DNA from: Xanthocytophaga agilis
GTDB lineage: Bacteria > Bacteroidota > Bacteroidia > Cytophagales > 172606-1
NCBI RefSeq assembly: GCF_030068605.1
Contig: NZ_JASJOU010000018.1
Location: 1 to 64,000, forward strand
DNA: 64,000 nucleotides
Direction of reading: 5' to 3'
The notes beneath the pieces are model-generated. The model worked only from the letters and a program-made list of their open reading frames with translations. It was not told the origin of the DNA and did no database searches. Positions 1 to 64,000 of the stretch are shown here, in pieces. Position numbers and translations under genes: made by a program. Each line of letters starts with the position of its first letter. Positions within the stretch are counted from its first letter, which is position 1.

Positions 1-120
1 GTCCTTCTATCCTGTTAACTATTTGACTTTCTTCTAATTGGCATTTAGGAAAACACTTCATAAAATAGAGATAAATATTTATCTCTATTTACTAAATTCT
101 CTTCTCTTAGCCTGACGGCT

Positions 121-1299
121 ATGTCAGCTCTGATCCGCGAGCCTAGATTACAAGATTTTAAAAGATGTAGTAGAAAAACCTGTCAAGCCATCGGCATGAA
201 AGCTATAAGGTCCGCTGAAGCCAAAGGGATTGTTGATTACATTCGAAAAGAGCATGGAAGCAGCATTAGCCGGGCCTGTCGTATCATTGGTTACAGTCGG
301 TCAGTGATGTATTACCGGTCTCGCAAGCAAGATGAGCCAGTGGCTGAAAAACTCCATGAATGGGCAGGGAGAAAACCATGAATCAGATACGATTCATTGA
401 AGGCTTCTAGAAACCATTTGGCCGCATTCGTAGTGAAGGGCTGATGTGGAAATGTAGATCTCATGGGATATACTTAAGCGAGTACACAGGGTCTACAAGA
501 AGCTGGGAATGAATTAACCTCAGATGCTCATGATGGCAGGTTGAAACGTAAGTACAAACGTCGCTTGCCCAAAAGAATAAAAGAACCATTAGTTCAACCT
601 GGGCAGACTAATCAAACTTGGTCTATTGACCGTATCTAGTCAATAGGACTTCATGAGTGATGTGTTAACTACTGGCATGCGTTTTCGAACGTTAAATATC
701 AACCTGCTACGTGCCTGGCATCGGCTCGATGATTACAATCGGGAAGTGTTAGCTATTGAAATAGATACTGTGCACGTAGCAAATGTAGATACTTCTCTGC
801 CTGCTCTCAGAGTCAAGAGGGTACTTGAATCCGTGATTGAATGGAGAGGAAAGCCTACCCAGATTCGTATTGACAACGGGCCTGAGTTTTTAGCTGGGGA
901 CTTAGTGGATTGGTGTAACGCAAATAAGATTCACTTGCAATACATCCAGCCAGGCAAACCGACTCAAAATGATACTGGATCAGAGATGATTCATTGAACG
1001 TTTCAATGGCAGCTTTCGGAAAGATGTATTGGATGCGTATGTATTCAGCAGCTTATCACAAGTTTAGTAGCTTATCACAAGTTCGGATATTGACCCAAGA
1101 TATATGCTTGTCGGCCGTTGAAGAGTGGATGCAGGATTACAATCATCTCCGCCCGCATGAAGCGTTAGATAATTTATCAGCTGTCCAATTTAAGCAGCGA
1201 CAAATCGAGCAGCGGGCCATGAACAGAGGAAAAAAGCGTCAGAAAATTGCCAGACGCAAAACTACCCCTGAAATTTCCCACAGTTCACAACCTTGGTAG
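121..1299 (+). mobile_element. Degenerate IS3-family insertion sequence (transposase pseudogene)
   Basis: Three broken reading frames together cover an IS3-type transposase. The piece at 121-381 carries the helix-turn-helix of the OrfB start (SISRACRIIGYSRSVMYY). The piece at 653-997 carries integrase core text including RIDNGPEF, which holds the second catalytic Asp, and IQPGKPTQND. The piece at 994-1299 carries the C-terminal EEWMQDYNHLRPHEAL motif. The expected ERFNG segment with the catalytic Glu is interrupted by a frameshift near 990, and stops break the stretch 381-650, so no active enzyme can be made. A 19-bp tandem duplication at 1050-1084 adds another frame change. The element belongs to the IS3 superfamily; the subgroup cannot be fixed by eye. 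Terminal inverted repeats were not identified. Confidence 0.85.
1050..1084. repeat. 19-bp tandem duplication inside the dead IS
   Basis: The unit beginning AGCTTATCACAAGTT starts at 1050 and again at 1069. The 19-bp period is not a multiple of three, so it shifts the transposase frame. It is one of many similar short duplications in this window. Confidence 0.8.
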
Positions 1300-1474
1300 T
1301 AGTAATTGAAAAAATATTTAATTGAAATTTTCTATCTCAAACCTGTTTGAAAACAGAGGAGCCGACAAATTGTACCGCTCAGGTTGAACCAGTAAAACAT
1401 CTATCTGTAGTAGAAGTCGGTGCCAGTCACCAAGGATTACAAGTCAATGAAATAGCTACCAGAAAAAATGATAT

Positions 1475-1855
1475 TTATGACTGGACTTCTTTTAATCCTG
1501 TCTTTAATTTCATTAAATGCGATTCTCCCCAGTTACCGAGGGCAAGCACAACCTCTTCTAAACTGTTACTATATTCGGTAAGTTCGTAGAGAACGGTCAC
1601 CGGAGTATCTTCTGCATAAACTCTACGCTTGATAAAACCATTGGCTTCAAGATCTTTTAATTCATTTGACAACACCCGGGCGGAAATACCTTCGACTGCT
1701 CTCTTAAGATCATTAAATCGTTTGCTTTGAGCAAAAAGCGCAATAATGATTGGCAGTTTCCATTTGCCGCCAATGACATACAACGCGTCAGCAACTGACT
1801 TTACCAGTTTTTGAGACATTATCTGATCACGTATATCAATACAATTCTGTTCCAT
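1475..1855 (-). CDS. HxlR-family winged-helix transcriptional regulator
   Basis: A 126-residue protein of the usual length for HxlR/MarR-like redox- or ligand-responsive regulators. The winged helix occupies roughly residues 18-110, with the family-typical GGKWKLPIIIAL near residue 29 and RVLSNELKDLEANGFIKR as recognition helix and wing. Residue Cys5 lies near the N-terminus, where some HxlR proteins have their redox-sensing cysteine. The gene is transcribed away from the DUF2147 and oxidoreductase genes. The 95-bp shared intergenic region holds inverted repeats, so the simplest reading is a local repressor of the divergent pair. The inducer cannot be inferred from sequence. Confidence 0.9.
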   Translation of the reverse strand: MEQNCIDIRDQIMSQKLVKSVADALYVIGGKWKLPIIIALFAQSKRFNDLKRAVEGISARVLSNELKDLEANGFIKRRVYAEDTPVTVLYELTEYSNSLEEVVLALGNWGESHLMKLKTGLKEVQS

Positions 1856-1863
1856 TTAAAGTT

Positions 1864-1906
1864 AGGTTACCTTAAGGATACTAGTAACCTTTAGTTTACT
1901 GGTATC
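1864..1906. promoter_or_regulatory. Inverted-repeat operator candidates between HxlR and DUF2147
   Basis: Two overlapping dyads lie in the divergent promoter region: AGGTTAC (1864-1870) with GTAACCT (1884-1890), and GATACTAGTAA (1877-1887) with TTACTGGTATC (1896-1906, one mismatch). Their position next to the hxlR-like start fits autoregulation and control of the divergent genes. Binding is inferred only. Confidence 0.55.
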
Positions 1907-1926
1907 TTTTAATTACTAATATTAAG

Positions 1927-1934
1927 TATTTTTG
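1927..1934 (+). promoter_or_regulatory. Possible Bacteroidota -7 element (TAnnTTTG)
   Basis: TATTTTTG matches the TAnnTTTG consensus of Bacteroidota primary-sigma promoters and sits 16 bp before the DUF2147 start codon. No clear upstream TTG element was found at the expected distance. Confidence 0.35.
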
Positions 1935-1950
1935 AAAAAAAACAATTAGT

Positions 1951-2403
1951 ATGAAAAAGAAACTAATGCTTTCCCTGTCCCTTTTTGTATTGTTCACTTT
2001 TACCGGATTTGCACAGGAAAATTTACCAGATAAAATTCTGGGTACCTGGCTGATAGAAAATAAGGAATCGAAGATCGAGATTTTTAGAAAGGGCAACACA
2101 TTCAACGGAATATTGCTTTGGTCAAAAGAGATGTATGAGGCGGATGGCAAAACCTCAAGGAAAGATGTCAACAATAAGGATGCAGCTTTGAGGTTGAGAG
2201 ACCTCAGGAACCTGCCCTTAGTATCCGGCTTTGTGTATAATGGAAGTGAATGGAAAAACGGGACAATCTATGATATAAAAAGTGGGGAAAACTATAGCTG
2301 CATCATCAAAATGAATGGTCCTAATAGTATGCTGGTGCGTGGCTATGTTGGGATAGCACTGCCTGGCAAAACAGTTTCCTTTTCAAGTGTAAAAAATCAA
2401 TAA
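1951..2403 (+). CDS. Exported DUF2147-family protein
   Basis: A 150-residue protein with a signal peptide (basic KKK, hydrophobic core, predicted cleavage near Ala21-Gln22) followed by a single DUF2147 domain of about 120 residues. Family hallmarks are ILGTWLIENKESKIEIF at the start and MLVRGYVGIALPGKTVSF near the end. DUF2147 proteins are small periplasmic beta-rich proteins of unclear function. The gene stops three bases before the oxidoreductase frame, so the two are very probably one transcript controlled by the divergent HxlR regulator. Confidence 0.85.
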   Translation: MKKKLMLSLSLFVLFTFTGFAQENLPDKILGTWLIENKESKIEIFRKGNTFNGILLWSKEMYEADGKTSRKDVNNKDAALRLRDLRNLPLVSGFVYNGSEWKNGTIYDIKSGENYSCIIKMNGPNSMLVRGYVGIALPGKTVSFSSVKNQ

Positions 2404-2412
2404 TCTGTGACC

Positions 2413-3435
2413 ATGATTCAAAATCCATATGATCTGAGCGGCCTGAAAAATAAAAAGGTGATTATCAGAACGCCCGGGCCGGCTGAAGTTTGCGAAATCT
2501 TTGAAGAGGATCTACCATCCCTGAATGCTGCCCAGGTTCTGGTAAAGGTAGAATATTGTGGTGTTGCCCTGGGCGATATCCTATTTCGTGAAGGCATTAG
2601 CCCTGTTGAATATCCGATGACACCCGGTTATGATGTAGTAGGCCATATCGTTGCTATTGGTACAAAGGTTTATGGTTTTAAGCCCGGCGACCGTGTTGCA
2701 GCACTTACATTAAAGGACGGTTATTCTTCATACGTATGTATAGACAGTGAAATCATTGTAGCTGTGCCCCAAGGAATAACTTCGGAGAAAGCCATTGGTG
2801 CGATGCTTAATTATGTAACGGCCTATCAGCTTCTGGTCAATAAAGCCAAATTACCTGCGGGCAGTTCCATTTTAATACATGGAGCCGCGGGAGGAGTAGG
2901 CCTTGCCGTTCTTGGCTTGGCTAAGGTTTTAAATATTACTGCTTATGGAACGGTGTCTACCCATAAAGTCAGTACAGTAACGGTCGCAGGTGGTATACCG
3001 ATCGATTATACGCAAACTGATTTTGTAAAAGAGATACTTATAAAAAACGGAAAAGGTGTTGATGCGGTATTTGATCCTATTGGCGGCTCAAATTTGTGGC
3101 GGTCCTACAAGGTATTGGATAAAAACGGCCAATTGATTAGTTTCGGCGTAGGAGAAGCGTTGAAAAAAGAGGGGAATGCCAAATGGCGTTTGTTTAAAGC
3201 TGTTTGGCCGCTTATCGTATTAAAATTACTCCCAAATTCCCGAAAGGTTCGGCTTTATACCACCAGTCCCAAAAATCGACATCTTAAAGAAGTTATTGAA
3301 AGAGTATTCGCCTTCGTCGAATTAGGTAAAATTACACCGGTGATCAGCAAGGTCTTTCCGTTAACGTCAGTTATCGATGCACATAAATATCTGACCGATC
3401 AACGGCCTATGGGTAAAGTGCTGTTAAAACCATAA
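2413..3435 (+). CDS. Quinone-oxidoreductase-like MDR superfamily enzyme
   Basis: A medium-chain dehydrogenase/reductase of about 340 residues. The GroES-like N-terminal half contains EYCGVALGDILFREG, and the Rossmann half has the NAD(P)H-binding loop HGAAGGVGLA near residue 160. The structural zinc-site cysteines of alcohol dehydrogenases are not evident, which favours the zinc-free quinone oxidoreductase/enoyl reductase group. The open frame begins at a GTG (2407), but the ATG at 2413 is preferred. It follows the DUF2147 gene directly and probably shares its HxlR control. The substrate is unknown; NADPH-dependent reduction of quinones or enones is the family expectation. Confidence 0.88.
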   Translation: MIQNPYDLSGLKNKKVIIRTPGPAEVCEIFEEDLPSLNAAQVLVKVEYCGVALGDILFREGISPVEYPMTPGYDVVGHIVAIGTKVYGFKPGDRVAALTLKDGYSSYVCIDSEIIVAVPQGITSEKAIGAMLNYVTAYQLLVNKAKLPAGSSILIHGAAGGVGLAVLGLAKVLNITAYGTVSTHKVSTVTVAGGIPIDYTQTDFVKEILIKNGKGVDAVFDPIGGSNLWRSYKVLDKNGQLISFGVGEALKKEGNAKWRLFKAVWPLIVLKLLPNSRKVRLYTTSPKNRHLKEVIERVFAFVELGKITPVISKVFPLTSVIDAHKYLTDQRPMGKVLLKP

Positions 3436-3629
3436 TTGCTTGTTAATGGAGGAAACCAGGACATTGACCATCTGTCATTATAAAGAGTGACTATGTGATT
3501 TTCAAAATTTTGAAAGTGTATATCATTTGATGTTTGACCTCCTCCCATAAAAATGGACCGTAGGGAAGTAGAAAAAATCGGTGATTGCCCCACCAAATTT
3601 GAGTAAAGTCACTTTTAGAGCAAAAATTT

Positions 3630-3667
3630 ATGCATCTGGCAAAGTATATCTCGTTTGCCAGATGCAT
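3630..3667 (-). terminator. Perfect 14-bp hairpin, terminator-like on the minus strand
   Basis: ATGCATCTGGCAAA (3630-3643) pairs perfectly with 3654-3667 around a 10-nt loop. On the minus strand the stem is followed by AAATTTTTG, a short U-run. It lies between the end of the oxidoreductase gene and a weak 82-codon minus-strand frame at 3697-3945. Confidence 0.5.
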
Positions 3668-3676
3668 TAGAGATTT

Positions 3677-3707
3677 TGTTCATTCAAACCACATGTTCAT
3701 TCAAACC
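3677..3707. repeat. 14-bp direct repeat at 17-bp spacing
   Basis: TGTTCATTCAAACC occurs at 3677-3690 and at 3694-3707, separated by ACA. Confidence 0.8.
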
Positions 3708-3945
3708 AATGGAAATATTCTGCAAGTTTGAAGAATATAGAAACCAGAATATTGCTTAGACATTTAGCACCAAAATCTGCTAATCGACTTTTAAACAATT
3801 CTGTCCTTTTTAATACCTCCTTGTTATTATTTCGGGTATTACGACTAGTACTAGCATCACGTTTTCCTTTTACACTTGCTTTAGTCATCCGATTATTTGG
3901 CATATTGACTTTTGCTTTCATATTTGTTTTATATTCGTTAAACAT
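3697..3945 (-). CDS. Doubtful small basic open frame
   Basis: An 82-codon frame rich in Lys, Arg and Asn with no recognised domain. It is supported only by the terminator-like hairpin just beyond its stop. An equally long open frame exists on the opposite strand at 3728-3976, so neither is secure. Apart from the hairpin and the short direct repeat, 3436-4013 shows nothing else recognisable. Confidence 0.2.
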   Translation of the reverse strand: MFNEYKTNMKAKVNMPNNRMTKASVKGKRDASTSRNTRNNNKEVLKRTELFKSRLADFGAKCLSNILVSIFFKLAEYFHWFE

Positions 3946-4013
3946 AAAGCAAAAGTCGCAGGAAGATCTTCCCTAAATTATCACGGTTAATTTATTGGGA
4001 AGAACGGGAAGAA

Positions 4014-5414
4014 CTACTTTATAACACTCTCGAAATCAGGAGTATACTCATTTTCAGCTGTAGTGATAGTTCGAAAATTAGATGCATCCTTTGACAAGGA
4101 AAGACCTGGAAAGCGTTTTTCAAGCAATCTGCTCAACTTTTGATCATTAATGGTTTTTATTTTAGATTTTTTCCTTAAAACAGCAACCCAGGCTAAAAGC
4201 ACGCTTTTATTTGGTTTCTTTTCAATCCAGGTTTCATTACTGGATATTATTCCTGTCCGTCTGTTTTCATTCTTCCCTACTCTTATATTTTTCAATGCAT
4301 CAATACAAGGTTTTATCTCTTGGGAGTTATAAAATAACTCATCGAAAGAGTCAAACTCTTTTATCATTTTAGGTATCTTACTTTTGTTAATAATAATATC
4401 CTGAGCGTTAGCACTAGCTATCTTACTATAATTGTCTGCAGAATAACCATCCTTCAAATAGGTATCGTAATTTTTGAACTCATTAAAGTCAATGTATGGA
4501 AGTGGATTATAATTAACATCAAAACGAAATTGTGCCTGAACCTTATTATTTAACTTATCAAAGGTTAGTGTAATTTTGAAGTTATTCTTTACATGAGATT
4601 TTGAATAAAAATCAGCATATTGATGTTCATCTAATTCTTTTTCAATATGCTTTCCTGTAGTTCTATTAAATTTTAAGGCATTTTGTATACCTATGTTTTT
4701 TGCCTGGCCGCTTAGAAGCTCAAAATGTTTATGAAAGGCAGCAAATGACAAATTATTCTTTTCTATTTCAATTCCATTTTCTGGTATTATGCCAATTGCT
4801 TTTTTTAATTTTCTCATCCCATCCTTATCTACTCCTGCGGGACCAATTCTAAAATAAGTATTTTGATCTAGTGGCTTAAAATTTTCAAAAATTGGTCTAT
4901 CCGGACTGCAACTCAGTTCGCATCCAAACGCTAATTTAAACCACTCTCCTTTTTCATGTACAACTTCTGCTAAGACAACTGTCCGGCCTGTATTATAACC
5001 TACATTATAGATTGAACGTTCTGAGACAGGGATTGGAAAGTAACACTCTCTTTTCCACTCTCTGCCAAGGTTATAAATTTTTGTAATTATTTCAGCAGGC
5101 ACTTTTTTCTCAATCTCAGCTAAGTATTTATTTTCTAAAAGCTCCTTACATTCTTTGTATCCCTTTTCATAGGCATTCCAATATGTGATCAATACTTCAT
5201 TTAAAGGAAACTCTTTTCCTTCACTATTATAAAAAGCATCTGAGATTCCCTGACATACATACAGAGCGGCTATAGTGGGAGAAAACGTTCTAAGATTAAG
5301 AGGCCCCTCTGAACTTTCGAAAGAAACACCATAACAGGGATAATTTCTTACTGTTTTAATTATCTCTTCAGGAATTCCGTCTGGTTGCATTAACCAAAAT
5401 TCATCTTTGCTCAT
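4014..5414 (-). CDS. Hypothetical 466-residue protein, accessory region
   Basis: No family was recognised. The protein is Lys/Asn-rich and appears soluble: no signal peptide or membrane segment is visible. Residues 40-165 contain mixed helices and a short Cys pair (GCELSCSPD, near residues 160-168). The middle, about 255-330, is strand-rich (FKITLTFDKLNNKVQAQFRF). The last 60 residues (LLAWVAVLRKKSKIKT ... SNFRTI) resemble in style the small C-terminal helical modules found on several Bacteroidota mobile-element proteins such as RteC-like regulators, but that is an impression and not a match. The gene stands alone, AT-rich, next to a decayed NTPase gene, and is probably horizontally acquired. 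Confidence 0.6.
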   Translation of the reverse strand: MSKDEFWLMQPDGIPEEIIKTVRNYPCYGVSFESSEGPLNLRTFSPTIAALYVCQGISDAFYNSEGKEFPLNEVLITYWNAYEKGYKECKELLENKYLAEIEKKVPAEIITKIYNLGREWKRECYFPIPVSERSIYNVGYNTGRTVVLAEVVHEKGEWFKLAFGCELSCSPDRPIFENFKPLDQNTYFRIGPAGVDKDGMRKLKKAIGIIPENGIEIEKNNLSFAAFHKHFELLSGQAKNIGIQNALKFNRTTGKHIEKELDEHQYADFYSKSHVKNNFKITLTFDKLNNKVQAQFRFDVNYNPLPYIDFNEFKNYDTYLKDGYSADNYSKIASANAQDIIINKSKIPKMIKEFDSFDELFYNSQEIKPCIDALKNIRVGKNENRRTGIISSNETWIEKKPNKSVLLAWVAVLRKKSKIKTINDQKLSRLLEKRFPGLSLSKDASNFRTITTAENEYTPDFESVIK

Positions 5415-5578
5415 AATTGATTAGAGATTATCTGTTTTTCAGATAGTTTACTGCCATTGCTTTTTTCCTGATTAATCGTAGCGAATTAATTTATACTATG
5501 CAGATGTTATGGTTCTAGATACTATCGTTCGGCTTATCAATCCTGCAATTAAAACTATAGTCTTCACTCTAAGCAGAC

Positions 5579-6268
5579 TTATAGAAGATTCTCCGCATTT
5601 CCATATTTAAATTCAACCTCTTTAATTATTTCATCTACTGTCTCTTTTAATTCTTCATTCGTCTTTTTATATTCACCAGGTAATTCAGCTTTCATAAACC
5701 AACTCAAAGTATAATACATAGGACGTTCTAATAGCAGCAAATGATTGTTCGGACTTCTGAACTTTTGTAGTAAAAAGTGATATTGTTTTACCACTAACAG
5801 AAATCTAATTAAGTCAATAATATTTTCTTCTTCCAGCTTAAACAATTCATCCTCAAAAAGGATATCACTTATCTTCAGCACCTTATCCATCTGTTTTGTC
5901 CTGTAATAGAATTTAAGCAATTCTATTCTATCTTCTCCTGTTTGATCACTTTCAGAAGCCATCAAATAATACTGTTCAGCTTTTACATAATCTCTAAATT
6001 GTTCCTCATACAATAGACCTAGATTGTACATTGCATCTGAACCCCCTTTTTCAATAGCCATCAGATAATATCTTTCAGCCTTACTATAATCTTTGTACTC
6101 ATTTTCATATAAATGACCCAAATTGTTCATTGCACCTTCATATCCTTTTTCAACAGCTCTTAAATAATATTTTTCTGCATTTTCATTATCTTTACAATAT
6201 TTTTGATATACAAGGTCCAAGTTATAGCTAGGTATAAAATCTCCTAGATCTGATCCGAATTTTAACAA
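5579..6268 (-). pseudogene. Sel1/TPR-repeat C-terminal remnant
   Basis: The frame contains two clear Sel1-type repeats (AEKYYLRAVEKGYEGAMNNLG and AERYYLMAIEKGGSDAMYNLG) plus a partial third, followed by about 110 helical residues. Sel1 repeats form solenoids that bind protein partners. The only start available is TTG at 6268, with an in-frame TAA 12 nt upstream; the first internal Met lies inside a repeat. Together with the recognisable but frameshifted coding text upstream, this makes it most likely the surviving 3' part of a larger gene rather than a complete protein. A short standalone Sel1 protein cannot be ruled out. Confidence 0.6.
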
Positions 6269-6890
6269 GTTGATTAATTAATATATTCCAAAATCAATTT
6301 TATTAACATCTAATTTCAGGAATTCACTCATCACCATATTAATGGTATATAAACAAGATTCCGGATCGAATGCTAGATCGCGATCTATAATAACCTCATC
6401 ATTGATAGTATTTTGTCTAACAACTTTTCAACAAATTGATCTAACTCTTTTTGTATTGCTTTATCAATAGTTTTGGTATACGTATTTTGTGAAGAAACTT
6501 TTAAATGTGTTTGGGCATATTCTAGTAACTAAAGCTTCCAAGAAAGCTCTAATTCCTCCATATGGTAAAATGCCATCGTTTTTAGGTAAGTTGCCTGTAC
6601 AGAATAATTGCTTTTTCTCATTGCTTCCAGATGGTTTTCTACCTGAAGGACTAGCTCATTTCGGGTACACCAGCTCTCAGAAAACGTACCAGCCATAATA
6701 CCTCTTCTTTATGCTGTTTTTTCCATATCGCATCAAATACCGGATATTAAAGAAACGCTCACAGATTCGGTAGCTTTTATTCTTACCTGATCCGCTAAGT
6801 GATTCTACCATCTGATTATCTGTCAAAACTTTAAGCTGTGCAGATATCTGATTGGTAGCTATATTCTGCCTATCTAATTTGCTAAAATAA
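6269..6890 (-). pseudogene. Frameshifted remnant of an NTPase-type protein (winged-helix part)
   Basis: Reading the minus strand across several frames recovers protein-like text. About 6880-6710 gives a winged-helix segment (IATNQISAQLKVLTDNQMVE, then YRICERFFNIRYLMRYG). This continues after two small indels into FLRA-WCTRNEL and a helical stretch around 6690-6550. A final piece at about 6430-6290 ends in TINMVMSEFLKLDVNKIDFGIY. The ERFFNIRYLMR text followed by a charged helix resembles the region after the ATPase core in bacterial STAND-like NTPases that end in TPR/Sel1 solenoids, matching the downstream Sel1 frame. At least three frame breaks are needed. The ATPase core itself is absent. 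Confidence 0.5.
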
Positions 6891-6930
6891 AGTGTGTTAG
6901 CGTAATGTTAAATTTTCGTTTGTAGGTAGA

Positions 6931-6961
6931 AACCGCCTGGTTTTTAATCAGGCGGTTTTTG
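6931..6961. terminator. Rho-independent terminator hairpin
   Basis: AACCGCCTG (6931-6939) pairs with CAGGCGGTT (6949-6957) around a 9-nt loop, followed on the plus strand by TTT. The minus strand has a weaker tail (GGCGGTTTCT). It lies 75 bp past the end of the AraC gene, so it probably ends that minus-strand transcript, although the better U-run faces the plus strand. Confidence 0.65.
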
Positions 6962-7034
6962 AAAAGTACCATGCGCTACAGATTGAGGTAGTCTACTTTA
7001 GTGAGACCATTGGCATTAATGAACCGTATCTGGT

Positions 7035-7952
7035 TCACATAAGCTGTTCCCTAAATTCCAACGGTGTCAGTCCTGTTTTAATTTTAAATAGCTTATTAAA
7101 AGACTGAGGAAATTCAAATCCCAGTTCATAAGCAATTTCCGCCGCAGTGTGCTCAGAAGTAGATAGCTTTTGTTTGGCTTTTTCAATTAATTTGGCGTGA
7201 ATATGTTGTTGAGTATTCATACCTGTAAGATTTCTTAAAAGGTCGCTTAAATAACCAGAAGAAACATTCAGTTGATCAGAAAAATATTTTACTGACGGAA
7301 TGCCAAGCTCCGAAGCTAATCCGGCATTATAGTAGTTGTTTAATATGGTTTCAAACCTTTCGATAACCGGGCTGTTAATGGCTTTCCTGGTAATAAACTG
7401 TCGTTTATAATACCTGTTACTGTAGTTTAAGAGAACTTCGATATACGAAATAATTAACTGCTGGCTTGTATCGTCAATAGATGTTTCCAACTCATCCTTA
7501 ATATCCTCAAAGACATGGAGAATTTTAGCCTTTTCCTTTTCAGAAAGATGTAACGCTTCGTTGATATTATACCCAAAAAAACCATATTTCATTATTGATT
7601 TATGCAGATTATACCCGGCAAAAAAGTCGGGGTGAATAAACAAGCTTTGTCCTTTGCATTCAGTATCATCCATCACTGATAAGGCTTGATTCGGAGCAAC
7701 AAATAGTAATCCCCCTTCGTCAAAGTCATAATATCCCTGACCATACTTCAATTTACCATTCAAATTACTTTTATACGAAACCATATAGAAATCATGCACA
7801 AGGTATCGCACCTTTGAACTGGAAGAAATCTCATCATGATTGATTTGCACAATCAACGGATGAGATGGTTTTGAAACACCAAGCGCTTTACATAAATCTG
7901 AAATGGATTTGTAATAGTGTAATTCTTTCTTAGGTACTGATTTATCTATCAT
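7035..7952 (-). CDS. AraC-family transcriptional regulator
   Basis: A 305-residue regulator with an N-terminal cupin-like ligand-sensing half (roughly residues 30-180) and a C-terminal pair of helix-turn-helix motifs (about 205-303). The family signature TAAEIAYELGFEFPQSFNKLFKIKTGLTPLEFR is followed immediately by the C-terminus. It lies downstream of the SDR genes on the same strand, and in Bacteroidota such AraC genes commonly sit beside the short-chain dehydrogenase sets they control. The inducer is unknown. A hairpin terminator follows at 6931. Confidence 0.9.
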   Translation of the reverse strand: MIDKSVPKKELHYYKSISDLCKALGVSKPSHPLIVQINHDEISSSSKVRYLVHDFYMVSYKSNLNGKLKYGQGYYDFDEGGLLFVAPNQALSVMDDTECKGQSLFIHPDFFAGYNLHKSIMKYGFFGYNINEALHLSEKEKAKILHVFEDIKDELETSIDDTSQQLIISYIEVLLNYSNRYYKRQFITRKAINSPVIERFETILNNYYNAGLASELGIPSVKYFSDQLNVSSGYLSDLLRNLTGMNTQQHIHAKLIEKAKQKLSTSEHTAAEIAYELGFEFPQSFNKLFKIKTGLTPLEFREQLM

Positions 7953-8047
7953 AATTTTCTTTTTTTGTAACCAATTAAGGTTGTTATTTAGATAAGCTTA
8001 CTACTGTCTTCCCATTAAAGCCCCGACTGTTTCCGCTATCGTTAATT

Positions 8048-8278
8048 CTATTCACCGGCTGCAATATGAGTTTCCAAACTTTGCAAGGTATGTTGTCTCA
8101 CAGCTACTTTGTATCCTTTCTCATTAGAACACTTTAGACAGGCTCCATGCACCAACACACTATTTCTAATCTGTAAATTATGAATTGCTTTCCCTGATAT
8201 AAGGGAAAGCAATATCACTAAGATGGCAATGAATGCAATAGTTGAAGTGAAAGATTTAATCATAAAATGTTTTTTCAC
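8048..8278 (-). CDS. Small single-pass membrane protein with CxxC
   Basis: A 76-residue frame with one hydrophobic segment (about residues 10-28), then a short region containing GACLKCSNEKG, a CxxC pair. A second possible start is Met6. The gene sits between the AraC regulator and an SDR gene on the same strand, with 33 bp to the SDR stop codon. No family was recognised; a short membrane-tethered redox or metal-binding peptide is conceivable. Confidence 0.4.
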   Translation of the reverse strand: MKKHFMIKSFTSTIAFIAILVILLSLISGKAIHNLQIRNSVLVHGACLKCSNEKGYKVAVRQHTLQSLETHIAAGE

Positions 8279-8311
8279 TTCATAAATGTAAACAATCTAT
8301 CCTGAATTGAA

Positions 8312-9118
8312 TTAATGTAGCAGACCTGCTGTTACTCCCTTTCTAAAAGCTTCAGAACCTACATCTATTCTATGCTGATAAGTAGATATCGCATCATTTC
8401 CTGCAAGATATCTAAGCTGGTCTTTACCATCGGTTGCAGCCTCATACACTATCTTAGCAATAGATTCTGGCGCTGAGAATTGTAAAGGGCTGTCAGGATT
8501 ATTGAAGCTTGACATGAACTTATTGAATGGTTCGACATATGCTTCGTGTTGCCCCATATCAATAGACCTGGTCATAAAATCCGTAGCGATCCCTCCGGGA
8601 GAAATTGTTTTAATTTGAATCCTTTGGGTAGCCAATTCATGCGACATACTTTCGCTCCAGCCTTCAATCGCCCATTTTGTAGCATGATAAATGGAACTGA
8701 AAGGGAAAGTTACCAATCCACCTATAGATGTGGTATTGATAATTAATCCGCTTTTTCTCTCACGCAGATGCGGGAGAAATGCCTGTGTTACCCGGATCAC
8801 GCCCAGCACATTCGTATTGAACTGCCGGGTTATCTGTTCATCCACGTATCCCTCCAGCGGTCCCGCTAAACCATAACCCGCATTATTGAAAACCACATCA
8901 ACAGGGGCGATTTTGATCGCCTCAGCCACTGCATTTTTTATAGATTCAATATCGGTTACATCCAACTGTAAAAGATGAATATTTGCAAGGGAAACAAGCT
9001 CTGTTTCTTTTTCAGGCTTCCGCATAGAAGCGATTACATTCCACCCTTTTTGGGCAAATAACTTTGCCGTAGCTTTTCCTAACCCGGAAGATGCGCCGGT
9101 GATAAATATTGTTTTCAT
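8312..9118 (-). CDS. Short-chain dehydrogenase/reductase
   Basis: A 268-residue classical SDR. The NAD(P)-binding TGASSGLGKA is at residues 7-16, NNAGYG near residue 80, an active-site Ser in the TTSIGG loop and YHATK as the catalytic YxxxK. An Arg/Lys pair after the second strand (ASMRKPEKE) suggests NADP preference. It is paralogous to the next gene (9143-9979), from which it is separated by 24 bp, and the two are probably co-transcribed. Substrate unknown; likely a small carbonyl or alcohol. Confidence 0.92.
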   Translation of the reverse strand: MKTIFITGASSGLGKATAKLFAQKGWNVIASMRKPEKETELVSLANIHLLQLDVTDIESIKNAVAEAIKIAPVDVVFNNAGYGLAGPLEGYVDEQITRQFNTNVLGVIRVTQAFLPHLRERKSGLIINTTSIGGLVTFPFSSIYHATKWAIEGWSESMSHELATQRIQIKTISPGGIATDFMTRSIDMGQHEAYVEPFNKFMSSFNNPDSPLQFSAPESIAKIVYEAATDGKDQLRYLAGNDAISTYQHRIDVGSEAFRKGVTAGLLH

Positions 9119-9142
9119 TTAAAGCTTTTAATGAATTGATCG

Positions 9143-9979
9143 TTAAGAATTAGCCTGTGTGAAAATGCTATCGGTAAACTGTTGATAGGCTTCTTCAGAA
9201 GACGAACGACGGGCATTCAAGATGGGCTGTATATCTTCAGTTGGGGAGTATCGAAGCCGTGTGCTGTCGTCGATAGCAGCTTTGTAGATAGCGGATACCA
9301 CTTTTTCTACCGCATCTATATCTGAAGTTGATGCCATAGATTGGAACATTTTTCCGGTCTGCTCCAAAAATGGAAGGTAATCATTAATCAATTGTAATCC
9401 CGTACTTTCTCCGCCTACCCGGTTGAGGAAACCCGTTTGCGTGGCACCGCCTGGTTCAATCACTTTTACCTTGATGCCTAAAGAAGCCAATTCATAACGG
9501 AGTCCTTCTGACCAACCCTCAAGCGCAAATTTCGAAGCGCTGTAAATTGAGGCCATAGGAAAGCCAATAGCTCCTGCACCTGAGCTAACGTTGATGATAA
9601 CGCCGGACTTGTTTTCACGAAAATAAGGCAGGATAGCCCTTGTTACATCCATTGCCCCGAATACATTTACCGCAAATTGATTTTGAATGGCCTGCCGGCT
9701 TGCACTTTCAAAAATGCCGAAGAGCCCATATCCTGCGTTATTGACCAAAACATCAATCTTTCCGAAACGCTTAATACCAGCGTCAATGGCAGATTGAATG
9801 GACGCTGTATCCTCCACGTCCAGCTTAGTGACAAAAATGTTTTCTGAATTGCGTAAACTTGAAGTCTTGCCTGTGTCCCGCATGGTGGCAATCACGTTCC
9901 AGCCTTTTTGGGTAAAGAAGTTAGCCGCTGAAGCACCGAACCCTGAAGAGGTTCCTGTAATCAATACTGTTTTGTTCAT
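9143..9979 (-). CDS. Short-chain dehydrogenase/reductase
   Basis: Classical SDR with TGTSSGFGAS, NNAGYGLFG, an SSGAGA serine loop and YSASK. The frame is open to 10006, but Met10, preceding NKTVLITG at 9979, starts the protein in the position usual for this family, so that start is chosen. It is a close relative of the neighbouring SDR, sharing layout and the NNAGYG motif, and is probably an ancient tandem duplicate. Expected NADP-dependent oxidoreduction; substrate unknown. Confidence 0.92.
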   Translation of the reverse strand: MNKTVLITGTSSGFGASAANFFTQKGWNVIATMRDTGKTSSLRNSENIFVTKLDVEDTASIQSAIDAGIKRFGKIDVLVNNAGYGLFGIFESASRQAIQNQFAVNVFGAMDVTRAILPYFRENKSGVIINVSSGAGAIGFPMASIYSASKFALEGWSEGLRYELASLGIKVKVIEPGGATQTGFLNRVGGESTGLQLINDYLPFLEQTGKMFQSMASTSDIDAVEKVVSAIYKAAIDDSTRLRYSPTEDIQPILNARRSSSEEAYQQFTDSIFTQANS

Positions 9980-10085
9980 GATCTTGATATTCTTATTGTT
10001 TGACATTGTATTTATATTGCAAATGTCTCATCAATACCAAAGCTTCAATAAACCAAAATGCGAGAATGATTATCCAAAATGAGGA

Positions 10086-10796
10086 TTACGGTTTTTTCCA
10101 GAAAAGTTGCTCATTATTGGTGTGGCAAGTAATGACTTGCACGCCGATCTTGAGGTTTACATTGGTTTCAAAACCGTCCACTTCCGTGTCTTTAATTCCA
10201 ACCGGAAGCAATTCGACATAATGCAGCACCTTGCCTTTTGTCCTGGTCTGCGAACCGAATTCACTGTTCAACGGACAAATGATCCGAAACAGGTGTTTGG
10301 CCATGAAAGTATATAAATAATCCTTTATATCATCTGCTTTTCCATGATAATTGGCATCGGCATTCAGCTTTAGCGGTTTATTGTCTATCAGGCTTTGCCT
10401 CACTTCTGCTATACTGAGCAGATTATTGTGTTCATCTGTTACATACGCATTATCCTGAGGATCCATGTATGCCCATTTTTGTAAAGAAGGAATAAACACG
10501 CTGTTAATTACATGTCCGTCTTCTGGACTGGGGTAACGACCTGAAAAGCAGATTACCGTTCGGGGCTGAAAGCCCATGTCTAGAAAGACTTCGTTCATGG
10601 CAATAGACAGCGGATAACATCCGTGCGCATGCCTGTTGCTGCGGTAACTGTCAATGATACTGATGGCATTGAGCGTATCGATATTGGGGGCGTCGTTGTG
10701 GGGCACTTCATCATGAAACCATTTTAAAAGTCTTTTAGCACGTTCGATATCCGGTTCATTATCAGCTATTATTTCCAAATGATATTTATCTCTCAA
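10086..10796 (-). CDS. Transglutaminase-like cysteine hydrolase, start uncertain
   Basis: The protein has a transglutaminase-like core: GCYPLS with Cys60 as nucleophile, DGHVINSVF with His95, and MDPQDN with Asp112, in the canonical Cys-His-Asp order. Such domains act as proteases, amidases or crosslinkers in bacteria. The only start in frame is a TTG (10796). Upstream, the same frame continues for about 45 protein-like codons (GKEYNNTQRQTFPDF and so on) without an ATG until a stop near 10917. An ATG in another frame at about 10926 opens a short frame over the same DNA. A single-base frameshift near the true start is therefore likely. No signal peptide is visible in what remains. Confidence 0.65.
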   Translation of the reverse strand: MRDKYHLEIIADNEPDIERAKRLLKWFHDEVPHNDAPNIDTLNAISIIDSYRSNRHAHGCYPLSIAMNEVFLDMGFQPRTVICFSGRYPSPEDGHVINSVFIPSLQKWAYMDPQDNAYVTDEHNNLLSIAEVRQSLIDNKPLKLNADANYHGKADDIKDYLYTFMAKHLFRIICPLNSEFGSQTRTKGKVLHYVELLPVGIKDTEVDGFETNVNLKIGVQVITCHTNNEQLFWKKP

Positions 10797-10997
10797 CGCC
10801 TTAAGCTCTGTATGATCTACCGTTTGGTAAGTAAAATCGGGAAAAGTTTGTCTCTGGGTGTTATTGTATTCTTTCCCTAGCCTGAGATCCTTTATTTCTG
10901 GAGTCTTGTTTATCTATTCTTTCCATTTTTAAAACATTTTAGTAACTACAAAATTAGGATTGATCAGATATGTTTACTTGTATTAAAAGCTCATAAA

Positions 10998-11720
10998 TTA
11001 AACCAATACAGCACCTCCATCGATAACCAATGACTGACCGGTGGTATAAGTTTGTTTCATCAAATAAACAAATGCTTGTCCGATGTCTTCTGGTTTACCC
11101 ACTCTTTTTAAGAGCAGGGTACTTTCCAAATGTTTAAAAAAACCTTTGCGGTCGGCATCGTTCATATTTCCCCAAAGATTGGTATCAATAATTCCGGCGG
11201 CAATATTGTTTACTCGTATCGGAGCCAGTTCTACAGCCATCGCTTTGGTAAAAGCATCCATAGCACCACAAATCGTAGCACCCAAACTATAACCAGCAGC
11301 AGGACGTTGCCCGAAATTGCCACTCATTAAATTGATACTTCCGCCTTCGTTGATATGATGCCTACTATATTTAATGGCTGCAAATGCACCCCAAAAACGA
11401 ATGGTGAAAAAGTCCTTTCCTTTTTCTATTTCCGTATCATCCATCATGCTCATAGATATGTTTTCTCCTGCGGTATACACCAGATGGTCGAAATTGCCAG
11501 CTCCGGCAAAGAACGTCTTTATGTTTTCTTCCTTATCAAGGCTGACAGCAAGTCCTTTACTGCTTTTAGGCAAAGTTTCCAATTCTTTGTCAATCCTCTC
11601 CTGGTTGCTTGATACAATAATAACTTCTGCACCGTCCACTGCGGCAGCCTGAGCAGTCGCTAATCCCAATCCTGAACTTCCACCCAGTATAATCACTTTT
11701 TTATTTGCTAATGTTTTCAT
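10998..11720 (-). CDS. Divergent SDR lacking the YxxxK pair
   Basis: A 240-residue SDR fold protein with GGSSGLGLA at residues 13-21 and a typical C-terminal Rossmann half (AVELAPIRVNNIAAGIIDTNLW). At the active site, where YxxxK is expected, it reads GYSLGATICGAMDAF, so the catalytic Lys is missing. This matches a known divergent SDR subgroup with text like CGAMEALTRALAVELAPIRVN. It either uses different residues or has lost classic dehydrogenase activity. It lies in the same strand-biased SDR run as its neighbours. Confidence 0.85.
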   Translation of the reverse strand: MKTLANKKVIILGGSSGLGLATAQAAAVDGAEVIIVSSNQERIDKELETLPKSSKGLAVSLDKEENIKTFFAGAGNFDHLVYTAGENISMSMMDDTEIEKGKDFFTIRFWGAFAAIKYSRHHINEGGSINLMSGNFGQRPAAGYSLGATICGAMDAFTKAMAVELAPIRVNNIAAGIIDTNLWGNMNDADRKGFFKHLESTLLLKRVGKPEDIGQAFVYLMKQTYTTGQSLVIDGGAVLV

Positions 11721-11810
11721 TTTCTATGTTGTTTTTGATTATTAATTCTCCTTGCATATTTCAATTTTTTGCCTGCTCTATTTGCAGTTGGTGAATTTTT
11801 CACTCTTCAT

Positions 11811-12236
11811 TCAAATTGAATTTGAAATAGGTTCTAAAATCACACCACGTGTCACTGTGAAAGCTTCCGTAAATATCCAATCCATTATTTTCAATCCTAT
11901 CAATACTGATAAATTGTTCACGCCCGATGGCTTTGGTAGAAAATTTCTTAATTTGTTTTCCAACTGTTCATCGGAGAAGTCTTTGATGAAATTGTTTAGC
12001 ATCACACCGGCATTGTTTACCCAAATGTCTACCTTACCAAAATGTGCAATACTTTTGTCGAACAGACGGCTGATTTCTTCTTTTTTGGCAACATTTGCCT
12101 TTATCGCAAACGCCTCTATGCCATTGGATTTGATTTGAGCAACAACTTCAGCGGCAGCGATCTTGAATGCGATAGCAGCGCCAACTCCTTTTGATGAGCC
12201 GGTTACAACGGCAACTTTTTCTGATAAATTCTTCAT
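11811..12236 (-). pseudogene. Truncated, internally deleted SDR
   Basis: Begins as a normal SDR (KVAVVTGSSKGVGAAIA), but the segment after the first helix jumps straight to AAAEVVAQIKSNG, missing about 15-20 residues that normally complete the cofactor-binding strand. The NNAG motif (WVNNAGV) is present, then the frame loses SDR character after residue 105 and the catalytic Ser/Tyr/Lys region is gone. At about 140 residues it is half the normal length. It is a decaying copy and unlikely to bind cofactor. The open frame extends upstream to 12290, but Met19 at 12236 is the natural start. Confidence 0.8.
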
Positions 12237-12362
12237 TTTGATGTATTTTAAATCTGTTGATCCAAAGGTAGAATGGATAGAAATCATCATGGTTGCGCAG
12301 AATAAAGCAGGAGTTGCAAATTTTAAAGTATTATCAACAACGATGAAAAATGGACCAATTTC

Positions 12363-13067
12363 CTAAGACGGAAACTTAATTCCAGAAATTTCAGAGCACC
12401 TATCAATAAAGAGTTGCTGTATTTCGTGATTTTTGCTCTCAGGATGTACCTGCCGTGGTTGTTTATGATAATAATAGCCTCCTGACTGTAGAACCTGCAC
12501 ATTCAGAGATGAAGCTAGCCATACCTGTTCCAAGGCATTTGAAGCTACCTGAGTCCATTGGTTGGCTACAGCAAAGGCTAATAGTACATTATGAGATTTA
12601 GAATCTGCATACGCCTGAAACCCATTCCACGTTTTGTGTTCCCATAACAAATCATCAAGACTGCTATCTCCATCACGGTGAAGTCCACTGCTCATATAAA
12701 TCAGCCGCTTCGGTTTTTCAATAAGTGATGTAAGGAGATAGGGAGATAGACTGTTGATTGCGAAAACATGCGGCAATTTATCAACCGTCAGAATTTTGTT
12801 GGATTCTCTGTAACCAACACCCGCATTGTGTATAATGGCATCAAAATGTCCTAGTGCGTTTGCCTTTGCCGCCAAAGCTATTGTTTCAGATATACTGGAA
12901 AGGTCGGCTATGAGTACAGATTTAGCTTTGGGGTTGGCTTTTAGTGCATCTTCCGCTCTTTGTTCATTTCTGGCATGTAAGACTACATGATGACCATTGT
13001 TTATTAATAATTTTGCGGCCATCTTACCCAGACCATCCGAAGAACCTGTAATGAATATTCGTCCCAT
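12363..13067 (-). CDS. SDR with internal deletion near the active-site exit
   Basis: The start is Met at 13067 (MGRIFITGSSDGLGK); the open frame runs a further 85 codons upstream, but that part is not protein-like. Motifs GSSDGLGKMA, IHNAGVGY, MSSG and YADSK (YxxxK) are all present. After SNALE the sequence jumps to QVWLA, whereas relatives have roughly 20-25 residues in between (typically a PGWVxT... loop that covers the cofactor). The C-terminal GGYYYHKQPRQVHPE block is intact. The deletion keeps the frame; activity is doubtful. Confidence 0.75.
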   Translation of the reverse strand: MGRIFITGSSDGLGKMAAKLLINNGHHVVLHARNEQRAEDALKANPKAKSVLIADLSSISETIALAAKANALGHFDAIIHNAGVGYRESNKILTVDKLPHVFAINSLSPYLLTSLIEKPKRLIYMSSGLHRDGDSSLDDLLWEHKTWNGFQAYADSKSHNVLLAFAVANQWTQVASNALEQVWLASSLNVQVLQSGGYYYHKQPRQVHPESKNHEIQQLFIDRCSEISGIKFPS

Positions 13068-13206
13068 TTTCTTTACTTTATCTTGTTTTATAATAATTTT
13101 TGTTTCAATTATTTTTACAAGACAAAGGTATCTTGGGCAAATCACACTGTACTTACGAAAATTAAAGGAAGAGTTGCGAATTTTAAAGATGATGTGATTT
13201 ACGGTA

Positions 13207-13560
13207 TTGAACCTAATGATATGCAGTATGGATGTATGTCTTGGGGTTTTCACAAAATTGATGCTGTCCCTAGGTGTGAAAGAATTAAAAAATTTATTCA
13301 ACGAAATTGGCATTGAAGTCAATACACCAGCTGCGGAATTAGTTTCATTTTCTATTAGTTCTTATTATGGTAGTATTAACGAAAAAGAGTTAAAAGCTAT
13401 TTACAATGACTTGAAAAATAATCCGGTCGCTATAAAATTACTTCGAGCAAGAGTTCAGAGTTATGTTTATCAAAGGAACATTGATATACGCACTAAACAA
13501 AAGTTTACAAGTTTTTTAGGAATGAGAGTTCAATCCTACCTTCCAAAACAAAAGATGTAG
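13207..13560 (+). CDS. Hypothetical small helical protein
   Basis: A 117-codon frame on the plus strand starting 140 bp from the SDR start. The C-terminal 90 residues are predicted helical and Lys-rich (GVKELKNLFNEIGIEV, later LLRARVQSYVYQRNID); the N-terminal 20 residues look artificial. VQSY is found twice near the end (RARVQSYVY, GMRVQSYLP), suggesting a small internal duplication. No family recognised. It could be the surviving end of a longer gene. Confidence 0.35.
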   Translation: MNLMICSMDVCLGVFTKLMLSLGVKELKNLFNEIGIEVNTPAAELVSFSISSYYGSINEKELKAIYNDLKNNPVAIKLLRARVQSYVYQRNIDIRTKQKFTSFLGMRVQSYLPKQKM

Positions 13561-13763
13561 TCCAGTAATGATGTACACAAAAATTAGTCAGTACTTTGAA
13601 CGCTGTCAATAGTAAGTTAATAGACATAATTACACATGAAAGATCCTCTTTATCTTGTTATCGCTTTATAAGCTGTAGCTTATGCCCTCAACCCGCCCAA
13701 AAAGGTGGCGTTATTATTCCGTTATTTGAACCTACGGCTTACATATTATGAGTCAGAGATTGA

Positions 13764-14058
13764 TCATGCTTCCAGTTTATAGCCAAACCAATATATAGTT
13801 TTAATACAATCTACATATCCTTTATCTTTAAGCTTCTTTTTAGATTTTAACATGAGAGTAGACAAAGTCAAAAGAATCCGGATTTTCAGAAGTTTCCCCG
13901 GAAAGGTGTTCGGCAATGGCCTGCCGGGACACAACCTGGTTTCTATTATTTGTCAGGAAGAGAAGTAAATCATATTCGTTTTTAGTAAGTATAATTTTCT
14001 ATTCTCTGAAAAGAACTTCTTTTGTGTTTAAATCGAGACTTACCCCTCTATAATAAGC
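13764..14058 (-). pseudogene. OmpR/PhoB-type response-regulator DNA-binding domain remnant
   Basis: The minus strand reads as a winged-helix output domain. VSLDLNTKEVLF is followed by an in-frame TAG, then KIILTKNEYDLLLFLTN, QVVSRQAIAEHLSGE, and SFDFVYSHVK. After one base slip it continues KKKLKDKGYVDCIKTIY and FGYKLEA with a stop. These are the alpha-loop, recognition helix and wing of OmpR-type regulators. The receiver domain is absent: at 14058 the sequence switches to unrelated plus-strand text. Dead by one stop and one frameshift. Confidence 0.8.
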
Positions 14059-14084
14059 ATAGTTCTACCATTGGCATATTTGAT

Positions 14085-14335
14085 AAACCACTCTTTTTAC
14101 AGGCCGAAACTGAGGCGTTAAATTACCCTTATTTTGATGACAGAGAAGACAAACGGCGCAACTGGGTGGTGAATCCTCTGGCTGGATTGTCATTAAACAT
14201 AAACACTGAAGGAAAATCGTTTTTCCAGATTACAGTGCTGTATAACTTCAATTACAACAACGAGTTTAATAAACAACTCTATAATTCTCCTGGGTATTCC
14301 GGTTAGGAGCTGGATTCGGTGGGAAGAAAAAATAA
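14085..14335 (+). pseudogene. C-terminal scrap of an outer-membrane-like protein
   Basis: Plus-strand text (NWVVNPLAGLSLNINTEG, then FFQITVLYNFNY) has the alternating pattern of beta-barrel strands. After a frameshift near 14300 it ends FRLGAGFGGKKK and a stop, like a barrel C-terminus. No start is credible: the open frame begins inside the OmpR remnant. Function unassigned. Confidence 0.45.
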
Positions 14336-14385
14336 ATAGCGATAGGTTGTCACACTTACAGCTATTAGTTTAATATTCAGAATTA

Positions 14386-14772
14386 TTAATACTCGGTCGG
14401 CAGCAGCAGGACTCTATCTGACAACCACAGTGTGAGATGATCGGCTCCAAAATCTGAGTAGGGAATGATTTCTTTAAATAGTTCCCTGTCGTTTCCATCT
14501 GAACAATGCAGTTCAAAAATGTCTTCTCTCAGCCAGATTAGTTTCCAAACCTGAAAGTCTTCTTTAAGCAGATTCTTATTGAGCGCTGCTTCAATGAGGA
14601 TTTTGTCCACGAGCCAGTAACAGCTATAGGTTTGGGCCATATACTGCACCCCTTCCGTATAGTAGAGGCGGGAAACCATGTGGCGGTAATACGATTCACT
14701 CCCTGTAAAGTGAGCCAGCTCTTGGTTTAAATTCGGGATACGATTAGCAGATCCGTTAGAAGAAGCATTCAT
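14386..14772 (-). CDS. DUF6876-like protein
   Basis: A 128-residue protein beginning with a LAHFTGSESYYRH motif followed by LYYTEGVQYMAQTYSCYWLVDKI. This is the pattern of the DUF6876 family, small proteins of unknown function that travel with RadC-like and antirestriction genes on Bacteroidota plasmids and integrative elements. The family's later conserved part (VWKLIWLREDIFELHCSDGN) is also present, and the length is normal, so the gene seems intact. A truncated RadC follows 0.8 kb away in the same orientation. Confidence 0.7.
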   Translation of the reverse strand: MNASSNGSANRIPNLNQELAHFTGSESYYRHMVSRLYYTEGVQYMAQTYSCYWLVDKILIEAALNKNLLKEDFQVWKLIWLREDIFELHCSDGNDRELFKEIIPYSDFGADHLTLWLSDRVLLLPTEY

Positions 14773-15213
14773 AGAAATAAAAGATTTTGGTGAGGCCTAA
14801 CCTTGTGTCAGGCGATAGCTTCACATCGGATGAAAAAAGCATCGGCTTTGGGTAGGATTAGCAGATAGTCTCTTGTTTTCAGGGGCTGAGTCCGTTTTAC
14901 GGCGGGATAGATAGTGGACAGGCTAAATAGGAATCAGGGCACAGCCTTTACCCTTGAAAAGATCCTTTTTATTCATCTATCTTTGCTTTCGCCTGTCACA
15001 TAGTAGTGGGCGGGAAAAAAGATAAGTCGCGCGTCAATCCTGGACTTATCTTACAAACGGCATTTGAGAAGCTGCGTGTGGGTTATAATGGGACAATCAA
15101 ATCATCCGGATAGAAGAATCCATATTTATTCCTCCAACCTATCTTGCATAAATTCTTGTGTAAGTGATAGTAAATGAAAATAGGTCAACTATAACGCTAC
15201 AACTCAATACACA
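14773..15213. other. Intergenic stretch, no gene seen
   Basis: No open frame with protein-like text on either strand. It contains GC-richer patches (14870-15060) typical of mobile-element leaders but no feature I can name. Confidence 0.4.
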
Positions 15214-15241
15214 CAGAAAAGAAGGGCTATAAAAGCCCTTC
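15214..15241 (-). terminator. Terminator at the end of the radC fragment
   Basis: GAAGGGCT (15221-15228) pairs with AGCCCTTC (15234-15241); on the minus strand the stem is followed directly by TTTTC. It overlaps the last codons of the RadC-like frame. Confidence 0.7.
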
Positions 15242-15472
15242 GTCTGCAAAGGAGAAATACCCTTCACTGCTTAAAATCAGATAATCCAGCAAAGGTAACT
15301 CAAGTACATGACCAGCTTTGCGAAGCTTGTCTGTCAGGTCTTTATCTGCCTGAGAGGGTTTGAGATTCCCCAATGGATGGTTATGAGCGACAATAATAGA
15401 AGAAGCATTACAGCCAAGTGCTGCCTGAAAGATCAGCTTTACATCCGTGATAGTTCCTTCAGAATGAGTCAA
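15227..15472 (-). pseudogene. RadC/JAB-domain protein, N-terminally truncated
   Basis: The 81 codons hold the JAB/MPN+ metalloprotease-like core of RadC proteins: VAHNHPLGNLKPSQADKD supplies the HxH...SxxD zinc-ligand pattern, preceded by VKLIFQAALGCNASSIIV. RadC proteins of this length are normally about 150 residues in Bacteroidota. Here the N-terminal half is replaced at about 15470 by transposase-like text, so the gene has been cut by an insertion and its ATG is fortuitous. The hairpin terminator at its end is intact. Confidence 0.75.
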
Positions 15473-15619
15473 AGCAGGTTGCGAGCAGGTTTACGTATTT
15501 TACCTACCCGATAGCTGTTTTGATAGAATTGGAAGGCAATAGCTAAATCATCCGCTTCGATAAGCATTCACTTCGATAAAGAGTTCGATTAGCTTATTTT
15601 CACTAATTTGAGCGTGCAT
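15469..15619 (-). pseudogene. N-terminal scrap of a transposase fused to truncated radC
   Basis: From an ATG at 15619 the minus strand reads MHAQISENKLIELFIEV. After a 16-bp tandem duplication that shifts frame it continues EADDLAIAFQFYQNSYRVG and KIRKPARN to a stop at 15469. The ELFIEADD... opening resembles the N-termini of IS982- or IS4-like transposases; the family assignment is tentative. CTTCGATAA occurs at 15555 and 15571 (period 16), which explains the frame break. Confidence 0.4.
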
Positions 15620-15938
15620 AAAGGCAATGAAGCAAAAACAAGATTTAGCTACTCATTTTTTACCTACTCATTTTTTATTCCGGAAAGCTGGTGTTTGCAG
15701 TTGATCACCACCTATTTTGATACCATTTTTGAACATTCCAGATCCACAGCACGTCCTAGTGCAAGCTCTTTTGATACCAGAAGAAAAACCAGCTTTCTAT
15801 ATAGTAATCTATTCGTTAACTGCTTTAAAATATAATGTTTGTTTGTAAAAATGGCTATTCTGTATTTGTTTCGTTAAAGCCTTCTGTTAACTTGAAGCTG
15901 CTTTAAAGCAGCCTTTCAAAATTTCTTGCATCCAACAC
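15620..15938. other. Intergenic region with a 15-bp tandem duplication
   Basis: CTACTCATTTTTTAC at 15649-15663 is repeated from 15664. The rest is AT-rich with no supported gene; it should contain the promoter of the Crp/Fnr gene. Confidence 0.6.
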
Positions 15939-16526
15939 ATGAGTGATTTCCAGCCATTACTTGATTATGTCAAAACATTTATCGAACTCACCAAAGAAGA
16001 AGAAGCCTATTTCCTCTCGCTGTTAGTCCTTACCAAAGTAAAGAAGCGGCAATTGATCGTGCAACCAAACTTTGTTTGCCAGCACATGAATTATGTCAGA
16101 GAGGGAGCCATGAGGTCCTATCTGGTGGATAACAAAGGCATTGAGCATACCATTGCACTGGCAATCGAAGGGGGGTGGATTAACGACTGCAACAGCTATA
16201 TTTTTCAGGAGCCCGCCACCTTTTTTGTGCAAGCCTTGGAAAACTCGGTTATTATCCAGCTCAGCTACCAAAGCGAGCAGCTACTGCTCGCTAACATACC
16301 TCAATTCGAGCGATTCTTCCGAATTACAGCTCGGTGCGAGGTGGCCACTATTCAGAAGCGGGTATTATCGAATATCAGTCAAACGGCCGAACAGCGCTAT
16401 GAAGACTTTGCGATGCGCTATCCGGCCTTGTTAAACCGCATTCCACAGTATGCTATTGCTTCCTACTTAGGATTTACCACCGAGTTCCTGAGCAAAATTC
16501 GCAATAAGAAACTTAAAAAGGGCTGA
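15939..16526 (+). CDS. Crp/Fnr-family transcriptional regulator
   Basis: A 195-residue protein with an N-terminal cyclic-nucleotide-binding-type beta-roll (residues about 20-125) and a short C-terminal helix-turn-helix (RIPQYAIASYLGFTTEFLSKIRNK). The layout and length match the many Bacteroidota Crp/Fnr proteins lacking the classical cAMP-contact residues and the Fnr cysteines, so the ligand is unknown. It faces away from the surrounding minus-strand genes and stands alone. It may control the dehalogenase-like gene convergent to it, but nothing in the sequence proves that. Confidence 0.88.
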   Translation: MSDFQPLLDYVKTFIELTKEEEAYFLSLLVLTKVKKRQLIVQPNFVCQHMNYVREGAMRSYLVDNKGIEHTIALAIEGGWINDCNSYIFQEPATFFVQALENSVIIQLSYQSEQLLLANIPQFERFFRITARCEVATIQKRVLSNISQTAEQRYEDFAMRYPALLNRIPQYAIASYLGFTTEFLSKIRNKKLKKG

Positions 16527-16816
16527 GTTATTTCACTTCCTAGTCCAGTTATTTTCCGCTCTCGCTGCTCATAGGAATTTTGCAGCTTCTCTATAGCCAC
16601 TGAAAATTCGTACTCAAAATCAATGAGCAAATTAGTGTTTCTATCAGTAGCGACTACACAGTCACTGCGTTTTGAAAATGGCTTGGCCCAGATTTTCCCA
16701 AAACACGCAAATCGCCAGGATCAAAATAAACTTTCTCATTCCTACCGCTTAAGCTTACCCCTAAAATGACAGTGATACATGTATGCACTACACGCCTTCC
16801 CTAGACGCAGCAAACA

Positions 16817-17749
16817 CTATTTTCTCAAGCTGTGAACGAAGCTGGCCAGTGCCTTGCCAATTACATCAGGGGCGGTTTCCTGAATAAAATGAACCCCGGA
16901 AACTTTTAGGTGCTGCTGATTGGGCCACTTACTTGAAAACTCGTGGAGCCGCCCGCGACCGAACAGTCCTGGCTCTGCCTGAATATAGAGCTTAGCAACA
17001 GTAGACTTGGCCAGCCAGGCAGAATAATCAGCTACGATTTCTTGCGTGTATTCTGGCTTCCCATTCATGGGAATGTCTGAACCCAGCTGTACCCTGCGGT
17101 CTTCTCCAGGAATCAGAAACGGCTTTTCGTAGTAAGCTTGCTCAATGGCAGTAAATTTTCTTTCACTGAAAAGGAAATGCTCCACTATAAAGTTCTCCCA
17201 CAAAACTTTGTCGGGAGTGAAATTCTTGAACGCCTCCAGAGTCTGCTCAGAAAAATCCGAAGCCTGTGGTGGCATTACGATGGATTCCATGTAGGCAATA
17301 CCCTGCAGCCGCTGCTTATTTTGATGGGCCCAGTGAAATCCAAGCTGAGAACCCATGTCATGAAGCACCAGAATCACATTCCGGTCAAGACCTAATTCTT
17401 CCCAAAGCGCAAACAGAAATTTTTTCTGGGTAGCAAAATTGTACCGATGCTCTCCTAGCGAAGGGCTTAATTTGTCCGAGTCGCCCATACCGATCAGGTC
17501 AGCGGCAATTAAGCGACCAAGGCCATCTACATGCGGCATAATATTGCGCCAAAGATAGGAGGAGGTCGGATTACCATGTTGAAAAACAATGGGATCTCCT
17601 TTTCCCTCATCAATATAAGCCATTCGGGAACCGTTAATCTCAAGGTATTTTTTTTGAGCAAATGGCTGTTCGTGCGTTCTATTGAGAATCCTCAAGTCTC
17701 TCCCCTCGGGAGTAGATTTGTTATTTTCTTCTGCCGTATGATTTTCCAT
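16817..17749 (-). CDS. Haloalkane-dehalogenase-like alpha/beta hydrolase
   Basis: A 310-residue protein very like the DhaA/LinB group. HGNPTSSYLWRN has Asn60 (a halide-stabilising position), the nucleophile elbow VLHDMGSQLGF has Asp131, AYMESIVMP has the catalytic acid Glu155, and GVHFIQETAPD has the His (about 287). In characterised haloalkane dehalogenases the residue after the nucleophile is Trp, the second halide ligand; here it is Met132. The fold and triad are complete, so it is a hydrolase, but dehalogenase activity is uncertain. A 35-residue hydrophilic N-terminal extension precedes the domain. Single-gene unit. Confidence 0.85.
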   Translation of the reverse strand: MENHTAEENNKSTPEGRDLRILNRTHEQPFAQKKYLEINGSRMAYIDEGKGDPIVFQHGNPTSSYLWRNIMPHVDGLGRLIAADLIGMGDSDKLSPSLGEHRYNFATQKKFLFALWEELGLDRNVILVLHDMGSQLGFHWAHQNKQRLQGIAYMESIVMPPQASDFSEQTLEAFKNFTPDKVLWENFIVEHFLFSERKFTAIEQAYYEKPFLIPGEDRRVQLGSDIPMNGKPEYTQEIVADYSAWLAKSTVAKLYIQAEPGLFGRGRLHEFSSKWPNQQHLKVSGVHFIQETAPDVIGKALASFVHSLRK

Positions 17750-18043
17750 ACTATCTGATATTTGAGTTGTTTTTTTACTAAAAATGCATCCGTTTAGAAA
17801 TGCAACATTGAAGGCTGACTTAGCAAAGCTACGGCAGGAGCCTGCGACAAAAAATGAAATAAATTAAGAAATTACGTTGAACTACTTCAACTTTTCTTCC
17901 GGTTAGTCAAACTGCTGCCGCTGGCTACAAACATGCAAATTGAAGATTCCAAACAAATTCTGGTGTGCCTATTTAGCTTTGGGCAAGCTTAGGGAGGCGA
18001 ATGTCAAATACAATTATAAATGCAAATCAATAAATATGCGTCA

Positions 18044-18069
18044 GCCCGTCTGTAAGGTCGGGCATTTTT
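18044..18069 (+). terminator. Terminator-like hairpin GCCCG...CGGGC-ATTTTT
   Basis: GCCCG (18044-18048) pairs with CGGGC (18059-18063), followed by ATTTTTA on the plus strand. No plus-strand gene precedes it closely, so it might end an unannotated short transcript. Confidence 0.5.
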
Positions 18070-18320
18070 ATTACCACATAGGGCAACTAAACATGTAGAG
18101 AAAGGTGATGAGTAGAAACAGGTTATAAAAAGCAATAAGCCTTCTGAAAAATACCAAAGGAAAACTTAAGAAGGCCTATTTGCATTCAGTAGGCAAGAAA
18201 GCTATGCATTAAAAAGTATTTACCGATTGAAAAATTAAAAATACCTATACACTTAAACTGCTCTACAGCACAGTATCCTTACCTGATTCAGCTGTGAGGC
18301 TGAAGCTCACAGAACGGAAA

Positions 18321-18348
18321 AGCGCTACAAATATGAATTTGTAGCGCT
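18321..18348. repeat. Perfect 12-bp hairpin with tetraloop
   Basis: AGCGCTACAAAT (18321-18332) pairs perfectly with 18337-18348 around ATGA. No U-run follows on either strand. Confidence 0.7.
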
Positions 18349-18459
18349 ATATCGAACCCGAATGGCCTTAGCCTTTCTTTTTCAACTACTCTACATCCTC
18401 AATCTAGTCAACACCCTTGAGTTGGAAGACATAAATTTGGGATAATGCATGTTGGTAGA

Positions 18460-18501
18460 GACAAAAAGGGAATGAGAAATTCATCTCATTCCCTTTTTGT
18501 C
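18460..18501. terminator. Perfect 18-bp inverted repeat, bidirectional terminator candidate
   Basis: GACAAAAAGGGAATGAGA (18460-18477) pairs perfectly with 18484-18501 around a 6-nt loop. The arms contain A5/T5 runs. It lies about 210 bp beyond the SusD stop and may close that operon. Confidence 0.55.
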
Positions 18502-18545
18502 GCATTACCTATATCCATTTCCAATCAGAATCTGGCTTACCCTCT

Positions 18546-18577
18546 TATGGGATGTATACTCTATGGGATGAATACTC
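18546..18577. repeat. 16-bp tandem duplication
   Basis: TATGGGATGTATACTC (18546-18561) is followed by TATGGGATGAATACTC (18562-18577), with a partial third copy near 18585. Confidence 0.8.
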
Positions 18578-18712
18578 TATCCATATAGGATGTATACATG
18601 ATAACTTCTTTGAAAATATTTAGGTTTAACTGTCATTATAAGTAAACACAAAATAAGTAAACGCAAATCCAGGTCTTCATTTTGAAACCTACACTTGCCA
18701 CTTTAACCAGCA

Positions 18713-20560
18713 TTACTTCCAGAATGGATTTTGCACCAGATTAGGGTTCTTATCAATTTCAGACTGAGGAACAGGAAACCAGTAATTCTTTTTAGAAAAA
18801 ACCCGGCGCTGATAAACAGTCCGTTTAAAGTACGCTTTCGGATTCTTCTCATCATCGCTAATTTCGGTCCCGTTAAAATTCATACCCCAAAAATCACGAT
18901 TCAGGACTTGTTCCCCCATCTTCCATCTGCGGATATCACTGTAGCGAATTCCTTCACAGTTTAGTTCTACCCGTCTTTCTCGTCTGATAGCAGCTCTGAT
19001 TTCATCCTGGCTTCCGGCAGCTACTTCCGGTAAGCCGGCTCTTTCTCTGACCAGATTTACATACGTAAGAATATCCGGATTCCCTGGATCTGACTCATTT
19101 AAGGCTTCGGCATAGTTGAGGTATGCTTCTCCTAACCTGTAGAGGATACCTGGACGGTAAGGATTCGTACGATTTCGCGGGTCATGATCCGGATGCACTT
19201 TTTTTCGTAACAGATAGCCACTTTGAGGTGCATCATGGGTAGGACCACCATCCCATTCATCTATCATAAACCGGGTTGTACGGTTCTCTCTTCTGTGCCA
19301 GGCTCTGTTGTATAATACAGATATATAAAAGCGGGGTTCGCGATTGCAGTACATATTGTAGGTACCCGCTAAGGTAACTTTACCCCCTCCCTGTACTTCA
19401 CTCCATTTTGTATTGCGGAATTCATCAGCCGTTGAAAAGCCTTTCTCAACATAGCCAGAATTAGGATCATCGATAGGCAGGCCATTTTTCATAAAGAACG
19501 CATCTACCAGCGATTGGGTAACACCCAGTCCGCCATTGCCTCCAGTGCCACGTGGTTGTGTGTGTCTATCGTATTCCCATGTCTCACAATTAGGTCTTGC
19601 AAAAAGAATTTCGGTATTGCCATCCGTCGTTCTTTTAAACATCATATTCTGATACGACAAAAACGGATCAATGCTTCCATTATCATTGTATTCATAGTAT
19701 AGCTTATGTCCGGCGGCATGCGCTCTGTCAATCAATAGCTTGCAGGCATCACTAGCCCGCTTCCATTTATTGGCATCATAGGTAGTATTGAATAAGGCTT
19801 CCCCTTTGTCATTTACAAAGCCATTGTAATCCGGATTGCCATTTGCCAGGGGACTTGCCGCAAATAAGAGCATACGTGCCCGTACAGCTAAACACATAAT
19901 GGATGTAGCCCTGCCAAATTTTGCATTACTGGCATACTTGTCAGGCAATAAGCCGGATAGTTCCAGCATTTCGGAATCTACCCAGTCTATTACCTTGTCA
20001 AAAGGAGTCTGGCCTATCAACAGTTCTTCTGTGGTTGCATCACTTGGCGTAATCCCCAGTACAAGGGGTATAGGGCCATAGGCTTCTGCCATAAGCCAAT
20101 AATAATATGCAATCAGGAAACGTGCTTCATACTTCATATTATCGGCATCCTCCTGTGTAAACTGTTGTGCCAGATTGGGTTTGACATTTTCGATCAGAAT
20201 ATAAGCTGACCGTATCCTTCTGGGTAATTCATACCAGTAATTGGGCCCCCAAAATGAATTTGTATTCCAGTTGCCGGTTTGTTTGGCAATCACATCCCAT
20301 CCGAATTGTTCCCATCTGGGGTTAGGGCACATGTCATCAGATAAAGGATCGTAACTAATATTACGCGCATAATCCCAATACGGATCCGGAATGTTGGCAT
20401 ATACCCCTGCCAGCCATTCTTCGGTTCGGGTTTTGTCTTTAAAAACCATTTCCTGTGTAAGCAAATCATCTGGCATCTTGTCCAGAAAATCAGAACAGGA
20501 CTCTGATAAAAGAACCAGCAAGAAGAGTATTGTATATCTGAGTAATGTATATTTATTCAT
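18713..20560 (-). CDS. SusD/RagB-family nutrient-binding lipoprotein
   Basis: Surface lipoprotein of about 615 residues. After the Met chosen at 20560 (the frame is open to 20602) comes a lipoprotein signal ending in a Leu-rich stretch and SESCSDFLD, giving the lipidated Cys. The SusD/RagB body is recognisable from EARFLIAYYYWLMAEAYGPIPLVL, the TPR-like helices, and the C-terminal LYRLGEAYLNYAEALNE and RRERRVELNCEGIRYSDIRRWK blocks. It caps the partner SusC barrel (next gene, about 30 bp away) to capture a ligand, usually a glycan or peptide. No glycoside hydrolase lies nearby, so the substrate cannot be named. Confidence 0.95.
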   Translation of the reverse strand: MNKYTLLRYTILFLLVLLSESCSDFLDKMPDDLLTQEMVFKDKTRTEEWLAGVYANIPDPYWDYARNISYDPLSDDMCPNPRWEQFGWDVIAKQTGNWNTNSFWGPNYWYELPRRIRSAYILIENVKPNLAQQFTQEDADNMKYEARFLIAYYYWLMAEAYGPIPLVLGITPSDATTEELLIGQTPFDKVIDWVDSEMLELSGLLPDKYASNAKFGRATSIMCLAVRARMLLFAASPLANGNPDYNGFVNDKGEALFNTTYDANKWKRASDACKLLIDRAHAAGHKLYYEYNDNGSIDPFLSYQNMMFKRTTDGNTEILFARPNCETWEYDRHTQPRGTGGNGGLGVTQSLVDAFFMKNGLPIDDPNSGYVEKGFSTADEFRNTKWSEVQGGGKVTLAGTYNMYCNREPRFYISVLYNRAWHRRENRTTRFMIDEWDGGPTHDAPQSGYLLRKKVHPDHDPRNRTNPYRPGILYRLGEAYLNYAEALNESDPGNPDILTYVNLVRERAGLPEVAAGSQDEIRAAIRRERRVELNCEGIRYSDIRRWKMGEQVLNRDFWGMNFNGTEISDDEKNPKAYFKRTVYQRRVFSKKNYWFPVPQSEIDKNPNLVQNPFWK

Positions 20561-20591
20561 CTTTTCCCGTATGTTAAGTAGGTCGTAAAAT

Positions 20592-23500
20592 TTAAAAGTC
20601 AAACGTCATACCGATAGAAACCGATTTCATAATTGGATATCTGTAGCCATTATTCGGTTTATTATCTGGCCGGGTATCAATTTCAGGGTCCCAGAGTTTA
20701 AAGGAGGAGAATGTGAAAAGGTTATTTCCTGTTACAAATATCCGGCTGTCTTTTATGCCTATTCTGCCCATTACATTTTTGGGTAAGCTGTATCCTATTT
20801 CAATGCGTCTAACCCTGAGAAAACTCATGTCTTTTAGCCACCAACTGGACGTCTGCGTATTATTGGCCAGTGTACTTATCTGGCTGGAGGCATTGGATAA
20901 CCGGGGCCAGAAGACATTCTGACTTGGATTTTCGGCCGTCCAGCGGTCATTGGCATTTGAGTAAATATTTCCTAACGCGCCATTGCCAGAGCCAGGCATA
21001 AACGAGGTTGCATCTCCAATAATTCGAGAGGTTCTTCCTGTACCTTGAAAGAAGGTTCCGGCATCAAAATTCTTGTATTGCACATTAACTCCAAAGCCAT
21101 AGATAACCTGAGGATCAACTGTTCCTCCAATGGCGGATACATCAAGCGCGTCCACAGCTCCATCCTTATTAACATCCTTATATTTAATGTCTCCGGGTTG
21201 TACAGGGCCAAAGGTTTGTCTTGGCAGTGTACTTATCAATTGGCCAGTTGAAACGTCAGCAAAGTCCTCAGTAGTAAATAATCCTTCTGCTACCAGGCCC
21301 ATAATCTGCCCTACAGGTTTCCCTGTAAGGGATCGGTTGGTACCAATGACAGCAGATGCCTCATCCTTCTCAATGATTTTATTTTTAGCGTAGGTAAACG
21401 TACCCCGTACAGATAAAAGCAAGTCAGCGGATAGTTGTTTGTTTACATTCAGGGAAATATCCACTCCCTGATTGTCTACTTTGCCATAATTGGCCCAGGG
21501 CTTTTCAACAAATCCGCTTGAACTTGGAAGGTTTTCACGCCTTAAAAAGATATCTTTCCGTTGTTCTTTGAAAAAATCAGCCTGGAATTGGACACTATTA
21601 TTAAGCAATCCTAATTCAAGACCCAGATTTGCTTTGGTAACGGTCTCCCAGGTTAGATTTGCCACTCCATAATCACCTTCTCTTCGTCCTCCTCTTCCAT
21701 AATCATTATTTACGCCCCAGGTGTAACCCCCTGTTTCACCAATGGTTGTAATGTAGGCAAAGCGACGTCCATCTAACCGATCATTTCCAACTTTCCCAAG
21801 AGAGGCTCTTAGTTTAATTTTTGAAAAAGTAGCTTTTAAAGGTTCCATAACGTCCTCTTCGGTCAGGATCCACCCAATAGCAGCGGATGGGAAAAAGCCA
21901 TAGCGCTTTCCTTTGGCAAAGTTTTCTGAACCATTATACCCAAAATTCACCTCAGCAATATACCGTCGGTCATATGAATACGAAAGGCGGGCTGCCATTC
22001 CCTGATTTCGGTAAGGAAGTGCTTCTCCTTTATCATAGTTGCGTCTGTTACCAAGAAGCAATGCATCCAGAAAATGCTTTCCAAAGGCTCTTGAATAAGT
22101 AAGGCTACCTTCCATATACACACTTTTATCACCCCATTCAGAAGTCTTTTCATACCCCAGAAAATCCTGTCCATTCCTGTAAATGACAAGATTCAGAGAG
22201 CCATCTTCATTTCGGCCTACAGAGGGACTATAATAATTGGGATCCTTACTTCTTTTGACACCAGTAGCAGAAAACCGGTCAAACGCAAACTTTACTCTTC
22301 CTTTTAAACCTGGTATTACTTTATCAAAATCCTGCTCAACCCCAAACAACGACTCAAGTTTACTATCGCTGACACGCTGATATCCCCTTTGGGTAGCTAG
22401 TGCCCATGGATTGGCCCTCTCGGGAACAACCGGAATTTCTCCGCTGGAGTATTTGGTCGGATGTACGAAAGGAGGTGTCTCAAAAGCCAGAAAAAACAGA
22501 TCATCGATTGATTGAGGAGGACGATTCATATCCTGCAGGTAGCCTCCAATATTTATTCGTAGCAGTGTTGAGGGAGTGATATCCAAATCAACATTTGAAC
22601 GCACATTATACCGATGTAGCTTTAGGGAAGAATCCCACATCTGCGCCGGGTCACGTGCTACAATGCCTTTTTCCGAATAGTAAGACCCTACCAGTGAATA
22701 GCGCAATGCTTCGCTGCCCCCAGAGGCAGTCAGGTTATACCGGCTATTGGAGGCATGATCGTTTGTGATAGCATCCAGCCAGTTCACATCGGGATACAAA
22801 TCCGGGTCTGTCTGATTGCGGGTATTGTCAATTCTATCCTGAGAATAGGGAATTGCAGGAGCGTTTGTTTCCCGGGCAATTGTATTGAGGAGTTCCATAT
22901 AGTCAGCAGCATTCAAAAAGGAAGGTAGCTTGGCTGGTTTTGTAAAGCCTTGTTCGTATCGAAAGCTGATAGACGGCTTGCCGATTTTGCCCCTTTTTGT
23001 ATTGATCAGGATTACCCCATTGGCACCCCGAACACCGTATACAGCACTGGCAGAGGCATCTTTCAAAACAGAAAATGATTCGATTTCCGCAGGGTCAATG
23101 TTGTTTAGCGAACGCTCCACCCCGTCAACAAGTACCAATGGATCTCGTGCTCCCTGGAAGGTAGAAATACCTCGTATCCAAAAAGTAGAATTATCATAGC
23201 CTGGCTCTCCGGAACGTTGCACCGCTATAATACCGGCCACCTGACCAGCCAGGTTGTTACTAACTGATCGGGTAGTACCAAACGACTGAAGTTTTCCTGG
23301 TTCAATGGTTGTAATGGCTCCTGCCACCGTATATTCTTTTTGTGTACCAAAGGCCACTACCACTACCTCATCCAACGTTTTAGAATCAACAATCAACTTA
23401 ACATTTACTGTTGTCTGCTCACCCAATACTACTTCTTCTGTTTTGTAACCGATATAGGAAAAAACAAGAATGAGTTTCTCTCCTGTAACAGCAAGAGAAT

Positions 23501-24029
23501 AGTTGCCCTCTGAGTCAGTAGTAGCACCGAGTGTAGTACCTTTTACACTCACGCTCACCCCTGGAAGTGAGGCACCCGTATCATCAGTCACTTTACCTGT
23601 AACAATCCTGTCTGTTACAGAGATACCCGGAGAATTTATCACAGTGCCTACACTATTCTGCGGCTGTTTTTGTAAAATGATGTAATTGCCCGAAAGCTGA
23701 TAACTGATATGTAACGGATAAAAAATCCCTTCCAGAATCCGGGATAACTTCTGGTCTTTGTAATCAAACGAAATCTTCTGATCAATGGCAATTGCCTGGG
23801 GATTGTAGGTAAATTTTATGTTGACTGACTTTTCCAGTACTGACAAAACATGTTTAATGGTTTCACCTTCAGCCTTAATTGAAATTACCTTATCCATTAC
23901 ATTTTGCCCATATATATCCGTTGGCGTAGCCATAGCCATGCCCGATACAATCAACATAAGCAGAAACTGAATACTGGTAAATTTTGTAATAGCAACAATC
24001 AACCTTTGAAGTGTATGATATCTTTTCAT
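20592..24029 (-). CDS. SusC/RagA-family TonB-dependent transporter with STN domain
   Basis: A 1145-residue outer-membrane transporter. In order: signal peptide; a secretin/TonB N-terminal (STN) domain about 45-115 (ISIKAEGETIKHVLSVLEKS), which relays signals to a FecR anti-sigma factor; a carboxypeptidase-regulatory-like beta-sandwich (VTGKVTDDTGASLPGVSVSVKG); a plug with the conserved RGANGVILINTKRG; and a 22-strand barrel ending in a Phe (MTFDF). The STN domain plus the adjacent FecR and ECF sigma genes marks a trans-envelope signalling transporter. The order sigma, anti-sigma, SusC, SusD is canonical for Bacteroidota. Confidence 0.96.
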   Translation of the reverse strand: MKRYHTLQRLIVAITKFTSIQFLLMLIVSGMAMATPTDIYGQNVMDKVISIKAEGETIKHVLSVLEKSVNIKFTYNPQAIAIDQKISFDYKDQKLSRILEGIFYPLHISYQLSGNYIILQKQPQNSVGTVINSPGISVTDRIVTGKVTDDTGASLPGVSVSVKGTTLGATTDSEGNYSLAVTGEKLILVFSYIGYKTEEVVLGEQTTVNVKLIVDSKTLDEVVVVAFGTQKEYTVAGAITTIEPGKLQSFGTTRSVSNNLAGQVAGIIAVQRSGEPGYDNSTFWIRGISTFQGARDPLVLVDGVERSLNNIDPAEIESFSVLKDASASAVYGVRGANGVILINTKRGKIGKPSISFRYEQGFTKPAKLPSFLNAADYMELLNTIARETNAPAIPYSQDRIDNTRNQTDPDLYPDVNWLDAITNDHASNSRYNLTASGGSEALRYSLVGSYYSEKGIVARDPAQMWDSSLKLHRYNVRSNVDLDITPSTLLRINIGGYLQDMNRPPQSIDDLFFLAFETPPFVHPTKYSSGEIPVVPERANPWALATQRGYQRVSDSKLESLFGVEQDFDKVIPGLKGRVKFAFDRFSATGVKRSKDPNYYSPSVGRNEDGSLNLVIYRNGQDFLGYEKTSEWGDKSVYMEGSLTYSRAFGKHFLDALLLGNRRNYDKGEALPYRNQGMAARLSYSYDRRYIAEVNFGYNGSENFAKGKRYGFFPSAAIGWILTEEDVMEPLKATFSKIKLRASLGKVGNDRLDGRRFAYITTIGETGGYTWGVNNDYGRGGRREGDYGVANLTWETVTKANLGLELGLLNNSVQFQADFFKEQRKDIFLRRENLPSSSGFVEKPWANYGKVDNQGVDISLNVNKQLSADLLLSVRGTFTYAKNKIIEKDEASAVIGTNRSLTGKPVGQIMGLVAEGLFTTEDFADVSTGQLISTLPRQTFGPVQPGDIKYKDVNKDGAVDALDVSAIGGTVDPQVIYGFGVNVQYKNFDAGTFFQGTGRTSRIIGDATSFMPGSGNGALGNIYSNANDRWTAENPSQNVFWPRLSNASSQISTLANNTQTSSWWLKDMSFLRVRRIEIGYSLPKNVMGRIGIKDSRIFVTGNNLFTFSSFKLWDPEIDTRPDNKPNNGYRYPIMKSVSIGMTFDF

Positions 24030-24225
24030 AACTTTGTTAAGTTTAGGTTCATGAAATAGTGGACAAAGCGAATCCTGTAGCTTTGTGTGGAGTGCTAATC
24101 GTTACAAAGCTGGGATTGAAGAGAACAGATCGGTGATGCTGGTAACATCACCATCTTTTTTATGATTAGGGTTGTGTATTTTTTCTATCTCATAGGCAAA
24201 ACAATTTTGGTGAGGAATGGATCGA

Positions 24226-25353
24226 TTAACATCCGGAACTGGTGATAATTACCTTAGCATCAATGACTTCATAGCTAGCCCCTATGGTCTGACATATGAT
24301 TTTTACTTTTTCGAACAGGGATTCATTTCCCATTGGCGCAGTTAAAAAACAATTTTTCATTGTCTCTGCATTGAACATGATTTCAATGCCATACGCAGCT
24401 TCCAGCGTTTTGAAAACTTCTGCAATGGGAGTGTTCTCGAATGTAAAATCAGCTTGGGTAATCTTTGCATTCAATACCTGAGGCGAGTCAACAATCATTT
24501 TGTTAAATGACTGTTCGGTCCTTTGATAGCTTACGCACTGGTTGGGTAGAAGAGTGACTCCTTCCTTACTATTGGTTATCGATGTGGGTACTACATTAGC
24601 ATCTGTTTTAAGGGTATAAACCGAGACCTTGCCAGTCTTTACAGAAACCACTATGTTTTTTCCATCTTCCGGAGCCTCAATATGGAAACTGGTGCCAAGT
24701 ACCTTGGTAAAGACTTCATTGGAATGAACAATAAACGGTTTGTATGGATTTTTAGCAACTTCAAAAAAGGCATTTCCCAACAGATATACATCCCGTGTAG
24801 AATCGTTGGTATAATCTGTTTTATACTTGAGCCGGCTTTTGTTTTCAAGTACAATCACACTTCCATCAGACAAGAGAACCTTTACCGGCTTTCCAGTCTG
24901 GTTTACCTGCTCCTGATACTCTCCCTTCACACTATTATGGTAAACATACAGATCTGAACGCGGTTTGGTTGTATCTTGTCGAATCACAAACCATACCATT
25001 ACGCACAAGCATAGTAATAATACACTGGCAGCAGCCAGGAAACGGATCTGACTGGCAGATCGGGTTCTGGGCTTTTCTGTATCTGAAGAGATATGGATTT
25101 GTGTTTTAGCTTCTGTTCTGGCCTGAATTTTATCCCATAACGCATCTATGATTACAGGGTCCTGGTTTGTTTCCTGTGCTCTTTTCAGGTTGAGTACCAG
25201 TATACGTGCCTGGTCTACCTTTGTAGCTATTTCAGGATGTCCATCCAGATACTGCTCCCAGTAGGCAATTGCCCACGGATCGGATTGATGTACCCAGTTA
25301 ATAAAACTCTGGTCTGAGGCAAAATCCTCGATCGTATAGTGAGTATAGTCCAT
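24226..25353 (-). CDS. FecR-family anti-sigma factor
   Basis: A 375-residue membrane protein. An N-terminal cytoplasmic segment of about 100 residues begins MDYTHYTIEDFASDQSFINWV. One transmembrane helix follows near 103-122 (FLAAASVLLLCLCVMVWFVI), and then the periplasmic FecR domain (VLLSDGSVIVLENKSRL ... FEVAKNPYKPFIVHS) and a C-terminal DUF4974-like region (TFENTPIAEVFKTLEAAYGIEI). It is expected to hold the ECF sigma factor encoded 77 bp upstream and release it when the SusC STN domain signals substrate occupancy. Confidence 0.95.
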   Translation of the reverse strand: MDYTHYTIEDFASDQSFINWVHQSDPWAIAYWEQYLDGHPEIATKVDQARILVLNLKRAQETNQDPVIIDALWDKIQARTEAKTQIHISSDTEKPRTRSASQIRFLAAASVLLLCLCVMVWFVIRQDTTKPRSDLYVYHNSVKGEYQEQVNQTGKPVKVLLSDGSVIVLENKSRLKYKTDYTNDSTRDVYLLGNAFFEVAKNPYKPFIVHSNEVFTKVLGTSFHIEAPEDGKNIVVSVKTGKVSVYTLKTDANVVPTSITNSKEGVTLLPNQCVSYQRTEQSFNKMIVDSPQVLNAKITQADFTFENTPIAEVFKTLEAAYGIEIMFNAETMKNCFLTAPMGNESLFEKVKIICQTIGASYEVIDAKVIITSSGC

Positions 25354-25430
25354 TTGTATGGGAATGCATTAGGCTTTCCATATACTAATGGACAAATCTT
25401 TTCTTTTTAACTCTTTTTTTTAATTATTTT

Positions 25431-26033
25431 TTACCAAAAAAATAAGAAAAAAAGAAAACAGCCTACCGATACCTGGAGGTTAAGTTTTAATTTACGAAGG
25501 GCACTGTAAATAAAATTACAGGCAGACTGATAGTTTACCCCCATTATCTGGGCAACTTCCTCATTGGAGAAGTTATGGTAGTAACGAAGGTTAATGGCTT
25601 CTTTTTGTCTTTTGGGGAGTTGCTCCAGAATCGTTTTCAGATTTTCCATTTGTAACGATTGAACTTCAATACCAATCAGCTGACTTTCATGGGAGGGATA
25701 TGAAAAATAATCCTGATTCACTTCTGTATCATATTCTGTACTTTGCAAGCTGAAGAAACCCTTTGTATTTGTATTGTGATAAATCTTATAGCGAAGCGCC
25801 TTAAATAAATAAAATTTCACTGAGGTAGTCTCTGCAATTCGTTCTCGGCTTTCCCATAATTCAAAAAACAAGTCCTGAATGCTATCTTCAACTAAGGTAC
25901 GATCAGAAGTAATCTTATTGCCATAATTTAGTAATGCAGTCACATATTTTCTATAGATAGAGGCAAATGCAGCCCTATCTCCAGCCCTGAAAGAATGCCA
26001 TAAAGTATCGAACTGCGAATTAGAAGAGGTCAT
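25431..26033 (-). CDS. ECF RNA polymerase sigma factor (FecI/SusC-type)
   Basis: A 200-residue sigma-70 family ECF factor. Region 2 spans about residues 10-80 (RAAFASIYRKYVTALLNYGNKI, VEDSIQDLFFELWESRERI). Region 4 spans 130-185 (LPKRQKEAINLRYYHNFSNEEVAQIMGVNYQ). A hydrophobic tail ends LFFLFFW, unusual for a soluble sigma factor and possibly a weak membrane anchor. First gene of the sigma-FecR-SusC-SusD operon, which it probably activates. Confidence 0.94.
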   Translation of the reverse strand: MTSSNSQFDTLWHSFRAGDRAAFASIYRKYVTALLNYGNKITSDRTLVEDSIQDLFFELWESRERIAETTSVKFYLFKALRYKIYHNTNTKGFFSLQSTEYDTEVNQDYFSYPSHESQLIGIEVQSLQMENLKTILEQLPKRQKEAINLRYYHNFSNEEVAQIMGVNYQSACNFIYSALRKLKLNLQVSVGCFLFFLFFW

Positions 26034-26559
26034 AATACAGCGTTATAGTAAATGCGGAATGAAATTTATATAAATAAATGCAGATTTCATCTATTCTTAA
26101 CAGAGAAAAGTTCATTTTAATCACAGGAAAGTTCAAAAAACGAAGAATATGTTTTATAGCTGTAAAACAGCCATATCCAGAGACTACTCAACTTTATATC
26201 TGGCAATAACAGAGCTGTTATACAGAAAAGGTTAGAAACTAGTGAAGTCAGTTATACTAAAAACTTTCCAGAATTCACCGTCTTATCAGTAAGAATAAAG
26301 AATCGGGTGTCTTTTCGACTTAAATCCTACTAGGAGTCAGTAAGCCATGTAGGGCTTTGGTAAATAGTTTCTTTAATCCTTTTCAAACCTATTTACTTCT
26401 CATTTTGTCCGTCTGGGATACAAATCAGTTTACACTTTCTTGCTATATACCAATTTTTGTCTTGTCAACTCTTATAGATGCCAATGTATTGGAGCAAAAA
26501 CTCACGAACCTTGTTGCGAGCAAGACTTTGAATCTGAAAGACAAAGCGATGTCATTTGT
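26034..26559. other. Intergenic region before a Tn3 remnant
   Basis: AT-rich. A 70-codon plus-strand frame at 26357-26569 is Phe/Leu-rich and may be more of the decayed transposase, but I could not match it to a motif. The promoter of the sigma-factor gene should lie in 26034-26150. Confidence 0.4.
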
Positions 26560-27100
26560 ATGCGAGTAGTCGCCAGTATAAAGCTTAAGCAGGTAAGCGC
26601 CTGAACACTTCTTCACAGGCTAAACTCGTACTCGTGGCAATATACAGTTTATCAGGTGCTGAACGAACTAGACAAAGTACTTAGAAGGATTTTCTGCTTT
26701 GATATATGGATGGTGGAAAGCTACGAAAGCAAATCTATGATCATTTAGAAAAAATCGAGAGTGCACATCAGTTTCTGAAGCCGTCTTTTATGGTAATAAT
26801 GAGCAAATATAATTTGCCAGTAAAGAAGAACAGTTACTCTCCGATGGTTGCAAACGGCTTATCCAGAATGCCATTATTAGCTGGAATTATCTGTATCTTA
26901 CAAAAAAGGTCAAGCAGGTTTGTCCATCCGAAAGAGAACAATTAATTCAGACAATCTCTCAATCTTCGCCTATAAGTTGGCAACGTCTTAGTACCCACTA
27001 TCAACCTGCAGGGTGAATTTAATTTTTCAGAGAAGTTATTAAAAACGCGATTCCGTTTGATTGGAAGCATTTAGTAAAAGTGATGCCGAGGGAGCAAAAA
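26560..27100 (+). mobile_element. Decayed Tn3-family transposase (C-terminal remnant)
   Basis: Three-frame reading of the plus strand gives text typical of the Tn3 TnpA C-terminus: RLNSYSWQYTVYQVLNELDK, then after a frame slip DGGKLRKQIYDHLEKIE, then ERKMIS-free text DGCKRLIQNAIISWNYLYLTKK and EQLIQTISQSSPISWQRL. In intact transposases these follow the last catalytic residue in the same order. At least three frameshifts and two stops are present, so it is inactive. Terminal inverted repeats were not found. It flanks the promoter-distal end of the 28-47 kb peptide cluster. Confidence 0.7.
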
Positions 27101-27958
27101 AACCAATAAATACTTAAATATCAGCCATTTACATCTTTAAAGACATAATTTTACCCCAAACTTTTAAGAGAGGTGCAATCCAATTCCAAGATTGGTCACT
27201 AATTTCATAACGTCTACCCATCTGGTAAAATTGATAAGTAAGTATCAGCACAGCCTAATAAGTTAAAGGCACAGCCCAGATCTTTCCTCTACAATAGCTT
27301 CTAGACATTTTCCAAAGAATGGCTAAAGTTAACAGATAGCTACTGTATTCTTGTATAAAGATTGTCTGTAGTTGTATACAGGTTGTAGTAGAAGAACTTG
27401 ATTAATATGATACTTCCAACTTGCCTAACAATCTGGTTTGCACACACTATTTAAATAGACTATTTTAGTGGAAGGCAACCATAAGATAGGAAGAAAGATT
27501 AATTAGCCTGTCCCTCTTTTACTTTTAACACAAATAGCTATTTGCAATTTTCTATTTGTATAATATTGTCTTACACAGAAAGTACAGAGCGATCTGTCAG
27601 TTGTTGTAGGTATAAGATCTATTATATATGTAGAATAGTGTATTCTGATCTGCTTTTTAAATAAAAGCCCGATTTTGCGCTTTTATTTTCAGTTACCTGA
27701 TAAGCTATTTTATATTAGAATCTTGGCTTACTCACAATTTTATCAGCTACATCCAAAGTCTAATTTTTCAAATGATTGATTACCTTCAGCCAGATTGCTT
27801 TCACCTACACTACAGAGCTGCCTTATTATTGGCAAAGGCTGATATTATCCAAACCAACTATACCATCTGCACTTTGAACTATACTTTATTGATCGCATTT
27901 GAATTGCAACTTCTAGTATACAAGTGGCTCTGAGTGATATGCTCAAAAGACTAATTTA
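27101..27958. other. AT-rich spacer, no secure gene
   Basis: Probably further decayed mobile DNA. A 53-codon plus-strand frame from the ATG at 27771 (MIDYLQPDCFHLHYRA...) ends near 27932 and is too short and isolated to call. No RNA gene seen. Confidence 0.4.
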
Positions 27959-28609
27959 TTACAGACGCATCGTCTGTAATAAATGAACATATTGCATCAG
28001 TTGATCTGAGCCATCGATACCTATCTTCCGGATGATATTGCTTTTGTGATTTTTGACAGTATGATAGCTTTTATTTATTTTACTGGTCAGTTGTCTGTTG
28101 GACAGGCCTCTTGAAAAAAGGTACAAAATCTTGATTTCTACATAACTTAAGGATAAAAAGGAACATAAGTCATTGGGTAAGGCAGGCTCATTGTATTGAA
28201 TAAAATTGCTAAGATAAAATTGGTTGGCTCTTCGTCTCCTGCTGGCTGCTATATCGTTTAATAATTCATTGACAGAAAATACGCCTGTGACCTTGTGTTT
28301 TTTTAAAAAATGAATGCCTTCATCACTGATCGAGTTGCTGATAAAGGCTATTTGCAACCTTTTGGCAAGCTGTAACATAATATAAAGCACTTCTAGAAAA
28401 TTATGTCTGGGAAAATTGCATTTAACAGTTACCAGATTGGAGGGATTAAGGCTGCTCAAGTAGTGATTTATATCTTGATAATAATTCACTCTCATATCGA
28501 AAACAGGTAAATCTTCGTCATCAAAATCGAGAATGACAAAATTGTTTCTAAGCTCGGTAATCACTTTTAATGGACGGTTTGTCATCAGAGTATCAATAGC
28601 GGGCAACAT
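27959..28609 (-). CDS. LuxR-type helix-turn-helix regulator with degenerate receiver-like N-terminus
   Basis: A 216-residue protein. The C-terminal 65 residues are a LuxR/GerE helix-turn-helix (LSYVEIKILYLFSRGLSNRQL, YHTVKNHKSNIIRKIG). The N-terminal 130 residues alternate hydrophobic strands and helices like a response-regulator receiver (FVILDFDDED, LQIAFISN, KHKVTGVFSVNELLNDI), but a clear phospho-acceptor Asp pattern is not evident, so it may be an atypical receiver. It is the last minus-strand gene of the peptide/export block, 463 bp beyond the second permease, and may be its regulator or an unrelated neighbour. Confidence 0.8.
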   Translation of the reverse strand: MLPAIDTLMTNRPLKVITELRNNFVILDFDDEDLPVFDMRVNYYQDINHYLSSLNPSNLVTVKCNFPRHNFLEVLYIMLQLAKRLQIAFISNSISDEGIHFLKKHKVTGVFSVNELLNDIAASRRRRANQFYLSNFIQYNEPALPNDLCSFLSLSYVEIKILYLFSRGLSNRQLTSKINKSYHTVKNHKSNIIRKIGIDGSDQLMQYVHLLQTMRL

Positions 28610-29072
28610 ATAATTTTACATTAGGTAAGGGTTATAAAATCTTGATAAATAATGGTAATTAAAAAAGTGTAAAATTATTTCTAAGGCCTGAAATTCAGCT
28701 AAGTATCTTTACCATAACCGAACAAACCTGTGCTAGTAACATTTGACCGCTAGCAAAGAATGAGGCCATATTACTCCAAATGGAGCTTTGAGAAACTACT
28801 GAACGTCTTGTTAGTAGTAAATTAGTAGTAAAGCGGTTCTTACTACGCTACTTATGCGGTATTTTCCAACTCAAATATGGAATCGAATTGACGATGACAG
28901 AATAATAGCAGGAGATAATAGGATATAGTTTGTGCTCTCACGCTGCTTGTTTCAGTCCTTCTTAAAGAAAAGAAACCTTAGCAACCAGCCAATCTATCTC
29001 AATAAGATAACCCATTAAAACCAGTTGTTTGCTCTAAAAAATGGCATACACAGTATACTCTTGGTTGCGAGT
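28610..29072. other. Intergenic region, nothing recognised
   Basis: About 460 bp without a credible frame. It contains a short direct repeat, TTAGTAGTAAA, near 28812 and 28822. The promoter for the LuxR-type gene should be within 28610-28700. Confidence 0.4.
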
Positions 29073-30269
29073 CTAATTTTCCTTTAATGCCTCCACCACA
29101 GAAAGATTTGCGATGCGAAATCCAGGATAAGCAGAACAGCCAATAGCCAGCAGAAGTATCAGCACAATGGATGAGATGATGGCAAGCAGAAAGATAGAAG
29201 TGTTGATGTTAAACGCTCCCACAATAGGAAAAGGAAGGACAACTACAGCTCCTATCAAAAGACCTATTCCGCAAATGAGTATACTTTCCAAAACAATTTG
29301 CCTACCAATGCTTCCTTTGGTTGCACCAATAGCTCTGCGAAGTCCGATTTCCTGCTTCCGCTTGGAAACATCCAACCAAATCAGGCCTACTAATCCGATA
29401 ATTATGTTAATGATTAAATAGCTGGCAACAATGGCAAAAAAGAACAAGGGGATCAGCGAAAAAGTATTATTAGTCTTACGCTCCGAAAAGAAAGGTAGTA
29501 TTTTCACATTCTTCTTTGTCAAAAGGGCGGATAGGTCTTTTTTCAGATTTCCGATCTGGTTTATATCCGAATTAGTTTTGAGCAAAACGACACCTTCTTC
29601 TGTGATCTGCCGGCTTTTAAGCTGAGTTATAATCACCTCTGAATAGTCGCTAAAATCGTTAATGGTCTTGTAATTCTCCACTACTGCTGCCACCACTGCC
29701 AATTCATTGGCATTACCTAGGCTAACTTTTTTTCCGATAGGGGATTGTTCCGGAAATAATTTCTCTTTCAAGGTTTGGTTGATTGCCACTAAAGGCAAAG
29801 CATCTCCAAGTTTGTAATTATCAAACCACTCACCCTCCACAAGTTTTAATCCCAGTACATTCTGATAGTTCTTATCAGCTTCGTACCACAAAGCTGACAC
29901 CTGATTGGTATTGGTTTTGACAGTCAGCAGCGGGTGACCATTCTGATAAGGAATTGCTTGAGAAGAAAATGAAAACGCTCTAATTCCCTCAATGGATCGC
30001 AGGTAATTCTGTAATACAGTTTCCAGTATGGCCTCGTCTGCTGTAAAGTCGGTTTGCAAACTGTCAGCAGTTGGATATTCTCTGCTTGAAAAAGAAAGAA
30101 TATAAACATGCTGGCCATTCAATCCAATATCCTTTGCATAATTTTGAAGGTTGTTAAAAAGAATGGTCAGAACAGCAAAAGCAGCCATAAAACAGAAGAA
30201 AACCTCCACAACAATAAAATAAGTCTTCTTCCTTCTTGAAAGAATAAGTTTTAATAAGTGTCCGAACAT
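29073..30269 (-). CDS. FtsX/MacB-type ABC permease (second subunit)
   Basis: A 398-residue half-transporter permease: one N-terminal transmembrane helix (about 20-42), a large extracytoplasmic MacB-PCD-like domain (45-270), and three C-terminal helices (about 275-390). The FtsX motif ISKRKQEIGLRRAIGATKGSI-like stretch lies in the coupling loop (here SKRKQEIGLRRAIGATKG). It starts 10 bp after the other permease, which it resembles in architecture, so the pair probably forms a heterodimer with the MacB-like ATPase encoded just upstream. Such type VII ABC systems use mechanotransmission to drive periplasmic substrates through TolC. Confidence 0.9.
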   Translation of the reverse strand: MFGHLLKLILSRRKKTYFIVVEVFFCFMAAFAVLTILFNNLQNYAKDIGLNGQHVYILSFSSREYPTADSLQTDFTADEAILETVLQNYLRSIEGIRAFSFSSQAIPYQNGHPLLTVKTNTNQVSALWYEADKNYQNVLGLKLVEGEWFDNYKLGDALPLVAINQTLKEKLFPEQSPIGKKVSLGNANELAVVAAVVENYKTINDFSDYSEVIITQLKSRQITEEGVVLLKTNSDINQIGNLKKDLSALLTKKNVKILPFFSERKTNNTFSLIPLFFFAIVASYLIINIIIGLVGLIWLDVSKRKQEIGLRRAIGATKGSIGRQIVLESILICGIGLLIGAVVVLPFPIVGAFNINTSIFLLAIISSIVLILLLAIGCSAYPGFRIANLSVVEALKEN

Positions 30270-30278
30270 AGTATTGCC

Positions 30279-31553
30279 TTATTTATAATTATTGATCGCA
30301 TCAACCGGATTGATTTTGGACATTCTCCACGCTGGAATCACTCCAGATAAAAAACTGAACAAGAGGGTAAATAACATGCCCATCACTAATGCTATACAGT
30401 CTAGTTTGAGCAGTAGGTTATCAATTATCTGGCTGTAATTAAAAATGCCTATCAGAGCCAGTACCAGACAGATGCTCAGGCCAAAGCCAATAAAGTTTAA
30501 AACCATATTTTCAATCAGAAATTGAAAGAACAACTGTTGCCTTGTAGCCCCAAAGGAACGCCTTATTCCTATCTCTGACCATCTTTCCATGATTCTACTT
30601 GTATTGATATTTATCAGATTAAGGGCTGGCAAGAGCATGCAGAAAACAGAAAACAACACATAACAAAGTAAAAAAGTGTTCAACTCATCCTCTCGGTTGG
30701 GCCCGATCGATATACGGGTAAAACTTGATAAAAAATCATCTGCATAAATAAAAACCTTGTTGAAGCCTTGGTGATAGGCAGGAAGGTCTGATTCGATCAG
30801 GCCCTTTAACTTGTTAAATTCTTCCTCCATGGCCGTAAGTCCGTTGGCCTTTTGAGAATATAAAACAACATTATAATCTCCTATGAATGTACGGTCTTTG
30901 GCATCTCGCATATAGATCTCATCGGACGGATTAGCCAAACTTGAGTAGGGAATGTAGGCATCGGCCATTACGTAACGCTGAAAGATAGAAGCATCCTTGA
31001 CAAGACCAATGATACGAAATAGTTTTCCATTCAGATTGAGGGTTTGCCCTCTGACATCTGTTTTACCAAATATTTTTTGGGCCATTGCGCTGGCAAGCAC
31101 AATGACTGGCTCTTTGGCCAAGCACTGCTGGCGATTGAACTGGCTGCCCCACAGAAAGTTAAAATGATAAACATCCCAGAACTGTTCGTTGACAAACCGC
31201 ACAGCAAAAGTACTTTCCTGATTATTGGTAAAAACAGGCAGCGACTTGGGAGAGGAGATAATTGCTATTTGCTGGGGTTGTTTGAGTTTAGAAATGAAAT
31301 TATCAATTAGTGTAAGACTCAACCCTCCTGCTGAATAGTATCCTTTTTGCGTATTCATCACCTTTATTTTGGTAATATATAAACAAGCTCCCCGGTTGGT
31401 ATCCGGGTATGAAGGGTTAATGAAATTTTCAATTAAGGAGGTAAAAAAAACCAAAAAGGTCAGTGTGATTACGGTTCCAATCAAACTGATTGCAGTAAAG
31501 AAAAGATTTCTTTTCAACAGAATTATCGAAAATTTGAGATAGGTCTTCAGCAT
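30279..31553 (-). CDS. FtsX/MacB-type ABC permease (first subunit)
   Basis: A 424-residue permease with the same order: N-terminal helix (14-38), periplasmic domain with MacB-PCD character (FRIIGLVKDASIFQRYV), and three C-terminal helices with the FtsX loop ERWSEIGIRRSFGATRQQLF. The closing SGVIPAWRMSKINPVDAI matches the family end. Its start overlaps the ATPase stop by 7 nt, indicating translational coupling. MacB itself fuses ATPase and permease; here the parts are separate, as is common in Bacteroidota lantibiotic and peptide exporters. Confidence 0.9.
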   Translation of the reverse strand: MLKTYLKFSIILLKRNLFFTAISLIGTVITLTFLVFFTSLIENFINPSYPDTNRGACLYITKIKVMNTQKGYYSAGGLSLTLIDNFISKLKQPQQIAIISSPKSLPVFTNNQESTFAVRFVNEQFWDVYHFNFLWGSQFNRQQCLAKEPVIVLASAMAQKIFGKTDVRGQTLNLNGKLFRIIGLVKDASIFQRYVMADAYIPYSSLANPSDEIYMRDAKDRTFIGDYNVVLYSQKANGLTAMEEEFNKLKGLIESDLPAYHQGFNKVFIYADDFLSSFTRISIGPNREDELNTFLLCYVLFSVFCMLLPALNLININTSRIMERWSEIGIRRSFGATRQQLFFQFLIENMVLNFIGFGLSICLVLALIGIFNYSQIIDNLLLKLDCIALVMGMLFTLLFSFLSGVIPAWRMSKINPVDAINNYK

Positions 31554-32260
31554 AAGTGAGAGTCGTGGTAAGTACTGTTTTCTTCCAGAAAAGGCTTTTG
31601 GAGAATGATTCCATCTTTCATTCTTATGATGTAATCTGTTTTACCTGCAATGGAAGGATCGTGGGTAACCATCACAATAGTGATCTGATCAGTTGAATTC
31701 AATTGCTTTAAGAGCTCCATGATCTTTTCGCCCATTTCTGTATCCAGGTTTCCGGTAGGCTCATCTGCCAGAATTACCTCTGGATTACCCACCAAAGCCC
31801 GCGCAATAGCAACCCGTTGCCTCTGGCCTCCGGAAAGCTGGCTGGGCAGATGGTAGAGCCGATTGGTTAAACCCACTTTCTGCAAAGCAGCTTTGGCCAT
31901 TTCAATCCGCTGTTTAGTCTTTATATTGCGATAAATGAGTGGCAATTCCACATTGTCCAGCACCGGCAGGTCATGAATCAGGTGATAATTTTGAAACACA
32001 AATCCAAACTTGCGATTTCTTAATTGCGATAACTGCCTGTCACTCAAATGGGTAACAGACTGACCATCAACAAGCATCTCGCCATCGGTTGGCGTATCCA
32101 AAAGACCTATGGTATTGAGTAAGGTTGACTTACCACATCCGGACGGGCCCATGATGGAAATAAATTTGCCTTTTTCAACATGCAGATTGATTGCGTTCAA
32201 GGCCTTTGTCTGCAAATGTTCAGTCTGGTATATTTTGTTGACGTTTCGTAGTGTTATCAT
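31547..32260 (-). CDS. MacB/LolD-type ABC transporter ATPase
   Basis: A 237-residue ATPase with Walker [10 protein letters not shown] (residues 38-46), Q-loop at Gln90 ([12 protein letters not shown]), signature LSGGQ (142-146), Walker B VILADEP (162-168), and the His-switch in VTHDPS. The sequence is of the type that partners FtsX-like permeases. No C39 peptidase domain is present, so any leader removal must be done by another enzyme, for example the signal peptidase of this cluster. Coupled by overlap to the first permease. Confidence 0.93.
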
Positions 32261-32495
32261 TGTAGCCTTGTGTTGAATGTAGTTAAGCTTTCAGTATATA
32301 CTTTCATTATTTATGGGTGTTACTCTGCCTTGCCGGCGCTGTCGAGCTTGTATGAATGTACTATCTAGTTAACTTTCTCGAACAACCAGACGTCGGTTTA
32401 GTCCTTTTAGCCTTTCAAGCAGCAGCTTTCAAGTTAGAATTTTCAAGTTGGTGTTTTCAAGTATGCCCCGCTTCCCAATACAGGAGAACAAACCT

Positions 32496-34001
32496 CTAGG
32501 GCGTCCCTGCTTGCGGAGACTGTTTATCTTCCATGGTCAACATTTTAAGGTAATAGTATGAATACCAGTAGTTTCTCAATGCATTTACATAATCGCGACT
32601 ACCCTGATCCTTTTCCTGAGAGGCAATGCTGAATTCAAAGGTATTGATAGTGCCGAGCATAAACTTTTCTTTGGTAATCTCATACTTGTGTAAGGCTACT
32701 TGTTCAGCCTTTTTGCTCAACTGAATCTGTTGTTTGTACATTTTAAACAATGCGACATAGGTTGATATCTCTTGGACTAAAGAGAGCAGGTGTTGTTCAT
32801 TGGAATATTTGATTAATTCTTTATTTACCCGAGCCATGTTTATCTTCGCTTTTCCCCTACCCCAATCGATCAGGGGAATCGATAGGTCAAGGGAGACAAT
32901 CTGCTGGTTGAGTATATTACTATATAATTGGCCGAAGCTGGTAAAACTGTTTGATAATCCAAGATTGGCGTTTATGACTGCACTAAACCTACTTTCCCGG
33001 AGTGCTTTGTCATAACTCATGTCTGCCTCTTGTAACCTTCGTTTGGCTGTTACAAGATCGGAACGGTTTTCGAGTGCTTTCTGCAAAGTACGACTAGAAT
33101 CCATAGTAAAAGCTGAGTCCAGATCCGGTACTTGGAAACTAGTCTCCAAGTTTTCATTAAAACCCACAAATGAATTAAATGACTGAGTATTTATCTGAAG
33201 TTCACTTTTTGCTTGCAGATAGGCTTTTTCTGACTTAAGAATTTCCAGTTCAAGTTGTAATAGCTCATTTTTCGACACTTTACCCATATCAAATCGCAAA
33301 AGTGCCAGTTTATAAATATGCTTGTTGGTAGCCAAGTTGGCAAATGCCAGCTCTTTGTCTGCTTGCGAAAGCAGACAGGCGAAGAATTGTTCACAGGTTT
33401 TCAGACTTATATTTGCCAACGACTCCTGTAGTATCTTAGTATTTTCTTCGTATTTCAACGATTCAATTTTTTCATTCCACTTTAGGGCATTGAAGCCAAA
33501 AAGAGGTTGCTGTAAACCGATTCCAATGGGAATGCCAGTGAATATTCTTTTCCTGTTGTCATAATCTTCAAACATCTGTACCTGAGAGGTCAGGTAAACG
33601 GTTCCTCCGGTCTTTCTGATCACTTGGCTTAAATCCAACCGAACCTGGGAGTAATTGTTGCGTACAGCCCTGAATTCAATGTTTCCATCCGGCTGTACTA
33701 CCTGTTTGTAGCTCCGGCTAAAGGAAGGGAGCGTGCTTTGCAGCGTTAGCTGAGGTTTGTAATCGACCAGAAACGCTTTATACTGCCACTCAATGGTTCG
33801 TATATTTGTACTGATCTGCTGTGATGAAACCGATACAGTCTGGCTTTGGCGGATCGCTTCCTGTAAAGTAATCGAAGTCTGCGCGAAAGTAGCAAGTGTG
33901 GCGCTCAAGCATATGATAATTGTACTAATTCCCAGACCAAAGACCAAATCAAATAGTCTGGCAGTATTTATCCTTTGGTTGTTCATGTGGTTTATCAACA
34001 T
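32496..34001 (-). CDS. TolC-family outer-membrane efflux protein
   Basis: A 501-residue protein with an N-terminal signal segment (IIICLSATLATFAQTSITL) followed by the two long coiled-coil outer-membrane-efflux repeats. Repeat text begins with ITLQEAIRQSQTVSVSSQQIS and ends with alpha-barrel helices rich in Lys, Glu and Gln (ISTYVALFKMYKQQIQLSKKAEQ). It would form the trimeric exit duct. Its start overlaps the HlyD stop by one base, and the ATPase follows 235 bp on, so adaptor, duct and pump are one operon. Confidence 0.9.
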   Translation of the reverse strand: MLINHMNNQRINTARLFDLVFGLGISTIIICLSATLATFAQTSITLQEAIRQSQTVSVSSQQISTNIRTIEWQYKAFLVDYKPQLTLQSTLPSFSRSYKQVVQPDGNIEFRAVRNNYSQVRLDLSQVIRKTGGTVYLTSQVQMFEDYDNRKRIFTGIPIGIGLQQPLFGFNALKWNEKIESLKYEENTKILQESLANISLKTCEQFFACLLSQADKELAFANLATNKHIYKLALLRFDMGKVSKNELLQLELEILKSEKAYLQAKSELQINTQSFNSFVGFNENLETSFQVPDLDSAFTMDSSRTLQKALENRSDLVTAKRRLQEADMSYDKALRESRFSAVINANLGLSNSFTSFGQLYSNILNQQIVSLDLSIPLIDWGRGKAKINMARVNKELIKYSNEQHLLSLVQEISTYVALFKMYKQQIQLSKKAEQVALHKYEITKEKFMLGTINTFEFSIASQEKDQGSRDYVNALRNYWYSYYYLKMLTMEDKQSPQAGTP

Positions 34002-35251
34002 TAGTCAACTTTTATTTTTTCAGCCGTAGTTATCTCACTCAAATCGGTTAGAATAATTTCCTCATCAGGTTTCAGGCCGCTGAGTACTTCAATTGACTCG
34101 GTATCGGTCATTCCAAATGTAATCTTCCGTTTATAAGCCATTCCATTGCGGATAACATACAAGTCCTGTTCTTTGAATCCTTTGTAGAATACGCCTTTGG
34201 GAATAAGCAATGTATTGTTCTTAAAGGAAGTGATCAGGGATAACTCAACTTTCATGTTTGGCTTTAAAAATTGTAACTGTGTGTTTACGTTTTCTAGTGT
34301 TACTTCAAAATACAGTAACCCATTTTGAATGGCGGTCTGGACGCTAGTAATCCGCCCGGGTAAAGACCTATTTTGAATGGTGACATTGACCCCCATACCT
34401 GGTTTGACAGATGCTCCGAATGATTCGGACACCTTGCCCACTATTTTGAAGCTGGATATATCTGCCACTTTGGCTACCACATCTCCCGGCTTTACATTGC
34501 TGCCAATGCTTTTATTGATCCAGCTGACAACACCTTTGCGTGGTGAGATTACATCCAAACCCTGAATTTTGGACTCGTATTCGCTTATATCGGCTTGTTG
34601 CATTTTAGTGTTTATCACCGCCTCGTTCAATTCTTGCCTGAGTACGACTTCCTGGGTACGGATCTCGTTTTGTAACTTATGCGCTTCAATCTGGGCAATC
34701 TTTAATTTCAGTTCGGCCTGCTCTACTGTTTCCCGTGTATTTCCTCCTGCTTCAAATAATTTTTTTTCCGTGGTTAAAAAATTTCTGAGGTTACCTATGT
34801 CAAGCTTTTTGATCGAGTCCATCGCCCTCAAATCGTACATTTTCTTCCAAATCTCATACTGAAGCCGTTTAATTTTGTTTTGCTGCAGAGCAAGCTGGTC
34901 TTTCATTTTCTGGTAAGTTGCTTGCGTAGGTTCCTTTTCCAACACCATTAGGAGTTGACCCTCTTCTACTGACTTTCCGTCGTGGACCAGAACCTGTTCG
35001 ATCTTAGTCTGAACAGTACTGGTTAGCAGTTCTTCATATTCGGGCAGCACTTCCCCAAAACAATTGATGACATTTCTAATTGAGCCCATCGAAGCTTTTG
35101 CAGTCGAAAGGGTGGATAACTTTAACGAGGGGGTAAGCAGGCGAGTAGTCAGTACGATTGTAACAATCAGCACTGTTGCCATTGTGATCAGGTAAAAAAG
35201 TCGCTTTTTCTTTCTCTGTCTTTTTTGTTGGACTGCAATTTCAAAATCCAT
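34001..35251 (-). CDS. HlyD/MacA-type periplasmic adaptor protein
   Basis: A 416-residue membrane-fusion protein. An N-terminal membrane anchor (KKRLFYLITMATVLIVTIVL, about 15-35) precedes lipoyl-like halves with VLVHDGKSVEEGQLLMVLEK and VISPRKGVVSWINKSIGSNVKPGDVVAKV. Between them is a long coiled-coil hairpin (about 120-225), then beta-barrel and membrane-proximal domains (LYVIRNGMAYKRKITFG ... ILTDLSEI). It bridges the FtsX-type pump and the TolC-like duct encoded next. Probably first gene of the exporter operon. Confidence 0.92.
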   Translation of the reverse strand: MDFEIAVQQKRQRKKKRLFYLITMATVLIVTIVLTTRLLTPSLKLSTLSTAKASMGSIRNVINCFGEVLPEYEELLTSTVQTKIEQVLVHDGKSVEEGQLLMVLEKEPTQATYQKMKDQLALQQNKIKRLQYEIWKKMYDLRAMDSIKKLDIGNLRNFLTTEKKLFEAGGNTRETVEQAELKLKIAQIEAHKLQNEIRTQEVVLRQELNEAVINTKMQQADISEYESKIQGLDVISPRKGVVSWINKSIGSNVKPGDVVAKVADISSFKIVGKVSESFGASVKPGMGVNVTIQNRSLPGRITSVQTAIQNGLLYFEVTLENVNTQLQFLKPNMKVELSLITSFKNNTLLIPKGVFYKGFKEQDLYVIRNGMAYKRKITFGMTDTESIEVLSGLKPDEEIILTDLSEITTAEKIKVD

Positions 35252-35738
35252 AGCTGAAATGATTGTAATGGAGCTTGTTGTGATAAAGATTGTGATAGGA
35301 AATCTTTCTGCTGTAACTGTCTGTTGAGCCTAACGGGTGACCATTCGCCCTGGTAATCAGCATAGTAGCTAATCTGTAACTCAATTGAGTTATACTGGAA
35401 CAAAGGTGCTTTTAAAAAATACTGGGATGTAAAAAATGTGATAGACCTCATTTAAAAGTGATTAAACCGCAAATTTTGGGATGAATACGGTAGAATACAC
35501 TTGTTCTAATAATAAGATCTAAGATAAAAAGGATGCTGAAAAGTTGGAAAAAGCACCTGAACAGCATTATCTTCCATGCATACTAATATCATCCAAGGGT
35601 ACCTTCACAGGATTGAATGGGTACAATTACAGCCAGACAATGAAAACATTGATGAGAACATGGATCAATCCATGTACAACTCAACACAAAAGGCAGCGCT
35701 CATTGCCAAAAGATCATGGATTAGGCATGTTGGTCAAC
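35252..35738. other. Intergenic region between adaptor and kinase genes
   Basis: Several short frames on both strands, none protein-like. It separates the kinase gene from the exporter genes, so the exporter may have its own promoter here. Confidence 0.4.
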
Positions 35739-36767
35739 TCATGCATCAAACTCGACTAGAAGCTCGACCACGAATTCGTTTTCATTTTGGTCAATCTGCA
35801 ATCTGTGCTTGTGATGATACAACAGTTGAAGTCGTTTTCTGACATTTTCAAGCCCTACTCCCGATTCCTGTCTCAGATCTTTCTTTTGACTGGAATGGAT
35901 ACTGTTTTTTACCAGCAACCTTAACGAATTGTCCTGGCAGTGCAAAAGGATATGTATCCAGGAAACATGCTGATAGCTGATTCCATGTTTGAAGGCATTT
36001 TCAACAAAAGGGATAATCAACATCGGCGCTATCCGTTGGGGGCAATGGGAAGCTGGAAGATCGGTTGTAATTGAAATACCGACATAAGGGCTCAGTCGCA
36101 GGGTCTGGATTTGGATATAATTTTTTAGATAGTCCAATTCACGTTCCAGTGGAATATAGTCAGAGAGGTTGTCATGAAGCATAAATCGCATTATATCTCC
36201 CAGCTTTTGGATGCCTTCTGCTACTCGTAAACTATTATCCTGTAAGGCTACACTGTATAGGTTATTTAAAATATTGAATAGAAAATGTGGATTTAACTGC
36301 GCCTTCAACAAAACAAGTTCAGCGTTTTTCTTTTCAATCCGTTCCAATAATTGCATGCGTAGTTCACTAGAGGAAAAACCCTTCCAGGCAAGAAAAGGGA
36401 TTAAACTCAGAGAGATTACACTGTGGAACAACCATAGTAGCCATGGATTAACAGACGGTTCACCGTTTATAAAGATGACAGACCCGATTCCGGTCATCAG
36501 AATGGAAAAAATGCAATAAATCCATAGGCTTTTTGTTAAAGACTTATAGGAGTAGAAACGAGGAAGGATCTCATACCTAAGACCAGTATAGCAAACAAAC
36601 AGTAAAGGGATGGAGACAACCAATACTCCCCCCAACGGTTTAGGAATCGGGACGTGCATAGTATCTAGGATGAACAAACCACCCCCCCATAAAACCAAAA
36701 ACATTGTAAACTCCTGAAGAAAGTAGACAGATAAATATCTTTTTATAAGCTGATGAAGGAAGGACAT
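35739..36767 (-). CDS. LytS-type sensor histidine kinase
   Basis: A 342-residue kinase with four hydrophobic segments in the first 130 residues, then a short coiled linker and the His_kinase domain (AQLNPHFLFNILNNLYS, phospho-acceptor His161). The ATPase domain shows the N-box PFVENAFKHG and the G-box SGVGLENVRKRLQLLY. It lacks a large external sensor domain, typical of kinases that detect peptides or membrane stress through their membrane helices. Its natural partner is the LytTR regulator transcribed divergently at 37534, 767 bp away. Confidence 0.9.
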   Translation of the reverse strand: MSFLHQLIKRYLSVYFLQEFTMFLVLWGGGLFILDTMHVPIPKPLGGVLVVSIPLLFVCYTGLRYEILPRFYSYKSLTKSLWIYCIFSILMTGIGSVIFINGEPSVNPWLLWLFHSVISLSLIPFLAWKGFSSSELRMQLLERIEKKNAELVLLKAQLNPHFLFNILNNLYSVALQDNSLRVAEGIQKLGDIMRFMLHDNLSDYIPLERELDYLKNYIQIQTLRLSPYVGISITTDLPASHCPQRIAPMLIIPFVENAFKHGISYQHVSWIHILLHCQDNSLRLLVKNSIHSSQKKDLRQESGVGLENVRKRLQLLYHHKHRLQIDQNENEFVVELLVEFDA

Positions 36768-37533
36768 TTTTATAGTTATTTATTCATTTATGCCTAAACT
36801 ACAGGTAGGAAAGTACATTCCATCCAGGTAGATATAAAATAGGGCTACTTGTAAGCAAAGAGGTAATTAGGAATGAGGTAATCAAAAACGAGAAATTCGA
36901 TTGACACTTTGTTGCTTATAATCCTAGTAGGTATAAAAGTAACAACGTTGATCTGCCAGGGTTAAGAGTACATCACGTTTCCACTTTGGATATAATACTT
37001 CTAATTAGGTATATCATAGTACTATAAATGAACAATCAATCTTATTTAACTCTTTAATCAATCTATAGACTCATCTAGGTACGGTAACTTTTCGGATTCG
37101 TAATAAGGCCAGGGTCTAATTTACATCTTATCTCTTTTGTTTCAAATGCCCAATACCACTTGTGTTATCACTAATTGCTTATCTGGCAACTTGTTTGTGC
37201 TGCTGAACAGTTGGGGTATTTTTAGTAAATCGTATCAAACAGATAGTATCAAACATACATTATCGAACAGATAGTATTAAACCAGTAAATGTGGCCTGTC
37301 TTTCTTAAAAGTAACAGGCTTATTTTCGGTAAGGATTGCAGATCAACTAAGTATTTCTAAAAATATTTTGCCGATTCTGCTTTCAACCTTATTTTAGGTT
37401 CTGAGTATTCGAGTAAGCATTGAGGCCGGTAAGTATTCGATACATAACTCAAATCTGCTGGCTTTCAGATTCTGATTACTCAATCCTATTGCCACCCTAC
37501 CTATTATATACATAGCATTACCAAGTAAACCCT
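36768..37533. promoter_or_regulatory. Divergent kinase/regulator intergenic region
   Basis: A 766-bp gene-free region between divergent kinase and regulator genes. It holds the four 14-bp iterons at 37232-37287 and otherwise AT-rich DNA. It presumably contains both promoters. Confidence 0.5.
37232..37287. repeat. Four 14-bp iterons upstream of the LytTR gene
   Basis: The core (G/T)TAT(C/T)(A/G)AAC begins at 37232, 37246, 37260 and 37274, an exact 14-bp period. Units read GTATCAAACAGATA, GTATCAAACATACA, TTATCGAACAGATA, GTATTAAACCAGTA. LytTR-type regulators bind direct repeats, so this could be an operator; slippage is the alternative. Confidence 0.7.
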
Positions 37534-38214
37534 ATGAATGCCATTGCAATTGATGATGAACCTGAAGCGCTTAAAATTATTGAACTTTTTTCATTAAAAG
37601 TTCCTTCACTTGCATTTAAAAAATCATTTTCAGACCCGGTCCAAGCCATTGACTATTTACAAAAAGAAACCGTAGAATTACTATTTTTGGACGTAGACAT
37701 GCCGGATTTGTCCGGATTGGAGCTTTTAGCTACTATTTCTGTTCAACCACTGGTAATTTTTACCACAGCTCATTCCCACTATGCAGTGGAAAGCTACGAG
37801 TTCAATACCATTGATTATTTGCTCAAACCCTTTTCATTTAGCCGCTTTCTTAAATCCTGTCAGAAAGCGTTCGAAGTCTATCAGCTCAAAAAGGCTCCCT
37901 ATAAAACAGATTCTGAAAATAATTATCTGTTTATTAAAAGTGGATATCAACAAATTAAAGTCTTTTATGAAGAAATACTTTTCTTAGAGAGTGCAGGCAA
38001 TTACCTGATTATAAATCTGGCCAACAACCGGAAAATTCCTACACGACTAACCACCGTTGAGGCCCTGGAAATATTGCCTAGCAGGCTTTTTGTACAAATA
38101 CACCGTTCCTATATTGTAGCCAGAAATAAAATAGAAAAACTTGACAAATATGATGTAACCGTTGCCGGAATCCCCTTGCCCATTGGAGCAAATTACAAAA
38201 ATAGTATACTTTGA
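37534..38214 (+). CDS. LytTR-family response regulator
   Basis: A 226-residue regulator. The receiver domain (1-120) has acidic Asp7/Asp8, phospho-acceptor Asp53 in LLFLDVDMPDLSG, Thr in FTTAHSHYA and Lys in YLLKPFS. The LytTR DNA-binding domain (about 130-226) reads EEILFLESAGNYLIINLA ... FVQIHRSYIVARNKIEKL. LytTR regulators control bacteriocin, peptide-signal and virulence genes in many bacteria. It is the only plus-strand gene in the 28-47 kb block and is divergent from its likely kinase. Confidence 0.93.
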   Translation: MNAIAIDDEPEALKIIELFSLKVPSLAFKKSFSDPVQAIDYLQKETVELLFLDVDMPDLSGLELLATISVQPLVIFTTAHSHYAVESYEFNTIDYLLKPFSFSRFLKSCQKAFEVYQLKKAPYKTDSENNYLFIKSGYQQIKVFYEEILFLESAGNYLIINLANNRKIPTRLTTVEALEILPSRLFVQIHRSYIVARNKIEKLDKYDVTVAGIPLPIGANYKNSIL

Positions 38215-38379
38215 TCGTCTATTGTTTTTTAGTGCAATTGCTTGCCATATAAAGTTCTTGCCAAAGTTCTGGTAGCACCTAAGAGCATTCGCCTAGAAAG
38301 GCACTCTGCTCTGATCAAAGGCGTTCACTCAAGGTAAAGTCTAAAGTCCGGACAAAGGATGATTTATCCAGACTGGCAA

Positions 38380-39153
38380 CTACTTGGGCCACAGAATGGG
38401 TTGCCATCGGTGTTGGGTAATCAGATACTTGAAAATTTCTGTCCTACGGGTCAAAAAATCATTTTTTTTCCAAGAAGCAAACATATCATAGCTGTAGGTA
38501 CATTTTAAATTCCCGGTAGTTACCGCTTGCTGTTTGGGAACAATTGTAGCAATATTGCCAAGCAATTTACAGCTAGCTGATAGGTGAATGTCCTCTCCTG
38601 TCTCGAAGGTAAAGGGCTGAATGTTCCAAAAATACTTTAGCCATTCAGTTTTCATAAAAAAACTTGTACACCCAAAATCAACCACAGTATCATTTTCACA
38701 AAGTGTCGTTTGTGGTCTATTGTGACCATCACCAATAAAATAGGTAGTCAGATAATCTTTGTGCTTTGGCAGTTCCGGTGTTAAATCCCCCTTTGGCAAG
38801 ATGCGACCATTTGGAGAAATGATAGAATTTTTCTCCTCTATCATTTGTAGACATAATTCAATCCATCCCTTTGAAGGAATCACGTCATCATCCAGTATCC
38901 ATAAGTATTTTGTGTTGACCAGATGGGCAATACTGAATCTGCAGAAATACTTTAAATCTATCGAACTGTAAAAGTAGTCCACCATCGGATGATACTTTTT
39001 GATGATCTTTTCTACTGATATGTGATTGCATTGTTGCAGGAGCCAGATTTTCTGGGGTGTAACCGATTGGGAAAGTAAAGCCTCAATTTGCTCTTCAATG
39101 TAGTTTCGTCGCCATACATTTAAAATTACGGTTACCTGGGAAGAAGTCAGCAT
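38380..39153 (-). CDS. GT2-like glycosyltransferase (GT-A fold)
   Basis: A 257-residue protein with a family-2-type opening (VTVILNVWRRNYIEEQIEALLSQ), a DxD-like metal/nucleotide-sugar motif WILDDDVIPS (Asp88-90), and a later TGEDIHLSASCKLLG acceptor-site segment. No membrane helices, so it is cytoplasmic. It transfers a sugar from a nucleotide-sugar donor to an unknown acceptor. In this setting the acceptor might be the peptide, a lipid or another metabolite. It is convergent with the LytTR gene and follows the UGT-type transferase. Confidence 0.85.
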   Translation of the reverse strand: MLTSSQVTVILNVWRRNYIEEQIEALLSQSVTPQKIWLLQQCNHISVEKIIKKYHPMVDYFYSSIDLKYFCRFSIAHLVNTKYLWILDDDVIPSKGWIELCLQMIEEKNSIISPNGRILPKGDLTPELPKHKDYLTTYFIGDGHNRPQTTLCENDTVVDFGCTSFFMKTEWLKYFWNIQPFTFETGEDIHLSASCKLLGNIATIVPKQQAVTTGNLKCTYSYDMFASWKKNDFLTRRTEIFKYLITQHRWQPILWPK

Positions 39154-39376
39154 TTTGTATAAATGTTTTTTTATAAGGTGAAACAGGACTTAATTTAAAC
39201 AGACATTAATTTAAGAAAGTAGCTTTTTCTTTTTCCAGTGTTTGCAGCCAGGAGATTGCACCAGTTGTGACCAGCCAGCAGTAGTGAATGTTTAGGCGGT
39301 AAATTTTAGCATAAGGAAAAATGTCATGCATCCAAGCCATACTTCTGTTGGCTGGGTTTGGGACACGAGTTTAAAA

Positions 39377-40765
39377 TTAGTTTAGGTACCCCAGTTCACT
39401 GTTTACAATGTTTAAAATTGTCTGCTCAGTGTATCGCTGCCGAGTACGTTCCTGCAATCGGCTAATATTATCCCGATAACTGGGATTGGTTAACAGATCA
39501 TTGATTTTATCTTTGATTATCTGTCTGGTATCTTTGTGTAAGCATCCACGCAAGCCAATTTTGTGATGAACCACCCGGGCTGCGTTCCCTGGCTGATCAT
39601 AGTTTGGATTTACCGGATATACAATCATCGGAACACAGAAATGGATACTTTCTTTGATTGAGTTGAGTCCTCCGTGGGTAATAAAGACAGATGCCTTGGG
39701 TAAGACATAGGTTTGAGGTACATAGTCGAAGATCGCTACATTGGAGGTAGGTGCAGCCGTATGGTTGAACAATCCGCTGATAATAAACTGAACCGAGTCA
39801 AATGCTGTACTAACGTCAATAATCCTGCTTATAAACTCACTAAGCATCTGCCGCTGTTTTTGGTAGAGTGTCCCAAAAGAGATATATACAAATGTTAATG
39901 GTTGATTGAGTAGATGGACCAGCCGCGCAATGTCATTCTTATTTATCTGTTCCTGCCGGTTCAATGCTATCTGAGATCCCAGATAAATTCTGTCGTTCTC
40001 CCGAGACAGCCTGCTGACTGACCGGGTAGTAAATACCCTGCGTAACGGACTCGTATAAGGTTGAAATTCCATTTCCTGTGGACAAAGAATCAATTCCTTC
40101 ACATGTGTAAAACCGATACCAAGTGGCAATTGGTCAATGAGTTTATACTTTGCGGGTATGGCTAGCTGACGAGCTTGTCTGCGGACAATTTGCCGGGTAG
40201 TGTTTCCAACCAACAATATCTTTTCCTTCAATTCCCTTAATGAATCCTTAACAAGGAACAGATACCACTCAAACCAGGTGTTCAGTTTTTGATCAGGCAG
40301 GCGATCGCTCTGTGGCAAAGGCAAATAAGGCAGATAGCTTGCCAACATGGTATTAAGAAGAAAGAATTTGGTACAGGTATTTTTAATGCAGGGATAAATA
40401 TTGACAAAGTCAGATCCTATAAAAGAATCTAGAAAAATAATTTCAGGCTCTAATCTTTCGATCAGTTCATTGAGTAACTGCTTACGCAGCTTATACTCAT
40501 TGTGACTGATTCTGTTCAGGATTACATCTTTTTTATTTTTCCCAAAGCGCTTGAGGTAGTTGACTTCATCGACAAAGCTTAAATTGGGACAACAGTTTGC
40601 CAGTTTGACTATTTCAAATCCTTGCTTTTCAACATACAAGTCAAGAGCTGGATCTACCCCACCTGTTAGGTAAATTTTGTAATGTTGTTGAAGAATTTTG
40701 GCAATTCCTAATATTGCATTAATATGACCTTTGGCCGGAAAGGTGATAAACAATATTTTTTTCAT
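39377..40765 (-). CDS. UGT/MGT-type glycosyltransferase (GT1, GT-B fold)
   Basis: A 462-residue GT1 enzyme. The N-terminal acceptor domain starts KKILFITFPAKGHINAILGIAK with the conserved GH; the C-terminal donor domain has the UGT signature around residue 360 (FITHGGLNSIKESIHFCVPMIVYPVNPNYDQPGNAARV). Bacterial members glycosylate lipophilic small molecules such as macrolides, carotenoids or flavonoids and sometimes inactivate antibiotics. In the middle of a peptide cluster it may decorate the product or provide self-protection. Neither is demonstrated. Confidence 0.9.
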   Translation of the reverse strand: MKKILFITFPAKGHINAILGIAKILQQHYKIYLTGGVDPALDLYVEKQGFEIVKLANCCPNLSFVDEVNYLKRFGKNKKDVILNRISHNEYKLRKQLLNELIERLEPEIIFLDSFIGSDFVNIYPCIKNTCTKFFLLNTMLASYLPYLPLPQSDRLPDQKLNTWFEWYLFLVKDSLRELKEKILLVGNTTRQIVRRQARQLAIPAKYKLIDQLPLGIGFTHVKELILCPQEMEFQPYTSPLRRVFTTRSVSRLSRENDRIYLGSQIALNRQEQINKNDIARLVHLLNQPLTFVYISFGTLYQKQRQMLSEFISRIIDVSTAFDSVQFIISGLFNHTAAPTSNVAIFDYVPQTYVLPKASVFITHGGLNSIKESIHFCVPMIVYPVNPNYDQPGNAARVVHHKIGLRGCLHKDTRQIIKDKINDLLTNPSYRDNISRLQERTRQRYTEQTILNIVNSELGYLN

Positions 40766-41012
40766 AGATACAAACAGGTAAACTACGGTATAGGGATGGA
40801 ACGATTTTAAGTTGTGGCAGACAAAACAAGAAGCTTCATCTGCCCCCTTTCATCAAAACAGGTAGATTACATGTTTTGGGTAAAAATTCAGATGAAAATA
40901 AATTGATAAAAGTGCTAACGGGTAATTTCTCTTAGCGTAATATAAGCCTTTAGTAAAAAGGAATTATCCTACCATTAGTAAGTTACCGAGCTGGTCATGT
41001 TGCTAATTCACA

Positions 41013-42128
41013 TTACTGGATCATCTGACCTATTCGTTTGTAGCGAGTATTTCCTTGCTGATTATCTTTTGACCACCAGATCAGGGTTGCTTTGCCAATA
41101 ATGTGGTCTTCTGGCACAAAACCCCAGAACCTTGAATCATATGATACACCGCGATTATCACCCAGTACAAAATAATAGTTCTTTTTAAAAGTATACTTAA
41201 CGGTTTCTCCCTTAATCAGAACTCTTTCACTGATTGTCCTGGCAAGCTGGATAGCAACAGAATCCGAGCTTTCCTGCTGCGAACCTGTGATTTGCTCATA
41301 TTCTTTGAGCAAAGGGAGGTAGGTATGAATGGTTTGCTTGTTTATCCATACCTGCTTTCCTGCTTTTGGAATCTGTACAGGTCCGAAAAAATCCATATTC
41401 CATTCCTGTCCGGGTACGTGAGGATAGATGTTCAGGTCTGCAAAGTCTTTTGTTGCGATTAACTCCTGACAGCTTTTTACAAAAGGAAGAGTTTGAATTT
41501 TGCCTATCCATGCCGGGTTTATCCGAAGTATATAGCAAATCGAATCGATTGACAATACATTTTTCTCCAACATCATTTGTGAATAAAAATTCTCAAAAAC
41601 GATTCCACCCATCATCGATTCGGTTAACAATTGAGTACTGATCAGCCGATAGGTTTTAAGCATTTTATCTGGCAAAGCGATAAGTTTGTCGTTGACAACT
41701 AACTTGCCTGCATTGATATGAATCACATCGCCTGGTAGACCTACGCACCTTTTGATGTAGGGAGTTTTAAGATCAAAAGGTTTGTCTTCTACTGGTATGT
41801 TGAAAGCAATCACATCTCCGTGTTGCACCTGATTAAACCCTTGCAGGCGGATGTAGGGCAAATGAAAAAGGGTAGAATACATTTTGATTTTTTGAAAGGT
41901 ATTGTTTACATCCTGAAAAGGGATTTTCAGGACAGTGGACGGCATCCGTGGGCCATAACTAAGTTTGGAGACCAATACATAATCACCTACCAGCAACTCT
42001 CCCTCCATTGAATCACTGGTTATTTTAAAACTGTCGAAGAAAAAAATCCTGAAGATGAATACAAACAGGATCGAAAAAAAGGTAGTTTTAATTAAGGGTT
42101 GCATTGTGCGAAAGGTTAATAATTTCAT
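41013..42128 (-). CDS. lepB: Signal peptidase I, Bacteroidota long form
   Basis: A 371-residue type I leader peptidase. One transmembrane helix (about 12-31) is followed by box B ITSDSMEG with catalytic Ser40 and box [12 protein letters not shown] with catalytic Lys126. A long insertion (about 150-310), typical of Bacteroidota homologues, precedes box [19 protein letters not shown]. All catalytic residues are present. Bacteria usually carry a housekeeping copy elsewhere; its location among peptide, oxygenase and transferase genes suggests a copy dedicated to trimming the signal-like leaders of the 72-residue peptides, since the exporter ATPase lacks a peptidase domain. Confidence 0.9.
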
Positions 42129-42427
42129 TTTAGTTGCTACAGACAGATCGGCAGTATGTAGAGCCGTGTTCTTACCTCAGCGATCTTATCTCGGTGAATG
42201 GCACTCTCATTACAGAAGCAGTTAGGGAACCGCAGGTATTGCATAGTTGCGTGTTATCCTCCTATACGCTATTAATTTTAGTTATTTTAATACTTTTGTT
42301 TGCTTATCACTCTTGACAGACCCAAGTTCTTGACCAGACGCTTACAGATCGGGCTGTATTTTTGATTGCTCATGATGACTTTATTTCTGCTTCTGTGCCA
42401 ATGGCTTATACTCATACTAGCTACTTA

Positions 42428-43309
42428 TCAATCCACTCTTGTCAGAAGCTGATCAGAAGCAGCCGGATACAACTTTCCATATTCCTCCCTTAGAATTTGT
42501 GAAAACTGCTCCATTAGTAAAACAAGCTTAGTGCTTTGTCCAACATTGTAACTTTTCAGAAGCGTATGTGATAACTGAGCCTGATCCGGATAATACCGGG
42601 CGAACAGGCTTTGGCAAAGGGTTATATTACGGGTATAGCATTTTTCCCGTTCCAAGACTAATTCCTGAGCACTTCGCAGTAAATGTTTGATTACATGGTT
42701 AAAAATAATCTGCTGATTAAAGTCGGCTTGCATACGATCCATTTGAGTAGCCATCGCCAGCTTTTGTGGCAGATTATGTAATAGAAAAATACAATCTTTG
42801 TTGGGTTTGAACCTAGTAAAACCCTTCTCAATCGGTTCTCCATAAACCCGCATGGAAAGCACTGAAACAACAAACTGTAAATATCTATTATTTGCTATTG
42901 CTGACTCATTGATCACATAGGTATCAAAATATTTGATGAACGGGTATTTGTGTTGAAGCGAATTGTTTATATAGGCAAATACTTTTTGTAAATCGATAGC
43001 AACAAAGTCTTTCAAAACTACCACTGTATCAAAATCCGTTTTACCCTTTACCTCACCGTTCAGATGAGACCCTCTCAGGTATACGCTTATCACTGCATCC
43101 TTCCACAGGATTGTGTACTGTTTTACCAAATCGTCGATTATTATTCGTGTTACCGTAGGAAGGGGACGGTTGATACTGTGAAAAAATCCATCAGTGCCCA
43201 CTAAAAAAAAATCATTTGGATGTGTTTGCTGCAAAGAATCAGAATTTGATGACGAGTCATTATCAATTTGCAAACTGTTACTGGGTTGATGGCCGCTATA
43301 ATAGAACAT
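42428..43309 (-). CDS. Pol-beta-type nucleotidyltransferase
   Basis: A 293-residue protein. Residues 70-100 carry the nucleotidyltransferase signature: GSHLNGEVKGKTDFDTVVVL gives Gly80-Ser81, Gly85 and metal-binding Asp92 and Asp94. A further strand acid is not assigned. The C-terminal half is helical, as in aminoglycoside adenylyltransferases and standalone MNT-type enzymes. It would transfer a nucleotide to a small molecule, peptide or protein. The N-terminal 35 residues are low-complexity and Ser/Asn/Gln-rich. It lies between the oxygenase and the signal peptidase. Confidence 0.78.
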   Translation of the reverse strand: MFYYSGHQPSNSLQIDNDSSSNSDSLQQTHPNDFFLVGTDGFFHSINRPLPTVTRIIIDDLVKQYTILWKDAVISVYLRGSHLNGEVKGKTDFDTVVVLKDFVAIDLQKVFAYINNSLQHKYPFIKYFDTYVINESAIANNRYLQFVVSVLSMRVYGEPIEKGFTRFKPNKDCIFLLHNLPQKLAMATQMDRMQADFNQQIIFNHVIKHLLRSAQELVLEREKCYTRNITLCQSLFARYYPDQAQLSHTLLKSYNVGQSTKLVLLMEQFSQILREEYGKLYPAASDQLLTRVD

Positions 43310-43442
43310 AGATTACATAATGCAGATAGTAAAACAGATAGTAAATACAAGGAAAGAAAAAGAATCGATCAGCTCACCGGCCATACGTATACCGGCTTAA
43401 GTCAGTGACTTGCACTGACTAATCGGCAATGAAGGATTGGTT

Positions 43443-44585
43443 TTATTTGGTCGTGATCTGGATCAGGCTTTTATTGGCAAGTCGTTTGGAGAGATACTTG
43501 AAACTTTCCAAAGGAATATCTTCAAAAAGCACAGGAAGATCAGTGGAGGGATTATCCAGCAAACGCCGCATGAAGTCTTCCTCTTCTCCTTTTCTGACCG
43601 AAGAGGGAATGTCTTTTCCCAGTGGGTGGATTTGAAAATGATTCAAATCAGTTTGGGTTTGCACACTGTCTAACAACAACAGGTGGTTGAACATATCTTT
43701 GGTATCTGCAAATTTTGAGTCTGTATAGTTTTCCTCAGATCTGGTAGTAAGCATCTCCCTGAGTGCGGTTGCCATCTGGGCAATCAACTCTTCTTTGTTT
43801 ACAGCAGAGCCATTGGTCTGATTAAAATCAAAGAAAGGTTCCCGAAAATAAGCAATTGACTCCACCTTTTGGATTAGTTGCTGAACAATATCCGTTCTAA
43901 GAATGGGATGAAAACCCAGCGTAATGTGGATGGAAGGCTCTTTCTGGGTGAAAGCATCATGGACAACACCTCTGGGAACGTAAAGAATATCCCCTTCCTG
44001 CAACGTTATCTGGTGATCGGCCTGCCTGGTCAGATAAGCCTGCTTTTGTTCGGGGGTTAACTTTTGCCCCTTTAAGGGTGCGGGTATGGGCAGATCATAA
44101 ATATTCCACTCCTTACTACCATAAAGCTGAATAACCATCACCTCGTGGGCATCCAGGTGAGGGTCAAACCCCCTCGAACCGGCAGGGGTAATATAAATAT
44201 TGGCATGCACTTCCATCCGCAGTTCCTTTTCAAGCTGATAAATAAATCGGTTCAGATTTGTAAAATGGAATTGAGCAGCCTGGATAACAATTGTGTTGCC
44301 TTGCTCGAATAGTTCAAATACCTTGGTCTTGTTCAAAAAATTGAACTGGCTCGTCTGATTGGCCAGCTGGTACTTTTTGATGTCTAATTCTGCACCATTG
44401 CCTACCATACGAACAAACGGATAGGCAATAGCAGGTGCGCTCAGATAGTCGTTGATCTGGTTGACATTTACTATCTGATCGGCAAACTCGGACGGCTTGG
44501 AGATAAATAAGGGGGTTTTTCTCCAGTAGTTTGCCGCAAAGTCCTCAACCGTTACCGGGGCGATCAGTTTTTCAAAAGTTTCCAT
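43443..44585 (-). CDS. JmjC/cupin-type 2-oxoglutarate oxygenase (ROX-like)
   Basis: A 380-residue protein. Residues about 95-230 form a double-stranded beta helix with iron ligands His143 and Asp145 in DPHLDAHEV and distal His209 in VPRGVVHDAF, plus Lys158 in YGSKEW positioned for 2-oxoglutarate. The N-terminal PVTVEDFAANYWRKTPLFI is characteristic of the cupin-4/ROX group, which hydroxylates ribosomal-protein side chains (Arg or His) in bacteria and humans. The C-terminal helices and winged-helix-like part are also as expected. A member inside a peptide cluster suggests hydroxylation of the small peptides; a ribosomal substrate remains possible. Confidence 0.88.
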   Translation of the reverse strand: METFEKLIAPVTVEDFAANYWRKTPLFISKPSEFADQIVNVNQINDYLSAPAIAYPFVRMVGNGAELDIKKYQLANQTSQFNFLNKTKVFELFEQGNTIVIQAAQFHFTNLNRFIYQLEKELRMEVHANIYITPAGSRGFDPHLDAHEVMVIQLYGSKEWNIYDLPIPAPLKGQKLTPEQKQAYLTRQADHQITLQEGDILYVPRGVVHDAFTQKEPSIHITLGFHPILRTDIVQQLIQKVESIAYFREPFFDFNQTNGSAVNKEELIAQMATALREMLTTRSEENYTDSKFADTKDMFNHLLLLDSVQTQTDLNHFQIHPLGKDIPSSVRKGEEEDFMRRLLDNPSTDLPVLFEDIPLESFKYLSKRLANKSLIQITTK

Positions 44586-44701
44586 ACTAAATTAATTGAG
44601 AGTGGCTGTTAAATAATCGCTAAAGTGATGATTGTTGTTTGTAGTTCCCATAGGGATATTTTCTAATAGGTATTTCAGACAGATTGCTGACTTGCAGACA
44701 T

Positions 44702-45178
44702 TTAGATCTGATCCAAATTTGCGTAGACCTGTTCTCCTCCTCTGGGATTTATTTCATGGATTGCTTGTACATTTCCTTCATCCAGAAAAATAACTTTGGG
44801 AAATGTCGATACGAAAGGTTCCCGATTGAAGGCCTGAACATAATCGACAAATACATCCTGGTTAATCAGGGCCTGTTCGCCAAGTCGTATGCGGGCGGTC
44901 TTTTTGGACTTGTGTCCGGTGACGATAAAGAGTATCCCTTTTCGATTCCTTGGCAAATAGTTGTTCAGCAGGTAGTTTTCCGCTCCGTTAATACAGCCAT
45001 CACAGCCCTGAGAGGGAACAAAAAAAACGGCACGGTATCCTGACAGATTTTTCCCTGTCAGTTGGGTCACCTGCCTGATCAAATCATAATCAGCATTGGA
45101 TTGGGAACAGCCAGCCAGCAGGGCGGTAGTCAAAAGGGATAGGTACACTTTAAGGTATATTTTTATCTTGGCATTCAT
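44702..45178 (-). CDS. CxxC lipoprotein, thioredoxin-like
   Basis: A 158-residue lipoprotein: signal peptide with lipobox LLAGC (lipidated Cys24), then a thioredoxin-like strand leading to SQGCDGCINGAENYLL with Cys59 and Cys62. The C-terminal part (VSTFPKVIFLDEGNVQAIHE) contains a Pro-bearing strand like the cis-Pro loop of thioredoxin folds. Localised to the inner or outer membrane facing the periplasm, it could form or isomerise disulfides in the four-cysteine peptides encoded upstream. It starts 15 bp after the propeller-type gene stop, so the two are co-transcribed. Confidence 0.75.
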   Translation of the reverse strand: MNAKIKIYLKVYLSLLTTALLAGCSQSNADYDLIRQVTQLTGKNLSGYRAVFFVPSQGCDGCINGAENYLLNNYLPRNRKGILFIVTGHKSKKTARIRLGEQALINQDVFVDYVQAFNREPFVSTFPKVIFLDEGNVQAIHEINPRGGEQVYANLDQI

Positions 45179-45193
45179 AAGAGTACAGTCAAG

Positions 45194-46441
45194 TTAGATT
45201 TGGGTTTTTGAGATTGTTTTCGGTTGTTTTAAAGCACGCAACTCAAAACGTTGAAATACCAGGTGGTTATCTGTTTCAAGCTTTTTCAACAGGTACAATC
45301 CATCCCTGTCAACAAAAAAGTTATTTGCATCATAATTGCTCTGGGGCAATAGAATCTCACCAATTTTGTCAAAGTGGCGGTTCAGAATTATGATAGATTT
45401 CTGCTTGTGACTGTACAGAGGCTGAGAGCGATCAAATTGTTTGGCAGCCAATTCGGCGAACCGATAATACACATGGCGATATGGATCGAAAATAACCGAT
45501 GTATAGCAGGGTGTTTTAAAATAATATTCAATCTTTGTCAGCTTGTCCAGAAACTCATAATAGATGGGCGAGTAATCCATTGATTTGATGTGCGGGATAT
45601 ATCTGCTTGCCGCATAATGTTTCTCTATTTGTCCATTTTGGGTATTGTAGGCAGTCAGAAAAGGATCAGCCATAAAGCTGATGATCAACAGGCTTTTTTC
45701 GGAATTCTGGTCATAAAATATCTGTCTGAGTCCACCTCCCCCCCCCCAGTTTCCTCCCCAATAAAACGTGGGGTAATGAACAAGCCGATCTACTGTTCCG
45801 CTCTGGTAATTAAATCTTACTATATTGTTTCTGACCTTATCACTACCAAACATCCCCCCCTCATTGGAGAAGTTACCAGCCAGATATAACTCTGATTTGG
45901 TTTTATCCCATAAAATAGGACGGTTGGTAAATGGACTGGGCCATACACTCTGTTGTCCCAGGTTAACTTTATCAACCATGTCACGGCTCATGAGTTTTCC
46001 CTTAAGAATGCTGATAAGAGACAATGTGGAGCTTTTGTAATCATAGACAAAAACAGAATCTTCATTAAGGATCGAGTAGCCCTGAATCCGATCTCCCTTT
46101 TTAAAACCAAATTGTTCCAGTGATAAAACTTTTATCAGATTACCTCCTGCCAGATCATAATAGTAGATCATCCTGTTCTCCCGATTCAGGAAAGTTAGAT
46201 ACTTTTTTCCCGAAATATGGCTGTGAAAGACCTGATAGTAGTCGATTGCCTCAGGTACAGTTAAGCTATCGAGCTTCCAGATTCGCGATTGAGCAATCGT
46301 CAATGTGACCGAATCAGTCACATTGACAGCAGGAGCCAGCACTAGAATGGGCTCAGCCTTAACCCCATACCAATAGATAACTGCTGACAGTAAGCACACG
46401 CCTGATAAGGTGAATATGAATGATTTTAATAAACGATTCAT
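45194..46441 (-). CDS. Membrane-anchored DUF4221-like beta-propeller protein
   Basis: About 415 residues from Met at 46441 (the frame is open seven codons further). One N-terminal membrane anchor (about 8-28) is followed by repeated four-strand units typical of a six-bladed beta-propeller (KKYLTFLNRENRMIYYYDL, SILNEDSVFVYDYKSSTL, VYYRFAELAAKQFD). The overall look is that of the DUF4221 group of Bacteroidota envelope proteins. A Gly-rich loop (GGNWGGGGGLRQ) lies mid-protein. In Bacteroides, propeller lipoproteins are often encoded beside tiny secreted Cys-containing peptides, as here; their role is unknown. Confidence 0.7.
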   Translation of the reverse strand: MNRLLKSFIFTLSGVCLLSAVIYWYGVKAEPILVLAPAVNVTDSVTLTIAQSRIWKLDSLTVPEAIDYYQVFHSHISGKKYLTFLNRENRMIYYYDLAGGNLIKVLSLEQFGFKKGDRIQGYSILNEDSVFVYDYKSSTLSLISILKGKLMSRDMVDKVNLGQQSVWPSPFTNRPILWDKTKSELYLAGNFSNEGGMFGSDKVRNNIVRFNYQSGTVDRLVHYPTFYWGGNWGGGGGLRQIFYDQNSEKSLLIISFMADPFLTAYNTQNGQIEKHYAASRYIPHIKSMDYSPIYYEFLDKLTKIEYYFKTPCYTSVIFDPYRHVYYRFAELAAKQFDRSQPLYSHKQKSIIILNRHFDKIGEILLPQSNYDANNFFVDRDGLYLLKKLETDNHLVFQRFELRALKQPKTISKTQI

Positions 46442-46591
46442 GCTTTGAGGATTTTGGTACAACTATTTTTTCGCTCTCACACCAATCATTCCGACTCTGA
46501 TCTACTGTCGAAGGGATGGTTTAGTTTAAATCTGTCTTTGAAATTGAGCTGTAATTAAACAGCTAAGTGCTGAGGAATCGTCCTATTTGTT

Positions 46592-46662
46592 CCAGTCAGA
46601 AAACTCAACAGAATAACCATCAACCTTTCAAACTTTAGTTTTACGATGGTTATTCTGACTGG
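46592..46662 (-). other. Interrupted 18-bp hairpin after the peptide genes
   Basis: GATGGTTATTCTGACTGG at 46645-46662 pairs with a split left arm: CCAGTCAGA at 46592-46600 and AGAATAACCATC at 46610-46621. A 12-nt insertion in the left arm duplicates part of it. It follows the second peptide stop by 20 bp. No U-run is present, so a processing or attenuating stem between precursor and downstream genes is more likely than a full terminator. Confidence 0.6.
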
Positions 46663-46681
46663 ATTGGTAATAAGTCAGGAG

Positions 46682-46900
46682 CTATTGACAGTCCCCACCC
46701 CACCAAGCTTTCATACAATGCTCATTACCCGACACAGCTGATTCACAATCTCCACCTGTTCCGGATGAGCAGTATGAGTAACTTTTCGAATCGTCGGGCA
46801 AAAGTGCGCCGGTAGTGGCAATAGCAAATCCGACTACCATTTGCAGTTTCTGAACCTTAGGGTTTCTGGCAGCAGCTTTAAACTTTTGAAGTATTGTCAT
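46682..46900 (-). CDS. Cys-rich precursor-like peptide, copy 2
   Basis: A 72-residue peptide. Residues 1-20 are basic, 21-34 hydrophobic (MVVGFAIATTGALL), together a signal-like leader; a type I cleavage near residues 30-35 is plausible. Residues 42-72 form the variable part, with four Cys in the pattern C-SSGT-GGDC and C-MKAWW-GGDC separated by ESAVSGNEH. Two Trp lie in the last module. The first 41 codons are identical in DNA to copy 1, whereas the C-terminal 31 codons differ at 11 residues. All Cys, both GGDC motifs and GNE are kept. No radical-SAM or lanthionine synthase gene is nearby, so disulfide, hydroxyl or sugar modifications are more likely. Family not recognised. Confidence 0.75.
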   Translation of the reverse strand: MTILQKFKAAARNPKVQKLQMVVGFAIATTGALLPDDSKSYSYCSSGTGGDCESAVSGNEHCMKAWWGGDCQ

Positions 46901-47217
46901 ATTTGTGGTTAATTTTTGGATGAAAAAAATGTTGAAAGTAGATAGAATTGAAGGCGTGTTTCCGAAAGTCTATTGACAGTCTCCTCCAAACCAAGCTTTT
47001 TCACATACTTCATTTCCCCGCGTTGTCCATTCACAGTCTCCACCCGAACCATAATTGCAATAATTGTAACTTTTCGAATCGTCGGGCAAAAGTGCGCCGG
47101 TAGTGGCAATAGCAAATCCGACTACCATTTGCAGTTTCTGAACCTTAGGGTTTCTGGCAGCAGCTTTAAACTTTTGAAGTATTGTCATATTTGTGGTTAA
47201 TTTTTGGATGAAAAAAA
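46778..47217. repeat. 152-bp identical direct repeat covering leader and 5' UTR of both peptide genes
   Basis: 46778-46929 is identical to 47066-47217, at an offset of 288 bp. It covers about 29 bp upstream of each ATG and codons 1-41. Identity ends precisely at codon 41 (Tyr) and the remaining codons diverge. This suggests recent duplication or gene conversion restricted to the leader. Confidence 0.92.
46970..47188 (-). CDS. Cys-rich precursor-like peptide, copy 1
   Basis: A 72-residue paralogue of the next gene. The open frame extends 16 codons upstream, but the Met at 47188 matches the only possible start of copy 2 and lies within the duplicated sequence, so it is chosen. The leader is identical to copy 2; the C-terminal part reads C-NYGS-GGDC, EWTTRGNEV, C-EKAWF-GGDC-Q. 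The two modules within each peptide resemble each other (C-x4-5-GGDC plus Glu/Gln), suggesting an internal duplication. First gene of the minus-strand block; its promoter should lie in 47219-47400, but no consensus element was evident. Confidence 0.75.
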   Translation of the reverse strand: MTILQKFKAAARNPKVQKLQMVVGFAIATTGALLPDDSKSYNYCNYGSGGDCEWTTRGNEVCEKAWFGGDCQ

Positions 47218-47404
47218 ATATTGAAAGGGCAAGCAATATGAATATTGTTTTTTTGATTTTTTTAGTAAAATTTTCTCATTTTCCATTCCTATTAAATTAA
47301 ATACAGAAAATAAGTAACTTCTAGCAACAGAAAGAAATACTGCATTTACACTTTTATTTAAGATGATGGTATTCTAGTGAATAGAGATGTTTCAATATAT
47401 AATT

Positions 47405-47900
47405 CCGCAAGAACAACCAAATTATACTTAGCAAGTCAGAGCTATTGAAATCCATCAACTATGCCAAGCAAAAGATGCGCTGCTTATCATTGCCAAGCCT
47501 GACCACCTTTTACGGATTGGATATTTTATTTCTTCGCTGTTAGAATCCAGCGTTCATTTTAAAGGCTGTGATCTTCCCAAAGCAGATCATTTTACTATTC
47601 ATCTGTTTGCTACTCTGGCAGAGAAAGAACGGAAGATGATTTCAGAAAGAACAAAAGCTTTTTGCAGAGTAAAAAGAAAAGGATTCCAATTAGGAACGCC
47701 TGCCAAGTTGAATAGTGAAGTGCGAAAGAAAGCAATGGATATTAGAAAAATGCACTCTCTAATGAGCACAACATTAAGCAAAAGCAATGGCCTTGCTCCT
47801 TAGAAAAGAGACCTTATCTGTTCAGCAGATTGCAGCCCACTTGAACGAGCTGGGATATGTAAACCGGTATGGAAAACCTTTTCAGGTACTAGTATAAAAC
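47405..47900 (+). pseudogene. Serine recombinase (resolvase/invertase) remnant
   Basis: Plus-strand reading gives DALLIIAKPDHLLRIGYFIS, LLESSVHFKGCDLPKADHF, LFATLAEKERKMISERTKA, and later VQQIAAHLNELGYVNRYGK. This is the catalytic-domain second half and DNA-binding start of a serine recombinase. The N-terminal part with the catalytic Ser is missing, KPDHLLR has lost the usual DRLSR Arg, and a frame slip occurs near 47795. It cannot be active. It flanks the promoter-proximal side of the peptide cluster. Confidence 0.75.
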
Positions 47901-48108
47901 GCTTGATTGCTCTAGTTTGATTGCGGTAGTTTAATTCAAAAGCTCTATCTAGAACCTGATTAAAAATAAGGCAGCAGGATTATAAATAATTATGTCAAAT
48001 TGCCATCAAGGCCACCACTATAATTTCAATCATCTGAGATTTATCAATGGCATTTCATTGGCCTCAGCCTGCAATTTGCCAGTAGTTCATCTTGACTTCT
48101 TTTTGGTG

Positions 48109-48677
48109 TTAATAATTATTTAAAGGAATCTGCGAATTTACTTTTTTATCAGCCACATATAAAATCCGGTCAGAAACTGTAAAATCAATCTGAAGCTTTT
48201 GGCAAGCCTGCCTTAAATCAATCAAATATTGCAGGTAGGCCTCAATTTTGCCACTTAATTCCTTCCTTTACACTGATCCGAAAGTCCGGATTTGTACGTT
48301 TTTCCTTCATACAGTAACCAATACATTCGTTGATCTATTACCTGATATATCGTAGAATTACGAAAGCGTAGGATTGCAGATGCTATAGGAAGTTGTAACC
48401 CTTTACTTTTTAGTAAAGCTCTCTTTACCGTATGAGTTTTGACGAAATCTATGTCAGAGGTTGTAAGGTCAATCTGATTAATAAGGTAAAGCGTATGATC
48501 ACTCAATAAGGCATACCGGTTCACTTTCTAAAGAATTATCTTACTGATAAGCTGCTGATTAAAGGGATCGTTGCCTATTGAGTCGAGTTTTTGTGGTAAC
48601 TCTTTTTGATAGGTAAACTCATACTCGTTATCAGAAAGACTAAACTCACTGGTATATATTGTGATCGGATTTGACAT
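48109..48677 (-). pseudogene. Broken hypothetical gene (amber stop plus frameshift)
   Basis: From an ATG at 48677 the minus strand reads about 50 protein-like codons (SNPITIYTSEFSLSDNEYEF ...), meets an in-frame TAG at about 48527, continues in the same frame for 90 codons (NRYALLSDHTLYLINQIDLT ... YWLLYEGKTYKSGLSDQC), and then needs one frame shift near 48265 to continue KELSGKIEAYLQYLIDLRQA to a TAA at 48109. The intact product would be about 190 residues. No family recognised. It is almost certainly a dead accessory gene of the same mobile region. Confidence 0.6.
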
Positions 48678-49130
48678 GTATAGTTTACAGCTAGTTTCTA
48701 CTCTAAAGTATATACGAAATCAACTTCAAGTTATTCTCATCAGCGATATAACCGTACAGGTATAAAAAAGGAGTAGGAATCTTTTTTTATCTAGTAAAGT
48801 AAATGACCTATGCATGTTCTTTTGTGTAAATCTTTAGTCTCCCATACAGGATAACACGCAATAAATACTCTCACCTGCTTATTGTGAAATGCAGTCATCT
48901 TTTAGTAAGAAAACAACGTAATCAGAAAATAACGCATGGATAGTTATTATGTAGTTTACCCTTTATCACTATCCATCAATAGGGTTAAAATGCCACTGGT
49001 AAATGAACAAGTTGGAAAAACAAGGGTTAACTAGTATTATTACACTCATACTCTTTATCTCTGGTAGAATATACATAGTAGAGTATATATGTTTGAATAT
49101 CCCTGTTAGATCATAATCCATGTTAGATAG
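48678..49130. other. AT-rich spacer before the NUMOD4 gene
   Basis: No protein-like frame. TATACATAGTAGAGTATATA-type AT dyads lie near 49070-49090 and may be part of the downstream promoter. Confidence 0.4.
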
Positions 49131-50339
49131 ATGAATACAGAGCCATTACATTCAGTTAGTCAGACTTCACCCACGCTGAGAAGATCCTATTATACAGAGA
49201 TTCTGTCAAATTTGTCGCTCAATGATTTACCTTCTGAACAGTGGAAAGAAATTCCAGAGTACCAACATTATCAGATCTCCAATTATGGCCGGTTAAAATC
49301 ACTTGCCCGACGGGTTGAAATGCCTCAGGGACGTTTTCGGATACAAACCGACCAGATCAAAAAAGTATTTGCAACCCGGCATACGAATAAGCATCTGAAA
49401 ATAGAGCCCATCCATATCTTTTGCTCGCTTTGCAAAGAAGGGATCAAAAAGAATATATCAGTGGCTCGCCTGGTCTACTCTCTGTTTGTAGAACCATTTG
49501 ATCTGAATGACTTTTCCAAAGTGGTTTCCTACAAGGATTCCAATGGAGAAAATGTGCATTATACCAATCTGGAACTATTAACCATCTCTGAGCAGAAATA
49601 TAAGATGTTTCGTAAAGGACGGGCACAAAGCTGGCGTTCGGATCAGAAACAAGCCGTAGCTCAATATGCTATGGATGGAAAGCTCGTTGCAACGCATGAG
49701 AGTATCTATGCCGCAGAGTCAGCTACAGGGCTCAATACTGGAAGTATCTATATGGCCATAACTGGCAGATGCTTTAGTGCTGGAGGTTTTCGCTGGCTCC
49801 CGATTGATCAAAAAGAGCAGGCAAAACAGACTATTGCGTCTGGCAACGAAAAAAGTAAAGTTGTTTCTCCCTATAATCAGAAATTATGGCAGAAGTTAGG
49901 CTGCCCTCCTATTACTCCCAATGCGTTACCAGCCTGTTTGAATCTATCCATGGATACAATGCCTTCAGAAGAATGGAAACCGATTTATGGGTATGAAACC
50001 TTATATGAAATATCCAATCTGGGACGGGTTCGCAAAAAAGCAGGCTGGAATTCGGCCAGGGGACAAAAGATCTGGCTCCCCGCTCAGATTATGCATCTAA
50101 AATATGAAAAACGCGCGTTATCCATCGGTCTCACTCAACATCAGAGAAAGCGTTTTATTTCCATTACCAGACTTGTCTACTCTCATTTTATAGAAGCATT
50201 TGACATTTCAGATCGCCACATTTTGATTCTGGGAGCAGAGAATCCTCTTGATCTAAAAATCAGTCAGCTAAAAAAGGTAACAGCCAAGGAGCATAAACAA
50301 CAAGTACATAAAAATCGTAAAGCAGCTCAATCCCTATAA
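49131..50339 (+). CDS. NUMOD4-repeat protein with degenerate HNH-like regions
   Basis: A 402-residue protein. Two NUMOD4 motifs (about 36-65, EQWKEIPEYQHYQISNYGRLKS; and about 283-312, EEWKPIYGYETLYEISNLGRVRK) are each followed by a stretch aligned with a homing-endonuclease HNH domain: ARLVYSLFVEPFD ... VSYKDSNGENVHYTNLELLT and TRLVYSHFIEAFD ... LILGAENPLDLKISQLKKVT. The HNH catalytic His of NHIDGN-type motifs is absent in both. Between them is a NUMOD1-like segment (AVAQYAMDGKLVATHESIYAAE ... GGFRW). NUMOD modules bind DNA in mobile endonucleases, so this is probably a DNA-binding, nuclease-dead relative. It stands alone and is intact. Confidence 0.8.
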   Translation: MNTEPLHSVSQTSPTLRRSYYTEILSNLSLNDLPSEQWKEIPEYQHYQISNYGRLKSLARRVEMPQGRFRIQTDQIKKVFATRHTNKHLKIEPIHIFCSLCKEGIKKNISVARLVYSLFVEPFDLNDFSKVVSYKDSNGENVHYTNLELLTISEQKYKMFRKGRAQSWRSDQKQAVAQYAMDGKLVATHESIYAAESATGLNTGSIYMAITGRCFSAGGFRWLPIDQKEQAKQTIASGNEKSKVVSPYNQKLWQKLGCPPITPNALPACLNLSMDTMPSEEWKPIYGYETLYEISNLGRVRKKAGWNSARGQKIWLPAQIMHLKYEKRALSIGLTQHQRKRFISITRLVYSHFIEAFDISDRHILILGAENPLDLKISQLKKVTAKEHKQQVHKNRKAAQSL

Positions 50340-50519
50340 GACCTTCAAGTTTTGATTCTTACTACTAAAAAAGTATATAACAAATGAATAAGTAAAATAT
50401 CCTATCCAAGCATGGATGTAATCAAATATGGATGTAATATGGAATAAGAGCAGCTAATAGCTGGTACTATCACTGATCTGTAAAAACTGAAACCCATTGG
50501 CTTTTACTACCCCTGATAA

Positions 50520-50549
50520 AAAAGGTTCGAATAGTGGTTCGAACCTTTT
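50520..50549. terminator. 12-bp hairpin between convergent genes
   Basis: AAAAGGTTCGAA (50520-50531) pairs with TTCGAACCTTTT (50538-50549) around a 6-nt loop. The T4 and A4 ends serve either direction. It lies between the NUMOD4 gene and the convergent HipT-like gene. The surrounding 50340-50714 has no gene. Confidence 0.7.
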
Positions 50550-50642
50550 ACGAGTACTCATCTTCTGTGACTACATATAAGAGAAGCAGCTTTTCCATCC
50601 TTTTTCTGCGTCTTCATTGCTCTATTGGATTTTGATGGGAAT

Positions 50643-50690
50643 CAAAAGGTAATCTCACAAAAGTAATCTCACACAAAAGGTAATCTCACC
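50643..50690. repeat. Three-copy 16-bp tandem repeat
   Basis: The unit CAAAAG(G)TAATCTCA occurs three times in a row from 50643, 50658 and about 50674 with small differences. Confidence 0.75.
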
Positions 50691-50714
50691 GGTTGGCCAG
50701 CTATTGCCGGTTGC

Positions 50715-51659
50715 TTATATGAAAAGGCTTGTCCGTTTATGTATTAATTCTTTGTAGGCTTTTTGCCGATCCAAATCCAGAAACGAACTTTCTATTAACT
50801 GAGTAGCTTCAGGCAACCATTTTACTAATTTTTTATACACTGAATTGATTTGTTTCTCATTTAATTTTAAAACAACACCACCCAAAATGTCAAAATACCC
50901 TTTATTGTAGTTTTCCTTTTTTCCCCCTAACAGTAAAGCTATGTCCTCCTTGTCTTTTGGCAATATCATTTTCACATTGATAAGATCGTAGAAAGGCGAA
51001 AGCACCCAACCCGCATCGGATAACAGCATTGAATAGTTTTTCAAGTGCATGTCGTTGTTTCCGATGATATAGTTGAAAACCGTCGATTCAAAAAAACGCA
51101 ACTTGTCCAATAAGGTGTTTACAGATAATTCGCCAATAGTTTTTCCTAACATTTCCATAGTACCCATGTATTTATTTGCCAGCTCAAGAATTTGCAGAAA
51201 ATCAATCATGTGATTTTTGGAGCCATCCGGGTTACGGTCAATTCGTTTGGTAATAAAACACAATTCCCCGGATTGCAATCGAATCATGTTGACAGGTACA
51301 GTGTCAATTTTGAATAATCTGGCTAATTTCATAGAAAGATGCTCATTTTCGGGCATTTGCGGATACTGCGCATTTTGTGGTTTCAAAATATACTGTCCCT
51401 CTAACGCATCCATAATCGTTAATCGCCCCTGATGGCCATCTTCCAGATTTTTTTTAATCCACCCCAATGACAATTTGGGTTGAACTCCCGGCACTGTGAT
51501 GGATAAGAGTGCGGCTTCTTTGGCCAGTTTTTCCATTTCGGATAACCGATAGGGTAAAATCGGGGCAGCTTTGGTTCCGAAGAACTCTTTGATACACTTT
51601 GGATGATAGTCGATCTGATTTTCACTCAACTCCCTATAACAATATAAACACTTAGGCAT
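50715..51659 (-). CDS. HipT/HipA-type kinase toxin
   Basis: A 314-residue kinase of the HipA superfamily without the N-terminal subdomain. A CLYCYRELSENQIDYHPKC zinc-ribbon-like start is typical of Bacteroidota members. It is followed by the Ser-containing loop VPGVQPKLSLG, the ATP-binding ILKPQN Lys, the catalytic NNDMHLKNYS and the metal-binding SPFYDLIN. E. coli HipA phosphorylates glutamyl-tRNA synthetase, and HipT of the tripartite systems phosphorylates tryptophanyl-tRNA synthetase; the target here is unknown. All catalytic residues are present. The start overlaps the HipS-like stop by 8 nt. Confidence 0.9.
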   Translation of the reverse strand: MPKCLYCYRELSENQIDYHPKCIKEFFGTKAAPILPYRLSEMEKLAKEAALLSITVPGVQPKLSLGWIKKNLEDGHQGRLTIMDALEGQYILKPQNAQYPQMPENEHLSMKLARLFKIDTVPVNMIRLQSGELCFITKRIDRNPDGSKNHMIDFLQILELANKYMGTMEMLGKTIGELSVNTLLDKLRFFESTVFNYIIGNNDMHLKNYSMLLSDAGWVLSPFYDLINVKMILPKDKEDIALLLGGKKENYNKGYFDILGGVVLKLNEKQINSVYKKLVKWLPEATQLIESSFLDLDRQKAYKELIHKRTSLFI

Positions 51660-52044
51660 TGCTTTCTATAATTACAGGAGGAACACTTATGACAGGATGC
51701 ATGACAGGATCAACACTTATGACAGGATGGACACTTACTGCACCAATAGCATTCTGACAACAGGCAAGAAGAAGCCCCATACGATCATTTTTATTAACTT
51801 TCCAGCTTTCAGCTGCTATATTTAATAGCCATCCTTCAGGAATCAGTCCATCAAAAAACGGAAACAGCCTTTTGCTTCTGTATGGCCTGATAGTTACTGG
51901 CATTTTAAAGGTAATGAATTGCTTAGGATAGAGTTGTGCATACGTTTTCTCATACACAAAGACATACTCGCCACTGTCTTCTTCTGTCAAAATTCCTGCC
52001 TGTATAGTATTGTATTTAACTATCGCTTCTCGCATGACTTGCAT
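51652..52044 (-). CDS. HipS-like protein (HipA N-terminal subdomain)
   Basis: A 130-residue protein equivalent to the HipA N-terminal subdomain (GEYVFVYEKTYAQLYPKQ, ITFKMPV, LFPFFDGLIPEGWLLNIA, CCQNAIGAVSV). In HipBST modules the corresponding protein acts as the antitoxin. Its last 25 residues are repetitive (HPVISVDPVMHPVISVPPV), produced by a 30-bp DNA repeat that keeps frame. Start at Met1, with Met4 as alternative. Overlaps the kinase gene downstream. Confidence 0.88.
   Translation of the reverse strand: MQVMREAIVKYNTIQAGILTEEDSGEYVFVYEKTYAQLYPKQFITFKMPVTIRPYRSKRLFPFFDGLIPEGWLLNIAAESWKVNKNDRMGLLLACCQNAIGAVSVHPVISVDPVMHPVISVPPVIIESNA
51682..51730. repeat. 30-bp-period in-frame duplication in the HipS-like gene
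   Basis: AACACTTATGACAGGATG occurs at 51682 and 51712, with an extra partial ATGACAGGAT between. Period 30 preserves the frame and encodes the HPVISV repeats. Confidence 0.85.
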
Positions 52045-52071
52045 TTATATATATGTTGTTTGTACTTACTG

Positions 52072-52278
52072 TCAGTATTTAGGGTTTATATTGATGGGAC
52101 CCAAAATATGGCCAAATAGCTCTAGTACCTGATTTACCTTTGACACACTCAGGTTCTGCTTTCCTTGTTCAATCTTTCTAATTACAGTCAGAGCAACCCC
52201 TGCCCTTTCGGCAAATTCTTCCTGGGTCAGACCCAATTGCTTTCGTTTGCTCTTGACAAAGTCAGATAATTCCTTCAT
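52072..52278 (-). CDS. HipB-like helix-turn-helix antitoxin/repressor
   Basis: About 68 residues from the Met at 52278 (the frame is open ten codons upstream, but those look non-coding). An HTH-XRE domain covers most of it: KSKRKQLGLTQEEFAERAGVALTVIRKIEQGKQNLSVSKVNQVLELFGHIL. It begins the hipB-hipS-hipT operon and is expected to repress it from the two palindromes 40 bp upstream of its start. Confidence 0.9.
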   Translation of the reverse strand: MKELSDFVKSKRKQLGLTQEEFAERAGVALTVIRKIEQGKQNLSVSKVNQVLELFGHILGPININPKY

Positions 52279-52318
52279 AGTATATGCTTTTGCATACAAA
52301 TATAACAATAGTTATCAT

Positions 52319-52380
52319 ATTATATCTAATTACATATAATAAAAAGTATTAACATCATATTATATGTAATTAGATATAAT
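52319..52380. promoter_or_regulatory. Twin 22-bp palindromic operators of the hip operon
   Basis: Two near-palindromes lie at 52319-52340 and 52359-52380, each of form ATTATAT-S-TAATTA-S-ATATAAT. The second is the exact reverse complement of the first, centre-to-centre 40 bp (close to four helical turns). They sit immediately before hipB, as HipB operators do, and probably overlap the promoter. Confidence 0.85.
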
Positions 52381-53026
52381 TCAGATTCTTCCTCCGTTTT
52401 AAGACTCCTAGTTGCGATATGTCAAAGTTACTACTACATAGTGTGGGTAATTTATCTTTACTGAGTAAGCTGTAGTTATTTATTTTTCTATATGCAGCGT
52501 CCAAGTCATTGTCCTGGAATCTTCAGAGATAGCCAGTTCCGTGTAATTTCACCTGTGCATATCTGCATCTTTATTGGTTATAATCAAGTATGCCCTATTC
52601 CAATCAGAAGAACTAAAAACCCATATTGTCTAAACCAGCTGCTTTCTTGTGCCTTGTTTTTTTTCTTGCTTATCATTCTTTTTTGATCCCGTTTTTTTGG
52701 TTTTTCAGGCGTTTTATCTTTTGGAGTGCTCTTCACCACTTATCTTCACCACTTGTTTTTTCCTGAAGTTGTATTCTTTTTTGGTTCTCTTGTACTACCT
52801 CTATTCTGACTCTCTACAGAATGTTGATTTTCCTTTTTAGGTCTGTAGTATCCATAAAAATGATGACCTGGATTGTAATTTTCAGCAATTGTGAAGCGAG
52901 GATTGTAAAGGTATGTACTTTCCTGTATACATAATACGGGTATGCATAATATGCAAATAATTCGTCAATCCTTACAGATTGACGAGGGATAAGTAGCTAA
53001 AGGGAAAGGACGGTAAGTGGAAATAG
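52381..53026. other. Spacer with a 13-bp tandem repeat, no secure gene
   Basis: CTTCACCACTTAT at 52731 is repeated at 52744. The minus strand 52750-52900 reads as protein-like text (NPGHHFYGYYRPKKEN...) ending at a TGA near 52750 but has no start codon, so it is at best a remnant. Confidence 0.4.
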
Positions 53027-55606
53027 CTAGAAAGCAGGAAAAAAGAGAGTGAATGTAGCTCCCTTACCTAGTTCACTACTTGCCATGATAGTTCCGCCAT
53101 GATTAGTCACCACTTTCTCACAGATTGCCAATCCAATTCCTGTTCCGCTGTACTCCTGCTTGCTGTGTAAGCGCTGGAACATCTGAAAGATCCGCTCGGC
53201 ATACGCGGGCTCAAATCCAATTCCATTGTCTGAGACCTCAATCCGGTGATAGTGTTGAAGGTATTGTTTGCTATTGCGGTTTATTCTACCTGCAATGGGT
53301 AAGGCCGAAGCGGAAATCAGCTGATACTTTACTTCTATGAAAGGGGCTACATCCGGCTTGTGAAATTTGAGCGCATTAGAAAGCAGATTCTGAAACAGTT
53401 GTGCTAACTGGGAAGCATCCCCCTCAATAACTGGTAAAGGATCAACCTGAATACGGGCTTGGGTTTCCTCCATGAGTAGCTCCAGCTCAATAAGAACTGA
53501 ATTGATCACCTGGTTTAAAGGAACAGGTGCTAAACTGTCTTTTTGAGTCGAGATTTTTGAGAAGGTGAGTAGATCTCTGATCAGAATCGACATCCGGTTG
53601 GCCGCCGATTGCATGCGTTGTAGGAATTGAATGCCTTCGCCTAACTGAGCGCCATACTGGCTTTGCAACAGATTACCAAAAGATTGCACCTTTCGAAGGG
53701 GCTCCTGCAGATCATGGCTAGCAATCGATGCAAACTGCTCCAGATTTTCATTGGAGCGAGCCAGTAATTGATTGGCTTCCAAGAGATCTTCATTGGAATG
53801 TTTCAAATCCGTTAGCAAGTGCTCTTGTTGCTGCTGCAACTTTTTGACAGACGTAAAGTCATGAAAGGTAACGAGCAAATCCTCATCGAGCTTCCTGGCC
53901 GACACATCCATCCAAACATCGAACTCTTCAGTCAGATAATTCTGTTCAAAACGGATCGGTTCTCTGGTAAGCCATACCTGACAATACTTTTCAAATACCC
54001 CATTGCTAAAATATACCGGAAAACACTCTCCATGAAGCCTACCTATAAGTTGGTTTATAGGACTGGAGGCATAGCTGGCAAGGGCTTTATTGACAGTTTT
54101 AAAACGAAAATCAATAATAGTGCCTTCCTGGCTCCAAACCGGCTTAGCCAGAAAGATACCTGTTTGGGTGCTATCAATGACAGTTTGCAACTGAATGGCT
54201 GAGGCTTCAAGTGAGAGCTTGTCACGCCTGCTTTCGGTAATATCAATAAAAGTCTGAACCAACCCATTTTCGCCTAACGGAGCAATGGAAAGATGAAACC
54301 ATCCCTGAAAAGCGTCTCTTTTGTAGTAAAATTCCGTTTGGGCAGCTTTACCGCTTTGGAGCACCTGGCAGTTGATTTGGAAGAGTTCTGAATCCAGAAT
54401 ACCAGGAAAAACTGTTGAGTATTTTTTACCTTCTGCTGCTTGCTGGCTTATTCCCAATATACGGCTAAAGGACTTATTGACTTTGATAATTTCAAAGTCT
54501 ACCATCTCCCCATCCCTATCTCTCACTGCCTGATAGGCAAAGATACCATTTTGGGAGGCATCCAATATACTATCAAGCAAGAGGGTCTGCTGCTGGTTGA
54601 TTTGCTCTTGTAACTTGGTTTGGGAAATGTCAATATAATTGAGCAGATATCCGTCTGCAAATTTAACAAAAGAATAGGCTATCCATTTTTTCAGATGGAT
54701 AGAATAATATTCCAGGTATTCGGTTTTGTCCTGCTCGACGACCTGACGGCAAATGTCAAAAAAATGAGAAGTACCCTGACGCAATGCAATTAATTCTCTG
54801 ACCGAATAGGTATAAAGCTCCTCTAGCGTAAACCCTGTAATTTCGGAGCATTTCCGATTACCAATCTTCATTCTAAAATCAACTATCTCTCCTTTTGTAT
54901 CCCTGACCGATTCATAAAGAGCAGCTCCATAAGGAGAATGTTCTAGCAGATTATTCAAAAGTTGTGTCTGCCGTTCTTTTTCCATCTGAGCTTTTACCAG
55001 TTCGGTACGGTCACGGGTAATGCTTAAAACGCCATTATTAACCTTACTTCGCTGTACATTAAAATACCGGTCCAATAAAGGGCTGTGATAGGTAAATTCA
55101 CTATGCTCACCACTATTCCACACCTGCAGACACTGTTCAAAAATACGACTTCGGGAAACAGGGTCCATTAATGGTGTTTCCAATACAGAAGAATGCAAAA
55201 CCTGCTCCCGGTTTGCATTCAAAATTCGACAGGCGGCAGCATTGCAATAGGCTACCTGAAAATCAGTTACTATACGTAAATCGTTTCCTACAAGTATATC
55301 CGTTACACCAGCTGATTCTGTTTTATCAGCTGAGTCTGTCCTGTCAATGGATATGTTGAACTGGTGAACAGTCCGATCAGGAAAAGGCTTGTGTTGCAGA
55401 TCACTATGCTGATTGCTGTCCAGGTTCGTATGGGAAGATGTTGACAGCATACTAGGCAGATCTTGCTTACTTCTATCCAAGTCTGAAAAGACAGGTATAA
55501 ACCAGACTACGGAATCAGGCTGACTATCAAATAGCTGTGAAATTAATAATTCGTTTTGGTGCTCGGGATACATCAACTTATCTTCATTCATCTTATCTTG
55601 GTTCAT
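53027..55606 (-). CDS. Multi-PAS sensor histidine kinase
   Basis: An 859-residue soluble hybrid-less kinase. Four consecutive PAS domains occupy about 95-610; successive domains share the recognisable phrases GNRKCSEITGFTLEEL, VNKSFSRILGISQQAA and VNKALASYASSPINQLIG. A coiled linker follows, then HisKA with ASHDLQEPLRKVQSFG (phospho-acceptor His about 635), and HATPase with ISVSDNGIGFEP-like N/G boxes (DNGIGFEPAYAERIF, GTGIGLAICEKVV). No transmembrane helix, so it senses cytoplasmic signals. No response regulator is adjacent. Its kinase core is strikingly similar to that of the CHASE3 kinase at 57109. Confidence 0.92.
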   Translation of the reverse strand: MNQDKMNEDKLMYPEHQNELLISQLFDSQPDSVVWFIPVFSDLDRSKQDLPSMLSTSSHTNLDSNQHSDLQHKPFPDRTVHQFNISIDRTDSADKTESAGVTDILVGNDLRIVTDFQVAYCNAAACRILNANREQVLHSSVLETPLMDPVSRSRIFEQCLQVWNSGEHSEFTYHSPLLDRYFNVQRSKVNNGVLSITRDRTELVKAQMEKERQTQLLNNLLEHSPYGAALYESVRDTKGEIVDFRMKIGNRKCSEITGFTLEELYTYSVRELIALRQGTSHFFDICRQVVEQDKTEYLEYYSIHLKKWIAYSFVKFADGYLLNYIDISQTKLQEQINQQQTLLLDSILDASQNGIFAYQAVRDRDGEMVDFEIIKVNKSFSRILGISQQAAEGKKYSTVFPGILDSELFQINCQVLQSGKAAQTEFYYKRDAFQGWFHLSIAPLGENGLVQTFIDITESRRDKLSLEASAIQLQTVIDSTQTGIFLAKPVWSQEGTIIDFRFKTVNKALASYASSPINQLIGRLHGECFPVYFSNGVFEKYCQVWLTREPIRFEQNYLTEEFDVWMDVSARKLDEDLLVTFHDFTSVKKLQQQQEHLLTDLKHSNEDLLEANQLLARSNENLEQFASIASHDLQEPLRKVQSFGNLLQSQYGAQLGEGIQFLQRMQSAANRMSILIRDLLTFSKISTQKDSLAPVPLNQVINSVLIELELLMEETQARIQVDPLPVIEGDASQLAQLFQNLLSNALKFHKPDVAPFIEVKYQLISASALPIAGRINRNSKQYLQHYHRIEVSDNGIGFEPAYAERIFQMFQRLHSKQEYSGTGIGLAICEKVVTNHGGTIMASSELGKGATFTLFFPAF

Positions 55607-56315
55607 CGCAGTTAGTTATAAAATGGTAGAATAGAATAAGACTTTGCCCTGAACGCTTTCTCTGAATGCTTTCCCTAAATGCAGTTTGATCTCAGACCAC
55701 AGTTCAGATAAGATTGGAATAAGATACTATTGAAGCATCGCATCGGGCAATCCCTTTTCTGAAGACATTAAACCGAGCAATAGTAAAAACCGTGCTCTTT
55801 ATTTCTAAACTTCCCTGCCTATTTGTTACTCTCTCATGCTGCCCTATCAGTTTTACCATTATGTTTAACCCATACTGATAGGCATTTGCTTAGCATTCAA
55901 CTAATGAAACTATAATTTGTTCAAATTCTTTTGATAAACAGGTCTGCAAAGAAACACATGTAGTAGACTTTGTTTAATAGTAGCTAAACAAGTAAGATAG
56001 TATCTTACGAACAAAAATAAGGATAAGTTCCAACCGTTAACTTATTTCTATTACATATCTTCTGTGCAATGCACTTATACTATGCACCTAGGATGACTGG
56101 GAGGATATATCAGCAGGATATTTGCAGAATCGATGTTAGTAAAATCCTTCAGATACAGATTGTATCGGATTATGTGTAGAATTGTGTGGCCGAAATGATT
56201 GATGATCCTCTTTCTTATGGCTGGTGTGTTACTAAGTCTAGTGCATCCGTTTAAGTACATCGTTCCATTGCCAAGCCTTTAAATGAAAGAATACTCAATT
56301 AGGTTACAGAGTATG
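55607..56315. other. Intergenic region upstream of the PAS kinase
   Basis: About 700 bp without protein-like frames. It includes the dyad GTAAGATA-G-TATCTTAC at 55992-56008. Confidence 0.45.
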
Positions 56316-56867
56316 CTACTTTTTTTCAACGAAAGCTCTTATTTTCTCAACACTCATACGATCGTTCAAACGCTCAGAATAATGAACCTGCTCAATAATG
56401 AGGCCTTCAGATAATAGGAATTCAGCAGGCATCGTATTAAAGGCCTCTCCTTCAGCCATCGCATGTAGCGGTACACCCAGCGAGGAGGCTTTAAACGCTG
56501 TTTGTACAAAAGAAGAAATATGACTCATAGTGGCTTTATAGCTGGAAGGCTCGAGTCCATAGGCACTGTACCATCTTTTTTCAGGGTCAGAAATCAAAGG
56601 GATTGGGGAAATTTCTTTGTGAAAAATACTTTGTAACAAGACATTTTCTGGCGATTCAAAGAAAAAAATCATCTCAAGGCCTTTTTCGAGTAATTCTTCC
56701 CTTACTTTCAACAGTTTATGAACTCTAATATTACAAAACGGACAACCAGCATGTCGGAAAAAGCCAACAAATACTTTTTTATCCTTATACTCTTCCAGAT
56801 CTATCATTCTTCCATAAATATCTTTTAATCTAAATACTGGCGCAGAAAGATTTTGTACTAGTTTCAT
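56316..56867 (-). CDS. AhpC/TSA-like redoxin
   Basis: About 183 residues from Met8 (56867); a start at 56888 is also possible. Thioredoxin fold of the peroxiredoxin-like group: a long first strand (KVFVGFFRHAGCPFCNIRVHK) with Cys49 and Cys52 (numbered from the first Met), then FFFESPENV and PLISDPEKRWYSAYGLEP, typical of peroxiredoxin-like family 2 proteins. It probably reduces peroxides or disulfides in the cytoplasm. It lies between the two histidine kinases, is monocistronic, and has a perfect 16-bp palindrome directly upstream. Confidence 0.85.
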   Translation of the reverse strand: MKLVQNLSAPVFRLKDIYGRMIDLEEYKDKKVFVGFFRHAGCPFCNIRVHKLLKVREELLEKGLEMIFFFESPENVLLQSIFHKEISPIPLISDPEKRWYSAYGLEPSSYKATMSHISSFVQTAFKASSLGVPLHAMAEGEAFNTMPAEFLLSEGLIIEQVHYSERLNDRMSVEKIRAFVEKK

Positions 56868-56890
56868 TGACTTTTTTATTTTACACAATC

Positions 56891-56906
56891 TAAGTATTAA
56901 TACTTA
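56891..56906. promoter_or_regulatory. Perfect 16-bp palindrome before the redoxin gene
   Basis: TAAGTATTAATACTTA reads identically on both strands and lies 2 bp before the upstream start, 23 bp before the preferred start. A dimeric-repressor operator is the obvious candidate. Confidence 0.65.
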
Positions 56907-57108
56907 ACTATACTTAGTAGGTAACCTAAGAATCAAAAGGATAGATTAGTACAGGAGCTAGGTGTAATAGCTAGGCATAGTAGGGAGTCAATAGTTAAAT
57001 GGGACTTACCGCTTATAAAGTCTGATTGTACTTTGTCTGCAAAGTATGAATATAGATTATAAATTAGGATAAAGCGCTATCAAAGACTATATATGTAAAT
57101 ATATAGAA

Positions 57109-58635
57109 TCAATCTTTTAATACAGGGCATTCTACAGGTAAAAATAGCGTAAAGGTAGCTCCCTGTCCTATCTGGCTTGAAGCAATAATAGCACCTTGAT
57201 GGTTAAGAACCACTTTCTGACAAATGGCAAGTCCTATACCGGTTCCTTCATATTCGTTTTTACTGTGTAAGCGCTGGAATACCTGGAAGATACGCTCGGC
57301 ATACTCAGCTTCAAAACCGATCCCGTTATCTGAAATGACGATACGGTGATACAACTGCGAGCTGTGTCCTATTCGTACTGCAGCTGGAAGCTCTTCTTTT
57401 GTAACCTTTTGGTAGTGAATGGTAATATAAGGTGGTATATCCTTAAGGCGAAATTTTAATGAGTTACTCAACAGGTTTAGAAACAGTTGTTCAAGCTGTA
57501 AGCTATCGCCTGTTATAACAGGCAACGGATCAATCTGAATTTGGGCAGCAGTTTCTTCGATACGAAGTTCGAGTTGCGTTAAGACGTTGTGTAGTACCTG
57601 ATCTAAAGCTACCCGGCCAAGTGGCTGTTGAGAAGCAGTTAACTTGGATAAAGTAAGCAAGTCCTTTATCAAAGTTGACATGCGATTGGCGGCTGATTGC
57701 ATCCGTTCCAGAAGAGAGATGCCCTCACCTAATGCCTCACTGTGTTTGATTTTGAGCGTATGAGCGAAAACCTGAATCTTGCGAAGTGGTTCCTGCAGAT
57801 CATGTGAGGCCATATAAGCAAATCGTTCCAGTTCAGTATTGGAATAATGTAATTGTTCATTGGTAATAAGTAATTCTTCATTGGTAGTTTGTAGTTCCTC
57901 ATTGGTGTGAGCCAGTTCGTCATTGGTATGAGCCAGTTGTTGATTAGTCTGCTGGAGCTGCTCATTAAGCAGGCTAAGCTGACTTTCATATTCGACTCTT
58001 TTCTGAAGCAGATACTTTATCACCGTAAAGGTTAACAGAACGATGAGTACATAGGAGATAATAATCCAATACATACTGTATTGTGCTCTTAAAATCGATT
58101 GATCCAGCTCCCTGGTTCGTATCCCGAGCAATGTTTTTTCTTCCTGTTCAAAGATAAAGAGCAACTGTTTGATCTGATCCATTCGTTGTTTTCCTACCTT
58201 TGAATGATAAAACTCATTCATTTTCTCAGGGTGTGTATTGGTTAATTCAATACCTTGTACGGTAACCTCTAGTTTTTTTTGGACAGCCTGCCGAATGGCC
58301 GGGATCCTGGCCTGCTGGGTAGGATTATCTTTGGTAAGACTTTCCAGTCTGATAATGGAATACTCCACTGAGTCAATCCCTTGAAAGTAGGCTTCCAGAT
58401 AGGTACTGTCTTTCGTTAACGAGTACCCTCTCTGTCCGCTTTCGGCATCTTTGAGCAAGGATAAAACAGTTTCAGTAGTTAATAAGACCTGATTGGTATG
58501 GTTGACCCATTTACTTTTATCAATAAGCATATGCATGCTTCGGTAAGCCAATAGTCCGGTTAGCAACAGCACCAATGCACCTGTCAGGTAAGCTATAAAA
58601 AAAGTGATGCGAAGTTTGTGATCTTTCTGAGCCAT
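57109..58635 (-). CDS. CHASE3-domain sensor histidine kinase
   Basis: A 508-residue membrane kinase. TM1 spans 10-32, an extracytoplasmic CHASE3-like helical domain spans about 38-182 (DAESGQRGYSLTKDSTYLEAY is the family hallmark), and TM2 spans 188-208. A coiled-coil linker made of a heptad array (TNQQLAH, TNDELAH, TNEELQT, TNEELLI) precedes HisKA with MASHDLQEP (His278). HATPase has DNGIGFEAEYAERIF and GTGIGLAICQKVV. The kinase core closely resembles that of the PAS kinase at 53027, indicating swapping of sensor modules onto one core. Orphan, with no adjacent regulator. Confidence 0.93.
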   Translation of the reverse strand: MAQKDHKLRITFFIAYLTGALVLLLTGLLAYRSMHMLIDKSKWVNHTNQVLLTTETVLSLLKDAESGQRGYSLTKDSTYLEAYFQGIDSVEYSIIRLESLTKDNPTQQARIPAIRQAVQKKLEVTVQGIELTNTHPEKMNEFYHSKVGKQRMDQIKQLLFIFEQEEKTLLGIRTRELDQSILRAQYSMYWIIISYVLIVLLTFTVIKYLLQKRVEYESQLSLLNEQLQQTNQQLAHTNDELAHTNEELQTTNEELLITNEQLHYSNTELERFAYMASHDLQEPLRKIQVFAHTLKIKHSEALGEGISLLERMQSAANRMSTLIKDLLTLSKLTASQQPLGRVALDQVLHNVLTQLELRIEETAAQIQIDPLPVITGDSLQLEQLFLNLLSNSLKFRLKDIPPYITIHYQKVTKEELPAAVRIGHSSQLYHRIVISDNGIGFEAEYAERIFQVFQRLHSKNEYEGTGIGLAICQKVVLNHQGAIIASSQIGQGATFTLFLPVECPVLKD

Positions 58636-58931
58636 AAACTTTGTAAAATTACCGCCTCATCTGTCTCCTCTCAGGCAAAACACTACTAAGGGAGCGTTCT
58701 AAGTTGGTCATTGGTAAACATCCATGCCATGTTAACTATCCCTATAAAGTGGTATATATATGCTGTAGTATATATATGATTTATTCACTATCAGTGTAAC
58801 AATACTCAACAGTGTCTCTTTTTCCTCAAGTATCAATGCTTCTACAGTTATCTGATCCTATAGGATTACCTGGATTGATAAGCCATATAAGCCTGTCTTA
58901 AAAATTTGAGTCTTTCTATTCACACATTACC

Positions 58932-58995
58932 ATCTTTAGCATATCCATTATTTAGCGTATCCGTTATTCATCGTATCTGCTATTCATCGTATCCG
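58932..58995. repeat. Four-copy 16-bp tandem repeat
   Basis: Units at 58932, 58948, 58964 and 58980 read ATCTTTAGCATATCCA, TTATTTAGCGTATCCG, TTATTCATCGTATCTG, CTATTCATCGTATCCG. Confidence 0.85.
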
Positions 58996-59198
58996 TTTGA
59001 CGGACTGCCTGAACTGGGTGCTTATCCAAATGGATACTAAGAATTCTCAACGAAAGAGCAAGTGTATCGCTACTGTATTGCTTGTTGTAGCCTAGGGATT
59101 GTTGCACTGCTAACGTCTCAATAGTGAGTCAAATAGAGTCGCAATACAACCGATTGCTTACTTTCAATCTATAATCATGTTTTTTTACTATAATCCTC

Positions 59199-59244
59199 AA
59201 TCATGTTTTCACCATAATCATGTTTTCACCATAATCCTGTTTTT
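59199..59244. repeat. 17-bp tandem repeat
   Basis: AATCATGTTTTCACCAT at 59199-59215 and 59216-59232, then a partial copy from 59233, with a related copy also before 59199. Confidence 0.85.
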
Positions 59245-59541
59245 GCTACCGTTTTTTGTTCTGATATCCAAAAAAATCATTCCCTTATTTTTGACCTGGA
59301 TTCAAGTCCGATACCTTCCTCAAACGATTATCCATCCCGAATCTGCTTTCTTGGGCGTGCTCTCAATTGTGTTCTTTATCTCAATTGTGGCCTTCAGATC
59401 AGTTCCTTTTGAAAGCAAAATACCCTAAGCATGATACCTTGGTTAAAAGCATACTGGCAAAGGGGTCTTTTTAAAGATCATATTCTTTATATGGTATTGG
59501 GCATTGATGCAAGCCTGCTGGTAACCGTTTTGTATTGTAGC

Positions 59542-59577
59542 TGTTGGTCGTTTCTTATTTGTTGGTCGTTTCTTATC
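59542..59577. repeat. 18-bp tandem repeat
   Basis: TGTTGGTCGTTTCTTATT at 59542-59559 is followed by the same unit with one change at 59560-59577. Confidence 0.9.
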
Positions 59578-59764
59578 CGACATACTGTTATCAAGCCATA
59601 CGGTAGTCATTGTATTTTTGCAAAATACTACATCTGCAGGCCGACTGTGGTTTTTCGATTGGCTGTCGGCAAAACAAATTGTTCTGTAGTAAGCATATAA
59701 TACGAAACTAGTAGAGTAGCAGCAAAGTAACTGGAAATGGGTTCAATCAGCCTGGCGGAAATCC

Positions 59765-59798
59765 CCACTCTCTGAGAAATACCTACTCTCTGAATAAG
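59765..59798. repeat. 17-bp imperfect tandem repeat
   Basis: CCACTCTCTGAGAAATA (59765-59781) is followed by CCTACTCTCTGAATAAG (59782-59798). Confidence 0.7.
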
Positions 59799-59916
59799 TT
59801 CTTGCCAGCAGTGCCCCAGAGCGGATGGATAAGAGCTCGTAGCAGAATGGGCGCGTTGGATGTGATTCGGTTTTTACTGACCCGTTACCAATTTGTCCCC
59901 AAAGGACGAGGCGAGA

Positions 59917-59947
59917 ACCGCTGCCCGAAACTGTTTCGGGCAGCGGT
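59917..59947. terminator. Perfect 14-bp hairpin downstream of the BLUF gene
   Basis: ACCGCTGCCCGAAA (59917-59930) pairs perfectly with 59934-59947 around CTG. It begins 14 bp after the BLUF stop. No U-run follows, so it may work as an RNA 3' stabiliser rather than a classic terminator. Confidence 0.6.
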
Positions 59948-59960
59948 CATGCCTTGCAGA

Positions 59961-60404
59961 TTATGCCTTTACAGGCTGGGCAATCGGTTCGAAAAACTTT
60001 TTAAGCAGTATCAGTGCCCGTGAGTCGGATTGAGTCTGTCCGGTCAGTAATTGTTGGAATGTCTGCTTGTCCTGGCCGGTGATATCGGTTCTGAATGCCA
60101 GTTCACTGTGGGAAAGAGCTTTGGTAGCCATATGCCAGCTGGGGAAAGCCCGCTCGGAAACAGGCCCGTAGCAGATCATACGAACCTGCCCGTGCCGTGG
60201 ATCGGTTTTGATCTGGTCGTACAGGCTCAGAATTGTCTTTGCATCCCCTTCCAGATACTGAATGAAGTTGGTTTCCGAATAGAGCAGTACCCCGGTGATG
60301 TCCAGGCTTGCATTGTTTTTCTGGCATGAGGCCACTATTTTTTCGATCTCGGCTGCAGTGCAACTGCTTTTTCGCGAGGAAACGTAAACCAATTGTGATA
60401 ACAT
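59961..60404 (-). CDS. BLUF-domain blue-light sensor protein
   Basis: A 147-residue protein that is almost entirely a BLUF domain. Flavin-site residues are visible: Tyr7 in LVYVSS, Asn31 in the KNNASLDITG loop, Gln49 in FIQYLEGD, and Trp90/Met92 in PSWHM. Also typical is DPRHGQVRMI. BLUF proteins bind FAD and shift a hydrogen-bond network on blue-light absorption. The short helical C-terminus (LLTGQTQSDSRALILLKKFFEP) has no output domain, so it would act through a partner protein. No partner is adjacent. Confidence 0.93.
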   Translation of the reverse strand: MLSQLVYVSSRKSSCTAAEIEKIVASCQKNNASLDITGVLLYSETNFIQYLEGDAKTILSLYDQIKTDPRHGQVRMICYGPVSERAFPSWHMATKALSHSELAFRTDITGQDKQTFQQLLTGQTQSDSRALILLKKFFEPIAQPVKA

Positions 60405-60668
60405 AAGAATGTAAAGGATATATGTTAAAATAAATTAAAATTATAGATTAAAATTGGCAGTCAAGAAAACATGCAGTCAAAGACCACTGCAGGCAGGAAA
60501 CAATGATGGTGCATCTCTGATATGTAATGCCAATGACATTCTCTTAGCTGAATACAACAAACCAGCTATAGGTAACTATATATAAATGCAACCTCGACAG
60601 TGATCAGACACAAGATAATAATAAGTGCCAGCCGGGCACGAGGTTGGGGCTGGTCAGGCAACAACTGG
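60405..60668. other. Spacer upstream of the BLUF gene
   Basis: AT-rich, no gene. It should contain the BLUF promoter. Confidence 0.35.
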
Positions 60669-61124
60669 TCAGGTAGTAGGCAGCGGCTCCTGCAAATCAT
60701 AGTAGGCCACAAAGCAAAGCGTTCCAGCTTGGAAGCCTGCAACTGGTGGTTGGCTTTTGGTCAGCCAGTGCCCGATTAGACTTTCCCGCTTAGACTTACT
60801 GAGCTGCCCGGTCCGTAGGTGATGATTTCCCCCCAGCTTTTGGGGGAATGTCTTTTGCGTTATGATTCGACCAAAGGAGTTGGTCACTGGCTTAGCCCGA
60901 GGAATGCCAGCGGTACTGTCCGGCGTCATTTCTGAGCGCAACTCGTGATGAAGCAAATAATCACTGACAACCATGATTCGTAAGCTGTTCAGTCTGCTTC
61001 CTTGTTCTGGAGATGCTTCATGTATTCCCACGAATCCCACATATTTTCCACTCTGGAATACTCCCTTCACCTGCTGGAAAGCTACTCGTTGGTATCTGTC
61101 ATGTCCGAGACCCAGACTACCCAT
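60669..61124 (-). CDS. Doubtful hypothetical frame
   Basis: A 151-codon frame of unusual composition, GC-richer than its surroundings. Text such as RESLIGHWLTKSQPPVAGFQ looks protein-like but matches no family I know. Its upstream side runs into a 16-bp tandem duplication. It may be a scrap of a longer gene. Confidence 0.25.
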   Translation of the reverse strand: MGSLGLGHDRYQRVAFQQVKGVFQSGKYVGFVGIHEASPEQGSRLNSLRIMVVSDYLLHHELRSEMTPDSTAGIPRAKPVTNSFGRIITQKTFPQKLGGNHHLRTGQLSKSKRESLIGHWLTKSQPPVAGFQAGTLCFVAYYDLQEPLPTT

Positions 61125-61128
61125 CTAC

Positions 61129-61160
61129 ATTGAGCAGATACAGGATTGAGCAGATACAGG
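61129..61160. repeat. Perfect 16-bp tandem duplication
   Basis: ATTGAGCAGATACAGG is present at 61129-61144 and again at 61145-61160 without a mismatch. The rest of 61161-61517 holds nothing recognised. Confidence 0.95.
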
Positions 61161-61517
61161 GGACTAACCTGCTGGAGAAGTACCAATCCATAAGTATCGT
61201 ACAGACAAACAATCAGATGCAGAAATGAATTTGCAAACAAGGCCAAAAGGAACGTGTCTAATCCGGATTCATACCAACAAAGGCGTTTCTGTGCAAGAGG
61301 TAGTTGTTGAGTAAAATCAATTTTATCTCAGAAAAGAATCTGAGATAGAATTATACGATAGTGGAAAACACCTTAGTGTAGAGTGGATTTATCAGAATAT
61401 GCAATTTTGCATATTGGTCTGGCAAAAAGGAACATTATGTATTAATTGAGTCTTATCGGTCATACCAGCCCGAAAACATGTCTTCTCAAGCTCTTTTGAC
61501 TTTACTCTTTTCAAGAC

Positions 61518-63947
61518 TCATTCGGTTCGCAGGCTTTTGACCGGGTTGGCCAACGCCGTTTTGATCGCCTGATAGCTTACAGTGAGCAATGTGATGAGCA
61601 GCGCCGCTGCGGCAGCCACCACAAAAATCCACCACGATAGTTCAATGCGATAGGTATAGGTTTGCAACCATCGGCTTAAAAAATACCAGGCAATGGGCGT
61701 TGCCAGCAGACAAGAGACAACAACCAGCACGAGAAAGTCTTTGGAAAGCAATTTCCACAGATTCCCTACGCTGGCTCCGAGAATTTTGCGAATGCCGATT
61801 TCCTTTCGGCGCTGCTCGGCTGTAAATGAAGCCAGTCCAAAGATGCCCAGGCACGAAATAAAAATGGCTAGAACCGCAAATACCGATGCCAGCTGCCCGA
61901 TTTGTTGCTCGGCACTGAACTTGCGTCCGTATTCGGAATCTACAAACTGATAATCGAAAGCAGCAGAAGGAACAATTCGTCTGAACACTGCTTCGATGGC
62001 TGGAAGTGCTTGAGTGGCGCTTACTGTAGGGCTGATCTTTAGAACGATGCGATTGGTTTCTCTATGTGTTGCATCCAGGAAAAAGAAACCTCGCTTGACC
62101 GGCTCATAGGGCGACTGCATGACCATATCTTTGACAATACCCAGCACACGCCACGAGCGGCTGTTGTCGTTGTATTTAATCGTTTGACCAATCAAATTCT
62201 GAATTGAGGACTTAGCCGGACTAATGTATCTGGCGGCAGCTTCGTTGATGATCACACCGGTTGAGTCAGTGGAAAATTCCTTGGAAAAATCGCGACCAGC
62301 TATAAACTGCCAGCCTACGGTTTTGCCAAAATTATGGGAAACCCGGATTACTGAAAAATCGGAAGCCAGCTCGGGATCTTTGCCTGTCCAGGTGTAGCCG
62401 CCCGAGTTGTTCCAAACGGCGGTGAGCGGACTGGACGAATAGGCAACATCAGACACCATTCCTGTATTGATCAATTGACTGGTGAGTACCTGCTGCCTGC
62501 CTTTGTAATTGGGATCATTGTGAGGCACATGAATCAATCCCTCCCGGTTGTAACCCACTGGCCGATTCTGGGCGTGCTGAATTTGCCGGTACACAATAAT
62601 TGTTCCGATGATCAAAGCAACAGAAACGGTAAACTGAACCACCACCAATAGTTTGCGGGGCAAAGCTGCGTAGCGACCCTGGCGCAGGGTGCCCTTGAGC
62701 ACTTTGATCGGTTGAAAGGAAGAAAGATAAAATGCTGGATAAAGTCCTGCCAGAAAACCAGTGAGCAACAAAAATACAAGGCAGACCAGCCAGAACAGCG
62801 GCTTGTCAAGTGGAAACGTAATGTCTTTGCTTGCCAGTTGATTAAACCAGGGTAATGACAGTACAGTTAATACCACAGAAGCCACAAAGGCCAAGCAGGC
62901 AATCAGAAGCGATTCGCCAAGAAACTGACCGACCAGCTGGCTGCGCACAGATCCAATGGCCTTGCGAATACCAACTTCCCTGGCCCGTTTTTCGCTACGG
63001 GCCGTACTCAGATTCATAAAGTTGATACAGGCCAAAAGCAACACAAACACACCAATAATACCAAACAACCAGACAAAGGTAATGCGGCCCCCAACAGCGA
63101 TGCCATTTTCAAATTCGGAGTACAAATGCCACTGCTTCATCGGATATAAAAACAACACAGGCTTGTATTTGGCTATATCCTTTGCAAAATCTTTGGGAAA
63201 TTGCCTGGCATAAAAATTTCGGATTGCCGCATTGGCCGTTTCGACAGAGGTGTTGGGCGCAAGTTGTACAAAGATGGTAAACGAACTGTTGTCCCACTTG
63301 TTGACGCATTCTTTCACCCAATCGTTAGAGGAGACCCACAAGTCCCAGGGTGCAAAAAACTCTAAATCGCCGAAGCTGGTATTCTGCGGCAAATCTTCAA
63401 ACACGCCCGTAACCGTTACATCTATCCGATTATCAATTTTCAGGGTTTGGTTGATCGGGTTTTCATTGCCAAAAATGGCTTTTGCTTTGGATGCTGAAAG
63501 AATCACCGAATGCGGATCGCTTAGCGCAGATGCGTTGCCATTCAGCATCTTGAGTGAAAGCATATCAATCACACCAGGTTCAATGAACCTGCCGTAGGAA
63601 GGTATCTTTTTGTCTCCATATGAAACAGTAAAATCGCCCGCCCAGAATGTCATCAGAATGTGTTTGAAATAGGGTTTATAGTTACCTTTCAACGCGGTGC
63701 CCAATGGAATTTGTATTGATTCGCCTGTAGTGGTAACTCCTGTGCCGGGGTAGGTGCTGAAATGCCGTATCTGTGCAATATCGGCATAGTTGGGATGGGA
63801 GGTATCGTAGCTCACTTCGTCATAGACCCACAAGCCGATGAGCGTTGCCACGCACATGCCGACAGCCAGTCCGCCAATGTTAATGAAAGAATAAGCTTTG
63901 TTTTTGAAAAGATTACGAAGGGCGATTTTCAGGTAGTTGCGCAGCAT
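61518..63947 (-). CDS. Full-length FtsX/MacB-type ABC permease (809 residues)
   Basis: A Bacteroidota-type ABC permease carrying two FtsX modules in one chain. The N-terminal MLRNYLKIALRNLFKNKAYSFINIGGLAVGM is the family hallmark. MacB-PCD periplasmic regions span about 45-275 and 470-665; FtsX loops SEKRAREVGIRKAIGSVRSQL (about 320-340) and QRRKEIGIRKILGASVGNLW (about 715) identify the two halves. The chain closes with the final helix and VSYQAIKTALANPVKSLR. Its ATPase is not encoded in the window. Such permeases are numerous in Cytophagales and their substrates (lipoproteins, peptides, drugs) cannot be told from sequence. Confidence 0.94.
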   Translation of the reverse strand: MLRNYLKIALRNLFKNKAYSFINIGGLAVGMCVATLIGLWVYDEVSYDTSHPNYADIAQIRHFSTYPGTGVTTTGESIQIPLGTALKGNYKPYFKHILMTFWAGDFTVSYGDKKIPSYGRFIEPGVIDMLSLKMLNGNASALSDPHSVILSASKAKAIFGNENPINQTLKIDNRIDVTVTGVFEDLPQNTSFGDLEFFAPWDLWVSSNDWVKECVNKWDNSSFTIFVQLAPNTSVETANAAIRNFYARQFPKDFAKDIAKYKPVLFLYPMKQWHLYSEFENGIAVGGRITFVWLFGIIGVFVLLLACINFMNLSTARSEKRAREVGIRKAIGSVRSQLVGQFLGESLLIACLAFVASVVLTVLSLPWFNQLASKDITFPLDKPLFWLVCLVFLLLTGFLAGLYPAFYLSSFQPIKVLKGTLRQGRYAALPRKLLVVVQFTVSVALIIGTIIVYRQIQHAQNRPVGYNREGLIHVPHNDPNYKGRQQVLTSQLINTGMVSDVAYSSSPLTAVWNNSGGYTWTGKDPELASDFSVIRVSHNFGKTVGWQFIAGRDFSKEFSTDSTGVIINEAAARYISPAKSSIQNLIGQTIKYNDNSRSWRVLGIVKDMVMQSPYEPVKRGFFFLDATHRETNRIVLKISPTVSATQALPAIEAVFRRIVPSAAFDYQFVDSEYGRKFSAEQQIGQLASVFAVLAIFISCLGIFGLASFTAEQRRKEIGIRKILGASVGNLWKLLSKDFLVLVVVSCLLATPIAWYFLSRWLQTYTYRIELSWWIFVVAAAAALLITLLTVSYQAIKTALANPVKSLRTE

Positions 63948-64000
63948 GATGGTGTCGATTGCAAGTGGATGGATTGGTATGTTTGAATGGATGGATACAG

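Follow-up and report, generated by a model that had tools for sequence, protein, structure and literature searches.

A recurrent peptide, beta-propeller and CxxC lipoprotein module within a candidate secreted-peptide gene cluster of Xanthocytophaga agilis

The cluster lies in a window of 64,000 nucleotides of Xanthocytophaga agilis DNA (contig NZ_JASJOU010000018.1, positions 1 to 64,000), the whole stretch that was analysed. All genes named in an earlier note on this DNA were present in the open reading frame (ORF) list, and Pfam scans bore out the families of those other than the two peptides and the lipoprotein. A peptide/enzyme block occupies positions 38380-47188, its upper end being the ATG of the first peptide gene at 47188 (47217 in the earlier note), and a kinase/exporter block occupies 29073-36767. 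The genes had been described as a run on a single strand; however, a LytTR response regulator gene (37534-38214, + strand, Pfam scan), divergent to the LytS-type kinase gene, sits between the latter and the GT2 glycosyltransferase gene, is absent from the earlier note's list, and splits the two blocks, all other cluster features described below being on the - strand. The whole cluster falls inside a 34.4-kb stretch (18458-52902) without counterpart in a sister genome, where the flanking positions 18457 and 52903 fall within ~50 bp of each other (G006:C13, locus L254). Junction regions were scanned separately, with no direct repeat family found near 52700-53000, and a Bacteroidota-type promoter pattern occurred no more often than expected by chance.

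PepA (46970-47188) is a predicted 72-residue precursor with a 41-residue leader containing a hydrophobic segment, followed by a core with four cysteines, arranged C-x7-C and then C-x8-C, each ending in GGDC. PepB (46682-46900) is a tandem paralogue of the same length and 85% identity, in which codons 1-41 are identical to those of PepA (0 differences in 123 nt) and the other 96 nt carry 33 differences, giving a different core with the cysteine spacing kept. A core dN of 0.30 against a dS of 1.74 behind an identical leader points to two distinct products being kept. Neither peptide matched Pfam or NCBIfam at E ≤ 1, and membership of the NVEALA peptides is ruled out by profile (no PF14055 match at E ≤ 1). 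The n-region of both is long (about 20 residues), with no evident Ala-x-Ala|Gln site, unlike in several cassette peptides of other loci. Since the other seven genomes of the family held no convincing sequence relatives (best E 0.07), the link between this pair and the module described below is one of position and composition. The pair represents more than chance, given its 85% identity, its DNA-identical leader codons and the recurrence of small peptides in this upstream position far above control.

Downstream lies a DUF4221 (PF13970) beta-propeller gene (45194-46462; 56.9 bits against a cut-off of 23.4), whose start in the ORF list is a TTG at 46462, an ATG seven codons further in being likelier. 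The N-terminus reads as a membrane anchor with no canonical lipobox, and the protein is probably membrane-anchored; a profile of 17 propeller sequences matched PDB entry 3s9j (E 8e-63). The next gene (44702-45178) encodes a thioredoxin-like lipoprotein with a lipobox and a conserved cysteine pair, which was invariant in 25/25 aligned sequences (CxxC in 22, CxC in 3). Pfam scans of this protein gave no match, and a contig scan with it found no relative, but its profile is related to thioredoxins in the PDB (8t4c, E 6e-6, cysteine pair aligned; DsbC 4fyb, 0.007). Profile similarity marks the lipoprotein as a predicted thioredoxin relative, to which a single-sequence AlphaFold run of low confidence (pLDDT 37) lent no structural support.

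These three genes recur together elsewhere. Small Cys-rich peptides were encoded upstream of 32/63 distinct propellers (window included) and of 20/321 controls (P = 3.7e-16), where an upstream peptide was a small ORF within 250 bp with at least three cysteines and a leader that a simple hydropathy criterion scored as hydrophobic, and controls were other ORFs of at least 250 amino acids from the same loci. Four was the commonest cysteine count (17/32). A CxxC lipoprotein followed 29/63 propellers, and the peptide was seen in 21/29 propellers with the lipoprotein versus 11/34 without it (P = 0.002), while 23/63 had neither. All 30 matches of the lipoprotein model across 64 loci, 43 of them propeller-bearing and 21 not, adjoined a propeller, the model having been trained on part of the loci in which the matches were counted. 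Multi-cassette arrays exist in other genomes, and the distribution is patchy, with propeller relatives in 24 of 194 genomes of the order and DUF4221 in 14 of 345 genomes of the phylum (own genome included). A small Cys-rich peptide with a hydrophobic leader, a DUF4221 propeller and a CxxC lipoprotein are therefore well supported as a recurrent module of Bacteroidota. The module is apparently new to the literature: a literature library contained no paper naming DUF4221 or NVEALA, and among the papers listed for combined terms none was recognisable as dealing with such a module.

The earlier note had proposed that all genes of the run serve one pathway, and the three-gene unit sustains that proposal for its own members. 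For the enzymes the picture is mixed. The GT1 (UDPGT-like) glycosyltransferase (39377-40765, UDPGT 52.2 bits) is 30-34% identical to GT1s of peptide-propeller cassettes in two other genomes, and GT1 genes lie within 1 kb of 5/29 lipoprotein-bearing propellers (three in G058, two in G135) versus 0/34 propellers without the lipoprotein. This kind of GT1 is not exclusive to the module, as six more distant matches in five other genomes (395 searched) all lie outside such modules. The signal peptidase I (41013-42128, Peptidase_S26, 142.8 bits) is one of two in the genome (the second at G000:C1), and its place in the pathway finds a partial parallel in the extra copies within peptide loci of 2/12 other genomes examined (G222 and G422). 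Neither the JmjC gene (43443-44585, JmjC_2, 93.1 bits), the nucleotidyltransferase-fold gene (42428-43309, NTP_transf_2-like, 19.8 bits, just under the cut-off of 21) nor the GT2 gene (38380-39153, 28.5 bits; no PDB match by phmmer at E ≤ 1) was seen in any other peptide-propeller locus. Recurrence of the peptides without enzymes had been named in advance as evidence against a single pathway; this is partly the case, as peptides in the equivalent position recur without JmjC, nucleotidyltransferase and GT2, though in company with propeller and lipoprotein.

JmjC belongs to a 2-oxoglutarate/Fe oxygenase family. Among 80 JmjC loci kept, all eight from Bacteroidota were in RiPP contexts (five NHLP, one each of pinensin, lasso and FlmA), with members of the same family, 27-34% identical, near precursor peptides. 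Class enzymes, precursors of known families or C39/NHLM exporters characterise those clusters, whereas none of these was found in the window: Pfam scans of 15 non-peptide cluster genes, PepA/PepB and 13 other window genes detected no LanB/C/M, radical SAM, YcaO, ATP-grasp, lasso cyclase or MNIO. The reported absence of known RiPP core enzymes holds for the genes scanned, but placing the chemistry outside described classes was too strong, a like JmjC accompanying NHLP, pinensin, lasso and FlmA clusters. Convincing E-values for the nucleotidyltransferase were confined to relatives in its own genome; in two Xanthobacteraceae MAGs the same type directly follows JmjC (L144) or overlaps the JmjC ORF (L126), both pairs lying beside TonB receptor genes. 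Together with the match of the JmjC profile to the ribosomal oxygenases MINA and NO66, this raises the prospect that JmjC and nucleotidyltransferase act as a unit on a target other than the peptides and are present here by chance, which we regard as improbable given the RiPP context of all eight Bacteroidota relatives and the position of the JmjC gene directly after the three-gene module.

The second block comprises the LytS-type histidine kinase (35739-36767, His_kinase 80.5 bits) and, each assigned by Pfam scan, an HlyD periplasmic adaptor (34001-35251), a TolC-type outer-membrane factor (OEP, 32496-34001), a MacB-type ATPase (31547-32260, a 237-residue ABC_tran protein without a C39 peptidase domain) and two MacB_PCD/FtsX permeases (30279-31553 and 29073-30269), with a LuxR-type HTH regulator (27959-28609) as a candidate further member. 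These make up a complete MacAB-TolC-type pump set in which ATPase and permeases are separate proteins. Tripartite RND pumps were found within 10 kb of 8/15 propeller clusters in nine genomes (0.75 expected, P = 1.4e-7), genomes that had been chosen after RND genes were seen in some of their loci; in a repeat of the test, which compared retrieved propeller loci with control loci, pumps were present in 16/43 propeller loci versus 0/21 other Bacteroidota loci. Linkage was independent of the lipoprotein (9/22 loci with, 7/21 without). Pump enrichment beside propellers speaks for the proposed pathway, of which the MacB-type block itself is a candidate member. It is also worth noting that the enrichment concerns RND pumps rather than MacB.

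One alternative is that a variable island has brought together two neighbours that do not share a pathway: the peptide module at 38380-47188 and, at 29073-38214, a MacB-type efflux pump of the ordinary kind, served by a LytS/LytTR pair of its own. The LytTR gene on the + strand parts the blocks, the 34-kb stretch also carries unrelated genes, and the genome itself has 64 matches to MacB-FtsX proteins, an abundant group. Furthermore, diverged paralogues of the exporter operon occur in five genomes of the family, its own included (G000:C10, G006:C33, G003:C331, G004:C136 and G005:C1), several beside a response regulator, and none matched a propeller or CxxC homologue. Set against this are the RND pumps enriched beside DUF4221 propellers elsewhere and one locus (L242) where MacB/HlyD/TolC-type genes adjoin a propeller, though peptide and lipoprotein are absent there. 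On balance, mere adjacency is a possible but less favoured explanation.

Our preferred reading, to which we assign a probability of roughly 0.5, is that the whole cluster is an elaborated form of the secreted-peptide module, with tailoring, Sec transport, leader removal by signal peptidase, disulfide formation and release by a tripartite pump. As we infer the chemistry, the order of steps, the export route and the activity, PepA and PepB would be made with a common leader; in the cytoplasm, JmjC would hydroxylate and GT1 (perhaps GT2) would glycosylate residues of the core. Sec would then translocate the peptide by way of the leader's hydrophobic segment, after which the signal peptidase I encoded in the cluster would cut the leader off. 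In the periplasm the CxxC lipoprotein may form or correct the two disulfides and the propeller may bind the folded peptide, as a carrier or an immunity protein, before the HlyD-TolC-MacB/FtsX pump loads it and releases it outside under LytS/LytTR control. Two peptides would result, disulfide-bonded and probably glycosylated, with other bacteria as their predicted target.

Glycocin gene sets combine a glycosyltransferase, a thiol-disulfide protein, a small peptide whose cysteines are even in number and an exporter, and the window resembles them in these respects. It differs in lacking a C39 peptidase exporter, in its hydrophobic, Sec-like leader, in having two glycosyltransferases with no established relation to glycocin enzymes, and in the addition of JmjC and the propeller. 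RiPPs carried on a secretion signal have been described (PMC12636315), and STII is described as a disulfide peptide delivered by Sec and then exported by MacAB-TolC (PMC5985334). The window likewise has an HlyD-type adaptor, a MacB-type pump and TolC, but its ATPase and two FtsX permeases are encoded separately, and only proximity links pump and peptide.

A further likeness is to NVEALA loci, where small Cys-containing peptides with a hydrophobic leader likewise adjoin a DUF4221 propeller (L205 and L238 of G422; PF14055, 2.8e-14) and L239, on that stretch of the contig, includes a signal peptidase I. Two of 17 scanned peptides matched PF14055, the matches in G422 being the two peptides of L205. 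In contrast to the window, whose peptides have no PF14055 match, the NVEALA loci seen carried no labelled JmjC, nucleotidyltransferase or GT1/GT2 homologue. This shared propeller neighbourhood, the LytS- and LytTR-type genes, HlyD and RND pump of a further NVEALA locus (L240), and the kinase and two regulators of the window cluster might indicate that PepA and PepB serve as signals or as structural peptides at the surface, comparable to the uncharacterised NVEALA proteins, with the propeller as receptor, LytS/LytTR as response and no antibacterial activity. Glycosyltransferases and oxygenases would, however, be unusual for a signal, and divergent cores behind an identical leader, along with multi-cassette arrays, would suit peptides of competition; we consider a signalling or structural role possible but less likely. 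More broadly, we suggest tentatively that the module defines a new class of secreted peptides across Bacteroidota, disulfide-rich, with Sec-type leaders, matured by a propeller and a thioredoxin-like lipoprotein and released by RND/MacB pumps, of which the window would be an elaborate form, hydroxylated and glycosylated without a known RiPP class enzyme. If so, modified peptides would be exported by Sec and then by a pump loaded from the periplasm, in place of a C39 exporter. The module also gives testable meaning to NVEALA and DUF4221, families named but unexplained, and its three genes offer a genomic handle on Bacteroidota secreted peptides that RiPP-enzyme searches would miss.

Finally, the interval between PepB and the propeller holds a hairpin (46560-46684, - strand; MFE -31.2, z -2.5), with 3/200 shuffles equally or more stable, a result that is at most suggestive of a possible attenuator or processing site.

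The window belongs to contig C18 in the 9.77-Mb Xanthocytophaga agilis genome. All genes named in the earlier note, which had read the cluster as a single same-strand peptide biosynthesis and export pathway, were present in ORF lists and Pfam/NCBIfam scans. The run is interrupted: an overlooked LytTR-domain response regulator gene lies on the + strand (37534-38214), and the genes therefore form two blocks, one from PepA, the first of the twin peptide genes, to the glycosyltransferase GT2 (47188-38380), the other (36767-29073) beginning with the LytS kinase and ending with the second FtsX permease. In the exporter block HlyD and TolC overlap by 1 base, and the ATPase and FtsX1 by 7, so this block looks like an operon. 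Intergenic gaps in the PepA-GT2 block reach 299 bp.

Relatives of the window's propeller turned up in 24 of the 194 order genomes, and its family (DUF4221, PF13970, at E ≤ 1 × 10−10) in 14 of 345 genomes of the phylum (X. agilis included in both counts); wider DNA was taken around many, not all, of the matches. Propellers were often preceded upstream by small ORFs with a hydrophobic leader (called by our own hydropathy rule, not by a signal-peptide predictor) and usually four Cys, and followed downstream by a lipoprotein similar to the CxxC protein of the window. An initial count (≥2 Cys, edges included) placed an upstream peptide at 32 of 46 propellers versus 31 of 210 controls. A stricter count, covering 63 distinct propellers from 45 loci including the window (≥3 Cys; nine edge or short propellers excluded; identical copies counted once), gave 32/63 versus 20/321 (P = 3.7 × 10−16). 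Both partners accompanied 21 of the 63, the lipoprotein only 8, the peptide only 11 and neither 23. Across 64 loci, all 30 matches to a lipoprotein model trained on part of them adjoined a propeller. Outside the class, the genomes G321, G456 and G496 carried propeller and lipoprotein together, with no peptide by our rule. In G422 a DUF4221 propeller was flanked by NVEALA peptides. That peptide, propeller and lipoprotein constitute one module is well supported; no such module is named in the parts available to us of a survey of Bacteroidetes gene clusters (PMC9248904). Propellers with conserved neighbors and without peptide or lipoprotein occurred in loci L248 (four in tandem), L249 and L250, and represent another use of the DUF4221 family.

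Searched against the PDB, a propeller profile of 17 sequences matched 3s9j, a DUF4221 protein (E = 8 × 10−63). The lipoprotein had no fitting Pfam family; its profile matched thioredoxin 8t4c (E = 6 × 10−6) and DsbC 4fyb (E = 0.007), with the Cys pair aligned, in a match list that also includes some non-thioredoxins. This pair was invariant in all 25 aligned lipoproteins (CxxC in 22, CxC in 3).

PepA and PepB are each 72 aa long and show no DNA differences across codons 1-41. Their last 96 nt differ at 33 positions (11 codons changed in sense, 7 silently), with dN of 0.30 and dS of 1.74 over the core (codons 43-72), and each core has four Cys, whose spacing is the same in both peptides. Two different cores have therefore persisted behind leaders that were either conserved or homogenized. 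The peptide was found twice in its own genome; in the seven other family genomes the best match reached only E = 0.07.

Signal peptidase I and the glycosyltransferase GT1 are probably part of the module. X. agilis has two signal peptidase I genes, the window copy included; of 12 further genomes inspected, 2 had an extra copy near the peptides (G222, 6 kb from the propeller; G422, among NVEALA genes). The available text of the Q-rule paper describes Gln enrichment after signal peptidase I sites in Bacteroidetes (PMC5837995); such a site was visible by eye in some cassette peptides and not clearly in the window's. GT1 was found within 1 kb of 5 of 29 propellers with the lipoprotein versus 0 of 34 without it, the window's own GT1 being further off and thus outside the five. 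In G058 (locus L054, contig C72), peptide-propeller-CxxC cassettes with differing peptide cores form a tandem array, three of them followed by GT1.

The JmjC oxygenase, nucleotidyltransferase (NTase), GT2 and exporter are possible members of the module pathway. JmjC had two relatives in one family genome, in a pinensin-type and an NHLP cluster. A search of genome contigs gave 164 JmjC relatives; among the best 80, all eight loci with a Bacteroidota name had RiPP features, two of them being those of the family genome. NHLP leaders lay near JmjC in L129 (below cut-off), L143, L154, L162 and L173, a pinensin leader in L105, lasso proteins in L167 and FlmA-family peptides in L142 (Ohtaekwangia koreensis DSM 25262). 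In L142, three tandem JmjC genes precede two FlmA-family RiPP precursors (9983-13513); the ohk precursors of this species are published peptide-arginase substrates, with JmjC unmentioned in the available text (PMC12703449). The NTase was found in 1 of 194 order genomes, that of X. agilis. In two proteobacterial loci from Xanthobacteraceae MAGs (L144, 9889-11937; L126, 3539-5658), JmjC is followed by a relative of the window's NTase with TonB-receptor genes adjoining; a third proteobacterial locus, L113, has a TonB-receptor gene beside JmjC and no NTase match. Cytoplasmic tailoring followed by Sec export would parallel RiPP-lipoprotein hybrids, as far as the accessible text describes them (PMC12636315).

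As for export, paralogues of the exporter operon (26-59% identical) occurred in five family genomes, X. agilis included, with no propeller or CxxC matches, which counts against a link to peptide export. According to the portion of the source available, the peptide STII is Sec-delivered, disulfide-bonded, then taken from the periplasm and exported by MacAB-TolC (PMC5985334). MacB/HlyD/TolC-type genes adjoin a propeller in L242, where peptide and lipoprotein are absent. Of 15 propeller clusters in nine genomes, 8 had RND pump genes (PF00873) at most 10 kb away (expected 0.75; P = 1.4 × 10−7); these genomes were chosen after RND-like genes had been noticed in some of their loci. Among fetched loci, 16 of 43 with propellers had an RND match versus 0 of 21 other Bacteroidota loci, by a model derived from five of the loci with propellers; some of the tested loci lie on the same contig as another. 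This linkage was independent of the lipoprotein (9 of 22 loci with it, 7 of 21 without). An NVEALA peptide locus (L240, 1-10147) also carries LytTR- and LytS-type, HlyD and RND genes.

Window positions 18457 and 52903 lie ∼50 bp apart in the sister genome (G006, contig C13), which lacks the 34.4-kb stretch 18458-52902 holding the cluster and its neighbors; the stretch was either gained in X. agilis or lost from the sister. Left of 15829 the sister contig is also without a match. The stretch also includes a SusC/SusD-FecR-sigma set (18713-26033) and a NUMOD4 gene (49131-50339). At 50715-52044, a HipA-like protein is divided between two ORFs, HipA_C and HipA N-terminal, with an 8-bp overlap. The region 47300-49100 has few ORFs and contains fragments that resemble segments of another X. 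agilis contig, C15, and is possibly the remains of an old mobile element.
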